Assembly (NCBI GenBank): GCA_034406715.1
Contig: CP137873.1
Span: 124,001-188,000, forward strand
Direction of reading: 5' to 3'
Source of the DNA: Rhodotorula mucilaginosa
Taxonomy: Eukaryota; Basidiomycota; Microbotryomycetes; Sporidiobolales; Sporidiobolaceae
DNA: 64,000 nucleotides
The position numbers were made by a program, and so were the translations under genes. Below the pieces are notes generated by a model. That model did not search any database. It worked only from the letters and a program-made list of their open reading frames with translations, and was not told the origin of the DNA. Below are positions 1-64,000 of the stretch, in pieces (the first letter of the stretch is position 1; each line of letters begins with the position of its first letter).

Positions 1-853
1 TGCTGACCGAGCGCGCACCCGCAGTCTGCTCAGCCGAGGGAACTCTTGTTCGGGCACTTGTCGCCCCCTTTCTTGATGGAAGAGCTAGACGTCCTCGCCG
101 ACGAGGTGCGCAAGCGACAAGCAGCAGCAGCAGCAGCGGCTACGAGAATAGGCGCGCAGGAAGAGCCGGACGAGGGGTCCGAGATGCCGCCGCCGCTGGA
201 GGGCGTGACTGGTATGTGGCCCTTTTTCTCGTCACTGGGAATCTGCACATGGGCGGCGTATGCCGATGCTGGTGTTTGTTCTCCGGCCGGCTCCTACCCT
301 GGCGCGAAACGAGTCGAGGGCGACTTACTGATGTCAAATGTTTTCCCTCCTTGCGCAGTCGTGATCATGCACATCAAGGACGAGCTCTACCCGACCCCGC
401 GACCGCGACCTCCCCCATCATCAAAACCTCAGCCCGTGCGGCTCGAGACCGAAACCGCCGCCGTCGCCGCCGCCGACCCATCCTCCTCCTCCTCCAATTC
501 AGGACCTCGCCGTTCCCCTCGCCTCGGAAGCGCTCAACCTTCTTCTCTAGCATCAGGTTCATTGCCAACAGGCAAAGACGAGGACGAAGACGCAGAGGAG
601 GAGGAGGCGGAGGAGGAGGGAGAAGACGACGACGACGAGACGGTGCAAGAGCGGATCGAGCGCGAGTTGAACGAGCTGGAACGGACCCGCCGGACTGGAG
701 TCAAGTTCTTGCTGGCCCAGCAGGGGATGCGGATCGGTGAGTTTCTGATCTCTTCTTCTGGTTTGGGTTCACTTCGGGTTGGAGTTGGCCAGGCCAGACG
801 ACGACGAGGATCTGACTCGTTGTTCCTGCTCTCGCGGACACGCAGAGTTCTGA
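1..853 (+). CDS. Class II 3',5'-cyclic-nucleotide phosphodiesterase (PDE1-like), C-terminal part
   Basis: Hydrolyses cAMP in the family. The window opens inside an intron whose branch site (CTGAC at 3) and acceptor (CAG at 22-24) are visible. Coding exons are about 25-211, 359-736 and 846-853. The translation opens with RELLFGHLSPPFLMEEL, matching the family's conserved C-terminal 'GHL-P--L-EEL' block, then VVIMHIKDELYP (the 'HIK' strand) and ends KFLLAQQGMRIEF, like the terminal strand of yeast Pde1. An acidic Ser/Glu/Asp-rich insert of about 90 residues sits between. The catalytic metallo-beta-lactamase-like part lies upstream of the window. An alternative last exon at 1029-1045 would end AAPML instead of EF; the 109-nt intron is closer to local intron length. 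Confidence 0.7.
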
Positions 854-1622
854 GCGCGCCTCTCCTCTTTCTCTCCACTCCACATTGCGTCTCTTGCGCA
901 TATGCTGCTCGATGGGCGTGTTCCATTCTTCCCTTATCCTTATTCATATTGCCATGTGTCTTGCTAGCCCGCCCCGCCCTGTCGATGAGATGATTTCGGT
1001 TCTTTCCCCTGACAAGCGCCGGGTCCAGCGGCGCCAATGCTGTAGGACATAGAGAGAGACGTGCAATTTTCAGCAAGCAAAAGCCTCCATTGCTGACTGA
1101 GCTCCGGCGGGGTTCGGCGAGGAGGCTGCGCGGCCCCACTTCCGCCTCTCTCCTTCTGCCATCACCGCGCACTCTGCTCAGACAGCCAGGCACTCACACA
1201 CAGGGTCAGTCAAAGCGATCGGATTAGTGTGCACCTGCTCTCCCCGCCCCGCGCCTGCTCGAACGCGCGCGAGCCCTCCTCGAGTCGCGAGTCGGAGCGA
1301 TGAGAATCAGCGCACCGACGACGGCAACTATGGCTTGCGATACGGCTTGACTGAGGGCTAGACAGGCTCGCTATACCTTCAAGGACCGCTACTGGGCTCA
1401 CGCTGCTCCCGACCGTCCCCTGTCTGACTCCGGAGTGCCGCCACTTCGACGAATCGGGTGCATCGAGCGGGAAACGATCTCCCTCCCGAAGGGGGCCAAA
1501 CGACGAGTCTATACGCACAGTCAAGGAAACGCAGCGAGCACTATACACGTCGTCCTCGTCGCGCGCCCTGCCGCTCTTCCGGATTCACACCTCATCACCA
1601 CCCGTCTCTCGAGGAACCCGAG
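854..1622. other. Intergenic stretch
   Basis: No convincing gene. It holds the 3' flank of the phosphodiesterase gene and presumably the promoter and 5' leader of the gene to the right. Open frames here lack start-context and composition support. Confidence 0.4.
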
Positions 1623-4600
1623 ATGGCTGACTCCGTTCGCCTCCTCCTCCTCGCGCAGAGAAGAGTCCCACCAGCGGACCACGCCCTCTGTGGCGCCGTG
1701 CACACAGCGCCAGTCTTGCCCCAGCAGAAGCCGTTTCTGGCGCCGCGCGGAGCGAAAGGTGAGGACGACCAGAGCCCACTTTCGGACAAGTAGCATCCCT
1801 TTCGGGATCGCATTGCTGATGCGGAGAGTCCGTGGACCTCACAGCCGTAATGACAGGCTCACCCGCAAGCGAGACCGTCGAGGCCGAACCCGTCGGGCAA
1901 CCGAGTCTCGCCGCGTCGGAAACCTCGACGCTGCCCGACCCGTGGTCCGAAGACGAAGATGACGACGACGACGACGGTGGCGGAAGCCGCAACAGTCTCG
2001 AACTCGTCTCTGCTTCAAAAGAGCTCGCTCGTGACGCTGTCGCCGCCGACGAGGACGACGAAGAGGACTTCGATCTCGTCAACAGCCGCGATTTGCGCTC
2101 GTCCTCGCCCGTTTCGATCGTCTCAACGTCGTCGCGCGATGTCGTTCCAATCGTACCATTGCCGCAACCGACTGCCGTCACTCCTTCCGCGGAGGCGGAA
2201 GACCTCGTCAACGTCCTGCGTCAAGAAGAGCACGAGGGCGCTACTCGCATGCAGCCAGACACCGACACCGAGTCGTGGCGCTCTTCCTCGTCCGCTTCCG
2301 ACTGTTCCGTCTCTATCGGCGGCGGAACGTCCGCCACCAAGTCGTCCGCCTCAGTTTCGGGGTCGGAATCCGGTCGCTCGCACAACGGCGAGGACGACCA
2401 CGCGGTGGGCGCGATGAGGTTGAGTTTCCCGGACCCGATCGCCGCTTCTCTGAGCGGGCACGAACCGGCGACGCACGGTCAGATCAACGACGCTCCCAGC
2501 GGACTTGGAGCCGATTACTCGATGTTGCTCGACGTCACCGAAGCAGCGCATGTCGATGCGTCGGATTCGCAGGCATCGTCGTCGTCGTCCGCCGCCGCGT
2601 CGGTGCCAGCTTCGCCCGTCTCGGATACGTCCCGCCAATTGTCCGAGATGTCAATCTCGCCCGACAAGCCGCTTTCGTCCCCGTCTTCGCTGTTGTCATC
2701 GGGGGCACACTCCTCGTCCGATCAAGTCGTCGACGCGACGATGTCGACGTCGACTTCGCCTCTCTTGATGACTACTAGCACGCCGCCGTCTCCTCCTTCG
2801 CCTCCTCCTCGTCGGAAGCAGCAGCGCCATCGTCGTTCGAGTTCGCCGACGTCGCTTTCGCGCAGCGATACCAGCTCGGCGAAGCAGTCGTTGCTCGTCG
2901 AACAGCCTCATGTCCTTAACCACGACCGCGACCGCGAAGAACAACAGCAACAGCAGTACGGCAAGTCGTACGACCCCGCGCATGTGCACGACTGGATCCG
3001 CTCGGCCGCGGAGGCTTCATCGCCTTCTTCGAGTCCGAACCCGAAATTCGGCAAAGAAGAGCAAGAGTCGACGGCGAGTGAGACTGATGCCCCTGAACTG
3101 GTGTCACGTGCGGAGAATCAAGTCGAGCAACCCCCTGTCGATGTGGAGGAGTCGTCGCCGCAGCGCATCGAAGGAGGCGAAGCAGTCCGCCAACACCAGG
3201 CCCAACACGACTTGACGACCTCTTTGGCGGGCCCGCAGTCGATGACTTCAAGTGCGGCGACGGTCGTTCCCGGGGGAGGAATGGCCAAGGTGGTTGCCGG
3301 CGTGGACGGATCGGTTCCCGGCGCCATGCCAGAATCGCGCGGCGTTTCGCAACACAACGCTCAAGCACAAGAACAAGAGCAGGGAGCAGAAGCCGACGCG
3401 ACTTCGTCGTCGATGCAAGCTTATGCGCACGCGCCGGGAACTGCTCGCTCGCGCAAAGCGGTGGCGGTCCTCTCGTTCGTCGCCGCTGCGGTCGCCATCG
3501 CCGCCACCGGGTGGCTCGACTCGACCTCGTCTTCTTCGCCCGCTCCGGTCCGTACTCTGCCCTCGTCAGCGTCGGCACCGGCGATGAATTGCAATGCGGC
3601 GGCAACGACGACGACGACGACGACCGAGGAGGTGATGATGACGTTTAGTGAAACGATCAGGGCGCTGATGGTGGAGACGATGGTGGCGGAATCGGAAGCG
3701 GAAGCGGGTGCAGGCGCGACACTCATAACGGCCATGTCGATCGTCCACTCCGACCATGACGACCATGACGACCACGACCACGACCACGATGACGACGGCG
3801 ACGATGAAGCCCACTCCGCAAGCGCCCCGTCGTCCTGCGCGTGCCGCGCCGACTTTGACCAACAGCCCTTGCCGACCATCGAGACGCCGCCCGCGCCCGC
3901 CCCTGCTCAAGCTCCTCCTGCCCTTTCGGAAGAAGAAACGCGCGGCGTGTTTGCGGCCGTAAGCAAGTTGAGCGACCTCGAACAGCTGGTCGTCGCGCGC
4001 GCTCAGCGTCGGATGCATCGCCACCGTCAGCGCCGCCGTGGCAGTCTGCGTCGGCGGCGTCGCGAGCTGCTTTCGCTCTTTGATCGTGCGGCGCCTCCAG
4101 TTGTCCACGCTCCGAATCCGCCAGTGTTGTACGCTCCGCCAGCTGTTGATGGTTCGGGACGCCGTCGTCCAGTGACAGCCCCGATCGAGGTTACTGCCCC
4201 GGACAGTTCGGCCAGTTCGGAACGGGGTCACGAGTCGTCCTGGCTCTCGGCGTGGGTCCAGCCGTCTCACCTCGTCGCTCGCATGTCGACAAACGTGCTC
4301 GCCTCCGGTTTCAAGCATGGCCGTCACGCTCTCGAGAGGGCGAGTCGCGGACGCCGCAAACTCGCCCGTCACCTCGAAAAGGATGTCGCCTCCGTCGCAA
4401 AGGACTTGCAACGCCAGCGCGAGCGCGTGAACGACTTTACGGCCCGGCATCGCGCGACGTGCGAGCGGTCACCTCACCTGCCAGAGTGCTTCCTCGAGCG
4501 GCTCGCTCAGCGTAGCCAGCGCGACATCAAAACGTGGTGGGACTCGATCCGCAGCCATGTCGGCGGCAATCGCCAAGATGCTGTTCCGCGCTCGTGGCTC

Positions 4601-4882
4601 GACTTGATCAAGCGTGGGCGTCGCAAGGCCGACACCGATCGCGTTCTCGATCGCGCATATGCCCGCCTGGCTCGTCAGCTCGAAACGCTCCGCCGCAGTG
4701 CCCGTCGCGCCCAGCCTTTGACGTACCGCGGTGGTCGAGAGACGGTCAACCACGCTCGCAAGGCCGTTCAGGCTCTCGAGCGCGTCGGGAAGCGCTTTTC
4801 GGCCTGGCGTCGCGGCGAAACCTCTGGCGACAGTCGTCCTCGCAAGAAGAACAAGACCAAGAACCGCTCACGCCGCGGTTGA
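1623..4882 (+). CDS. Large serine/acidic-rich single-pass membrane protein, function unknown
   Basis: Not recognised. A 3-kb frame with strong coding composition ends at 4882. Two starts are possible: ATG 1850 in one exon, or ATG 1623 joined by an in-frame 86-nt intron (1759-1844). The protein has a disordered, acidic, Ser-rich N-terminal half, an EEDFDLV motif near 2060-2080 that resembles an Atg8-interacting motif, and one hydrophobic segment (AVAVLSFVAAAVAIAATGWL, about 3460-3520). Next comes an Asp/His repeat near 3745-3800 that could bind metal, and finally a basic, probably helical C-terminal region. The layout (cytosolic disordered arm, one span, basic helical far side) resembles selective-autophagy receptors of the ER or nuclear envelope, but this is only an architectural analogy. 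Confidence 0.65.
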
Positions 4883-5845
4883 TACGGGTTTTCGTCTCTG
4901 TCTCATTGTCTCCATGAGTGAGTCGTCTTTTCTGCTCCGGTTTCCACTTGACCGAGCTGACTCGAGGTCGCGTGTCTTTGCGCAGTCTCGATCTTCTCAT
5001 ACATGTATCCTCCCTCGACCCGGTCTATTCCCCTTCGATCATCGTTGTCGTCTCTACTCCCCTGTTCACCGTTTCCCATATCCGCGCTGTAAGTGTCTGT
5101 TCCGAGCTTGAACATTGCTTTCCTTTCCCCTTCTTCACCCTTCTTTTCGCTGGCTTTGTCTGGAGGGCGAATCGGCGGATTCGGCAAAGACAAGTCACAA
5201 GACAGGGAAACCCCGTTTTCGAGGACTAGCCGCGTCTACCCTTCTTCCTTTTCGCGGAGCCGGTCGCCGAATACCACGGGCCGAAAACGCCCCGTCGACG
5301 AAATGATCAAGCATCGCTGCCTCCCGCTCGGGCTGCTCTTCTTGATTCCTCGCACGCGTGACCACTGCGGGTCGAGGTTTGAGTCTCACCCCCGGTTCGT
5401 CACGGCAGCCACACGAAGACGCGTGCATGTCATGGTCTGAAGGCGAGTCCGTGCGCGACTTGTTTCTCATTCGCTTCGTTCGGTTTTCCTCACGCCGCTC
5501 AATCTATCGCTGCGTTGCCGTCACATCGGTCGTTAAGCGAACGCCTGTCACTACAGCTCGACTTGCTGATGCTTCCCGTCAGCAAGCTTGGCCTTCTCCA
5601 GTTCTTTTGCCTTCTCCAGTTCTTTTCTTCAACCCCGCGACGCCGTCAGTCGCCACGGAACACGAGTCCGATGCGTACAGTAGGCTGTGCCAAGTGTGTC
5701 AAACGTGGAACGTGGCCGCGTTGCCGCTGCGCCGCTGTGCGCGCTTCTCTTGCGACTCCGCGGACAAGCCGAAATGGGGTGCGCGCTCACCCTGACCCGG
5801 AGACATGGACCTCTTCAGCTTTGCCATCTTGTTTCCCTGTCAGCC
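4883..5845. other. Intergenic stretch
   Basis: C/T-rich sequence with no supported gene. It includes the likely 3' UTR of the membrane-protein gene and the promoter of the next gene. A short direct repeat (tccagttcttttgccttc followed by a second tccagttctttt) lies near 5595-5630. Confidence 0.4.
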
Positions 5846-7329
5846 ATGTCGAGGTCTACCCATAACAAGCAACAAGCCTCCCAGCTGTGGACGGTCGGCC
5901 CGGGTATGGGCGAAAGGTATCGCCGTGTCGCCACGGCGATTCTCAAGTATCGACAGAAACCCCCAATCACTCTTCAGCTAGACCAGCGGCCAGTCACTGA
6001 CGAGGACTTCCGGAAATTACACTGCGAGATCGAGACCATGTTTAAGCTCTATGATACGGTGCAGGGAGTATTCGTGCACGATGGGCTGTGGAGGCAAATT
6101 GGCAATGGCTTGACCGGCGAGCGGCAGCATTCACTTTTATGGTGAATGATTGGCTGCTGACTAAGCCTCGCACTGCTCAACTCTATCATGAGGTCATGAA
6201 GGAATTCCACGCGGACGCGCAGGAGCTGGGCTATTCCATTCTGTATGGAACTCCCGCGAGTGAAGGGGTTCATGACTGGATTGCCTTGATGGTGTGTCCC
6301 GGTCCCTCACCAGCCGGCTCGCCTATGCTGAGTCATGACAAAGCTCAGATGCTGATCTTTTTTTTCAATCTCTGGCAGCTGGCCCGAACCCCTACTGCAC
6401 TACTTCAGCAAATGGCAAGTGAAGCAAGGTTTTTTCCTCAAAGCTGGAAGGCTTCTGGTATCCACAAACGCATGCAGGCTGACAGCCCTTCTGCAGCGGC
6501 GCACCAATCCTCACGTCCGATGCCCGTTTATATTCCAGCAGTACTCCTGTGAGCTGCCCAACCTGCATCCGCTGCTCCACGAAAGCCCTCCTCTCTTTTA
6601 CCCGTCAGCCAATTTCGTCTTGACCCACGCCACCAATGTACTGCATCCGAATGGTCAAATTCTTGTGCACATGGCCGCACATATTCAGGAGTCTATCTGT
6701 CTGGGCCTCGCCCAGGTTTCCGCAGATTATGACCAGGAGTGCCTTAGAGAAGAGGCGCACAGCACCCTTGCGTGGCTACGCACACCAGAAGTCCGTGACT
6801 GGCATAACACTCAGTTGATTCAACATGACCCCAGTTTTGTGGTCCTCCTGGAATGGATAGCAGAGGAGACCAGGCGGATTGGCCAGGCTGACGGATACTT
6901 CATTACGCTCAACTACGTCGTCAGTCTAAGCTTTCCACCCCTCCTGATGCACCTCGCTCACAATTTGACCACATCGTTTGTATGCAGAAACACTGGACAC
7001 CTCTTCTAATTGATGGTTTTATGGTGAGTTGCCCTTGTTTCCTTTGATAGTGGCGAAAGCAAGCACCACTTTGAAACTGATGCTGCAAACAGCATCGAGG
7101 CATCAACTTTCAAGGAACCCACCACAATCAGCGCTTGCAAGCTTTTCCTGGGTCTCCAGCTGCCAAGAATCGCAAGCAAGTGGACCCTGCTACAGCATTT
7201 GCGGAGGAATTATTTGGTCCGGGCAGCGCTCCCTTCTCTGTTTTTCCTTCGCCACCTCCTACTGCAGCGCATCAGCTGGGTCTGCGTGCAGCCAAGCGGT
7301 ACTACGGCCGTCCGCTGTACCGCTGGTGA
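5846..7329 (+). CDS. Unrecognised two-module gene family, member 1 (36-nt microexons)
   Basis: No known domain recognised. Predicted exons are 5846-6291, microexon 6379-6414, 6497-6919, microexon 6988-7023, and 7093-7329. The microexons are each 36 nt and phase 0, encoding LARTPTALLQQM and KHWTPLLIDGFM. Each follows a long exon ending in a hydrophobic residue (ALM, NYV). The first microexon is followed by a GC donor (GCAAGT). The last exon carries AFPGSP and ends in LGLRAAKRYYGRPLYRW-stop, shared with the member at 54771-56151. The first exon changes frame near 6100 (446 nt, not a multiple of three), so it either has an unplaced small intron or a frameshift; the gene may be damaged. GC content is below that of neighbouring housekeeping genes. 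Confidence 0.55.
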
Positions 7330-7713
7330 TAAGCCTGGCTTTTGAAGCGGTTTTCTTCCTTCGTAGCGTTTTGTTCTGATTCTTTCGATATATTTCTTTG
7401 CTTCGTCTCGGCTACGGTTCTTGACTTTTCAGAGTCTTCTCAACATACAAAAGCAGACTGAATGCCGGCAGACAGCAGCTCGCTGTAGTGAGTAATCGGA
7501 GTGAAGACCATACTCGGTAAGGGGAGAGCGGAGAAGTGGCAATAGTGAGAGTGGCGAGCTTGACCGCGGGCGGAAGGCAGCAGGAGGCCCACTGCTACAC
7601 AGAAAAGGATTGCAGGGAGAAGATCACCATGCTGACAGGGAGGAGCGCATAAACAAGCGCAAGCAAGAGCTAAAAAACAAGGAAGCAGTTTGCGAGTTGC
7701 GAGAGACAAAGGT
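7330..7713. other. Intergenic stretch between convergent genes
   Basis: 3' flanks of two convergent genes. A minus-strand open frame (7440-7709) with a hydrophobic N-terminus starts with TTG, so it is not called. Confidence 0.4.
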
Positions 7714-9570
7714 TCAAGGAGGATCCGACGTCTGCTTCTGAGGGGTTGCCCGGATCAAGTCCTTCTCCTGCAGCGTGCTCAAGAGATCAAAGAGAATCTG
7801 CGCGGCACCTTCGGTCTCGCCCGTCCTCGCCTTCTCGCGCATTTCCTTCCACGACTTGCTCGCCTGCACCTCCTGCCAGTTCTCGACGACGTAGTCGAGC
7901 ACGACCTTCTTGACGTCGGTGTAGGCGATCGAGACGGGACCGAACAGTTCGCCCGCCGCGCATTTGGTCGTGAGACTCGTGGAGAGGGCATCGAGAGCGA
8001 GTTGTTGCAATTCCTCTCGCTGGAGGAGATGGGCAAGGCGGTAAACCGACTTGGGCGAGACGGGAGGGGGCAGTGTCGGGTGCTCGGACACGTGTATGTC
8101 AAGGAGCGCTTGACGCGCGGGACCGTCATCTGGATCCCGTGTTAGCCGTTCGCCTTTCACTCCGACTCCAACTTCGACTTCGCCTTCTTCGCCCTTCACA
8201 CAAGCAGGGCGAATCGGACTTGCCTCCGTCATATCGACGAATCGGTTTTCGGTTTTGGAGGATGAGTCTGCACCGCCTACGCCGCTCGAGCCCCTTCACT
8301 CAACTCCGGCGTCTGGACTTGTAGATGTTCGCTCGACTTCTTCTTTTCCTTCTTCTCTTCTCCAGGTCACTTCCACTCTCTGATTTGAATACAAAGCTTG
8401 ATTCACTGTCTCTTGTGACTGGAGATACGAGCTACAAGTCTACCTTCGCGCGAGTCGTCCGTCTCGAGGCATCCTGCTTCCTCGCGGATGGTACGCCTTG
8501 CATCCCGCGTGAGCAGCAAAGATTTGAGCGGGGCGAAGTCGATGTGACCGGTCGCAAGGTAGAGAAGTACCGCACTCATTGTCGAGTAAGCGGTCTCGCG
8601 GACGTCGATCTGTTGATACTCGAGGTCGGATGACTCGCGGCTGGCGGTCTTGCACCCTGACCAGTCGCGCTCGACCAAAAAGTCGTCTGTCTCGTTGTCC
8701 GAGTCCTGCCAATCGATCGTCGGCAATACAGAACTGCCCTGTCCCGACGACTTACGCTCGAGAGGCGGCGGAGCTTTGCCGCGCTTGCGCTTGGAACCGG
8801 AAGGAAGCATTTCGGCGCAGCCGGAAGCCAACAAGGTCTTGTAGTATTCCGAAGCCGTTGTCAGCAGTCCAGAGGTGGTCCAGAGCTCGAGAGAGGCGTT
8901 CTTGAGTCGACGGAACCGTAGGCAGACGTTTGCACGCCTCGTACGAAAGAGATCTGTGGGCACGAGAAGTGGGATCAGCATCGAGTCAAGCAAATGCAAA
9001 AGAGCATGTAAAACACCTACTGGCCAAGCGTAAAGCTTTTGTCACGTCGGCCGTTGGCGTATGATGGCTTCGAGCGGTGTCCAGCTGAAGGTCGCGCTCG
9101 AAGATGAGCGTGCAGCGGTATTGCTGCACGCTGTTTTGCTCGCTCGTTGGCCAGCAGCCGCTCGCGGCGAGCTCGCTTCGCGGCACCAAATTGCTGTAGC
9201 CGGTATAGGGGTAGCCGGTACTGGTATCAAGGCTTGGGTATGGCCGAGAACCCAATAGTAGTCAAAAAGTCGCCTCTGCTCCGTGCCCACGACCGTCGAC
9301 GATCGCGAACTGGAACTTGATGCTGGTGGATTTGCCGAAGGATCCCACTGGCAGCCTTCCATGAGTAACGGAGATGTCGAGTTCGTCAGGATCGTCTTCC
9401 TCATTGGTCAGTTCGAGTCTCCAGCTTCCCGGCAGCGGCACCGACGCAGGCGCTTCGAGGTCGAATCCCTCTGGCGGGAGTTCGGACAAGTTGGCCTTGA
9501 AGTGCCAACTGATCTTGACGGTGTCCTTGTGCTCGACTGCGCCGCCAAGACTCTCGACCGGCTCGAGCAT
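7714..9570 (-). pseudogene. MATH-BTB-type protein, copy 1 (decayed)
   Basis: Clear paralogue of the intact copy at 12644-14120. The MATH-like exon runs 9570-9021 and opens MLEPVESLGGAVEHKDTVKI. The BTB exon starts at 8953 (ANVCLRFRRLKN) and a C-terminal BACK-like helical part (HPTLPPPVSPKSVYRLAHLL) lies at 8100-7714. Damage relative to copy 3: an in-frame TGA at 9262-9264 inside the MATH-like region, and about 350 extra bases between the BTB core and the C-terminal part (8146-8498), after which the frame differs. Imperfect 16-bp direct repeats (8131-8145 and 8499-8514) bound the extra segment. The family usually acts as substrate adaptor for CUL3 ubiquitin ligases; this copy is probably not functional unless unrecognised introns remove both lesions. 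Confidence 0.6.
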
Positions 9571-10157
9571 AACCGCGAGTTAGTTCGAGGCGCGGGAAGG
9601 CGGAAAAGTTCGAGTGTCGAAGGAGGTCGAGGTCGGTTCCGTCGGGACGACGGGCGATTCCAGTCAGACGTATGGAGCGGAGAGCGCGCTTGATGGGCCT
9701 TCGGTGTGGTAGATCGACCGGGCGTGGAGCAGGAAAGCGAGGCGTCGAAGGCGAACTTCTCGCTGCGCCGACGAAAAATAATAAACTGAAGATCGGTTCC
9801 GCACTCTGTCCAGCGGCGCTTTGGAGCAGTGTGCTATCTGTACTCGCCTGGACAAGTCTAGAGCGCGATATTCCGAAACGTACGCGAGCGACGACTGGCA
9901 GCGCATTGCTTTTCTCCCTTTTATCCTGCAGCTTCCTTGTTTTCACTTTTCGACCGATGCCGTTTGCAACGGAGACTCTGCCTTACGCAAACACAGCCGT
10001 GTAAGAAAACGAGACGGACCGGAAAAGCCCGATGAACGGGGTGAAGAGGAAAGTGATGGCCGCAAAGAATGAGAACTTGGAAAGATCATTTCAAGCGCGA
10101 GCAAGCGTTTCGTCTCCGAACCTTACCGCGATCTGTATCCGCCACCCGAGAGAGCGG
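9571..10157. other. Intergenic stretch
   Basis: Promoter side of MATH-BTB copy 1 and 3' flank of copy 2. No further gene supported. Confidence 0.4.
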
Positions 10158-11612
10158 TCAAGGGTTTTCGATCGCAGCAAACACGTCGAACATGACCTGC
10201 GCAGCGCCTTCGGTCGGTCTGCTTGTCACCTTGGCCCGCGCTGCTTGCCACGCTTCGGTCGCCTTGACCTCGTTCCAGTTCTTGACGACGAAATCAACGA
10301 CAACCTTGCGCGGTTTCTCGTACGCGAGCGAAACCGGACTGAAGAGTTCGGCGGCGGCGCCGCTGATCGTCAGGCCGGAGGCGAACGAGTCGAGCGCCAT
10401 CTTCTGAAGCTCCTCGCGCTCGAGGAGGTGAGCGAGGCGATAGACAGATTTGGGCGACACAGGAGGAGGCAAGGTCGGGTGCTCTCCCAAGCTTGTCGCG
10501 AGCGATGCCTTGCGCTTCGTGACGAGCTCGTCGGACGACAGCGCATGCGACGAGCGGATCGGAGCAAACTTGATGTGGCCGGTTTGAAGGTAGAGCTAGA
10601 CTGCGCACATGGTCGAGTAAGCGGTCTCGCGAACCTCGATTTGCTGGTAGTCGAGCTCGGCCGTATCTTGCTTCGTCGTCGTGCAGCTCATCCAGTCGCG
10701 CTCGACGAGAAATGCGTCCGTTTCGTCGTCCGAATCTTCCCAGTCAACGCTCGGATCGGGGTCCGCGGCGCCGGCAAGAGGCTTTTCTTCGGAGGTGACG
10801 TTCGGACCTCGTTGGCGTTTCGACCTCCTGAGCGAAACCGTCTCTGCCGCGCCGGACGCGAAAAGAGCCTTGTAGTAACCGGAAGCTTTGCCGAGGAAGT
10901 CCGCCATCGTCCAAAGTTCGAGTACGAGGTCGCCAGCGCGCTTGAAGAGCAAGCGTGCGTCCATGATCGGCGAGTGTGAAGAATCTGGGACGCAAATGAT
11001 CAATCAGCATTCCTGAGCATTCGGCGGTGAGAAACGATCGCGGGGAAGAGTCGGCGCACTCGCAAGCTGCAAAGCCTTGGTCAGGTCAGACGTAGGAGTG
11101 CGGTATAGACGCACAGGATCTCTCTGTGAGTCCTGCTTAAGGGTGATCGAAAACCGGTACCGCTGGGTGCTGCTCTGCACCGCCTGCGGCAACTTCCCAT
11201 CCGCGGCGAGCTTGGCGAGCTGGTCTTTCGAACGCGACAACCTGTAGGCGGTGTACACCAAGCCATCTCCTTCATCGAGTTTAGGCTGCGGGGTTCTTGC
11301 ACCCGCTGATTCTGTGACAATGTGACGCAGGGCCCCGTTGGCGAAATAGGCAAACGTGCAAGTAACCGTGACGCGTTCTCCGAGCGCAGCGTACGGCAAT
11401 GTGCCATGCACGGCGCACATGCTGAGATCTCCGTCTTCATTGTCGATGGTGAAGCACCAGTCGCCACGCAGAGGCACAGACCCGAACTGCTTTTGCTCGA
11501 CCTCGATGCCCTCTGACGGCAGGTCGGAGAGGTTGGCTTTGAAATCCCACGCCATGGTGACTCTGTACTCGGCATCGACTTGTCCGCCAACGTACTCGAA
11601 TGGCGTCGGCAT
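10158..11612 (-). pseudogene. MATH-BTB-type protein, copy 2 (one nonsense codon)
   Basis: Exon 1 is 11612-11060 (553 nt), opening MPTPFEYVGGQVDAEYRVTM, and exon 2 is 10984-10158 (827 nt). Both lengths are identical to copy 4 at 14686-16129, showing close paralogy. The MATH-like part keeps the KANLSDLP, PLRGDW and YRFSITLKQ blocks. The BTB part keeps DARLLFKRAG, LELW and ASGYYKALFASGAAETV. An in-frame TAG at 10596-10598 replaces the TTG leucine codon of copy 4 (MCAV-stop-LYLQTGH versus MCAVLLYLQTGH), cutting off the BACK-like C-terminus. Everything else reads through, so the loss is recent, or a shorter BTB protein is made. Confidence 0.65.
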
Positions 11613-12643
11613 CGTCGAAGAGTGGCGGTCTTCTTGAGTCGGTTTAAGCGAGAGCAAGTCGGAAAGCCGCCGCGACTCGGGCGCAGGGGTTAGGAGCGAG
11701 GCGTCGAGATGTATAAGCAGCCTTAAGCGTATGCCACGCAAGCGCGTTGCACTCTGGCGAAAGGAGAGGTTGTGGTCAGGGTCAAGAGGAGCGCCGAACC
11801 GATGAAGTTTCCTCGTCTTCTGCCCACGTGCTATAGACACCCAGAACCCGTCGATGGCACTGATAAAAGCTATGACCTGGCTTGCTCTACCGCCTCCTCG
11901 AACGGGAGGGTCTACACCCCTTCGGTCCTCCTCGGCTCTCTTCGGCTTCAAACCTAGATCAAGAGGCCGAATCTTCGCCATATTCTGCCTCGGACAGGTT
12001 AGAGCGGAGCGAACGTGGGAGGACTGGACGACCTCGACTCTGGAAGCTGGTCCGCTGCCATCTGAGCTACCTCCGGAGAATCTGCTGCTCCGCTTTCATC
12101 ACCTCGTCGCCACTTCCGAAGCTGGGACGTCTTCACGCTGCAGTCAGTGACTCTTCTTTGGCATTTTGGTCTATCCGACACTATGTGCTATCTGGTCTCT
12201 GCGCGTCACGCGATCCGCCCCGTTCCGCCGCCGCCTCCGACACTGCCAGCGCTTTTACTCGTTTCCGACTTGCAACTCGCTTTGCCGTGGACTTTGGCCG
12301 AAGCTTGAGGTTTTCGGCTTCTTCCAAGTCCACGACTATAGGCACCATTGTGTTAGCATGAGGGTGGCTTTAGCGCTACGACAACACGATGTGGTGACAC
12401 TGACAAACTTCCTAGTCGCCGTTCCTCCTTCTGTCGGCTGCAGCTTTCAGTCGGCCTGGTCCAGTCATTTGCTCCCTGACCTTCGCCCAAGTCAATCTCG
12501 CTTGCAAAGGGTCAATGCCGCGCCGTGGGAAAGACAGCTGGACACGAAGAAGCGCACCATGCACTGCAGGGACAAGCGCGAGCGACAAACAAAGGAACCA
12601 GAGCGGGATCCTCGGCCCGACAAGGAGGACGACCAAGGATGCC
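11613..12643. other. Intergenic stretch of about 1 kb
   Basis: Promoter of MATH-BTB copy 2 and 3' flank of copy 3. A minus-strand segment around 12010-12080 has a tRNA-like A box (TAGCTCAGATGGC) but no convincing B box or fold, so no tRNA is called. No protein gene supported. Confidence 0.4.
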
Positions 12644-14120
12644 CTACGCAAGCTTCTCGGGAGCCGCACCAAGCGGGTCCTTCCCGTGCAACGCCCGCAG
12701 GAGGACGAAGGAGATTTGCGCGGCGCCTTCAATCTCGCCCGCCATCGCCTTCTCGCTCAATTCGTTCCAAGACTCACTCGCCTGCACCTTCTCCCAGTTC
12801 TTGACGACGTAGTCGAGGATAATCTTGCGGACATCGGCGTAGGCGATCGAGACCGGACTGAATAGCTCTCGCCTCGCCCCTTCGATCGAGAGGCCGGAAG
12901 AGAGGGAATCGAGGGCGAGTTGCTGCAGTTCCTCTCGCTGGAGAAGATGGGCAAGGCGGTAGACGGATTTCGGAGAGACCGGCGGCGGCAGCGTCGGGTG
13001 CTTGGAGACGTGCTTGTCGAGGAGCGTTCGACGCCCGCCAGAATTACCTTGACTGCGCGTCTCAAGTAGAGAATTGAGCGGGGCAAACTCGATGTGACCG
13101 GTTGCGAGGTAGAGAAGTACGGCGTTCATTGTTGAGTAGGCGGTCTCGCGAACGTCGATTTGCTGATACTCCAGGTCTACCGAGTCACGGCTCGCGGTCT
13201 TGCACCCTGACCAGTCGCGCTCGACGAGAAAGTCATCCGTTTCGTCGTCCGAGTCTAGCCAATCGATCGCGGGCTTTTCAGGACTGCTTTTGCCGGAACC
13301 TTCGTGCTTGACAGGCGGTGGCGCTTCGCTGCGCTGACGCTTGGAGCAGGAAGGGACCGTTTCGGCGCATCCGGAAGCGAACAAGGTCTTGTAGTAGTCG
13401 GAAGCCGTGGTAAGCGATCCCGAGGTGGTCCAGAGCTCGAGGCAAACGTCATCAGATCGCCGGAAGCGTAGGCAGACGTCCGCATGCCTCGTGTGGAAGG
13501 AGTCTGGAGAGCGAGAGAGACAGGGTCAGGAGTCATGTGCGACGGGCCCAGGCAGGATATGGGGCAGTAGACTTGCCGGCCAAGCGTTGGGCTTTTGTCG
13601 CGTCAGCGATCGGCGTATGGTGACTGTGCGCTGTGTCCAGGCGGAGGTCACGCCTCAAGATGAGCGTGCAGCGGTACTGCCGCGCGCTGTTTTGCTCGCT
13701 CGTCGACCATGAGCCATTCGCGGCGAGCCTGCTTCGCGACATCGTCAGGCGGTAGGCATCGCAGACTCTGTATGTCTTGAGATCAAGAGAGGGCTCTGGT
13801 TCGCTCCTCCAGGCCTCCTTATCAAGCTGTCGCGTTTGCGCGCCGACGACGAGCGCGAATTGGAGCTCGACAGCCACTGATTTGCCGAACCTTCCCACCG
13901 ACAGGGAACCGTAGCTCACGTCGACGATGAGTTTGTCCGGAGTGTCTTTGTCATTGGCTATCGAGAGCTCCCAGCTTCCCGGCAGCGGCACCGACGCAGG
14001 CGCTTCGAGGTCGAATCCCTTTGGCGGAAGGTCGGACAGGTTGGCTTCGAATCGCCAGCTGATCTCAATAGTATCCTCGTGCTTGATTGCGCCCCCGAGC
14101 GGCTTGACCGACACCGGCAT
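12644..14120 (-). CDS. MATH-BTB-type protein, copy 3 (intact)
   Basis: Likely substrate adaptor for a cullin-3 ubiquitin ligase by family. Exon 1 is 14120-13577, intron 13576-13504, exon 2 13503-12644, giving about 467 residues. Start ATG 14120 (MPVSVKPLGGAIKHEDTIEI). The N-terminal MATH/TRAF-like beta domain carries EANLSDLP and PLPGSWEL blocks. The BTB fold starts at HADVCLRFRRSDDVCLELW and contains a long acidic insert (WLDSDDETDDFLVERDW), then ETAYSTMNAVLLYLATGH. The C-terminal helical BACK-like part has HPTLPPPVSPKSVYRLAHLL. The intron uses a GC donor (GCAAGT) where the other copies have GT. Neighbours are three paralogues in the same orientation, a tandem array. Confidence 0.7.
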
Positions 14121-14685
14121 GGCCACGCGTTCGAATGTCGGATAGGCAGATCAAGAAGCGTTGTGAAGGGAGGTCGACGTCGAGGCGTACGTCGGGGTCA
14201 GCGAGGCTTCGATCAACATGCACTTGACGACCTTACAAGGCGCTCGTCACAGCGGCTAAGGCAGGAGAGCGAGACGGCGGAGGCGAACCTGAGGGACGAC
14301 GGACGAAGTGGATGAGTCTTGGATCGCAGTTCGCCACTCTAGTTGGCCCGGCCTATAAGAATGGCTATAAACGCGAGACTGGACTAGATTCACGTGTGAT
14401 CATGTGGATCATAAAAGAGGCAAATCGTAATTCTTATTCAAGTCGAGTTGACTTTTCCGCCGCGCAATCCGGTCTTGCTCAGCAACAGAGACTCCACCTT
14501 TCCATTCCGCCACACGACATGGTGAAATAAAAATACAACTTGACAAGATGGACTGGAGAACGTCAGATGAAAGGGGCGAGGAGGAGAAGGACACCGCGAC
14601 AAAGGAAGAAAGACCATTTCAAGCGCAAGCGTTCAATCTTCGCTCATGAACCAGGCCGTCAAACCCCCCACCGGAAATAGAGCCG
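14121..14685. other. Intergenic stretch
   Basis: Promoter of MATH-BTB copy 3 and 3' flank of copy 4; locally AT-richer around 14340-14560. No gene supported. Confidence 0.4.
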
Positions 14686-16129
14686 TCAAGTGTTTTCGAT
14701 CGCCGCAAACACGTCGAACACGATCTGCGTCGCACCTCCGGACGGTGCGCTGATCACTATCGCCCGCGCCGCGTTCCAGGTCTCCGTCGTCCGGACCTGC
14801 TTCCAGTTCCCGACAACAAAGTCAAAGACGACCTTGCGCAGCTTGTCGTAAGCGAGCGAGACGGGGCTGAAGAGTTCGTCGGCGGCGCCGCTGACAGTGA
14901 GGCTGGAGGCGAACGAGTCGAGCGCCAGATGTTGAAGCTCGTCGCGCTCGAGGAGGTGGGCCAGGCGATAGACCGATTTGGGCGAGACGGGAGGGGGCAA
15001 AGTCGGGTGCTCTTCCAGGGCTTCGACGAGTGCGGCTTTGCGTTTCGTGACGAGCTCGTCCGGGAAAAGAGCATGCGACGAGCGAATCGGCGCAAACTTG
15101 ATGTGGCCGGTCTGAAGATAAAGCAAGACGGCACACATGGTCGAGTAGGCGGTCTCGCGAACGTCGATCTGCTGGTAATCGAACTCGGCCGTGTCTTGCG
15201 TGGAAGTCGTGCAGCTCATCCAATCACGCTCGACGAGAAAGGCGTCCGTTTCGTCGTCCGAGTCTTCCCAGTCGACGCTCGGATCGGAGTTTGCGGCTTG
15301 AGCGGGAGGTTTCTGTTCGGAGACGACACTCGGGCCTCGTTGGCGTTTCGACCTCCTGAGCGAAACCGTCTCTGCCGCGCCGGACGCGAAAAGAGCCTTG
15401 TAGTAACCGGAAGCTTTGCCGAGGAAGTCCGCCGTCGTCCACAGTTCGAGCTCGCGGCTGCCAGCTTGTCTGAAGAGCAACCGTACGTCCATCATTGGCG
15501 AGTGCAAAAGATCTGGGATGCAGTGATCAGTCAGCGTTCGGCGCCGGGGAACGATCCTGGGGAAGACTCGGCGCACCCGCAAGCTGCAGAGCCTTCGTCA
15601 GGTCAGACATAGGAGTGCAATCCAAGCGCGCGACATTCTCCTCTGGCTCTTGCTTCAAGGTGATCGAGAAGCGATACTGCCGGAGGCTGTTCTGCACCAC
15701 ATGCGGCAACTCCCCATCCGCGGCGAGCCTGGCGAGCTGGTCTTTCGAACGCGAGAATCTGTAAGCGGTGTACACCGAGCCATGACCTTCATGGAGTTCA
15801 GGCTGCGGGGTTCTTACACCCGCTGATTCTGTGACAATGTGACGCAGGGCACCGTCGGCGAAGTAAGCAAATTCGCCCGTGACCGTGACGCGTTGTCCGA
15901 AGGCCGCGTATGCCAGTTTGCCATGTAGGACATCGATATGAAAAACATCGCCTTCGTTGCGAATGCGTAAGGACCAATCCCCGCGCAAAGGGACGGACCC
16001 GAGCTTGTCTGGCTCGACCTCGATTCCTTCAGGCGGCAGGTCGGAGAGGTTCGCTTCAAAGTCCCAGGATATGCTGACGTTGTAGTCGGCTTCGACTCGT
16101 GCACGAAGGAACTTGCCGGGCGTCGGCAT
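14686..16129 (-). CDS. MATH-BTB-type protein, copy 4 (intact)
   Basis: Exon 1 is 16129-15577 (553 nt), intron 15576-15513, exon 2 15512-14686 (827 nt), about 459 residues. Start ATG 16129 (MPTPGKFLRARVEADYNVSI). Order: MATH-like domain (EANLSDLPPEGIEVE, PLRGDWSLRI, QYRFSITLKQ), then BTB (MDVRLLFRQAGSRELELW, ASGYYKALFASGAAETV, ETAYSTMCAVLLYLQTGH), then BACK-like helices (HPTLPPPVSPKSVYRLAHLL). An acidic linker (DWEDSDDETDAFLVERDWM) splits the BTB core, as in the other copies. It is the closest relative of copy 2 and the undamaged reference for it. Divergent from DCP1, with only about 300 bp between the starts. Confidence 0.7.
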
Positions 16130-16427
16130 GGTCGCAGGATGCGGAGACCGGCGGAGAGGAGAGCAGAGGAGCAGAGGTGCGATGAAGAGCGACAGAAAGC
16201 GGAGAGCTGCCACGCCCCGGAGGAGACGGTGCGTAGTCTAGCAAAGCGGGCGAGCCTCAGACAGTCTGTCTAGTCGTTTTCCGTGTATCAACGAGACTCG
16301 GCTCGAGCTAGCAGCGTAGAGTCGGATTCCAAGAGGCGGAGAGACGGTGACGGCTCGTCTCGTCTTTCGACCTCTCGCCATCCACCTCGCAGACGAGCGA
16401 TTTGCATAGTCCACAGCACACGAGAGA

Positions 16428-18856
16428 ATGGCGACCAAGGACGAGCTCCGTCGCCAGTTGAACCTCAAGAACCTGCAGCGGCACGACCCGTCGATCGACC
16501 GCATCGTCGCGTCGACCAGCTATGCGAGCATCTACGACAACAAGGGACACGGCTGGGTCAAGACCGGCGTAGAAGGTCCCATGTTCTTGTTCTCGAGGTC
16601 AGCATCCCCCCGTCCCTCTGCCCTCGCACTGTTGTGCTGACCCACACCGCGCCCGCAGGACGACGGCACCGCATTACGGCTTCTTCGTCTTGAACCGCAA
16701 CGGCCTCGAATACGTACAAGAGTTCTTGACCCCGGAGAGTGAAGTCCAAGTCGGAGGGGAATTCATCCTCTACGAGAGCGGGAAAGACGCAGGTCCGTTC
16801 CGTTTGCCTTCTTTTCTCTGAGGGAGGGGGAACCACCTGTCCCCCGAAACTGAAACCGCCCTTGTTGATAGATCGCGCTACCGGGATCTGGGTCTTTGAG
16901 GAAAAGGAGAGGCACGAGTTGTGTCGCCAAATGGAGCAGTGCGCCTTCCCCTCCTCGCTCTATCGAGCGAACCGCCCGCTGACGTCCAGATCCCCCTCCG
17001 TCGCAGGGTTCGCGCCCGAGCAGCGAGCAGCGAAGGCGCGAAAGCGACCGCACCGGGCTTACCGCGCGGGAAACCCATCTCGGTCGATATGCTCTTCAGC
17101 GCCGCCGCGTCGCCCACCCCTGCAGCCGCCACCTTGCCCGCCCAGCAGCAGCAATCGAATCACGCCGCCCCGGCTCCTCCTCCGACGACGACGGCGGGTA
17201 TGAACCCGCTCGATGCACTCTTTGCTTCGGCAACAATGTCTCCGAGACCCGCAGCGGCGGCCGCACCAGCATCAGCCGTTGCGAACCCGCAACCGCAACC
17301 GCAACCGCAACGACTCCCTGCGACCCTCGAGCAACTCTTTGCGGCTGCTTCGCCTACTCCACAAGCTGCACGATTACCGACTCAGCAGCAGCAGCAACCG
17401 GCTCAGGCTCAGTCACCACCGACGTCGGTGGCTTCCCCAGGAGGAGGCGGAGGCGGAGGGATGGCTTTGCTCGATTCGATCTTTGCCGCAGCTGCCGAGG
17501 TGAGTCCTCCCTCTATCAAACGAAGAAAAAATTCGATTGCGTCCACTGACTGACTCGGAGGGTCGTCCGTCTTGGGCAAATGGCATACGAATTAGAACTC
17601 GTCCCCTCGTCCGGCGGCGATGCGCGCCCCTGCCCCTGCCCCTGCCCCTGCCGCCGCCGCTCCGCCCTATTACAACACGGCTCCCTACTCTCCCCAAACG
17701 CAGGTGCCCACCGCGGCTTCTCGACCCGCTCCTCTGCCAACGTCTCCGCCTCCCCCTCCGCCCCCGCAACAACAACCAGCTCCGCGAGACGCTCGAGACC
17801 TCCTCGCCATGCTCGGCGGGATCGGGTCCAGCTCGTCCGCCTCGATGTCGGGATCGGGGTCGGTTCCGTCTCCTCGCGCAGCAGCGGCAGCAGCAGCAGC
17901 AGGATCGAACGACATGCTGGAGCCGGAGCTGGGTCGATCTTCCCCCGTCGATCTGTCCACGAAACCTCATACGACTGTCCATCCTCAAGGGTTCTCGATG
18001 GATGTACAACCTGGGACGATCGCGCCGGATCTGGTTACGTCCACTTCGCCAACTCCTGTTCCGGTTCCCGAGGATCCCGTCATGTCGCCGCCAACTCTGC
18101 CTGGTCGCGAGCCGGGACCGACACCGCCACCAGAGTCGAAGGGGACGAGCAAGGCGACGACGCCGATGTTTGCCCCGCCGGTATTGAGTCATGATATCTT
18201 TGCGAGCTTGCCCTTACCGGGTGGTTCGTCGGGAGGAGGAGGGAAAGCGGCGGCGGCGGTCAAGGAGGAAACCCTGCCGACGAGGAGGAGGAACGACGAC
18301 GGACCCACCAACTCGATCTCGATTTCTTCGACTTCTCCTCCTGCATCGGCACCGAGGCCGGATTCGCGGACCCAGACACAGAGCCAGCCTGATTCGTCAG
18401 CAGCAGCGCCAACAAAGGAGGAGGAGGAGGAGGCTACCGGTCCGATCGGAGCGGCGTTGTCCTCCCCATCTCCGTCGTCGACGACTACCGGCGCGCCGCC
18501 ACAGCGACAGGCTCCCCCGTCTTCGCTTTTGATCGACAAGTCCGAACTCGTCTCGCGCGTTGACGGCATTCTCACCAAGTCGGGAGTCGGGATGACGCCA
18601 CAGGCGAATGGCAATTCGAATCCGGACGGACCGATGAGCAAGGAAGAGTTTGTTGCAGAGGCGTTGAAGGCCATTCAGGTGCGTTTTCTTCCCCTCCTCT
18701 CTCTCTCTCGATCGGCTAGCTCTGCCACGCGTTCCGGACCGAACCGAACCGAGCTGATTTCCACTTTTGAACATGTCCCGACCGTTACAGAAACCGAGTT
18801 TCTTGATGCAGTTGTATGGACGGTACTTGGAGCGGTACGAGGAGGCGAACGAGTAG
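16428..18856 (+). CDS. DCP1: mRNA-decapping enzyme subunit 1
   Basis: Activator subunit of the Dcp1-Dcp2 decapping complex of cytoplasmic mRNA decay. Exons are about 16428-16597, 16659-16792, 16872-16938, 17007-17499, 17596-18678 and 18791-18856, summing to 671 codons in frame. The EVH1 domain fills the first about 125 residues: YASIYDNKGHGWVKTGVEG, then FLFSRTTAPHYGFFVLNRNG and a late block TGIWVFEEKERHEL. A long Pro/Ala/Gln/Ser-rich middle follows, holding four or five copies of a short DxLF[AS]-type motif (SVDMLFSAA, LDALFASA, LEQLFAAA, LDSIFAAA, HDIFASLP) that resembles the MI motif of animal DCP1. The last about 65 residues (MSKEEFVAEALKAIQ, then FLMQLYGRYLERYEE) look like the trimerisation domain. 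Longer than yeast Dcp1 and animal-like in layout. Confidence 0.9.
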
Positions 18857-19336
18857 GGAGGGGTTCTCACGACGTCGACGGGTGGCGGCGGACCTTTGCG
18901 CGGTGATTTGGTGTCTAGGTCTAGGTCCGTGTTTTTTCTGCATCGCTCTCGGGCCTTGACGCGCTCAGGAATTGACGGACTGACCTGACACTTTTCCCTT
19001 CAGGCTTGATGCGTTGCAGCGAGTGCTCGGTCAAGTCGAAGAGCGGTCCAAGAGTCAGGGGCGAGGACGACGACGCTCGCAGGAGGCCCCCCCCCCGGAG
19101 AGTGGAACTAGCATGTATCGCTATATGTGCTGAAGTCAAGTATACCTTATAGCAACCGATCTTATCTCTTGAGAAAGGCTCGCGCGTCTTTTGTCCGATG
19201 CTTACAGCGTGCGGAGAGGGAGACGTCACGAACCGAATCGCGGTTCTCCGCTCTCACTTCCCTTTCTCCACTCGCAGCTTAACGCACACTCGCGCGCACG
19301 CAGTTGGACGGGGGCTGGGAGCACACACCCGCAGCG
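18857..19336. other. Intergenic stretch
   Basis: Tandem spacing between DCP1 and the next gene. A run of nine C lies at about 19088-19096. No gene supported. Confidence 0.4.
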
Positions 19337-22300
19337 ATGAGCGCCGCCCAGTCGCCCTCGTCGCTCGATGCGCTCCTCGACGGGGTCCTGAAACGCCTCA
19401 CGCCGCTTGTGAAACCGTTCCACGACAGCAAGAGCGGCGCGTTCAAGACGACGACGGCGCTCGATACGGCGCTCGTCTGGACGTACAAGTGGACGAGGGG
19501 ACTCAGGAGGCAGCGCAACACGGTAAGCTCGCCTTCGGCCGGACAAGCCGCGGTGACGCTTGACCCTGACTGACTCTAGAGTCTGCCTTGCATGACGCGT
19601 CGCGACACACGCAGTTTAACGAGATCCTCCAGCACGACTTTGCCAAGTCCCTGCGCCATGTCATCTTTGCCTGGACCGTCGAGCACCCCAAGCTCTTCTC
19701 CTCATCCGACGTCGACCCAGCGTTCCTGCGCTCGCACCACCTCCAAAAGGAAAAGATCGAGACCATCGTGCACGCCACGAAACAGTTCATGCACGTCTTG
19801 ATGCACGAGGCTGTGTCCGAGGCTGTCTTGAACCCCGTCCAGGGAAAGACGGCGGCGGGCGAGACGAGGTGGAGGGACCCTCGCGCCGGCTGGCAGGGCG
19901 TTCTCCTCGGTTTGCTCGAGGGTCTGTGCGTAAGTGCACGATCCACGTCGTATCTCGCTGGCATGTGCGCGTCACTCACTCTACCGGTGCGCGAAACCAG
20001 AACCACCTCGAGACTCGCAATCCGGCGTCGGCGCCCAACTCGCAAAACGACCTCTCTGCCTGTACGCACCCGCCCGACCCGCCCGACCCGCCCGACCAAG
20101 TCTTATACCTCCCTCGCCATGACACGCTGACCAAGACCTCGAGCTCCCTCACGCCCTGCAGACCGGGATTACATCGGCGTCGAGCTCGTCCAAGGTCTCG
20201 TCAACATCGTCTTTCCGAGCCCGACGGGGAAACCCACCGCGCCTGGGGACCCGATCAAGGACTACAAAGGTCACCCGGTCCTCGCGCCCGAAGTCAAGTT
20301 TGCCGCGCTGGACGTCCTCGTCGAGAGTTTGCGTCGCCAAGTCGCCACCGCGAGCGCGCTCCGTAAACTGCTCCCGTTGTCAGTCTCGTCCCTTCCTTTT
20401 GCTCTCTCTCGCACACGTGCACTCTCTCACTCTCTCTCGCTCTCTCGTTTGCGCCGCGCTAAACAGTGAAACGATGGGGAGCGTCCTGCACAGCGGCTAC
20501 GACATGCACCTCTCAGCCTCCATGCTCGACATCGCCTACCGCCTGCTTCCCGGTCGGCGCAAACCATCAGCAGCGACGCAGGTCATGTCGAAGCGGTTCA
20601 CGGCCTTGGAGGCCCTCTTCCCGGAGGAGGTGTATGGGAGGAACGAAGCGGACGACCTGCGCAAGTTGTTTGATGAGTTGGACAAGGCCGGCGACTGGAG
20701 GGAGAAATCGTCCGAGATCTTGCACCGCATCAGCGTCCAACACATCAAGCGGTCAGTTGCACAACCAATCTCCCGTCTCTCTCATCCGAGTCACGCCACT
20801 TTCTTGTCTGACCGCGCACGCGCGCTCTCGACGGTTCACAGCGCCCAAGCTTTCTCCGTTCACGATTTCCGCTCCGACGGCGCCCACCTCCTCCCCGTTG
20901 AACGGGGCAAGCAAGGTTACAACTCCGAATCCTTGACCGCGACCGACGTCATTTCGCAAAAGATCTTTGTCCCGACGACGGTCTGGTTCGGTCGCGACAG
21001 TTTGACGGTCTTGATCGACGAACCGCCCGAGATGACCCAACGGAGGATGTTGGAGGAGAAAGGGACGCCTGATATTCGACCGACGAGTGGGGGGCGACTG
21101 GCGGCGGTGGACGAGACTCGCGATGCAAGAGCGGTCATGCACTACTCGGCGATTCACAAGGTCTACGTTCGCCGACTCGATTCTGCGAAAGGTGTGTCGC
21201 TTCGCTTCCTTATTACTTTCAGCGAGCAAAACTTGATGCTGACCTCTCGTATCGGACTCGTTGGGGCAACCTGTCCTAAAACGTAGACGACTACCGCATC
21301 ACCATCCTGTCCGACAAGTCCCTCCAGATCGACGGCCGTCCGCACACGTTGGACGAGGAAGCCACCCATTACGGATTGGAGATCGATTCGGCTCCGGCGC
21401 CGTCGAAGGAGGCGCAGGCGTACCACAAGCTTGAACTGCTCGTCGCGGCGGAGAAGGCCAACCTCGGCTTGCTCAAGAAGGTGCTCCAAGACCGCATGCA
21501 GGTGCGCTTTGTCCCGTCACGTATGACCTACTGAGTCGCTTTCAATTGCTGAGGATCGTCAACCGCCCCGGACGCTGGCGTCGCAGCGTTACCCCCGACT
21601 CGGCGCCGAGCTTGGCAACTTCCCGGCCATTCCCCCTCCGCCACAAGGGAAAGGGAACAACCTCGTGACGCCAGCGCCGAAAGCTGCTGCGAAGCCGAGC
21701 GCGGACGCGCAGACCTCTTCCACGACGGCGGCGAAGGCGGGCGCCGGTGACACGAGCAAGAGCTCAGCTGCGGGGCCAGCTCGCGCCGATGCTCCGAAGG
21801 AGGTACCTCAAGCACCGCTCAGGACGAGTCAGGCCGACGGTATTAAATTCATCGAGCCACGTCCTCAGTCCGGGGTGGATGACGCAGACGGAACGGGCGC
21901 CGAAGGCGCGAATGGCAAGGTCGCCGTCGTCGAAGAAGAAGAAGAAGGTGGTGCGACGACCCGAATGACCGACGACCTCGAACGTCGTCGTGACAAGTTG
22001 GAAGCCATGGCTCGAGAGAGCTCGCCGGCCAAGAGCGCGACATCCACCCGTCGTCGATCGAAGGAGACCGAACAAGATGCTGCTGCCGCTCCCGAAACGG
22101 GCGAACTGCTGGAGACTTACGACTACAACAACGACGATTTCGGCGGCGGGTTCGAAGATGAGGAGGCTCGCGAGGCAGCTTCCAGCGCCGAGATCAGCAG
22201 CAGGAAGGAGCGCCACTCCGAGGAGGAGGATGAGCTGCTGTCGCCGAGTCGGCTCGGTCGCGATGGTGGCCACCGCCACCGATCGGCGTCGCCCCAGCTC

Positions 22301-25300
22301 GATAACAATCCTCGCAAAGTCGACTCTGCAAAGTCGAAAACATTGAAGCAGCCGCTGCCGGCCCTCGGATCCGATGTCGACGATGACGACAAGGGCGGAA
22401 AAGCGAAAAAGCCACGACAAGCGAAATCGCCCGCCCCGGCCAAGCCAGCTCCGCCGCGACGCTCGGCGCGGCTCTCGCCTCCGCCTGCGAAGCTGCAAGG
22501 CGAGAAAGGGAAGTCGCGACCGAGTCGATCGGGTGCTCAAGGCGCCGCTGGACAGGACGAAGAGGCGAGCGAGTCCGATCCGGAAGAGAAGTCTCGTTCG
22601 CGTCGCGGCGCCGCTCAGAACAAGAAGAAGCAGGTCGTGCAGTCTACCACGAAGCAGAAACGCAGTCGGGAAGATGAGGAGGACGAGGATGAGGACAAGA
22701 GGGAGACCGCGTCGTCGCTCAGCGAGTTATCCGACATGGCCGACGACTCGGCGAGTCGACGCAAGAAGACGAAGGCGCGCGCTCGCGCTTCGAAGCGGCG
22801 CAAAGTCGAGGACAAGCAAGAAGCGGACAAGGGCGACGAGACCGACTTCGAGGAACAGTACTCGCTGCCGACCAATCAACAGCGTCGATCCGACCGACGC
22901 AAGTTCGGCAAGACGGTCGCCCCGCTGAAGGGCAACGGCTCCACTCGCAAGGCGAATCAACCGGGAGCGAAAGCCGCGGCTAAGGGCAAGGCCGGCTCGC
23001 GAGCCGAGAACAAGCCGGGATCGAAAGGCAGCAGCGACCGCGGCTCGAAGGCGGGAAAGAAGGGACCGACCAAGCCGACGAGCAAGGTCGTGGCGGGAGC
23101 TGGCGATTCAGCTTCCGAGATGTCTACGGAAGATGTGGAGGGACGAGCGCCAGCGCGGTCGACGCGCGCGTCTCGTTCGAAGGCGAAGAAAGTCGTTGCC
23201 CCGGTCTCGGCAGACGCAGCCGGCAGCAGCGAGTAAGGGCTCCCAACTCTTCACCCCCGCGCTGAGAGACTCTTGACTGACACTTTCACACCTTTTGCGC
23301 TTTCAGAGAGGAGGAACGCAGCCCGAAGAAGAAGGGAGACAAGCGCATCGCCGACGACATTCCGCCGCCCGCCGACCTGACGGCGAGCGAGCAACTGCGC
23401 GTCCAACGAGCCGGCATCCGATCCCCTGCGATCTCTCCCGCAAAAGCCAAGCCTGTGCAGACGCTCGATCAGTGCGTGTTCACACTTCATGTTCCGACCT
23501 TCGCACGAATGCTTATACTCACCTCACCTGCAACACACAGACTGACTGGCAATGCGCCCGTACCGATGGGGGAGCCCGCCGCGTTCGATCAGGCCATGGA
23601 CATCACGCAAGATGGTGCAGAAGAGCAGCAAGAGGTCTTCGAAGCCGACTTCGAATTCGACTTTGCCGTTGCCGACGTCGACGAAATCGAAGCCGTCTTT
23701 GGTCCAACGCCCGCGAAGACGACTTCCGAAGCAGCGCCCAAGACCGGCGCTCGTGAGAAGGACGTTCCGGTTTCTCCGCTGCCCTCCGAGAGCATTGAAA
23801 CGGTGCCTCGGGTCATCCCGCAAACGGACGCCTCTGCTTCGGCGGCCAAGCCTAGCACAGCCGGAGGCGAGATCCCGAGCGCAGTCGCAGAACCGAGCTC
23901 CGTTCCGATACAAGCTGTGCCTTCGAAGGACCGTCCGAGCGTCGCCGCAGCCCTGGCGCCTGCCGAGGAAGATGCTTCTGCATCGACATCGGTGCCTGCG
24001 GGGAAACCCCTCCGGCAAGTCGGCGCCGCCGAGGTCGCTCCAGCTCCAGTCTCAGCTGTTGCAGCAAGCTCGAACGCGGCGCCAGTCGAGAAGCAACCAC
24101 AACGCCCGCTCCCGTCTGAACCCCTTCCGAAACCCGGCCCAGCTCGCGGGCCTGTCGGCGCTCCGTTCGACGACTCGGGAGTCCACTTCGTCGCCAACGA
24201 GACCGACGTGACCAGATCGCTCAAGAAGGGAGGCATGGCAGCCGGTAAGCCGCCTATTTCGGAGCCGAGCGGTGTGATGCCCAGATTGATCGTTACTCGT
24301 CCGCAGATTCGCGCCGTTCGGCCGCCGACTCGATGGATCTCGACGCGGACGAACACAACAACACAGAAGCCGGCGCCAAAATCGACACGCCTGCTTCGGC
24401 GACACCCGCCGTGATCCCTTCGCCAATGTCTCACAGCGCGACCGGTCTCGCGGGCCCGGCTGAAGCAGCGGATCAGCACCGCGGAGAAGCCGTACACGCG
24501 TCTCGCGCCGCTCCTCGTCAGCAAGACGTCCGGCCTCTGCAATCGACTCCGGCACGGCAGGCGGCAGCGAAACAACGCCCGCCGGAATCTTTCATGCCGT
24601 GGTCAGCGATCCCAACTCGGACGGCTGCACTCCGTCAAGGCACTTCGCGCCCCGTGAAGCCGCCTATTCCAGCAGAGGTGCGACAGAAGGCGCAATCGTC
24701 AACCGCCGTGGCATCGGAGCAGAAGGAGGCGCATGCGAACCGATCTGCCGCGAAGAGCAGCCAGCAAAAGCTTGCGTCGCCAGGTCATCCTGCACCTGCC
24801 GGAGCAGGTCATCGCACTCCGACGACCCCTGCGCGCATGTCTGGCAGTCGCCCCCGCAACAAGTCTGACAAGATCGTGTTGGAAGAGCGTCCGCTCGATT
24901 GCTACGAGGAGTTTTTCGATTTGCTCGTCGACATGGGGAGGGTGAGTCAGAGTTATCATAGAGATACAGAGGACGAGTCCCGACTCACTCCGAGATGTTC
25001 AGGCTTTGGTGAAGAAACAGCAGGAGAAGGCGGCCGACTTGCAGGATCGTCACAAGGCCGGAACGCAAAAAGTCGAGAAGCTCGTGGCGCGCAGTGCGCA
25101 GAGGGACAACGCGGAAACGTGAGTCGCTTAAAGAGTCGCACAGATGACCAAATAGCTGACGCGTGCCCCTGTATACCTGGATTTAGGCGGGAAATCGCCA
25201 GGATGGTCGTACAGCGGGCGGCGGCGCTCGACCACAACGGCGCTTCGCCCGGTCTTCAAGCCTGCGCTCAAGACGTGGGAGACAACTGCGCCGTGCTGGG

Positions 25301-25352
25301 AGATGAGGTGCGCGAGCTCCTGCGCAAGTTGGCGGCGGAGAAAGTTGCTTGA
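19337..25352 (+). CDS. Candidate meiotic chromosome axis protein (SYCP2/Red1-like)
   Basis: Thirteen exons give a frame-consistent 1,686-residue model: 19337-19522, 19615-19929, 20001-20061, 20162-20378, 20467-20751, 20842-21191, 21287-21501, 21587-23232, 23307-23471, 23541-24244, 24307-24941, 25003-25118, 25187-25352. Residues 1 to about 330 are helical and repeat-like (FAKSLRHVIFAWTVEHPKLF, GVELVQGLVNIVFPSP). Residues about 350-540 look like a beta-rich PH/Spt16M-like fold (KIFVPTTVWFGRDSLTVLID, then DYRITILSDKSLQIDGR). A roughly 1,000-residue Lys/Glu/Ser-rich disordered region with basic patches follows, then a short C-terminal coiled coil (LVKKQQEKAADLQDRHKAG to VRELLRKLAAEKVA). ARM-like plus Spt16M-like plus disorder plus terminal coiled coil is the order of SYCP2, Red1 and ASY3. 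The match is by architecture only. Confidence 0.5.
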
Positions 25353-25653
25353 AATTTGGGGGCGGTGAGGCGGAGGCTTGCGAGGGGTTGACTGGCATGC
25401 TTGAATTCGAAGTGTCGTTCTTTTTCTTTGCTCGCTCGCTTGCCAAAATCTGAAGGGCGACAGACCTTTATCACGACGGCAAAGGACGGATGCTAGTGCC
25501 GACTGTGAGTCTTCGCGTGTACAGCTCACAAGAAGCTTGAAGCTCGATGCGCTGGAACATCATTGTCGCGCCAAAGCTCTACTCATCTGAAGAGCCAGAG
25601 ACGCGATCCCCGAACTATTGAATCCAGATCGATGCATGATGATGCCGCACAGA
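25353..25653. other. Short intergenic stretch between convergent genes
   Basis: 3' flanks of the axis-protein candidate and the permease. Nothing else seen. Confidence 0.4.
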
Positions 25654-27870
25654 CTACCGCTTTTCGCCGACTGTTTCGCCTCGCAGTGCCGCCACCCGAT
25701 CCTCCTCCGTGATCTGCGTCTGCGCGAGCACCCGTTTGCTGATCCAGCGCGGCATGTACGAGAGGTCGCCTTCCATGAGGTACCACAGCATGATCACGAG
25801 GACAAAGTTTGCGCCGACCATCGCCGTTGCTGCCTTTGCCGAGACGAGGTAGCGGGGACCGTAGTCGACCCTGCACGAGTGGCGTCCCAGAGTTGAGAGT
25901 CAGACCCGGCATGGCGGAGCATCAGATACGGGAGGAATGCTTACCGCCACAGCTGAGGCCCGAGGATACCAGAAAACTGTGAGATCGCATTGTTGATACC
26001 GATACCGAGCGCTGCTGCTGAGGTGCCTCGGAGGGCAGCGACCCGTCTCGGCCAGAGGCAGGCGTACGCGGCCGTGCACGACCCGGAGATCACGCACACT
26101 GCGGCGTAGCGAATCCCGGGTGTGTTGACGGTGATGAAAACGATATAGGACACGAGAACGCCGGCGACGACTGCGGGAGTGTACCTCACTTGTTGTCAGC
26201 GTCCGAGAACGATTTTGTCTCTAAGGCGCACACAGAGTGGTGCTACTCACTGGCCAAGGTTACCGCGAAAGCTGAGATCTTGAGCTTCCGAATGAGGTAA
26301 GCCGAGATGAGGCACATGGCCACTCCGGTTGCGGCGGGAGGGATCTGGAGGAGTTGTGTTCCGGCCGAGTCGGTGATTCCGAGGTCCTTCACCACGAAAG
26401 GGAGGACTGTCGAGATGCCCCAGGCTCCCACGGCGTAGCCTGCAACGCCGAATCTTTATCAGAATCATGTCAAGCTCGTTTCGGAGGGTGTGAAAGGCCG
26501 GACTCACAAGCCCAGAAGAGGGAAAAGAGCCAGAACGTAGGGTCGGCGAACATGGCCACGATTTCGGGAGTACTCCACGTCTTGCTCGTCTTCTTGGGCG
26601 CGTTCCGGTGCAGGTGCGCGACGACGTACTCCTGTTCAAGCGGGGACATCCATTTGCTTGTCTGCGAAAGCAAGAGCGGTTCGCGCAAGGTTAGAGTGTG
26701 TATTTCGCCAAAAGGCGGTCAATGCCTGCGAAACGAAGGCGACAGGCTTACATGCGGCCAGTCTGGCAGGATGAAATAGACCGCCGCTCCGAGCACAATG
26801 GTCAGAATCCCCTCCAGGATAAAGAGGACCTGCCATCCTGCGAGACGTCCATTCGCGAACGAGACTGCATAGGCAAACAATCCGCTGAAGCCGCCAGACT
26901 GTTGGAAAGTCGCGTAAGTATCAGTTCTCGATTTGATCGGGTCGGGAAAGTGGACGTACCGAAGAGTTGGCGACGTAAAGAAGCAAAACTCGGGGCGCCA
27001 TCTCGGCCGGCGAGTACCAGAACGCCCAAGAGTAGATGATCGAGGTAAAGTAACTGCCTTCGAGAGCGCCGAGGACTGCGAGGTGCGCTGTGTCAGCTTT
27101 TTGCGTTCCGCCGAGGCCCAAGACGACAAGAGTCCCTTACGGATGCGGCACGCCAACACCCCGCCGTAGTTCTGCAGGGTCCGAGATGTGTCAGCGAGAG
27201 ACAGCGGCATGTTGTTCGCGATCAACCCACATGGACGGCAGCCATGCAAGCCATAACTTCATACGGAAAAGGAGGGGTCAGTCCATTCCACTCATTCGGT
27301 GGAGACGACGAGCTCGGAAAGCGACGAACCGATGCCCCAGCTGATCATGATGCGGGAGATCCAGACCGACGGCGACGTGACCTTAAGCATAAAGGTGCAT
27401 ACAGGTTCTCTGCCGACCGGAAAGGGGAGACCAGTCAGCAAACCGGTTGGTCGCAAACAAAAAGGCCACAGAACGAAAACGACGACTCACACCGCCATGT
27501 ACACGTAGTAGAAAGACGAAACGACCCAAGCCCATTGCTTGGCGTTCAGGTGCAGCATCTGCTTGAGCGAATGTCCCGTCTCCGAGTTCATTGTGCCCGC
27601 GTTCGAAATGTCTGCCGAGTTCGGCAGATGTCAGCGACGAAGGGAAGATGCCGGAACATGCAGATCAGGGGAGGGCGGCTTACTGTTCAGGTCAAGTCGC
27701 ACCACCATGTACGTAATACAGATGATGGGCATGATCCGGATGTCGATACGGCGCAGGAGCTTCTTGCGGTCCACGGCGGCGAAACGTTCATCGAACGATA
27801 AAGCCGGCACTTCGAGCGACTCTGCCTTGATGTCGGATTCGACATCTTCTTTGGAGGATGCGTAGCTCAT
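25654..27870 (-). CDS. MFS permease, allantoate/Dal5 (anion:cation symporter) family
   Basis: Plasma-membrane uptake of a small organic anion or vitamin by family (Dal5, Tna1, Vht1 relatives); the substrate cannot be read from sequence. Start ATG 27870 (MSYASSKEDVESDIKAESLE). Translation gives DRKKLLRRIDIRIMPIICI, the typical first-span entry of this family, then many short exons: LKQMLHLNAKQWAWVVSSFY, the loop TWSTPEIVAMFADPTFWLF, ISTVLPFVVKDLGITDSAGT, and a last span ending LWYLMEGDLSYMPRW. The tail ends VAALRGETVGEKR at the stop 25654. About ten introns, each with a visible CTGAC/CTCAC branch and AG. It is divergent from a 2OG-Fe(II) oxygenase gene, suggesting shared control. Confidence 0.75.
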
Positions 27871-28591
27871 TGCTGCTGGATTAGCTCAACAGCAGCGGGG
27901 TTTGAGAGGGTAGCGGGTTTGTGAGCGTCGGAAGAAGCAAAGAAGAGCAAGCGGCAGCAGAAGCACGGATGCTCTCGTTCCGATGCGGAACCCCGCCAAG
28001 CTTTCTATTCGAAGCAGATACGTGCGCGTGAATGATCAAGCGAAGGCTCGAGTTGTCAATATGTTGGTGCGATGGCGAGCGCGAGAGGGAGAAGACAAAA
28101 GTGCGAGAGTGCTCGTGCTGCGGATTTCTCGCCTCCACTTTTGGCTCATCGCCAGACGTAGCCAATCAGCGCGGCGCCGTGAGAGCGCTCAACGCAAGCC
28201 GGCCGCGCATGCATGTCCCCTTTTCCCTATACATCCACCGACTCTATCAACGACCAAGCTGCTCTCAGATCTGCGCCCCGCTCCAGTCAGCACTGCTTTC
28301 CCAGCGTCTGAACGCCCCTGCTCCGTCAGCTCGAAGGGGTGATTTGAAGGAGAGCACACCATACTTTGCTGCTGCGCGCCGTGCACGCCATTCGTGCTGC
28401 TTACTTCGCTGCCCGGTTTCGCCGGCCCGGGCATAGAGAACGGCAAGACATCGGCACGAGTCCAATTGCGATATACCCCGGCGGCTCTACATATAGGCAC
28501 GAGTTCTTCCTCGCCGGCTGCTGGAATCGCGAGCTGAATCTCCCTGCTTCTCGCCCGCTTCTGGAATCACCGCCGCGGAGGGAGCTACATA
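27871..28591. promoter_or_regulatory. Shared divergent promoter region (permease / oxygenase)
   Basis: About 720 bp between two divergent starts, so it must carry both promoters. GATA cores occur (for example AGATAC near 28016 and GCGATATAC near 28468), compatible with nitrogen-responsive GATA factors, but isolated GATA cores are expected by chance. TATA-like CATAATG precedes the oxygenase start. Confidence 0.4.
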
Positions 28592-30332
28592 ATGCCGTCT
28601 GCTGTTCCCAACATCAAACCCTGGACGAGACCCGCTCCGACACAAGAACCGCTCGACTATGCGGAACTAGCGAGGATCGATCTCGCCAAGTGGCCGGAGA
28701 AGAAGTCGGAACTCGTCGAGGATCTCCGCTATGTCGTCAACGAGGTCGGCTTCTGGTGAGTCGTCCCTTCGAGGCCAAGTCGTGGTAATCGAGGGGGAAA
28801 AGGCTCAATCTCGCCGACCGCTTTGCAGGATCGTCGAGAACACCGGAATCTCGGACGAGGAAGTGAGGCGACAACATGCGATCGGTACGACGTCGTCCGT
28901 TCAGAGATTCCAGTCCTACACAGCTGACTGACGGCTGAATGTCTACAGGCGACGCGTTCCTCGACCTCCCGTTGGAAGAGAAGCGCAAACACCCTTGCGA
29001 TTTTGCCAACGGCAACTTTTTCGGTTTCCGCGAAGGGTTCCGCGTCATGGGCAAGTCTGGCGTCAAGGACAACTCGGAGGCGTAAGTCGGGGCTCAGTCC
29101 GGCCAGGAAACGATGGACAGAAGCGGCTGACTCGTGCATGCCCGCGCGCAGATTGTGCCTGCCGAAATTGGTTCCGTCTCTGCAGCACGAATGGCCCGCA
29201 TACGACTTCCTGGACCCGTTCGTCGACGAGATCGCCACCTTTCAGCGCAAGGTGCACTCGCGAGTCCTCGACCCGCTCCTTCGACTGTTTGCCTTGCTGC
29301 TCGAACTGCCCGAAGACTATTTCGCCAAGGTGAGCGGGGCTTTCCCCCGACTTTGAAGCGCCGGCGACTGACCAGCACGCGATGACCAGGCCCATGGATG
29401 GGAACGACCGACCGAAGACCATCTCCGCTATATGCGCTATATTCCGAACTCGCAAGAAGTCGACGCCAAGCTTGAAGACAAGCAATACTTGAACGGTCAC
29501 ACGTGAGTAGGCCTTCATGCCACGACATGTAGCTCTCGATACTCATCCTCGGATACGTCTTCAGCGACTTTGGCATCGTCACCTTGTTGTTTGCGCAAAT
29601 CGTGCAAGGGTACGGAAGCTTATCGCCACCTTTCTCCGATTTGACCGTTCCGACATTGACCGCGAACGCCCACGCAGACTACAGATCCTGACAAGCGACG
29701 GCGAATGGAAGCATGTTCCATATGTCCCCGACAGCATCGTGGTCAACGTGAGCCTCGTGAGGGAGACGTGAGCGGGATCAAAGGTTCGCCTGCTAACTCG
29801 TACTTCTCTTTCTCCACGGCCTCACTAGACCGCCGATATCCTCTCTTTCGCGACGGCGGGGTGGCTCAAATCGACCATCCATCGCGTGATCCGGCCTCCA
29901 GAAGACCAGGCTCACGTACCCCGACTCGGCGTGAGTTCTCTTTTCTCTTTCGGGTGACTCAACTTCGACTCGGAAGGAACCTGACTCCTCTGACCCGTGC
30001 GACGACGAGACAGCTCTTCTACTTTTCGCGCGCAGCACACGATTGGCCTACGGGGATCGTCGCTCCTTCGCCCGTCCTCGAGCGCCTCGGCCTCTACAAG
30101 GCCGAAGAGCAACCCAAAGAACCCGTCTCTGGTCTCGGTGAGCTCTTTGAACACTACGGTCTGCTTCGAGCCCTTCATTCCGGCTTTCTTGCTGACCCTG
30201 GCGAAAACAGAGTTTACCCGAGCACGCGTCAAGCACAGCTGGGATCGGCCCGTGTACGGCGACGACGAGTACAACAAGGGTTTCGTGCTCAAGGGCCTCG
30301 AAGTCAAGACCCACTATGCGACGGCCGCCTAG
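28592..30332 (+). CDS. 2-oxoglutarate/Fe(II)-dependent oxygenase, isopenicillin-N-synthase-like
   Basis: Soluble non-haem iron oxygenase; substrate unknown. ATG 28592 (MPSAVPNIKPWTRPAPTQEP). N-terminal DIOX_N-type helices: LVEDLRYVVNEVGFWIVENT and DAFLDLPLEEKRKHPCDFA. The jelly-roll core keeps the iron triad: His and Asp in LNGHTDFGIVTLLFAQIVQG, and the distal His in GWLKSTIHRVIRPP. RLGLFYFSRAAHDWPTG follows where the 2-oxoglutarate Arg/Ser strand is expected. Ends VLKGLEVKTHYATAA at 30332. Some nine exons with short introns (first intron 28756-28828). The C-terminal FTRARVKHSWDRPVYGDDEY block is common in fungal members. Divergent from a Dal5-family permease, suggesting that the permease imports its substrate or a related compound (inference). 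Confidence 0.8.
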
Positions 30333-30841
30333 GTCGAGACAATCGGTCCTCGACGACGGAGTGTCTGTAAGCGCTCATCGGCGGTGCTCAGAGCACCGTC
30401 CGGACGTTTGAACAAGGGGGTCGCCCTATGGGGTGGCAAAAACGGGATATCGTCACGGACCGCTGAACAAAGCGAGATGGCTGTAGATTTGGATAAGCTG
30501 TAAATACACACTGCGCTGTCGAAGCTGTGGACAAAAGGAGAGGCTATAGCGCACGAGACCCCAAGACTACTGGTCAGCGCACGTGCGAGATCCGGAATCA
30601 AATCAACGGCGCTTCTGTCTTCTTCACCGGATTGCACCTCCCGTGTTACCTTGGGACGGATTCAGCGTACAGCTTACCTGATTAATAGCCCCGTGTACGC
30701 TATCAAGCGGATCGACCTCTTCACCTTCAAGCTTCAAGAGTCGCCGAACGTCGTCATCGCTTTCGTCGCCTTCAACTTCTCTCTCTCAGCTTCTCGACCC
30801 CGCTACTGTATCACGCACACGCATAGCGACCAAGGAGGGGG
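30333..30841. other. Intergenic stretch
   Basis: 3' flank of the oxygenase gene and promoter of the phosphatase gene. No gene supported. Confidence 0.4.
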
Positions 30842-31862
30842 ATGATCCCCACCTCACTCTTCTGGAGCTATACAGCTCTCGCGTTCCTCACCGCAGCCGG
30901 CACCTTCGCCGCACCGACCTCCTCCGCCGACCGCCGAATCGAGGCATCATCTACCTCGAACCCAGACTTTGACGCCAACATAGAGGCGACGGGCTACCGC
31001 TACAACAACAAGATCCTCTTGTTCCGGCATGGCGAGAAGCGGAGCGACTCGAGTATTGGCTTGTCCGAGAAGGGCAAGAAGCGCGCGCAGTGCTTGCGAA
31101 AGGTGGGTCTCCCAGTCCTGTCGTAGGCCCTGGCTGCGATTCACCCAACCCAGAATCGCTGACCCGAGCTGCGGATTACCGCGGTGGACAACCCCACAGA
31201 AACTGGGCAAGCACAGCCGACACAACATTGGCCTCATCCTCGCCGAAGCGTACAACCCATCGACGGGCAAGCGCCGCCGCCCGTACGACACGGTCAAGAG
31301 CCTCGCGCGCGATTTGAGCCTCAAAGTCGACCTCAGTTGCGAGGCGGACGATTTCGAATGCGTCAGCGAGCGGGTGGAGGAGTATGCGAAGAAGGGGGGA
31401 AAGGGCGATGTGGCGATTTGTTGGGTGGGTCTCTCGGGGGTTTCTTTTGCACAAACTACGGTACTTCTTTGCGGTGAACTGATATCGAGTCACCCGCCCC
31501 GGCAGAAACACTCGTACCTGCACAAGATTGCTCGCGAACTCGGCGCGAAAAAGACGGCCCCTTACCCGGACGACCGGTACGACATCATCTGGACTCTGAC
31601 GCGGCGCCGCATCGTCCGGAAAGAGTCGGAGCAGTGTCCGGGTTTGGATCCGGTCGTGAGGCGACATGATCCCGATCTCGAGATTGGGATTGGCATTGGA
31701 GAGGAGGCTGTTGTGGAGGAGGAGGAGGAGGAGGAGGAGGAGGAGGAGGAGGAGGAGGAGGCAGAGGACAACGAGAGTCTCGAAGACCTCGTGTTTGAAG
31801 AGTTCGTCCATGGAGCGGAGAAGGCAGAGCAGTTCAGCTTTGGCCTGAACGAGCTCGACTGA
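30842..31862 (+). CDS. Secreted histidine-phosphatase (phosphoglycerate-mutase-like) protein
   Basis: Exons 30842-31100, 31200-31424, 31506-31862. ATG 30842 begins a signal peptide (LFWSYTALAFLTAAGTFAAP). The catalytic RHG motif is in KILLFRHGEKRSDSSIGLSE. The second-exon block ends GDVAICW and continues across the intron into KHSYLHKIARELGAKKTAPY, where this fungal branch places its second histidine. DDRYDIIWTLTRRRIV follows as in relatives. A long acidic tail then includes 15 consecutive Glu codons (31716-31760). The substrate is not known for this branch; extracellular or vacuolar phosphatase is the likely role. The acidic tail after the catalytic domain is unusual for a secreted enzyme. 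Confidence 0.7.
31716..31760 (+). repeat. (GAG)15 codon repeat encoding poly-Glu
   Basis: Fifteen uninterrupted GAG codons inside the histidine-phosphatase reading frame, likely length-polymorphic between strains by slippage in steps of three. Confidence 0.95.
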
Positions 31863-32198
31863 GCGGCGCGAGCCCCTCTCCCCTTCTGCACCCACCGTTC
31901 TAGAAGTTCTCATCATCCCTTATTCTTCGCATTCGTAGACCACCCCATCTCATTCCAGCTTCGCCCTCTTATCGTGATTCCATCCACTCTATTTTGCTTG
32001 TTGTATTCATTCATTCCTTCCTTTGGGATTTGAAGGCGCTCTCTCTCTCTCTCATCTCGCATTAGCAGCTGAGAACTCTTTGATCTAATCGTTCCACTAC
32101 CACCACTTGACATCTGGAGACAGAGACTGAGGCTGTGCTGCGTCAGAGAAACAATGCAAAAGAAAGGCCACCTGGTGGTCCGGCTACAAAAACGCTAC
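31863..32198. other. Intergenic stretch between convergent genes
   Basis: T/C-rich 3' flanks, with a short (CT)n run near 32039-32053. No gene. Confidence 0.4.
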
Positions 32199-33642
32199 TT
32201 ACGACACCATCTCGAGGTCGTCGTCGTCATCATCGTCGTCCACGGCGTTCGCTAGTGACGGCTGGTCTCCTTCTTCCTTCTTGACCCCTCCAACTCCTCC
32301 TCCTCCTCCTCCAGAAGTCACGGACGGTTTGACGTCCTCCTCCTCCTCCTCCTGCCCGACCGCTCCCGCTCCCGACCCCGATCCCGATCCCTCTCCAACT
32401 TTACTACCCCTCGCCACTCCACTGCCTTTAAACTCCGGTTTCAGCGTCCACATATTCGCATACGGTCCCTTCGGCACCAACGTGGCAATCTCGCTCAGAC
32501 ATTCGCGGAGGTACATCTGCGGTTGTTGGACGTGTTGGTTGAGGGATTTGAGAGCCCAGTAGGGGGCCGAGTGGAAGTGCGAGATGAGGGCGTCGAGGAG
32601 TTGAGGTTTGTCCATGCGGGTGGCGCGCGCGGAGATGGGTTGACCGGCGGCGTTGGTGGCGCCTTTCGTGCGTTTGTTGGTCGTATTCTGCGGAATTGTT
32701 CCGTACCCTTGTGATCAGCGTCTCTGAACAGGAGAGGAGATGGAAAATGAAAAGGCCACACGCAAAACTCACCGCAAAAGTCGCCGCCCTTGCCTTGATC
32801 CCCCCTACCCCAACTCCACTCGCCAACCGGTTCGCGGTCGCGTCATCAACCTCGAGTCGTTTCAGGGTGCGCCTCGGTTCTGCGGCTTTGCGGTGCCGTT
32901 CTCGCATGATGCGGGCGTAGGCGGCCGCGGAGGAGGGGGACGAGAGGACCGGGGTGAGGGAACATTCGTGCGCGACGGTGCCGAGGAGGGAGGTGATGCC
33001 TGCGTGTGTGTGTGCGCGAGGGGGCAACGTCAACCATGTCTTAGGAACTGATCACAGTCACGGAATATGACGGGGAGAAAAAGGGAAGAACGCACGCCGT
33101 TTCTTCCTCGCGCCTTCCTCGCCCGAGTCGGGGTCATCTTCGACCTTTTCGCCAAACACGTACAAGTTCTTGCTCGCCGTGTTTTGCATCGTCAGTTTGT
33201 ACTCGGTCGGGAGGCCGTCCGCTCCTCCTTGGGGTCGCTTCCCCTTGACATCGGGTTTCGATTCGGCGGAGGACGAGGTATGCTCGTTCAAGAGGACCGA
33301 GATCTTGGCGTTGCCGTCGGGAGTTTTCCTGCCAGAAGGGGGTTCAGTGAGGCCTCTCATCTTTTAGGGAAAGGCGGCGGCGGGGACTGACTCGTCGTAG
33401 ACTCGGACTCTGCCCAGGATCTCTCCCTCTCGCTCGCTCTGCTGCCACTTGTCGAGCAAGAAGCGGGGCACTTTGCACAGCCAGACGCGTTGCCCTGCGC
33501 GGTCGAGGTCGAGGTCTTCGTCCTCTTGGCGGTCGTCGGCGGCGGCGGTGCCCGGTTTCGAGGAGGAAGAGTCTTCCAAGTCGATGGAGCCGTGCTCGGC
33601 TTGGAACTCTTCCGGCAACGCGTTCCGGTTGAACATGGCCAT
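32199..33642 (-). CDS. TFG2: Transcription initiation factor TFIIF subunit beta (RAP30/Tfg2)
   Basis: General RNA polymerase II factor. ATG 33642 (MAMFNRNALPEEFQAEHGSI). N-terminal dimerisation-domain start LDRAGQRVWLCKVPRFLLDK is a family signature. Then KISVLLNEHTSS and PTEYKLTMQNTASKNLYVFG continue the triple barrel. A middle exon reads GTVAHECSLTPVLS and YARIMRERHRKAAEPRRTLK. The C-terminal winged helix is PQLLDALISHFHSAPYWALK, then QQPQMYLRECLSEIATLVPK and GPYANMWTLKPEF. An acidic Asp/Glu tail ends at 32199. Five or so exons. An upstream in-frame extension exists (from about 33700) but MAMFNRN is the natural start. Confidence 0.88.
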
Positions 33643-34124
33643 CCTCGGCGGTCTCTCTAGGCCCGGGGTGAGTGGCAGCGCGTGAAAGCGGGACTCTGGT
33701 TTGTAATGAGTCATTACAAATGGTTGGAATACAACGACGACATCACTCGTTTGCTTCCGCGCGAGTTGTTGCGGATTCGTTTCCGCATTCGCTCGCTCGC
33801 GGCGCCTGTCATCGTCCGATCGACCTGTCACGGGTGCCCCGAGCAGCTGCATCGTGCGGAAATCGCGTCAAGGCTCGACCGAGAACGGCCCGTCCGAGTC
33901 CGCGGTCCGGGAGAGACGCAGCCGCCACCCGGCAGATGCCCGTCAAGGTGTCGACAACTCCACCACCACCACCAGCAGCAGCACTCGAACCCGCCAACAG
34001 TCGCACTCCTAGCTGCTATCCCACCGCCCCCTGCCGTCGACGAACAGCAGCAACCCGATCGAAAAGCCGTCGTCGTCGTCCCCAGCAGCAGCAGCAGCCT
34101 CGACTCCAACAAGTCCTCGCCGTT
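33643..34124. other. Divergent promoter region with CAG-rich leader
   Basis: Lies between the TFIIF beta start and the regulator start. It is rich in CAG/CAC triplets; an in-frame upstream ATG at 33936 could extend the regulator by 63 low-complexity residues. Confidence 0.35.
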
Positions 34125-35731
34125 ATGCCCGACCTGTCGTCTCCAACCATGGCGAACGGTACCCTGCCATCACCGCCACGAGAATTGACCAAACCCTCCG
34201 CGGCCAAGAACCGCGAGGGGACGTTTGCCTCGATGCTCGAAATGGCAGGCGGAGCACCTCCCTCGCTCCCTTCGTCCCACCTCGATCCCAACGCCTTCAA
34301 TGCGACACAACAAATGTCCTCCTCGTCGTTCCCTTCGCCTTCTCTCCCAACCACGCCGCACGGCCCAGACCCCGCCCCGTTGTCTCGCGCGTCTCAAGGT
34401 GCCGCCTTGCCCGTGAACGGCGGCGGGACTCGCACTGGAGATGGTGACGCCGCCGCCGCCACCGCCACCACGGCCGACGTCGCCTCCTACACCGCCGAAG
34501 AACCCTTCCCGTCCGGCTCGTCCCTCTTCTCGACCGCAACCGCCTCGACTCCGATCCCCTTCTCGTCCCATCCGGCTCTGCAACCTCACATGCCGCCTCT
34601 CCACTTTGTCTCGACTCCCGCCGCCGACGATGCGGTTGCCGGTGCATGTGCGGGATCGCTGGGACAAGGGTGGGGTTGGAGCGGTGTCGCTGGACAAGGA
34701 CAAGGGCAACAAGTCTCGCACTCGAGCGGGCTTGGGAACGGGATCGGGATCGGGAACGGGAACGGGATGGGAGAACCGTCTTCCTTCTTTGACCTCCTCG
34801 GCGATACAGTCTCGATCGAAGAGTCCCTCCCCAGCGGCTTGTTGGGCTACGCGACCCCGTCGGAACCGGAGCCAAGTCCGGCGAGCCTCGTTTCCGCCTC
34901 GGGGTGTAATTCGCGCGCTTCTACGTCGCACGGTCACGGTCACGGTCACGGTCACGGTCACGGTCACGGTCACGGTCACGGTCACGGTCACGGTCACGGT
35001 CACGGTCATGGTCAGGGTGGGGGATTCGGCAACGGGTTTTTACGGGGGTCTGACAACAACAACAACAACACCACCAACATCGACCTCGTTTCGCGAGGAG
35101 GTGGTGACCGAACCCTCCAAGGTGGCGGGGCGGATATTCCCGTGACGGAACCCTCCCTAGCACCGATTCCTACCGCTTCGCCATCATCATCGTCAGCGAC
35201 GACGGCCGGTTACCAACCCCACTTCCCCTTACCGATCTTGGCTTCTCTGATTCGAGCTGCCGGCGGCGGCGGCGGCGACGACCGCACTTCTTCTTCCAAC
35301 AAGAGCGCCATGTCTCTGCCGAAGAAGAGGAAAAAGACCGCCACGGCTTCTGGTGGTGGTGGTGGTGGTGCGGGCGGCGCGAGAGGAGTCAGTAACGGCA
35401 GTGGTGGCGGTGGTGGAGAGAGCAGCGGCGGCGGGAGCGGGAACGGGAACGGGAACGGGAACTGGGGCGGCGGCGGCGGCGGCGGCGAAGAAGATCGCAG
35501 TTGGAGCGGGTCGGGACCCGCACGGGGTCTTTCGGATGGGAGCGGTGGCAGCGGCGGAGGGTCGTCGGCGGGTGGCGGGAAAAGGAGACGAGGGGGAGGA
35601 AGTACGAACGACGGCGACGAGGAGTCCCCTGCCGGATCGGGATCGGGATCGGGAGGGGGAGCGGGAGCGGGAGAGAACAAGAGGATTGTCCAGCGCGCGG
35701 ACAAGTCTTGCAGGAAGTGCAGGTGCGTCCT

Positions 35732-35772
<41 letters not shown>

Positions 35773-38700
35773 TTGTTGTTGCTTTTTCCTCTCCTTCTCC
35801 TCGGGCGATCGGTCGGCTACGTTGGGTAGACCCGGCGTCTAAAAATGATCAGGATGTGACTAACCCCGCTCTTTTTTTTTGCTCAACAGGGAACGGCGGG
35901 TTCGGTGCGATCGGTTGTGGCCGGCTTGTGAGCGGTGTCACAAGCGGAGGGAAAGCTGCGAATGGGCAGAAGGGACCAACGTGTGCGTTGCGCGCCAGCT
36001 TTCCCCTTTCCTTCTCCCTCCTTCCTTCCAATCTTGCCCTTCAAGCGGCGTACGCCGCCATACATAGATCGCACCTGACTGTTGCGCTCGCTCCTCTCGC
36101 TTTGCCACTTCGAACAGCGACGAGATCGAGGAAGGCGGCGACGCCGAACGGATCGCCGCTTTGCAGGCTAAAGTCACCTCGCTCGAACGGCAACTCAAGA
36201 CCGCCGCTGCTGCCGCCTCCTCCAACAAGAACGCGCGCCGCGACTCTGGTTCCGGTTCCGGTTCCGCTCCCGTCGAAGCGACCCCTCATCCTCCTCCTTC
36301 ATCTTCGTCTTCCTCGAACAACCCCCGTCGCCTGTCATCTCGCCACCCCAACGCGGCGCTCTCCGGTTTCGCGTCGCCATCGACGAGCGAACCGACTCTA
36401 TCATCCGCCGCCGCAGCAGCAGCAGCATCAGCAACGGTCATCTGGCTCACGATCCGCGACATCTGGGCTTTGCGACTCGAGATGGAGCCGGAAGAGACCG
36501 AGACGTTGTTGCGGTACTTGGCGGCGCAGAGTTCGGCGCCGTATGCGGGGCAGTTGAACCTCGGGAGGAGTAACGTCCATTGGCGGTTGGGCGAACCGCA
36601 CATGGCCAAAGTGTTGACGATTCACCTTCTCGATGGTGAGTCGCCCGATTGTTCTCTTAAACTGCTCGTGCACTGACGATAGTGATTTCGGACAACAGCT
36701 GCGGTGCGGGCTTGTTGTTCTCGCCTGCCGGGCATCTTTCCGCTCGCGCAAAAGATTGGAGAGTACAAGGTCAAGCTCGACTCGCTCACTCCAGCAGAAG
36801 AGGTCAGTCAAGCGCTTCACTCGAATGCCCCGGAACTACGCATACTGATCCCCAATTGCACGACGCTATTCCGTTCCGGAAACAGTGCTCGGTCGCCGTC
36901 CTCGCCGCACTCGGCGCGCGCGCTTCACCGCACTCACAACTGCTCGGCATCGACACCGTCTGCCTCGCGGACGGGACGCCTTCACCACCCATGTTTCTGT
37001 ACGCCGGCGAGAGGCGCGAGATGGCATGCCGGCAACTCGAGAGTCGCGCGCGCGAGCTGTGCTGGTCGCACGGGTTCTTCGAGCACGTCAAGATCGAGCA
37101 TCTCGATAGCACCGTCGGGCTCGTGCAGCTCTTGATCTGTGAGTCTTCCAAAAACTTCTCTCGAAAAGACGAGGTACAGCCTTGTCGGCTAATGAAATGC
37201 GATTGGCGCTGCTGCTTGCAGACGAGGAGATTATGCCCAAGCAGAGTCGATTCTTTGCTCGATCGGCTCTGGGGCTCTACTTTGACATCCGCTACGAGGA
37301 CATGGAGCAAGGGAAGCGGACTTCGCAAGATCCGCGGATCGGACCCGGCGCAGCTCTCTTTGTGCGTTCCCTCTCCTCCGCTTGAGAGGTGCTCGTCCAA
37401 GAAGAAGAAGAAGCGTTGGACCCTGATTGCCGTTCCGCTCCTTGTCGCAGCTTGCCGACGCCACCATCGCCGCGGCGTGCAACCGTCCGTCCTACATCTC
37501 GACGACCGAACTCGATCGGTATGTCATCACCGACGGCGTCCAGATTCCCGACTTTCCCGGAACCGAACTCCAAACCGAACTCGAGCGGATTCTCGAACGG
37601 CCGGTGACGACGGAGAAGCTCGTCGACGCCATGTCGACCGTTATGCTTTGGGTTGCGGGGTGTCACCGCCTATTTGCGCAACTCACTACAGGTATGTCTC
37701 ATGACGATCAAGTGGCAGGCAGCAAGCTATGTCGCTGACGACAAACTACCGCTAGCTCGCCGCCCGAACGTACCGTCTACACTCCCGCTCCTCAAGAGCC
37801 TCTGGAAGCTCGTCGACAAAGTCCACACGGCAGTGCAGAACCTCCAGCAGTTCTTTGTCGGCCTCTCGGTTGAAGAAGTCGTCGACCTGGAGCAGGATCC
37901 GTTCGCGCTCGAGCATTACATTCTGATGGGCGTTCGGTACGACTCGCTGCTCGTCGACATTGTCAACTTGCAGCATACGTACCTGTGAGTGGCAGGCTTC
38001 CCATCCCATGTTGCCAGCGCGAGGCTGACCCCACCGGCGCTCAGGATGACGAGCCGAAAGTCGGGCGACTGGGCCGAATCGGAAGACGACCCTCTCCTGC
38101 TCGAGATGCGCGAAGAGAGCATGCTCCGAGTCCGGAAATGCCTCAAGCTCACGGCGTTCTACGCTCAGCTGTACCTGCAATCTCAGGACAAGCATCTCGT
38201 TCACGTGAGTCGCTCTGTTGATTTCGGATGGACTGACGATCTCAACTCGAAACTGACACACACACCACTTCTGTCTGCAGCACATGCTGATGCAACTCGA
38301 GATGCTTCCGAATTGGTCTATCTGGGCGACCCAGCGGGTCGGAACTCCCGGCGGACCGATCTCGTCCGAGTATGAGCTTACCGAAGTTGAACTCGATTGG
38401 TGCGTGTCCCCTTCCTGCTTTCGCTTTTCGCTGCGATTGCAGACTGGCTGACAGATCTCCGGTCCTACGAAAAGGCTACAACAAGCCCTCGAGCTCAGCT
38501 CGTACTATACGCCAAAAGCTGCTCATCGACTCGAACTGTTTGCAAGAGCTCGCGGCAAGCTCTCCGACGATGGACCGCGCAGTAAGCGGAGGCAGACTTT
38601 TGCACATGTGTGAGCGAGGACGTTGAAATTGATTCACTGGGTTCTTTTCTCACAGCGATCGAGGACCTTATGAGGCAGTCACGGGGCGGTCTCCGGCGAC

Positions 38701-39191
38701 CGGTGGCCGAGGTCGAGTCGCAGTATCAGAACGCTGTCGTCCAGAACGGCACCTTCGACCCGACCCAGCAAAACCCCACCACCGCTTCGCCGCAGCGAGT
38801 GCCACCAACGTTGCAGCACGTACCCGTGCACGACGATCCGCAGCGGTATTACGACGTCGACGCTACGAGCTTTTCACCTTCTGCTAGCGAGACCTTTATC
38901 TTCGGTGAGGCTTCACTCTCGGTACCGCTACAGCAGTAAAAACTCTGACAGGCGTTTTGTCCGATCACAGACGACTATGGCGTCGCTTCCATCCAGGGAA
39001 TGCCTCTGGCGCAGCAGCCGCCCGTTTCGTCGCTCGAGTTTGTCCAGAACGGGTTCCGATCCGGCGAACACAGCTGGATGAACCTCCCGAGCGACTTCCC
39101 AACCGCGGTTGGGAACGAAGTGGCGCGTGAGGCGGAAACAGCAGAGGAGTTGACGGACCGGTGGCTAGGTGGACGAAGCGTCGGGCAGTGA
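34125..39191 (+). CDS. Zn2Cys6 fungal transcription factor with long disordered N-terminus
   Basis: Nuclear DNA-binding regulator, target unknown. The first exon encodes over 500 low-complexity residues (Gly, Ser, Asn, His-Gly repeat), with a possible nuclear signal PKKRKK. The Zn2Cys6 cluster is split by an intron: SCRKCR at about 35710, then ERRVRCDRLWPACERCHKRR from 35890, giving C-x2-C-x6-C-x6-C-x2-C-x6-C. A coiled-coil dimerisation helix follows (AERIAALQAKVTSLERQLKT). Middle-homology (fungal TF) domain pieces: LGIDTVCLADGTPSPPMFLY, LVDAMSTVMLWVAGCHRLF, VDLEQDPFALEHYILMGVRY, LRVRKCLKLTAFYAQLYLQS, YYTPKAAHRLELFARARGKL. The gene ends LTDRWLGGRSVGQ at 39191, with about a dozen exons. The cluster sits mid-protein, not N-terminal, unlike most yeast members. 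Confidence 0.8.
34929..35012 (+). repeat. (CACGGT)13 hexanucleotide tandem repeat plus one variant, encoding Gly-His dipeptides
   Basis: Thirteen perfect six-base units (34929-35006) plus a catggt variant, in frame in the regulator gene, giving a run of about 14 alternating Gly-His residues. Confidence 0.95.
35740..35768 (+). repeat. (CT)n microsatellite in an intron
   Basis: About fourteen CT units in the intron that divides the Zn2Cys6 motif; it lies in the pyrimidine-rich part of that intron. Confidence 0.9.
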
Positions 39192-39277
39192 GAAGGGACA
39201 AAGATGATTCTGACACGGTCAATAAAAGGAGATTTATTTCTCGTAGTCATTTCCCGGAATGGACACGAGTCTACCAA

Positions 39278-41196
39278 CTACAGCTTGGCGATGCTCGGTC
39301 CACTGTCTCCGGCAGACATGTCCTCCCACCCCGGCCCCAGCGTTTTGTGTACCCCTCGTCGGAGACAACCTGCACAATGACAGGAGTGTCGTTTTTTGTT
39401 AGCCGGAAGCGCTACTGCGGAAAACGAGACGCGAAAAAGGAGGGGGAAATCACCTTCGACCACCAAGCCTTGCTGGTTCTTCATGGGCGGCAACACATAC
39501 GTCCGATTCCGCTGACCCGGTCCGCTGAGGCTCGAGTCCATCCCGCTCGAGGGGTACGAATAGGCTTCGTCGCCGGGCAAGACGGTCGCTCTTCGTTTCT
39601 TGCCGGCGTCGTCTTGAACCGAGACGACTTGGGGCGTGAAGGGTACGACTCGGCGAGGTTTTACCACGAGGGATGCAGTCGACGAGTCTGAACCGGAAGA
39701 AGAGCGAGCGCGGTCGAGGAGGGACGCGAGCGATCGGTGGTTTTGGGCAAGTTCGGCGAGGAGGTTGAACTGCGGCGGGTGGAGGATGATGGGCGTTTCC
39801 GAGGAGGAGGCCCCCGCCGCCGCCGAGTCTGACAAAGCTGTCGCTGTCGTCGGCTGGTCTTGTTGTGCTAGCGCATAGCTATATGCGAGCGCACGCCGGA
39901 CGCCTTCTGCCGGAGTGAGCCAGTCCGCCGAAGTGGTTTCGACTCCGTCGGACGAGACGAGCGACTCGTGGTGCGTCGGAGCTGGGCTCGATGAGGCGGA
40001 GGAAGATTTGAGGGGAGAGGCGGCGGGGGGCAGGACGGCGATGAAGAAGTGGGTGTCGAAACGGCGCGGGAGGAGGGTCGGCGTGCTGCAGGTTTTTGGA
40101 CGTAAACATCCATCAGTCAGGAAAACATCGGGGTTCCTTTTCGAGGCGGATTGAGATGGAGAGAGGACTACTCACACCCAATTGGACCAGTGCGTGAGCA
40201 AGCTCAGTGCCGGTCGCGCGTCGTGGCCCAAAGACCTGAGAAGGTCGACGAACCGCTTCCCGTCGCGGTGGACCTCTTCTCGCCAATATTGCTTCTTCTC
40301 CGGCGACAAAGCGCTCCACCTCTCCGCGGGGGTTCCTTCCTCCGAAGACGACGACGACGACGAAGACGACCCGGGCAGGATCTTCTTGACGAGGGAAGCG
40401 AGCACGGACGAGTTGAGCCCGAGTGGACGAGGTTCCGATTCGAGGAGCAACACGCCCGATTCCTCAAACGTTTCGCGCAATGCGCACAGCTTCAAAGCTT
40501 GCAGTTCTGGCGCCGTCAACCGCGAAGACAAGTCGGTGCTTTGTTGGATGTTGTCGTGCGCCGGTTCGGGAAAGAAACTGGACCAAGTCGTCGCGTCGAC
40601 GTCGATCGGGTCAATGTTCCCGCCTGCGTGAGCGCGCGCCCGCATTTCCGTCAGCGTACGAGTTTGTAGACACGGAAAACGAAGAGACGGACCGGGCATG
40701 ACGTGCGCGCTGTCGTAGGTCCGACTCTTGGCATGCCGTTTCAGGAGCAAGACGCGGTAGTCGAAGCCGTCTGCGGTCGGAGTGTCGAGCGGGGCGAGGA
40801 GGACGAGGCTGAGCGTGGGTCGACATCGTATTACAAGGAGTCAGTGCGCTGATTTTACACTGCATGCGCCCAAACGCAAGTGAACGCGGCAGTCCGGCAC
40901 AGCGACTCGCACGAGGGAACGGGCGACTTTGCTCCATCCGCTGCCCCGTGCTCGCAGGACGCATAAGCAGGACAAGAGACATACCTCGCAGACAATGCCG
41001 GGGTAGCCACAGGCTTCGCCTTCTTCTCCTCAGCTGCTCCGCCATTCGGGGAAGTTGCCCCACCCTCGGATGCAGTGAGCGGCTGAACAGTACTGTACGC
41101 CATCGCGTGCAAGCTGTGCCGTGGTACAGAAGAGAGAAGCGGAGAAGGGACTTGACGATTGCTCAGGAGAGCAAAAGTCCGTAGCTGAACAAGCAT
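39278..41196 (-). CDS. NUDT19-like Nudix hydrolase (acyl-CoA/CoA diphosphatase type)
   Basis: Hydrolyses nucleoside-diphosphate-linked compounds, in this branch typically CoA and acyl-CoA. The first part gives LVLLAPLDTPTADGFDYRVL and LLKRHAKSRTYDSAHVMPG (the RP2p/NUDT19 N-terminal block). The Nudix box core is ALRETFEESGVLL (R-E-x-x-E-E-x-G-V), near 40450-40490. HWSNWV, then RRFDTHFFIAVLP and SADWLTPAEGVRRALAY continue the NUDT19 pattern. The C-terminus is PSIAKL at 39278, with a PTS1-type AKL tripeptide. Start choice: ATG 41196 gives a presequence-like N-terminus (MLVQLRTFALLSNRQVPSPL, basic and Ser/Leu-rich, no acidic residue); ATG 41103 (MAYSTVQPLT) removes it. Dual mitochondrial and peroxisomal targeting is possible. 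Confidence 0.75.
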
Positions 41197-41343
41197 CAAT
41201 GGGAGCAGAGGAAGAACTGCAGGTGGGGAACAACAACTCGACGGCTAAAGTCGCTTGGAAAAAGCCGGAAGTCATTCCACCGCGAGTCTGTAGTAGTTTA
41301 ACCTTTGTACATATAGTGTATTTCTCGTTTGCGCGCCACCTCT

Positions 41344-42793
41344 CTAGACCTTGTACCGCACCCTGTCGACCGCGAGCAAGAACTCTCGCCCTTTCCTCAC
41401 CGCCGGTCCACCTTCAGCTCCCGCCGCCGCCGTCTCGCCCTCGCGCGCCTCATTCTCAGCCTGCACTTCGAGTCCCAAATCCCTTCCTTCCGTGTCATGC
41501 CATCCGAGCGGGCCATGATCGCAATCCGCGCAGGTAAGGTACTTGATGCTCCCCGCGGCGGCGGCGGGCGAAGAGGCGCTTGGGGAAGAGGAAGAAGAGG
41601 AAGGGGCGGCGGCGTTGCGCGAGAAGCCAATGTTCTCGAAGGCGAGAGGGGAAGAGACGGACCAGTACCCGGGGCCGCGTTGAGAGGCGGGGAGGTGCTT
41701 CTTCGGAGGGGGTGGTGCCGAGATGGGACGAGGGAGGTCCGGAAGCTGCGTGGCGGTGGTGGGCAGCCAGAATGAGAATACGGCAATATCAAAAGAGAGA
41801 GAGAGAGTTCAAGTCAGTTTCTCTGCGGTAAGGGGGCAAATCCCAGGAACAAGGGAGAAGAGCCGGCTATTGGCTCGCAGCCGTACCTCGATATCGTGCT
41901 TGGTCGTTCCCTGCACCCAAGTCCCCGCTCCCGCTCGGAGCAGCAAGCACCTGCACTCGGCTCGCGGGCAGTACAAGTTGACCTTGTTGGTGCCATCTTT
42001 CGGATCAACGAGGTCGGCCATCTCGCCCTTGAAGTACCCGAGCAATCGGCCGGGGGAACGGACCTCCCCGTCCTCTTCTTCCTCTTCCTGCGCGGGTGGT
42101 GCTTCGACTTGTGGAGCCGATGACGGCCCGGCCGAGGAACAAGGTGCCGCAGAGGAGGAGGAGGAAGCAACCGGTTTGGACAATAAGTCGCGCTTCAGTT
42201 CGACCCACGGTTTCGCACCGTGCACGACCGCGCTCGGTCCGACGACGGTGAAGCCCGCTCGTTCATACAGCGGGACCAATTCCGGATGCGCAATCAGCAA
42301 CGCGCTCTCGATCCGAGAACAAGACCGAGCCGACTGCTGCTGTTGCCCCGCCTGCTCGAGTCGGGCGAGGTACTCGCGCAAGAGGGCGGTCGCGATCCCG
42401 CGCTGGCGGTGCGAAGATGCAACGCAGACGGAATGGATTGCCACGTGCGTGCCTTCGGGTTCGTGCGTCGACATGGCGTCGTGGGTCAGGGTCGGTTGAC
42501 GCGTCAGGGTTGCGCAGGTGTAGCCGATGAGCAAGCGGCGGCGTGACGATCCGTCGGAGGACGGTTCTACCTCGTACGCGCCGAGGAAGTAATCGCCTGC
42601 ATGGCGTTGGCGGTATCTGCACGCAGTCACAGTTCAGCAGCAATAGACCTCCTGGTCATGGAGAAGCGGTGGAAACTGACTGGAGCGATTCGAACGAGGC
42701 CGCCTCGTCTTCCGGGAAGCCTGCGGTCTCGATTTCGAAGGCGCGCTCGATATCCGACGCTTGGACGAGGTCGTACACGATCTTAGTTGCCAT
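41344..42793 (-). CDS. GNAT acetyltransferase fused to an Mss4/Dss4-like zinc domain
   Basis: N-terminal half is an arylalkylamine-type GNAT fold: MATKIVYDLVQASDIERAFE, FPEDEAASFESL, the acetyl-CoA loop VCVASSHRQRGIATALLREY and LVPLYERAGFTVVGPSAVVH. After a Ser/Pro/Glu linker comes an Mss4/Dss4-like domain: EMADLVDPKDGTNKVNLYCP with the first cysteine pair CPRAEC, then GPGYWSVSSPLAFENIGFS, the second pair in YLTCADCDHGPLGWHDTEG, and the terminal strand EFLLAVDRVRYKV. Mss4/Dss4 proteins bind nucleotide-free exocytic Rab GTPases. Exons: start ATG 42793, GNAT body 42630-41890, last exon about 41748-41344. The two domains are joined by in-frame sequence and one phase-0 intron, so this is one gene rather than two. 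Confidence 0.75.
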
Positions 42794-43412
42794 GCTTTGC
42801 GATAGATCCGGGCGCCGTTCAGTTGCCGAGTCGGCTTGAGGGAATGATGAAGAAGGAGAGGTTGGTCGAGGTGGGCAGAGGCGAGGTCGAGAACGTGGAA
42901 GGAAGCGCTCGGTGGATAGACCTGTATCTAGGTCTATGTGCGCACGGTATCTGCCAGTATCTCGGGAGCGAGCGCTATGGTCGAGTGAGAGCAAGTCCCT
43001 TCGCCCAACGGTCCGTCATCAGCGTCTCACTCCGCACACTCACGTAGACCTTCTGCTGCCGATCAGAGACCACAGACAGCTGTCCCACTCAATACCAGGC
43101 TGCCTACGCCCTTGCACAGCATTGCACGACAAAGAGGGAACGCGAGGCTCGAGTTCGGCTCGCCAAGTCCGTCAAGCCTTGTTGCGCTCGCTACACGCTT
43201 CACGCCAAGCCAGGGAGCTCGAAAAACTGTACAAGACTCCGCAGAACCTGTTCGAACTCGGTCGTGCGTTCAATTACTCTCTCCGTGAACAAAGGAACCG
43301 TGAGGTGCCGCTCTGACCCCCACTTCCAACACCTCCAGCACACCAACAGGGTTATTTTCACCGAGGAGTTCTTTCATTGAGGTCGCGCAAGTTCACAGTT
43401 ACACGGAGAGAG
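42794..43412. other. Divergent region with a possible small unassigned ORF (to 43316, plus strand)
   Basis: Mostly promoter between two divergent genes. On the plus strand a frame ending at 43316 reads VRQALLRSLHASRQARELEK and continues LYKTPQNLFELGRAFNYSL, which looks protein-like and helical. I find no convincing start exon or intron, so it is left uncalled. It might be a short LYR-like or hypothetical protein, or chance. Confidence 0.25.
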
Positions 43413-45068
43413 ATGGCAAGACAGGTTGAGAGACAGTCCGCAGCCCCATCGACGCAGCGGTCTGAGCCGGATTCGGAGCAGCAGCGGCGGGAGACTGAGG
43501 AAAGGGCGGCTGATCAGGCTAGGTGAGACTTGCAGCGGGACGAACCTTTCCACTTTTGAGACTCGACTGACGAGACGGCCTCGCGGGGCGGACAGTGTCG
43601 TGATCAAAGTCGGTATGATCGGCGACGCTCAGATCGGCAAGACTTCTCTCATGCGAGTCCCATGTCGCCTCCTGGCTCTCTCTTGGTTCCTTCATACCGA
43701 CTTTTTGAAGCAAGATCTTGTCTGATGTAGGCCCGTACCTGCAGGGTCAAGTATGTCGAGGGATCCTTCGATGAAGACTACATCCAAACGCTCGGTAAGT
43801 CGTTTCTCTCTTTTCCACCGCGAGCAGTGGCGGTCCGGAGGATCCCGCTTCTGTTGGTGGTTCCTACACATGACAGCATTTGCTGACTCGCGCCCTGTAT
43901 GCAAGCAGGTGTCAACTTTATGGAGGTCAGCTTTCTTTCTTTTCCCTTCCATCGGAAGCGAGTTTCTTGCGCCACAGTGTTTAAGAGGCTAACGGACTCG
44001 AGCGCGACCCCTCCTTCCGATCCGAAATTGCATCAGAAAACGGTGAGTCTGTCTAGCAGCCGTTTCCGCCACGCCATGGGTGCCCAGTCCTTTGAACCCA
44101 GACGGTTCTTCGGCTTGGCGCCTGCTGCCCTGGTTTCACGGCTTGACAGCTCAGCTGACCGTGACCTGACCTTACCCCCGCTCAGATCTCGCTTCGCAAC
44201 ACTCAAATCACCTTCTCCGTCTGGGACCTAGGTGGTTCTCGAGAGTAAGTTCCAGAAAGAAAGTCTTGGGCAAAAGAAGGAAATTTGACTCCTCCCTCCC
44301 TCCGCCCTGCGAGAACAGGTTTGTGACCATGCTACCACTCGTGTGCAACGACGCAGTCGCCATCTTGTTCATGTTTGACCTCACAAGAAAAAGCACGCTG
44401 AACTCAATCAAGGAGTGGTACCGGCAAGCGAGGGGGTTCAACAAGGTGCGTTTCTCTCAAGGGAGAGCTCTGCTCGATCTTTGCGCTGCTTTCTACTTGA
44501 CCGCAGGGAGCAGCTGTTGAGCTAATAAGTTGTTCTTGTGCGCACAGACTGCGATTCCCTTTTTGGTTGGCACGAAATATGACCAGTTTGTGGGTTTCTC
44601 TCACAACGAGCAAGAAGAGATCACCCGGCAGGTACGCTCCACCATCTCCTCCCAGTCTTTCCCTTTGCACTGCAGCTTGGTGCGGCAAGTATTGATGTCC
44701 TGACTGAGGCGTGGGAGTAAACAGGCCAAGCGCTTCTCGAAAGCGATGAAGGCACCATTGATCTTTTGCTCGACAAGCCACTCGATCAACGTCCAAAAGA
44801 TCTTTAAGATCGTGCTGAGCAAGGTGTGCCAGCGCTTTCACCAGTCTCACTTCAATGTACCCAAAGGCTACGTCTGTACTCACTGCGGAGATACGAAACC
44901 GCGACACAGGCATTCGACTTGAAGTGCACAATTCCAGAGATCACTGAAACAGGCGAACCGTTGCTAATCTACCTTGATGTGAGCTGGCTCTTGAGTACCT
45001 TTTTTCCTAGACTACAGAGAGCAGTCAGATCTAACCGTGTTTCCTGACGCATCCAGACTCAGTCCTGA
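43413..45068 (+). CDS. SPG1: Septation-initiation (SIN/MEN) Ras-like GTPase, Spg1/Tem1 type
   Basis: Spindle-pole-body GTPase that triggers septation or mitotic exit. ATG 43413; a disordered leader, then the G domain: VVIKVGMIGDAQIGKTSLM (P-loop), VKYVEGSFDEDYIQTLGVNF, ISLRNTQITFSVWDLGGSRE (switch II), MLPLVCNDAVAILFMFDLTR, IPFLVGTKYDQF (TKYD), LIFCSTSHSINVQKIF, and FDLKCTIPEITETGEPLLIY. Ten or more exons. The Lys-Thr between NFME and ISLR is encoded by a 6-nt microexon at 44037-44042, flanked by perfect CAG and GTGAGT. The donor after the P-loop exon is odd: the sequence after SLM is CGAGTCC, not GT. A usable GT three bases later with acceptor GATGTAG adds six residues. Stop 45066-45068 (LDTQS). 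Confidence 0.88.
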
Positions 45069-45615
45069 ATTGGCTTGCACATTGTGCCTGCGCTTTGACT
45101 AGATCTTGTTGCAGTAAGGCCCTCCTTCAGCTACAGTGTTCTTCTGTAGTGTGTTCTGGAAAAGAGAAATACAGTACGCATAGCACAGTTGCTGGTCCCC
45201 CCAACCCAGGCTCCTGCAGCTCCGATGGGCTGCTGCAGATGATTTCCGTGAGCTTCTTCCAGCTCTTTTGGCCACCCTGTCTACTCTGCCCAGCTTGTTC
45301 TGCCTCCATTTTCCAATTCTTCTTACGCCCGTCATTGTTTCCTTTTTTTCGGTGCTGCAAATGGAGCGAGCACCTTGCCTCTCCTCTCCTGCTCCTCAAT
45401 TTGCAAAATGGCTGGCCAACTTCATCATGGGCTTGGTTACACAGGCTTCCTTCCAGCTCTGATGTTAGAGACTGAGGAGCCGAGGCAGAAGGGTAATGAT
45501 GGGACCCTTTTGCGGCCACCTTTTTGAGTTCCTTGAGCTTCACATATAGGAGTTTGTTGCCAATTCAGATGGGAGATGAGAAATACAGACAACACAACAT
45601 GCCCCAAGCGGGCTA
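45069..45615. other. Intergenic, lower-GC stretch
   Basis: 3' flanks of convergent genes. A minus-strand open frame (45543-45127) starts with GTG and resembles nothing known; left uncalled. Confidence 0.35.
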
Positions 45616-46650
45616 TCAGTGCCTGAACACCCTTTTCAGTATATCTCTTTTCCTTGTCTGTGTTTTAGTAGGTTGAAACTCTGGCGGAGGGTTTGGGGGT
45701 GCGGACCTCCCAGGCTCAGGGTCCCCAGGGATAGTGTTAGGAGTCTGGAGAGCAAAGGCCCTGACAAGTTGGGGAGGTTGCAACCCTGGCTTTGAGATGT
45801 AAGTCTCAAGGAAGAGCTTGGAGATGTAAGTCTCAAGGAAGACATGGAATGCAGGTTCGCTGCGGAGGAAAGCCTTGTGGTCTGGATAGGTCCAAGCTCC
45901 TGGGAAGGGATTGGCTTTCATGACGGCGTCCTTGTCAAGTTTCTTCAACTGTGATGACGGAATATGGCTGTCAGCTCAAGGCATGGTGCTGGAGCGCATG
46001 TCAAGCCCAAGGAAAGCAGAAACAAGAATAGCGCAACCCACCATCCACCACTGCACAGCATCTGGCTGCCATGCCAGCTGTAATGCATACAGTGTCAGCA
46101 TGTTTTTGAAACCTCCTCGTTTGACATCACTGGTGTAAACCTACCAAATAGGAACAGCTTATGATGGGTCCCACGGCATAAGCAAGCCTTCGCGGGAGTT
46201 GGTTCAGATACCTGACCCACGCGCCAAAGATCACTCGCGCAGGAGGATCGAGCTTGATGTACCTTGTCTTGACTGGAGTACTTGTGATCCATGCAAGCAC
46301 CTCTTCGAGATTTGACACCACCTGCTGGCATATGTTTGTGTCCACCTGCATGTGTGCCTGCCGTGTGACTTTTCCAAGCATGGAGTCCACCTCTTTTGGC
46401 AATGAGGGCAATACAGTTGGTGATGGATGAGCGGTCTTCACCCTGGAGTTTAGTCCAGTGCTGATCGGAACCCCACCGTGTTGGGATTTCTCCCCTTGGG
46501 AAGAGTCATCATAGAGAGGAACAGTGAAGCGCAACCATTGACGCATCAGTGGCTGGTCCCAATACCTGGTGTAGAGGGTCCGTGGGAACCATGGAACCCA
46601 AGAATCAGTAGAATCAGCTCGAAGAAATGCCGGGGTCGTTGCCTATTTTG
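45616..46650 (-). CDS. Unrecognised two-module gene family, member 2 (probably 5'-truncated)
   Basis: Recognised by its microexon. A long exon (about 46650-46145) reads YWDQPLMRQWLRFTVPLYDD, parallel to SWDRPELRRWMRFTPRVNNP in the member at 47217-53731, and ends CSYL. Intron 46144-46078. Microexon 46077-46042 (36 nt, LAWQPDAVQWWM), nearly identical to LAWSPDAVQQWM of that member. The last exon (about 45948-45616) starts LKKLDKDAVMKANPFPGAWT and contains a tandem duplication FLETYISKLFLETYISK; it lacks the family's usual LG[LI]...W ending. The first module (long exon plus microexon) is not found upstream, so the copy is probably truncated. Function unknown. Confidence 0.45.
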
Positions 46651-47216
46651 AAACGTCGTTCCCACTGCCATGACTTGCAAGTTTACCGCGACATGTATGC
46701 CAAGGTCCGAGCGAGACTGACGCGGACTCGCTTAAGCTCGACTTGCTCTTCTGAGTCTCTTTCTGGCTCCTTCGTCTTCAAACCAAACTCAGCACTATTC
46801 TGGTTGCAGATACTACCACCCAAAGTTACCAGCTGTAATGTAGGCGTTGGACCTCAAGGGTGGCGCATTTCCTCGACGGAAACTGGCACATCATCTCCGT
46901 TGACTCTCGCTTCCCTTTTTCCCTCGTCCCCCGTGCGCTCATTTCTTTTCAATGTCCGATCTTGAGTCACTGCTTGGCTCCGGCCTGTCTGCAGTGCATC
47001 ATGGCCAAACCTGCGCAGGGAATCAAGTTTACGTTAAACTCGAACGTGCTGCCTTTCAAAAGGCAAAATCTGTTGGAGTCAGACCAGAAGCTGCTTACTA
47101 GACCTGCTGCACTCCTGGCTATATCAACATTGTGGCAATGGAAGGATCCCAGACCGAAAAAGGTCTGGGATTTGCAAATCAATCTATGGAGGTGCAACAA
47201 GCCTTTGGGGCCGGGC
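46651..47216. other. Unassigned stretch with a perfect hairpin
   Basis: No gene supported. At 47146-47171 a 10-bp perfect inverted repeat (ATCCCAGACC / GGTCTGGGAT) flanks a GAAAAA loop. Otherwise it may be decayed 5' parts of family member 2. Confidence 0.35.
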
Positions 47217-48003
47217 TTACCAGCCACGGCGCACTCTGGTGTACCGCAGGCCAGAGTAGATTCCAAGCTGGAATGAAGGCACATTACTGCAGCTAATTGG
47301 CATATGTGTTATTGGAGAATGTGTGACAGCACTGGGGGGCGGAGACTGGGTTTACGGTGCAGGAATGGTCCGCATGGACCGGAATTCAGGGTACAAGCTC
47401 AAGAAGTATTTCCTGTATTTATCCTTGCAGGAGCCAGGAAAGGCAGGCAACAAGCAAGCATGTGTGCCCATAGCATGGTTCTTGGCAACATTAGAGAAAG
47501 CAGGCCACAGTGTCAGCTACTCAGGTGCATCATCTCGAGAATAAGGAGCATGCAAACGGAGGTACCATCCATTGCTGCACTGCATCAGGACTCCATGCAA
47601 GCTTGTGCAAAAAATAAGGTGCAAGATCAGCCCAGAGTCTCAGCACAGTCATGATTGGAGTGCTGGACACGCACCAGGTACGAGAGGGTCAAGAAGCATC
47701 CCTCCGCTTGACAGAAAATTGCCCATTCATGTAGATGGTTGATCAGTGCACTGAAAGCTTCCTGTGCTAGTTGGTGCATGTGTAGTTTCTGATACCATGC
47801 AGCAACCAATTCGTCCCTAAGCCACACAAAAAGGTGGTTGACTTCTTCTGTTACGTACTCTCGGTCCTCCTCCAGGATGAAGTCATTCTGTGCCGGCATG
47901 GCACGCAGAGTTCCAAGGAGCCCGTTGACCTCAGTATTGGGTCGGTCAGGACCGGTGAGAGTCCATGGCAGGGCAATGGCCGTAAAGAGGTCAGACACCC
48001 AAG

Positions 48004-48318
48004 TGTTGGAGGCGCGAAGTGACGGCCTTCTCACTTTCGCCTGTTGGCTCGTTGCCCCGACTTCTCCCCTCGTTTCCCCAGCTCCGTCATCTTCATCGTC
48101 TCGCGTTTCGTCGTCCTCGTCATCGGAAGGCTTGGCCTCGCCACTCAGCCTCGCCTTGATGACCTGTGCGAGCGAGTCGGATCTTGTGGTTTTCCTCACG
48201 ATTCGCACTCGCTCTGCACAGGTACGTAGCATCGTGCATAGCTCGTTTCTATTGCATTATCTAACGATTCGCACTCGCTCTGCACAGTCCCTGCCCGAGA
48301 CGAGAACTCTCCGCGATA
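48004..48318 (+). repeat. 5' LTR of the copia-type element
   Basis: Begins TGTTGG and ends GCGATA. A 24-bp repeat (attcgcactcgctctgcaca core) occurs at 48198-48221 and 48264-48287, 66 bp apart. Between the copies the sequence has the shape of an intron: GTACGT donor, CTAAC branch, CACAG acceptor. Confidence 0.95.
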
Positions 48319-48330
48319 GGTTATGAGCTC
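48319..48330 (+). other. Primer-binding site, half-tRNA-iMet type
   Basis: GGTTATGAGCTC directly follows the LTR and matches the complement of the conserved initiator-tRNA anticodon loop region (GGTTATGAGCCC), as in copia and Ty5. The gag start codon (48323-48325) lies inside it. Confidence 0.75.
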
Positions 48331-51300
48331 CTCGCGCGCCGACATCTCGGGAGCGAACCGCGCTCTCGCAGCGGTCCCTCGCCTCAAAGGCAAGGACACC
48401 TACCCGCGCTGGTCGTCCGCCCTCAAGCTCTACTTCAAGAAGTCGAAGAGCTGGGGTGTCATCTCGGGATCGGAACCGAGACCGTCCGTCGTCGCCGCCG
48501 TCGGTCCTAGCACCGCCACCGGCGCCACCGCGCCCGCCACCAACCTCGAAGCGATCGAGGCGTGGGAGGACAAGGACAACGAGGCCAAGTTCGACATCGT
48601 CTCGACAGTCAGCGACGAGCAGCAGAACAAGCTGTATCGTCTTCCGGACACGGCGACGTCGAAGGAGTTCTGGGATCTGCTCGAGAAGGACTACGCCTTA
48701 CTCGGTACCGTCGGGAAGCAGGTCCTCGCGCAGCAACTCTGGTCGCTTCGGCTTCAGGACAGCAAGTCGATGGAGGAGCACCTCGCGAAGATGCGGGACA
48801 CGGCCGCGCGTCTCGACTCGATCGGCGAAGGGCTTCCGACCTCGACTCTCCTCGTCGCCATCAAGGCTTCCCTCCCGGAGTCTTGGAAACCGATCCTCTT
48901 CTTGCTCGACAGCATGAAGTCCGACGACCTCGACGAGATCTGCGCCCGCCTCATCGACGCCGACGAGCGCGAGAAGCTCGTCTTCGGAAACACGAAGGGT
49001 TCCTCGAACAAGAACCCGGCGGCCCTCGCAGCCGCACCGACGAAGGACAAATCGAAGTCCAAGTGTTTCAACTGTGGCAAGAACGGCCATTACTCGCGGG
49101 ACTGCACGAAGCCGCCGTCGGAGGCGACGCTCGCCGCGAGGAACAAGAAGGCTCTCTTGACGAGCACTTCGCCCACGGACGCCGCGCGAACGTACGCGCT
49201 TGCGATTACGGTCGGCAAGGCCAACGTTGCGCCTGCCACCAGCGACGACGACGATGACCCAACCACGAGCTACGAGTCCTGGGTTCTCGACTCCGGCGCC
49301 GCCTGCCACTTCACGGGCGAGCGAGACTCGCTCGCCAACTTCGTCGAGTCGGAGACGAAGGTTGTGGTCGCCGACAACTCCACCGTCACATCGCCGGGAT
49401 ACGGTACCGCCATCCTCCTGACGGAGAAGGGCGACCGCCTCAAGCTCAGTCGAGTCCTCCACCTTCCGGGTGCGAAGCAAGGACTTCTTTCGGTCTCCGC
49501 TCTCGTCGAAGCCGGCGCCACGGTCAGCTTCGCGTCGGGACCGTCGAACAGCGTCGTCAAGATGGGCAACAAGGTCATCGTTAGCACGATTGAAGGCAAG
49601 GGCTACGTGCTCAACGCCAAACTTCTCCGCTCGGGAGAACACTCGCAGTCCGCCGTCACGCACGCCTTTCTCACGCGCGAGAAGGAGTCGGCGTCTCTCA
49701 TGACGTGGCACCGCCGCCTCGGACACATCGCACCGTCGACCATCCTCGCCATCGCGTCGGAGGAGATGGTCAAGGGACTCAGTCTTTCCGACAAGAAGAT
49801 CGAAGACTGCGAGTCCTGCATCGTCGCCAAATCGAAGCGCTCTCCGTTTGCCGCCACCTCGACTCCGGCGGAAGGAGTGCTCGATCGCGTCTTCATGGAC
49901 CTCGGGTTCGTCGAAGACCCGGATCGCGAGGGCCGAAAGACGTATCTCGTCCTCGTCGATCAGTACTCGAACGCACGTTGGACGTTTCCGCTCGCCTCAA
50001 AGCACGCCGCAGTCGTCTTTGAACACTTCCAGACGTGGAAGACGGGCATCGAAAGCCTGACGGGCCGGAAACTCCGCCGGATCCGCTCCGACAACGGATC
50101 CGAGTTCGTCAACTCGACGTTCTCCAAGTTCTTCAAGGACGAGGGAATCCTCCACGAGGTGACCGCGCCGTACACTCCCGAGCAGAACGGCCAGGTCGAA
50201 CGCCTCAACGGATCGCTCATGGCTCTCGTCAAGGCCATGTTGCACGACGCGAAACTCGGAAAGGAGTACTGGTCGTTTGCACTCGACGCTGCGACCTACG
50301 TCTCGAACCGCTCCGCCCACCCGCGCATCAAGGGGAAGACCATCTACGAGGTCTTCATGGGTCACCGTCCCGCCATCGGTCACTTGCGTCCGTTTGGCGC
50401 CGTCACCTACGTCCACGTCGAGAAGGCGCTCCGCAAGAAGCTGGACGCCACGGCCGTCAAAGGCAGGTTCGTCGAGTACTCCGGTGAGTACAACTATCTC
50501 GTCCTGCTCGAGGACGGGAAAGTCGTCACGACGCGACACGCGACTTTCGGACACTCCGAGGAGTCCGAACTCGTCGTTCCGCCTTCCGCGCTCGAACCCG
50601 TCGCCGCCGAACCCGAACAAGAACCCTTGCCGCCTCTCGAACCGATTGACGACCAGCAGGTGTCGGTACCGCCTGCTGATGGGCACGAGTACGTGCTCGT
50701 GCGCACGGGTCCGAACCCGGGCGCGCTCGAGAATGTCGACCCCGCAAACATTCTCGAAGGCGGACGCCGAACTCGCGGCCGGTTCGCCACGATCGAGGAG
50801 TTGGTCGAGCCGGAAACGATCTACGCCAGGCTCGCCATCGTCCACGACTCGGAGGAGCCGGACAAGGAGGGTTCTTGGGAGGAGGACTCCGTCTTTGTCG
50901 GCGTCGCGATGCCGGAGACGCCTCGCTCGTACGCCGAGGCCATGGCGTCGCCGCACAAGACCGAGTGGGTACAGGCGATGAACGACGAGTGGGACGCTTT
51001 CGCCAAACACCAGGTTCTCGCCCCCGCTACGCTTCCTCTCGGCTCGAAGGCGCTCGGCACGACTTGGGTTTTCACGCTGAAAACTCTCGCAGACGGCTCT
51101 CGACGCTACAAGGCTCGACTCGTGGCGCAAGGCTTCGCCCAACGACCCGGCATCGACGTCAACGAGACGTTCGCGCCGGTGGTGCGCGCCTCGACGATTC
51201 GCTATCTCGTCGCCGTCGCCGCCTCGAAACGACTCGACCTCGTCCACTTCGACTTCAACACGGCGTTCCTCAACGGTCGGATGACAGAAGACGTCTTCAT

Positions 51301-52711
51301 CCGCGTCCCGCACGGCTACCCGGGCAAGGTCGCCGACGGACAGGTCCTCAAGCTCGTCGGGAGCATGTACGGGACCAAGCAGGCGCCGAGGGAGTGGTAT
51401 CGCGCGCTCAAGGCGCTCATGGGCAAGCAGGGCTACGTCGCCGCCTTCGCTGACCCGTCTTCACCAAGTCCGTCGCAGGATCGCTAATCGTCATGGCGAT
51501 CTACGTCGACGACGGACTCGCCCTCTCGTCGGACTCGAAGCTCATCTCGTCGGAGCTTTCGGCGCTCCACAAGGTCTACTCGCTCAAGGTCCTCGGTCCG
51601 GTCTCGACTTTCCTCGCTCTCGAAGTCGAACACTTGCAGGACGGACTCTTCTGTTGGCGCGAGTGCTGAAGCCTGTAGGGTTCCCGCCGCGGCTAGAGAG
51701 AAGTGTAAACGTCGGTGCTATGCAAGGACAAGCGAGATCATATCTACCTAGAGAGAAGTGTAAACGTCGGTGAGGAGAAGGAAAGAAAGAGGGAAACATG
51801 ATGAAACTGAACATGGCCCTCAGACCTCCGGACTCGCCGGAACAACACTTCCTCCGGAAATCCTCCCGACCACCACTCTCCGTACTTCCCAACATCTTCA
51901 TTCACCATTCCAAGTACGTCTCTTCGATGCTCGAGCGTTTCGGCATCACGATCCCGTCGCGCGCTCGTGCGAACACGCCGATGGAGGAGCGCTACGGCAT
52001 GGCGCCCGACTCGTCGCCGGCGTTCAACGACATCAAGCTGTACCAGTCCGCTGTCGGCTCGTTGATGTTCACGGCGACTTACGTCCGCGCCGACATCGCC
52101 GTCGCCGTTCGCGCCGTCGCTCAGCGCGTCATCTCCCCGACGGAGAATGACTGGAGCGCTGTCAAGCGCATCTTCCTCTACCTCAGCAACACGGTCGACT
52201 ACGGCATCTTGTACCAGCGCGACACCCCGATCGGTCTCGCTGCGTACTCGGATGCATCTTGGGCCGACGATCTCGAATCTCGTCGGTCGGTCGGAGGTTA
52301 CGTCGTTCTCGTCGCCGGAGGAGCGATCTCGTGGCGCAGCAAGCAGCAAACGCTCGTTGCCACTTTGACAACGGAGTCCGAACTCCTCGCCGCGTCGGAC
52401 GCCACCAAGGAGGTGATCGCCCTTCGTCGTTTGGCGACGGATCTCGGTCACGGCACGGTTGGTCCGACTACGATCTTCGAGGACAACGCCGGCGCTATCG
52501 CCATCGCCGAGAACCCCACGTCCCACGGTCGCACGAAGCACTTCGACGTTCAGCAGCTCTTCGTTCGCGAAAGGACGACTTCGGGCGACATCAAACTCGT
52601 CTACATCTCGACGCACGACATGGTCGCCGACACTCTCACCAAGGCGCTCGGTCGCGTCAAGTTTGAGTTCCACCGCGATGGCATGGGCTTCCGCTCGCTC
52701 TCGACACTTCG

Positions 52712-52720
52712 CGGGAGGAG
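52712..52720 (+). other. Polypurine tract
   Basis: CGGGAGGAG immediately before the 3' LTR, the expected plus-strand primer. Confidence 0.6.
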
Positions 52721-53035
52721 TGTTGGAGGCGCGAAGTGACGGCCTTCTCACTTTCGCCTGTTGGCTCGTTGCCCCGACTTCTCCCCTCGTTTCCCCAGCT
52801 CCGTCATCTTCATCGTCTCGCGTTTCGTCGTCCTCGTCATCGGAAGGCTTGGCCTCGCCACTCAGCCTCGCCTTGATGACCTGTGCGAGCGAGTCGGATC
52901 TTGTGGTTTTCCTCACGATTCGCACTCGCTCTGCACAGGTACGTAGCATCGTGCATAGCTCGTTTCTATTGCATTATCTAACGATTCGCACTCGCTCTGC
53001 ACAGTCCCTGCCCGAGACGAGAACTCTCCGCGATA
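52721..53035 (+). repeat. 3' LTR of the copia-type element
   Basis: Identical by eye to the 5' LTR over all 315 bp; followed by the CCAAG target duplication. Confidence 0.95.
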
Positions 53036-53731
53036 CCAAGGGTTGTTGACCCGCGGCGTGAAGCGCATCCACCTGCGCAATTCAGGGCGATCCCATGACT
53101 GCCTTTTCAGGCTGTCCACTGTCTCTAGGTGTGAATAGCCTGGCAGCTATAGGGCAGGTCAACTACCCGTCGAGGAGGGCAAGAACTACTTCACTTGCCA
53201 TTCTCATAAACATTGCCGTCGGTGTCCTTGAAAGCTGTATGAAGAGCCATGTTATTGGCGCAGTCACTGAATAGTACTTACTGGAAAGGAACTTACAAGG
53301 ATTGCAACATGGGCAAGCCCGCAATCTTTCGCCTCGAGTCCGGGCAAATGCGGCGGATGTTTGAGGTCCCTGACGAGTTCTGCGAGAGCGACAAGGTACA
53401 CTGGGTGGTGTCCAATGCTTGTGCCTGCAAAGGCACTTTGACGGGCATGCCAGTCCCGCCAGGCAGCCTTGATGCGTATCGGAAGTTTCGATTCGGCGCG
53501 ACCTTGCTCGAGATGCGCGACATACGCCGAAAGCTGCGCCATCAGGTCCTTGCACTGGGCTTTTGCCCACAATTGACAGACTGATCTGGGTCCCGAGTCT
53601 TGATCAATCTCTAATAGGGCGACACGCTCCAGATAGTCGTGGGTGTAGTCGACGACGAGCTGGCAGAGCTTCCATTGATGGGAATCCTCCGGATCAAGCC
53701 TCACAAAGTGCGCAGAAATGCGCGGGTCCAT

Positions 53732-54770
53732 GGCGTAGCAGAGGCTCGGGGTTCCTGCAGCTGACCAAGCCGAGCAGCGTGAACAAGCTGAGCTCCCCGA
53801 GAGCTGGTGTCTGGCAGCGAGTTGGGTCGACAACCGGCTTGTCCGCGGAGGCCGGAAGAGGCGTGTGCACCATGGGGGCGCTCTCATTGGCTAGCACGGC
53901 TTACATACTACCTTATCGCGTTATCGCGTTGTCTCGATCTGCCTCGGGACATCCTGAAGGGGCACACTACATCCCTGCAAAGTTGAGTTGCTTGAGCACG
54001 AAATACGTCCGGACCTTCGCAAACTGATGCGAAATCTACGTCGAGAGGGAAAAGAAACCCCGTTCTCTACAGAGTCGCTTGTTATGATTGACTGTTGCAT
54101 GTCTCCTACACAACAGTGTAGACTGTTGAGAAGGACCCACAAGAACTGCAGCACAGGCAAGCTCGGAATCGTTTGCCTCGAGCTCATTTTCTTTTGCGCA
54201 ACCCCATTGTCCCCGTGCTTCCCACTGCTCCGCCGCCGCCGTCCGGATTGCTCTCCCCCGCTTGAGCTACACCCGTGTATTGCAACCCTCGTACGCTGAA
54301 CTTCTCTTCCGTGAGTGATCTTTCAAAGCTTGAGAACAATGAGGAGGCTCGCAGGGGCGCACACTTTTAAGCTTGCTCGCTACACATCGCCCCTCTTCTG
54401 CTAATTCCTGGTATTGCCGAAGTTACACGAGAGGCTGAGTCAAGTCTCGAACGGCCTCCAGTGCGGTTCAGGGGTGCAGGGCGACGAGCTCGCGGATAGT
54501 GGCGACCAATGTTGCGCGGAGCGGGGGCAGAACAGGCGGCTGTTCGCATGGAGATGAGCGTATGACGCGATAACAAAGCTCACTTGCGCTGCTTTTTGGC
54601 TTACGTCAAAGTATCGGACATCCGAGCGCGCGCTCAGGCCGGTCCCATAGTCGTCCGCGGACATCCCGGGACGGCCGACCTCACGCCTCACGTACTCACG
54701 CCCTTCTCTTTCTCCCTCTTCAATCTTGACAGGCTGTGCAGCGCCGCCTTCACCAAACACCACCTGCTCA
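53732..54770. other. Divergent region between two family members
   Basis: About 1 kb between starts of the members at 53731 (minus) and 54771 (plus), so likely a shared promoter. An 8-bp direct repeat (cgcgttat/cgcgttgt) lies near 53918-53935. No gene supported. Confidence 0.35.
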
Positions 54771-56151
54771 ATGCAGTCTAACCTGCCCATGGCGCACAAC
54801 ACGCCCGATGCTGACGCGCTGCGCAAGAGATTCCTCTCCGAGTACAAGAATGACTTGGAAACGGTTGCACGCAACTATCTGGAGCGGCCCGTCACCCACG
54901 TGGTGACTCGCCGTGGAGGGCTGCCAAGTTGGAAACGCACAGAGCAATTCCTTGATGACCTGCAGAAGTGGACAAATTTTCTCTTGAGGGCTGAATCTGC
55001 TCCGACTGATCAACAGTGGAGGCCACTCCTTGACCCGGAGACTAAACGTCTCATTAGTGATGTCCGTGAGGTGTTTAAACCTTGGTGGGACGCAAACAAG
55101 CAGACAAAGACATACTACGGGTTGCAGCTTTTTCGCCAGGCCGTGTTTGATCTCTTGGACTGGGTCAAAAAAGAAAAGTCCATCGTGCCTACACTGGGGT
55201 GCCTTGTGAGTCTTTCACATCCACATACTGGAGGTCACCTCACTTGACCGTGAACTGACTAGCTTTGTGGTCCACAACTATACAGTTTGTCCTTACTCCG
55301 CAGGCTGTTTGGGCACAAATGGTATGAGTAAATGCGTTTGACTTGCCCATAGATGATGACCTGACTGCACTATGCTTTGACACATCAGCGCAAGTATGAG
55401 CACCTCAATGAATTCCAGCCCAATAGGGTCCTGGATCGCATCTCTGCGCCTATCGGCATACAACAGCGCATGTGGAAGATGCCCGGCGTTGACCTCAATT
55501 ACGCACCTCTGGCAGTCTTCCATGTCACAAACCTTGTGCACGGTCATCAACAAGGGGCACAGGCAAGACAGGAGCTCTCTGCCTTGGCAGATTCCCTGGC
55601 CAGATCAGTGAGATCATCACCTTCAAAAACTGAGCTTAGATCCGGTCTCAAAAGACAGGTCGAGCGTTTCATCGGCCCTGCAGTGAAGTACTGGTACGAC
55701 GAGAGCCAGAACCTGAACACCGGAGCTGCACCGTGGTATGCCAGCCTCCTCAAGACGATTACATCTGAAGCGCACACCATCGCCAAGTATGAGGGGCCGG
55801 TACTTGCGATTCAGTTCCTTGTAAGCATTGCTGCCTCAGCCACTCTGTGCAATAGTCTGTAGGCTGACAAACAAAAGAAAACTTCCAGGAGCGCTACACT
55901 CCAGATTTGATTGACAAGCACATGGTGAGTCGGGCAGGACACAGGTCGAAGTTGCAGAATTGCTGAAACCCAACTGCTTGACCGGGGGCGGGGTTTAGCA
56001 CCAGGCAGTGCCGGAAGCAAGAGCTTTTCCGCATTCGGCGCGCGACATGACGAGGATTGCAAACACGACAAGCATTGCAAACCTACTCAACCCCAACTCC
56101 CTGGGCCTCCGCGCAAGCGTGCGATATGGCAGAGCCGTCCGGCACTGGTAG
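54771..56151 (+). CDS. Unrecognised two-module gene family, member 4 (intact reference copy)
   Basis: Best-preserved member; no known domain. ATG 54771 (MQSNLPMAHNTPDADALRKR). Exons 54771-55205 (435 nt), microexon 55286-55321 (36 nt, FVLTPQAVWAQM), 55389-55820 (432 nt), microexon 55889-55924 (36 nt, ERYTPDLIDKHM), 55999-56151. All junctions are phase 0 and the sum is 364 codons, so 363 residues. The long exons are helical and charged, with aromatic clusters (VREVFKPWWDANKQTKTYYG) and end LGCL and IQFL. The last exon has ARAFPHSARD and ends LGLRASVRYGRAVRHW, shared with member 1. Two long-exon plus microexon modules suggest an ancient internal duplication. No signal peptide or membrane span seen. 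Lower GC than flanking housekeeping genes. Confidence 0.65.
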
Positions 56152-56403
56152 ACTGTAGAGAGGATGTGTTTTCCTGTAATCATGGTCGGATTCTTGTCCC
56201 TAGAAGTCAGGGCAGTCGACGGTGTGTAAGCCAACACGCGGACACTTCAACAAATTCTGCGCGTCTTCGGTTTTGCCCACATTTTGCTCTCCTCGCGCGG
56301 AAGGCAGAAACTCGGGCGAACGAGCTCGCGGTCGATGGCTCCGGCCTCGCTTCTCGTGCTTTCCTCTTTGCCCGTCCTCGTCGTCGCCAAATCTTCCGTT
56401 AAC

Positions 56404-57457
56404 ATGGTCAGTTGACACCGCACGAGCTGCTACAGCTTCGACTACTTTCTCTCTCGCGGGCCCGTTCGAGCGCCGCGTCGCCCTTGCTGAGGGCGCGACT
56501 CGGTTGCCCACTTCACGCCTCGACCCCTCGCCTCGTCGACCGAGCTGCGCTGCCGTCGCTGGCTCGGACCCGCACGGCCATGGTGTCACCTCAGGAGTTG
56601 TGCTACGCGGCGCGCACCTAGAGCGCGATGGATGGTTGGAGGAGGAGGGAGGTCGGCTCCGAGGCCGAGCGCAGGTGCCCCTCCTCTCCTTTTGAATGGG
56701 AGTACGGCGGACGAGTCAAAGGACTAGATCGGGCAGAGACGACTCTGTGTCCCTTGACTATCGGTCAGGGGACACGAGCACGCTCTCGCTTACGTCTACG
56801 TCCTCGGAGGTGTCGGCTGGTGTTTTCCTCCCTCGAGGGAACCCCCGCTCACCTCCGCTACGGTGCCTGAACAACACCTCAGAGTCCATTCTGCCGTCAT
56901 TCCCACCGCTTTCCCCATGGATTCGGTTCTGACATTCTTGCGTGACCACGTGCCCTCGCCCGATAGCCCGCCGAAGTTAAGGAGATCAAGACCTTCCTCG
57001 AGTACGCGCGCCGCAAGGACGCCCGTCGTGAGTCGACTAGTCCCCTCTCTCCCGAATCGACGACGACCACAAGCTGACCACACGCGAGTTGCTGCCGCGA
57101 AAAAAATCAGAGGTGACCATCAAGAAGTCGGCTGCCCGCAAGGCTGGCTCGACCGCCACGGTCACCAAGTACAAGTTCAAGCTCCGCTGCTCGCGCTACC
57201 TGTACGTCTTCTCTATCCGCAAGTCTTTTTTGATATGTGGTCAATTCGCTGACGCCGGACAATGCACGCGCAGCTACACCTTCTGCCTTGCCGACGCCGA
57301 CAAGGCTGACAAGCTCCGCCAGTCGCTCCCGCCGAGTAAGCCCTTCAAAGCATCTGTTCATACGGCGCCATAGAGCTCTCCTGCTGACTCTGACGATATC
57401 TCGTGCGCAGCCCTCAAGGTCAACGACGTCGACGGCGCTGCCAAGTCGAAGAAGTAA
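56404..57457 (+). CDS. RPL38: 60S ribosomal protein L38 (eL38)
   Basis: Large-subunit ribosomal protein. Coding exons 56404-56406 (ATG only), 56967-57027, 57111-57201, 57274-57335, 57411-57457, summing to 88 codons. The protein reads PAEVKEIKTFLEYARRKDAR, VTIKKSAARKAGSTATVTKY, KFKLRCSRYLYTFCLADADK, KLRQSLPPTLKVNDVDGAAK. The proposed first exon is the start codon alone followed by a GTCAGT donor and a 560-nt intron, a pattern common in fungal ribosomal-protein genes. Another ATG followed by GTGTCA (56580) is a weaker alternative start exon. Confidence 0.9.
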
Positions 57458-58135
57458 ACGGGCCGGCCTACTCTCTGGCTCCCGTTTCTTCTTCTTCTTC
57501 TAAGGCTCGACGACCAAACCAATACGCGGCGCGGCGGGAGGACTCGTCCCATCTCTTGAAGAGGGAAGGGCTTATCCTTTTCTCGTGACGGGGGCGTTGT
57601 GACGCGGACCCTGGGTGTTCTTCTTAGTCGGTTCCTATTCCCTTTCTTCCTGCAACGTCGAAAGAGGGTGGGAACTCTGGCGCGGTGTGACCCCCCCTTA
57701 CTGGAGGTTACCTGCGTCGGCACCCAGCTCTCGTGTTCATCGCATTTTCGGGGCTCTTGTCGTTGCATCTTGACCGGGAAGATCGCTGGCTCTGTGTCCG
57801 TGATCGAGAGAGACGATAATGGAATTCGAAAGGCTGCACAATCGACGGAATTGCACCGTTTCAGTGCAATGGCCGTCATCGAGATCGAGAGGCCTGACCA
57901 GACCTGAGCGCCACTCTCGACTCTCACGCTCTCGAACCTCTCGCCATAGCGAGAGCTGCGGGTGTGCTATACAGGCTGGACCATCTCGTAGAGATCTGAA
58001 TCAGCGGTCCCTCCCCCAGCAGCAGCTTCAACAGCAGCTCGACCCAAACTCTCAGGCCAACAAGGCGGCTCAAGTGACACTCTGGCGGGATGAACTTTAG
58101 GTGCGCATTCGCTGCACAGGCTGGAGCTACGAGTG
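57458..58135. other. Intergenic stretch
   Basis: 3' UTR of RPL38 (T/C-rich) and promoter of the MATE gene. No gene supported. Confidence 0.4.
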
Positions 58136-60454
58136 ATGCTAACCCCTCTCTATGCTCGCCTGTCTTACAGCGGCAGTCTCAGCTCGACTTCGCCGGCGTC
58201 CTTTTCGCGCGAAACGTCCTTCCTGCAGCAGGCGATCGCACGCGGCGAGAGCTCGCTCCATGGAACCAGCAACGGGCATGGGGACGCGCATCACCACCGG
58301 GGACACGGCAAGCGAAGGAGCGGGAGCAGCAGCGCGAGTGCGAGGTTGTCGTTTTCTGCGGAGGGGGGACGGCTCAGTCCGCCGCAGGAAGATGTCAACG
58401 AGGAAGAGGCAGACGACAACGAGACAGCCGTGAGCGACGAAGAAGAAGAAGAAGGAGGAGGAGAGACTCGTTGGTTGCTGTCGCCAGGAACGGGGAGCTC
58501 AGAGCACCGAGGGAGGCGGTTATCACGAGCACCGTCGTACCATCCCGCAACGGAAACGACACCGTTGTTGGGTCACTCGGCGACGACGGATGGGATCGTT
58601 TCGGCGGCGGAAGAGGCCGCGATCCGGCAGGCCCGGAAACTCGACGATGACCGCCGCGACGCCTTTCTCGGCGAAGGTCGAGTCCTCTTGAAGTATACGG
58701 CGCCGATCCTCTTCACGCACTTCCTCGAGTACTCGCTCATGGCAACCGTCGTCGTCTCGACCGGCCACCTCGGCGAAACCGAACTCGCCGCGGCGAGCCT
58801 GTCCAACTTGACCAACAACACGATCGCCCTGAGCGTCGTGCACGGTCTGTGCGCCGCCCTCGACACGCTCTGCCCGCAGGCATTCTCGTCCTCGCGACCC
58901 AAAGACACGTCCATGTACGCGATCCGGACCTACCTCATCTGCCTCGCGGTCGCCATCCCACAGTGCATCTTTTTCCACAATTCAGAGTGGATCCTCCGCG
59001 ACGGACTCCGGCAAGATCCCGCCGTCGCGAAACTCGCGGCGCAGTACCTCCGGATCATGTCCCTCGCGATTCCGGGCTATGCCGGGTTCGAGTGCATCCG
59101 TCGGTGGCTCCAGGCGCAGGGGATGATGGTCGCGCCCGTACTCGCGCTCGTCGTCGCCGCGCCGGTCAACCTCGCGCTCAACTATTTCCTCGGTGAGTCT
59201 GCACACCGCCAGTCTCTCATCTACCTACTCAGTGGACGTGCTCTAGACTGTGCTATGGAAGATTGACTTGCATGCGTGCCTCTCCCGTAGTCGTCGGTCC
59301 GATCGACTCGATCCGACTCGGTTTCGTCGGCGCCCCCATCGCCTCGTGCATCTCGATCAACCTCATGTTTATCACCATGTTTCTCTATTCCATCTTCTGC
59401 GCTCCGAGGGACGCCTGGGGCGGGTGGACTCCCGCCGACCTCCTGAGCGGGTTCGGTCTCAACATCAAGCTCGGGTTGGCCGGCATCGGGATGGTCGGCT
59501 CCGAGTGGTGGTCGTGGGAAATCGTCGGACTCGCGACGAGTTTCCTCGGTCCGACGGCCCTCGCTGCGCAGAGTGTCCTCCGTGAGTGGTTCATGTCGCT
59601 CTTCTTGCTTTTTGTTGACGATTCAGTACTCACGCAACTCTATGCAACTCTACAGTCACGTCGGCTTCGGCTTTCTATCAGTTCCAATACGCGCTTAGTG
59701 TCGCCGCGGCAGTGCGCATCGGCAGTGAGTTCCCTCCCGCACATGGAGCTGATCGGCCGCTACTCAAACCCCAACGCGCCAAGATGCTGATCCAGTCTGC
59801 TCCGCCGGCTCACAGACTTGCTCGGCGCGCAAAAGCCCCACCTCGCACGAGTCACCTCACGCCTGACCATCGCGATCGCGATCGTCTGCTCCGGGGTCAA
59901 CTCGATCCTCCTCGTCTTGCTCCGCAACAAGTGGGGTTCCCTCTTCTCTTCGGAACCCGAAATTATCAAACTCGTCGCGAACGTGCTCCCGCTCGTCGCC
60001 GCCTTCCAGCTCTCGGACGGACTGTCGGGCGCGATGGGCGGAGTGTTGCGTGGCGCTGGAAAGCCGGTCCTCGGTGCGATTGTACGTGACTGGCCTTTCC
60101 TGACCCCCTTTTCTGGCACGAAATCTCACGGTTGATGATCTGACACTGTGCTACAGATCAACACTGCAAGCTACTATGTCCTCGGGTTGCCCGTCGGCAT
60201 CACAGTCGCCTTTGTCGGACCGAAACTCGGCCTGAACGGTTTGTCCTCGATTCTGAAACTACGGCTTGTTCAGCGACCTTGTGTCGATTGCTAACAACCG
60301 CTCGCAATTGACAGGACTCTGGCTCGGTCTGACAATCGCCCTGACGTTTACCGGTCTCAGCTCGACCTACATCGTGTGGTTCATGAACTGGGAGCAAGAA
60401 GCCGAGCAGACTCGGATCCGTCTCGGCGAAGCGAAGCGGGACGAGGAGCAGTAG
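58136..60454 (+). CDS. MATE-family multidrug/toxin extrusion transporter
   Basis: Membrane antiporter exporting organic cations or drugs. ATG 58136; about 170 disordered residues with an acidic run and TTPLLG, then MatE spans. FTHFLEYSLMATVVVSTGHL matches the first repeat (the family's L---vP---s-i-vG-lG---LAA-sL pattern), followed by ELAAASLSNLTNNTIALSVV and GLCAALDTLCPQAFSSSRPK. The second repeat has IRLGFVGAPIASCISINLMF, GWTPADLLSGFGLNIKLGLA and WEIVGLATSFLGPTALAAQS, then QFQYALSVAAAVRIG and LSDGLSGAMGGVLRGAGKPV. The tail ends RLGEAKRDEEQ at 60454. About seven exons; fungal MATE layout as in yeast Ycr061/Erc1-type proteins. Confidence 0.85.
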
Positions 60455-60595
60455 AAGAGTTGCATTGTTTTATTGCTGCAGATCGTGCCAGTACATGATG
60501 TCACGGATCGGTGGTTGCCCTCGCAGCCTCTTTCGCCTGTCGCTATCGTAAAACCGCATATCATCTCATTTCCGATCGCTCTCCAACTGGGTTCC

Positions 60596-61522
60596 TTAAA
60601 TTGTTGCTTCTGACAGAGGATGCAGCTTAAAGTAGTCCTCCGCGAGAATTCCGCTGTTCCGAGTTGCGGTCAACGCTGTGGCGGCTTATCATCTCGTCGA
60701 CGAAGAGGAGCGACGTACACGATGACTTCGTCACAGGAAGCGCCTTCTTGCCAGCACACTTGTCGCTTGATGCCTTCCACGGAGAATCCGCTAAGGAACA
60801 TTGAGCACAGTCAGGAAAGGGTCTGCTCGGCGAGCGAGGTACGCGTTCGCTCACACTTTTTTGTAAAGTCGCACGGCGGCTTCGTTCCAGGCCCAACACC
60901 CGCCTGCAGCATCGCGTTCCTGGTCAGATCCTTGAAGCAAATTTCAGAGCAGGGTAAGAGAACTTACTCTCGACCCTGTTCAGGCCGTGTCCGACGAACG
61001 CCCTTTGCAGCAGCCACTCCATCGCTTCGGCGCCGTACCCGTGGCCCTGCCGGTCACATGGATCTCAGAGCGCGTCAATCTTAACAGGACCAAGGTCACT
61101 TTACCTGCCGGGTGCGCACCTGATAGCTTTTGTTGAGAGTGATGGCGAAGCGAGCACAGCGATTCTGCGGATTGTCTGCGTCGAAGGGCTCGAGATGCAT
61201 CCAGCCGATCGGATTCCCGGCTCTGTTTGCATCTGTGTCGGATGGAAGACAGAACATCACCCTGCAAGTACGTTACGACTGCTCTCAGCGAAAGTTTCCG
61301 ACTCGACAAGGAGTCCACGTGCACTCACGCCAGCATGCAGGCGTCGACGTGCTTCCCCAAGTTCGCGACGTACCGGAGAGCGAGTGGTCGCGTCGGCTTC
61401 CAGTTGACGCCGAGCTGGGTGCCCGGATCGTTGAGCGTGTCGAGGACAAACTGCGCGTCGGATTTTGGATCAAGAGCCCGGTAGACGAGCCGGTTCGAGC
61501 GAAACGAGCACGGGGACAGCAT
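60596..61522 (-). CDS. GNAT N-acetyltransferase (RimJ/RimL-like), tandem copy 1
   Basis: Start ATG 61522 (MLSPCSFRSNRLVYRALDPK). The next exon reads VMFCLPSDTDANRAGNPIGW and ends LNKSYQ; across an intron comes the acetyl-CoA loop GHGYGAEAMEWLLQRAFVGH (Q-G-H-G-Y-G), then GCWAWNEAAVRLYKKVGFSV and VEGIKRQVCWQEGASCDEV. The final exon is GILAEDYFKLHPLSEATI ending at 60596. Intron positions match the next two copies. Substrate unknown. Without the last intron the frame would stop near 60670 (DDKPPQR); conservation with the other two copies supports the spliced ending. Confidence 0.72.
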
Positions 61523-61990
61523 AGTCAGGCACTGCGAGGGATCAAGCAAGGAGAAGTGATGAGCGAGAAGTCCGGCAAATCGTGTCAACAGCACGCAGGA
61601 CTGCTAAGTTAGGGGAGTCGGCGACGCCGATCGTCTGCGTCATTCGTACTGACGACAGCAAGGAGCACACGACGTCGGGGCGCGTATATATGTATCGGGT
61701 CTGTAGCTCGAGCAGCAGGTGGTTTAGTTGCAGCAGTAGCAGCGATAGCGGACCCGATAGAGCGAGGCCGTGAGGGTGAGGGGCGAAAGGCAGCGACTCA
61801 TGAACTCGGAGTTGCTCGGAAAGCGCGTACGTTCGATTGGGATGCAAAGAAATGACGCCCAGTCTGATCGTTTCCAGCAAAGTATAGGTTCCTGAATCTC
61901 TATGAGTATAATCTATTCGGTCCGCAGGCGACTGCGACGAGAAAAGGCTTCACAAATCTGCCGCCGGAAGCCCCCACCGACGACGCTTCC
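61523..61990. other. Intergenic stretch between tandem GNAT genes
   Basis: Promoter of copy 1 and 3' flank of copy 2. No gene supported. Confidence 0.4.
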
Positions 61991-62964
61991 TCAAACTTGT
62001 TGCATAACATCCGGATGCCGGGCATACCATTCCTCAGCCAGTATGCCGCTTCGGGAAGGGGGAACGCGGAGTCTAAAAGTCAGCACGCCGCGTGATGGCG
62101 AAGGTGAAGAAAGGAAGGACGATCCAAACTTACACGGTCACGTCGTCGTGCCATCCGCCCTCTTCCCAGACTGCCTTTCTTCGGAGGCCTTCTTCGACAA
62201 AGCCGCTAAGCACGTGAGCTATATGTCAGCGCGAATAGGGCAAGTTGTGCGGCAGCGGGCGGCGTACACTTTTTTGTACGTGCTCAGTGCAGCCGTATTC
62301 CAGCTGAAAACTCCACCTGTAGGAGCAGGTGCAGGTGGAAAAGTCAGGACCTTGAGAACAGTACACTCACGGAGAGCTGTACAAGGCCTACCTTCGACGC
62401 GGTGCATGTTATACCCAATGAAAGCTCTACGAACGATCCATTCCATCGCTTCCGTGGCGTATCCTTTACCCTACAACCGAATCTCGCGTAAGTCTGAGAC
62501 TCTGAGACGAGTCGGATGGACTACGACTCACTTGGTACTGCTTATTGATTACGAGGCCGAACCCGCAGCAGCGGTTTTGCGGACCGCCCATTTCCCTCTT
62601 TTCGAGGTCGACCACGCCGATTGGCTCGCCGGCAGAACCGTCCTCCGCCTGAAGGCAGATCACGGCGCTGCAGAGAGTACGGAATCTCTTAGCACCGTGT
62701 AGGCTTGAGCCGCAGGCAAGAGGCGTCTCTCGGGGCCGCGAGTAAGGAAAACAATAAAAACAAAACCCACGAGAGAATGTTTGTGTCGAGGTGTTTCTTC
62801 CAGTTTTCCAGATGCCGCGCAGCGTAGGGCTTGGTGACCCCTCCGAAGTAGCCCATCTGCGTCGCCGGATCGCGGAAAGTCATGAGGAGGAAAGCATCGT
62901 CTTTCGGAAAGTCGGCGGCGCGGTAGACGAGACGCTCGGAAGCGAACGAGCACGGTGCAAGCAT
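61991..62964 (-). CDS. GNAT N-acetyltransferase, tandem copy 2
   Basis: Start ATG 62964 (MLAPCSFASERLVYRAADFP). Then the DDAFLLMTFRDPATQMGYFG block, AVICLQAEDGSAGEPIGVVD, CCGFGLVINKQYQ, and across an intron the acetyl-CoA loop GKGYATEAMEWIVRRAFIGY. The middle exon GFVEEGLRRKAVWEEGGWHD is followed by a last exon SGILAEEWYARHPDVMQQV ending at 61991. Same exon borders as copies 1 and 3. Head-to-tail tandem duplicate. Confidence 0.7.
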
Positions 62965-63429
62965 GGCAGCTGGGTGAGGCGATAGCAAGAAGAGCTGAAG
63001 ATCAGAGCGCTTGTCGTGGCCGGTAGGGAGCTTATCTGACTCTGACTCCTGTCGCCATGTGGTGCCGCGTCCACGGACTCGATTTGGTTTCACGTGACGA
63101 CGGCAACGGAGGAGTCGCAGGCGCCGCTCGCGCCCTAAATACAGCAGACCCTTTCGGGGAAGCTCTCTTCTGTTTTCCTGAAAAGCGAATAGGTGCTCAA
63201 CAAGGGGACGAGCTCCGACGGCGCTGATGCGAGGGGCGCCAAAGCTTACGCCGGTTATTTGCAATCTAGCTTTAATGGGGCCGGCATGTACATGCAGTCA
63301 AGCGAGGATTGCTCCTCCCTCGAGACAAGCGCCTCAGCGATACTGTGAAGATGCTACAGCATGCACAGCACGCTTTCCAATGAGCCGGCACTCGCTTCTT
63401 TCCCATTCAAAGTTTAATCCGACGCTTTT
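62965..63429. other. Intergenic stretch between tandem GNAT genes
   Basis: Promoter of copy 2 and 3' flank of copy 3. No gene supported. Confidence 0.4.
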
Positions 63430-64000
63430 CTACTGTCGCTTCTCCTCCGGATGCCGCTTGAACCAGTCTTTGGCCAGGATAGCACTGCAGGATGCGATAC
63501 TGTCAGCTCTAGCGTTCAAAAAAGCATCGTCTGAACGTACATCATGCAATCGTCTCGATAAGCTCCTTCTTGCCAAACGGCTTCTCGGCGGATCCCTTCG
63601 ACGACAAACCCTCTGTATCGGAGAAAACACGAGTTAATGGAATGTAGAAGTGCACTCGGTCCGAGGCGGTTTGCGGAGAGGACGCCAGGACTCACACTTT
63701 TTCGTAGACTCGGAGGGCGGAGATGTTCCAGCTCCAGCAGTTGCCTGACGGAGATCACGCGGTCAGTAGCTGCCTCTTTGATGAGAAAGACACGGGGGGT
63801 CGGGTCCCACTCACTCTCCACCCGGTTCAGGCCATGTCCGATAAAGGCGCGCTGGAGTAGCCACTCGACTGCCTCGGTCGCGTAACCGGATCCCTGCTCG
63901 CGGCCCAGCAAGATCAGCGCGCGAGCGAGAGCATCTGACCGGCACTAGAGTCACTCACGCGATAAGCCTTGTCGATAATGATACCGAAATGACCGCAGCG
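63430..64000 (-). CDS. GNAT N-acetyltransferase, tandem copy 3 (5' end outside window)
   Basis: The window end cuts the gene. Visible from the right edge: RCGHFGIIIDKAYR, intron, then GSGYATEAVEWLLQRAFIGH (acetyl-CoA loop Q-G-S-G-Y-A), HGLNRVESE, intron, an exon with NCWSWNISALRVYEK, then GFVVEGIRREAVWQEGAYRD and a last exon AILAKDWFKRHPEEKRQ ending at 63430. Exon borders and the ILAxxWxxRHP tail match copies 1 and 2. Confidence 0.7.

Follow-up and report, generated by a model that had tools for sequence, protein, structure and literature searches.

What kind of gene carries, again and again, an exon of exactly 36 nt? The question is raised by the window analysed here, a 64,000-nt stretch of Rhodotorula mucilaginosa DNA that forms one part of a 20.35-Mb genome, in which an earlier note had described seven phase-0 microexons of this length at four loci and had seen in them an unrecognised gene family. 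Judged from the sequence, the loci belong to an undescribed multigene family of about a dozen fast-diverging genes, mostly close to one chromosome end. All splice junctions given below are predictions that combine splice signals with open frames and conservation.

Census and motif of the microexons

A strict scan (length 36, proline at residue 5, final ATG) returned exactly seven microexons in the window, each preceded by AG, followed by GT or GC and open in phase 0; all seven of those described before were recovered, with no further match anywhere in the window. The same scan over C10:1-258000, the window's contig with the window included, gave 22 matches: family members account for 20 (seven of these in the window), and two, at 26144 and 248065, fall outside them. 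Five extra microexons were located by position and not by motif, namely MTLRPNDVQHWL in G1, LLWTPELVTLWK in G6, MRYTANGIDSHM in G2, and LSRTPTAMCIRM and LAWHPNDVQYWM on contig C2, each 36 nt long between AG and GT. The family total is 25 microexons, 12 of type 1 (xxxTPxx[MLIVF]xxxM) and 13 of type 2 (usual form xxW[TS]PxxVQxWM), and all 25 measure 36 nt with phase 0 on both sides, a length that the scan had preset for 20 of them; no located member required another. The proline or the final ATG is absent in 3/13 type-2 microexons, and the last codon ATG, true of the seven in the window, gives way beyond it to CTG in G1 and AAG in G6.

Since the motif is short, and short introns are abundant in basidiomycete genes, such matches might arise by chance wherever intronic or non-coding DNA happens to resemble splice signals. 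Third-order Markov sequences of window length, however, held 0-2 matches each (17 in total over 20 runs) against the seven of the window, and the pattern returns outside it. This control, together with the third-position pattern and the register match between the two types presented below, refutes chance signals as a general explanation, which we find barely credible.

Family members in the window

The sole intact member inside the window is locus D, on the forward strand. Its exon 1 (54771..55205, 435 nt) is open in phase 0 and ends at the donor GTGAGT, through whose GT the divergent homologues P0018 and P0020 read on; microexon 1 (FVLTPQAVWAQM, 55286..55321), exon 2 (55389..55820, 432 nt, donor GTAAGC, homologues P0001, P0008, P0010 and P0011), microexon 2 (ERYTPDLIDKHM, 55889..55924) and a tail exon (55999..56151) ending in LGLRASVRYGRAVRHW and a stop follow. 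Both microexons, like the others of the window, come from the motif scan.

Locus A, also on the forward strand, has microexon 1 (LARTPTALLQQM, 6379..6414, with a GC donor), exon 2 (6497..6919, 423 nt, donor GTCAGT), microexon 2 (KHWTPLLIDGFM, 6988..7023) and a tail exon (7093..7329) ending in LGLRAAKRYYGRPLYRW and a stop. What appears to be the exon 1 modelled earlier (5846..6291) had been taken for a normal long exon, a view we do not share: its 446 nt are not divisible by three and it contains in-frame stops, so the locus is frame-broken. At locus B, on the reverse strand, module 1 was not found, and module 2 alone is present, as exon 2 (46145..46642, its start uncertain) and microexon 2 (LAWQPDAVQWWM, 46042..46077), with a tail exon (45616..45948).

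Locus C, on the reverse strand, comprises exon 1 (53297..53731, 435 nt), microexon 1 (LSRTPTAMFMRM, 53199..53234, the second type-1 microexon with a GC donor), an interrupted exon 2, microexon 2 (LAWSPDAVQQWM, 47566..47601) and a tail region of two candidate exons (47217..47516) ending in LGIYSGLRYTRVRRGW and a stop. Between the 5' part of exon 2 (53036..53146) and its 3' part (47675..48001) sits a Copia-type LTR retroelement (48002..53035, forward strand), which encodes gag, integrase and reverse transcriptase, all on the forward strand, and whose two 317-nt repeats (48002-48318 and 52719-53035) are identical. Because its LTRs are identical and it is seen at one family copy only, the element is a late guest, and the insertion is recent.

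The tail ending LG[LI]..RY...W-stop, reported for three members, is present in A, C and D. The accompanying statement that full members carry the module of long exon and microexon twice holds for locus D and, taken over the whole family, for nine full-length models; in the window A is broken, B lacks module 1 and C is split.

Genome setting and gene turnover

Extending the search beyond the window, as had been proposed, brought the family to 13 loci, 12 of them on C10:1-180200 and one on contig C2 at about 80.2-81.7 kb. The clustering of diverged paralogues is thereby confirmed, with 12/13 loci in the first 180 kb of a contig that starts with a (CCCTAA)n telomere repeat, one member lying 8 kb from that start. 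Wherever the exons are present their order is common to all loci: the typical gene has five, joined in phase 0, as long exon 1 (at least 396 nt in the gene models), microexon 1, long exon 2 (405-459 nt), microexon 2 and a tail. The nine full-length models encode 345-415 residues, and exon 2 shows 16-47% identity to the first of 11 sequences within the genome.

The explanation that we favour, and hold to be somewhat probable, is a lineage-restricted multigene family, belonging to a Rhodotorula-type yeast, that turns over close to a chromosome end. Copies would arise by tandem duplication and then diverge or decay, and signs of such birth and death may be seen in the broken frame of A, the loss of module 1 from B, the LTR-split C and an upstream-plus-tail relic of a family gene at C10:70348-70784. 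The LTR element in C, the broken A and B and the relic could also be expected if the family had been spread by, or had descended from, a mobile element and were non-functional debris. Against this stand the purifying codon pattern of the exons, the DNA similarity found among copies, which covers mostly exons and short flanks, and the late arrival of the element in a single copy; moreover, the copies keep their introns and so did not arise by retroposition. We regard such debris as very improbable.

Coding evidence and selection

The exons are coding, as third codon positions vary most and homologous open reading frames (ORFs) read through the same GT. Counted over all pairs (an earlier chosen set of 10 exon 2 and 12 microexon pairs had been favourable throughout), the third codon position of exon 2 is strictly the least conserved in 43/45 pairs from 10 genes, with mean identities at positions 1, 2 and 3 of 0.41, 0.49 and 0.32. 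It is likewise the least conserved in 58 of 66 pairs of type-1 microexons (0.62, 0.73 and 0.37) and in 56 of 78 pairs of type-2 microexons (0.53, 0.59 and 0.39), where the signal is weaker, 22/78 not showing it in the strict sense. Between G3 and G5 the protein sequence of microexon 1 is identical at 12/12 residues while third positions are shared at 5/12, and third positions between paralogues are near saturation. All 20 homologous ORFs (P0001-P0020; in our reading 12 divergent and eight near-identical to this genome, one, P0004, being the window's own) pass the exon end as V and then S, R, C or G, which implies a GT at the splice boundary. Of 28 introns checked, 26 would disrupt the reading frame if retained, a count made before three intron-3 donors were re-placed.

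It had been suggested that both the motif and the fixed length of the microexon are selected. For the residues this is borne out by the third-position pattern: on codon evidence, the amino-acid sequence of the microexon is kept by purifying selection, and its T/S-P N-cap, the short stretch that follows and the M that is mostly last persist while the long exons diverge. The family is thus a clear example of a microexon retained for its residues while the surrounding exons turn over. For the length the suggestion finds no support beyond inheritance; among 11 aligned members 38/131 twelve-residue windows of exon 2 (29%) are likewise free of gaps, so a fixed length is weak evidence for selection on length, and the constant 36 nt is most simply inherited gene structure.

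Being symmetric (phase 0-0), the 36-nt exons could be skipped or included without loss of frame, and they might be regulated cassettes that would let these genes switch between protein variants, in the manner of the schistosome micro-exon genes (MEGs). The uniform length and phase of 25/25 microexons speak for this, and a fungal precedent exists in the functional microexon switch of Trichoderma Xlr2 (PMC11121469). The conservation of residues, however, is equally compatible with constant inclusion, and we think regulated cassettes rather unlikely.

Modules and predicted structure

When microexon types 1 and 2 were compared, offset 0 alone among 11 offsets tried was positive, and its register score was reached by 0/2000 column shuffles; by this comparison, microexons 1 and 2 are copies of one ancestral segment. 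The doubled module of the earlier note thus stands for the microexon, whereas internal duplication of the long exons is weakly indicated: hhalign aligned module 1 with module 2 at E 0.012 (probability 3.6%) with the microexons and at a non-significant E 0.16 (probability 0.4%) for the long exons alone.

Structure models, from which the microexons were excluded, were poor (mean pLDDT 50.9 and 61.3). Across nine proteins the best 19-residue hydropathy was 1.00-1.43, neither a signal peptide nor a membrane segment being evident by this measure, and on a crude scale that scored G4 and G8 with over-long N-termini the N-terminus was not strongly hydrophobic in 8/9; the proteins are therefore probably intracellular. 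They are probably also helical. We envisage that each long exon and its 12-residue segment would form one helical module, closed by that segment as an N-capped helix, and that a protein would consist of two such modules and a basic C-terminal tail.

Relatives and possible role

No usable match to a known family was obtained from Pfam, PADLOC, PHROGs or PDB sequences, in agreement with the claim of an unrecognised family. Nothing among nine spliced models came near the curated cut-offs of Pfam-A, the best match being SAM_PNT at E 0.073, and when single exons were scanned (11 and 9 sequences) the sole match was DUF1391 (E 0.19, one sequence). PDB sequences yielded no match below E 0.3, PADLOC nothing convincing (best E 0.042, 9.3 bits, one of nine models) and PHROGs no match to the family proteins. 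A HET domain was found neither in the Pfam scans of the nine models nor, at E 0.001, among 76 unspliced ORFs of the window. The first helix of the SAM/Pointed domain carries the motif W-[ST]-x-x-x-V-x-x-W, which the usual microexon 2 resembles, and the sub-threshold SAM_PNT match runs over this stretch. Membership was rejected, since the match reaches 13.5 bits where the cut-off is 24 and covers only 26 residues in 1/9 proteins, and the likeness is most readily explained by convergence on an N-capped helix.

A collection of 5.8 billion proteins returned 20 ORFs, one of them the window's own and none named beyond 'hypothetical protein'; because all are exon-sized, the collection may lack spliced relatives from fungi. 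Exons as small as 36 nt will probably be overlooked by automatic annotation. No such Rhodotorula family appeared among the literature matches listed, which came from a library with few subscription papers and no preprints. The family may be lineage-restricted, as measured against collections apparently poor in spliced fungal proteins, and its exon layout is a clear signature by which it should be easy to recognise in further Rhodotorula genomes.

For the same reason, the lack of relatives in these searches says little against an alternative in which the genes descend from an old and widespread fungal family, as a divergent branch that has lost detectable similarity and serves a housekeeping role under relaxed constraint. 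Several members are intact and the domains recognised near them, among the 76 window ORFs, are ordinary (TFIIF beta, Mss4, MatE and GNAT), as such a family would have it, but the extreme divergence within one genome, the clustering and the decay of copies are unusual for housekeeping genes; we consider it unlikely, though deserving of some weight.

In fungi, fast-evolving clustered families near chromosome ends often serve recognition, conflict and adaptation to a niche. The speed of change, the clustering, the decayed copies and the differing versions in other public contigs (P0002 at 75% and P0014 at 63% to the query member) would fit recognition or conflict as the role of the present family, whether through a self/non-self, an anti-parasite or a selfish function, rather than housekeeping, a suggestion of low weight, against which the ordinary neighbouring domains count. 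More specific, and in our opinion a long shot, is a polymorphic Rhodotorula system of self/non-self, gamete-killer-like or anti-parasite type in which the 36-nt exons act as cassettes switching helical modules on and off; if true, many protein versions would come from few chromosome-end genes.

Comparison with known systems

In Neurospora, genes that are specific to the lineage and carry at most a few domains aggregate near telomeres and cluster with HET-domain genes (PMC10684091); unlike these, the genes described here form one coherent multi-copy family defined by a common exon layout. A basidiomycete parallel is the P450 multigene family of Phanerochaete chrysosporium, with microexons of 2-10 aa and extensive clustering (PMC1184071), although its microexons are scattered over a known enzyme family, whereas here a fixed, repeated 12-residue exon marks an unknown one.

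A similar layout is that of the schistosome MEGs, gene families composed mainly of micro-exons that are symmetric and no longer than 36 bp, with homologues in the lineage only and a proposed part in protein variation (PMC8293314). As in those genes, the microexons of our family are symmetric, 25/25 being 36 nt in phase 0, and in-frame skipping would be possible, but two of the five exons are micro, so the genes do not consist mostly of small exons and do not count as MEGs. Schistosome MEGs encode secreted proteins with a signal peptide. In the Rhodotorula family, by contrast, no signal peptide is evident by hydropathy and the microexon sequence is conserved.

Results

The earlier note had reported seven 36-nt phase-0 microexons at the four family loci of the window (A to D), encoding xxx[TSQ]PxxxxxxM and each preceded by a long exon, and a strict scan of both strands (AG, 36 open nt, proline at residue 5, final codon ATG, then GT or GC) returned exactly those seven, while the same scan gave 0–2 matches per sequence, 17 in total, in 20 third-order Markov sequences of window length. 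The observation as a whole was confirmed and extends past the window, which is C10:124001-188000 in a 20.35-Mb genome of 19 contigs. The species is probably Rhodotorula mucilaginosa: one PAL exon of the genome agrees with the PAL of that yeast and is clearly distinct from its nearest PDB counterparts, chains of 1y2m and 1t6j from R. toruloides. With C10:1-124000 and 188001-258000 added, the scan of C10:1-258000 yielded 22 matches, 20 of them inside family members and two outside (C10:26144 and C10:248065). Three motif-breaking microexons were located by their expected position, all of 36 nt between AG and GT: MTLRPNDVQHWL in G1 (final codon CTG), microexon 2 of G6, LLWTPELVTLWK (final codon AAG), and MRYTANGIDSHM in G2 (without the proline). 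A member on contig C2, which came from a protein search, carries LSRTPTAMCIRM and LAWHPNDVQYWM, again as 36 nt between AG and GT. The 13 loci carry 12 type-1 microexons, which follow exon 1, and 13 type-2 microexons, which follow exon 2; proline occupies residue 5 in 12/12 and 12/13, and methionine residue 12 in 12/12 and 11/13, respectively. No located member needs a microexon length other than 36 nt, which the scan had preset for 20 of the 25.

The members elsewhere on C10 lie at approximately 7.7-9.1k (G1, minus strand), 71.3-72.6k (G2, plus), 100.9-102.4k (G3, minus), 103.0-104.5k (G4, minus), 105.5-107.0k (G5, minus), 108.2-109.7k (G6, minus), 118.3-119.7k (G7, minus) and 120.2-121.6k (G8, minus), with G3-G6 and G7-G8 forming same-strand tandem arrays. 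The window loci are at ~130k (A, plus), ~170k (B, minus), ~171-178k (C, minus) and ~178.8-180.1k (D, plus), and the C2 member at approximately C2:80.2-81.7k (plus). By our own grouping on microexon 1, three sub-groups can be distinguished: ARTP/AYTP (G1, G3-G6, A), SRTP (G7, G8, C and C2, with B placed by exon 2) and the D type (D, G2). A and C belong to different sub-groups and share the same ten bases, GCAAGTGAAG, with a GC donor, after their type-1 microexons (window 6415 and 53198).

Exon 2 identity to the first of 11 sequences ranges from 16 to 47%. Nine members, G1-G8 and D, have full-length models, those for G4 and G8 starting at a later ATG after trimming. These models span 345–415 residues, and the columns without variation include the T-P and M in microexon 1, P and W in exon 2, a W-Y pair, a G beyond that pair and F-P in the tail. 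Most members end in approximately LGLR..RYG....W-stop, G5, G6 and G8 being the exceptions. The tails at G5 (C10:105.0-105.8k) and G6 (107.7-108.5k) lack LGLR..RYG..W and microexon 2 of G6 ends in AAG; these two may be decaying copies.

As evidence that these exons are coding, the third codon position was strictly the least conserved in 43/45 pairs for exon 2 (ten genes), 58/66 for type-1 and 56/78 for type-2 microexons; microexon 1 of G3 and G5 encodes identical protein with 5/12 third positions in common. BLASTN likeness between loci falls mainly on exons and short flanks. Retention would break the frame for 26 of the 28 introns checked, among which three intron-3 donors were reassigned after this check. 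All 20 homologous public ORFs (P0001-P0020) continue beyond the exon end with V and then S, R, C or G as the next residues, which corresponds to GT, and P0002 begins MLERM-V, the GT immediately past microexon 1. By our reading, eight of these ORFs have a near-identical counterpart among the members in this genome (P0004 being the window's own) and 12 are divergent; none of the 20 has a Pfam domain or any name but "hypothetical protein". The simplest reading of the microexons is that they are constitutive and inherited, though they may serve in a cassette role.

The suggestion that the fixed 36-nt length looks selected was not supported: 38 of the 131 twelve-residue windows in exon 2 are equally gap-free (11 members), so the constancy is unsurprising. 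Just upstream of B, a run LARTLAYMSR (window ~46675-46710, minus) is possibly a decayed type-1 microexon of different length. Among 11 offsets, type-1 and type-2 microexons score positively against each other at offset 0 alone, a score reached by 0/2000 column shuffles; judged from these sequences, the microexon is duplicated between modules (long exon plus microexon segment). Comparison of modules 1 and 2 by hhalign gave a collinear match with microexons included (E 0.012, probability 3.6%) and E 0.16, probability 0.4%, for the long exons without them; duplication of the long exons is weakly suggested. AlphaFold models of low confidence, one for D exon 1 alone and one for D exon 2 alone, both place a helix of ~20 residues near the C-terminal end (115-134 and 113-135) and a short one at the splice site (138-144 and 137-143). 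A fold search with the D exon 1 model found generic helical arrangements as its best matches, and nothing higher.

The module had been described as repeated in full members, which stands within the window for D, the only intact member there. Locus A is frame-broken, since its 446-nt exon 1 contains in-frame stops; at B, module 2 was found and module 1 was not; and C is split by a Copia-type LTR element (window 48002-53035) inside exon 2. This element shows the domain order gag (LTR copia type), integrase, reverse transcriptase, and its 317-nt end repeats are identical, which marks a recent insertion; the element is apparently flanked by a 5-bp repeat, CTTGG. Upstream of G2, a relic (C10:70348-70784; 348-784 of the fetched stretch L014) retains an upstream stretch (75% over 110) and a tail exon (74% over 270), both D-like and separated by ~70 bases, the intervening exons being missing. 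C10 begins with the telomere repeat (CCCTAA)n, directly followed by a 20-residue stretch resembling the end of exon 2, LLHIASETCKIGARDGCYIA (C10:80-139; 80-139 of the fetched stretch L007). Its best E was 0.001 against a 400-base target, with no match at E 0.01 in a search over 258 kb, and it is perhaps a family copy cut by the chromosome end.

Discussion

Of the earlier interpretation, the unrecognised family was upheld, since none of the family and structure-sequence searches matched a known one, and selection on a fixed exon length was not. Among the literature matches listed, no paper treats a Rhodotorula family of this kind. The neighbour scan took in 76 of the 90 long window ORFs, the remainder lying in family loci or the LTR element. 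Among those 76, eight Pfam models were matched, none of them out of the ordinary: TFIIF beta (two), Mss4, MatE (a transporter fragment, window 58094-59263) and GNAT acetyltransferase (four). Judged by hydropathy alone, no signal peptide or membrane segment is evident in the family proteins. Most likely, this is a lineage-restricted family of two-module helical intracellular proteins, evolving through birth and death of copies close to a chromosome end; from its tempo and layout, our best guess is a role in recognition or conflict.

Microexon 2, with its W-[TS]-P-x-x-V-x-x-W-M pattern, bears a weak likeness to the first helix of SAM/Pointed domains. A sub-threshold SAM/Pointed match was obtained in G8, and we take the likeness as convergence rather than relationship. 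The family is new and its mode of evolution familiar, with an exon signature that is both unusual and useful.
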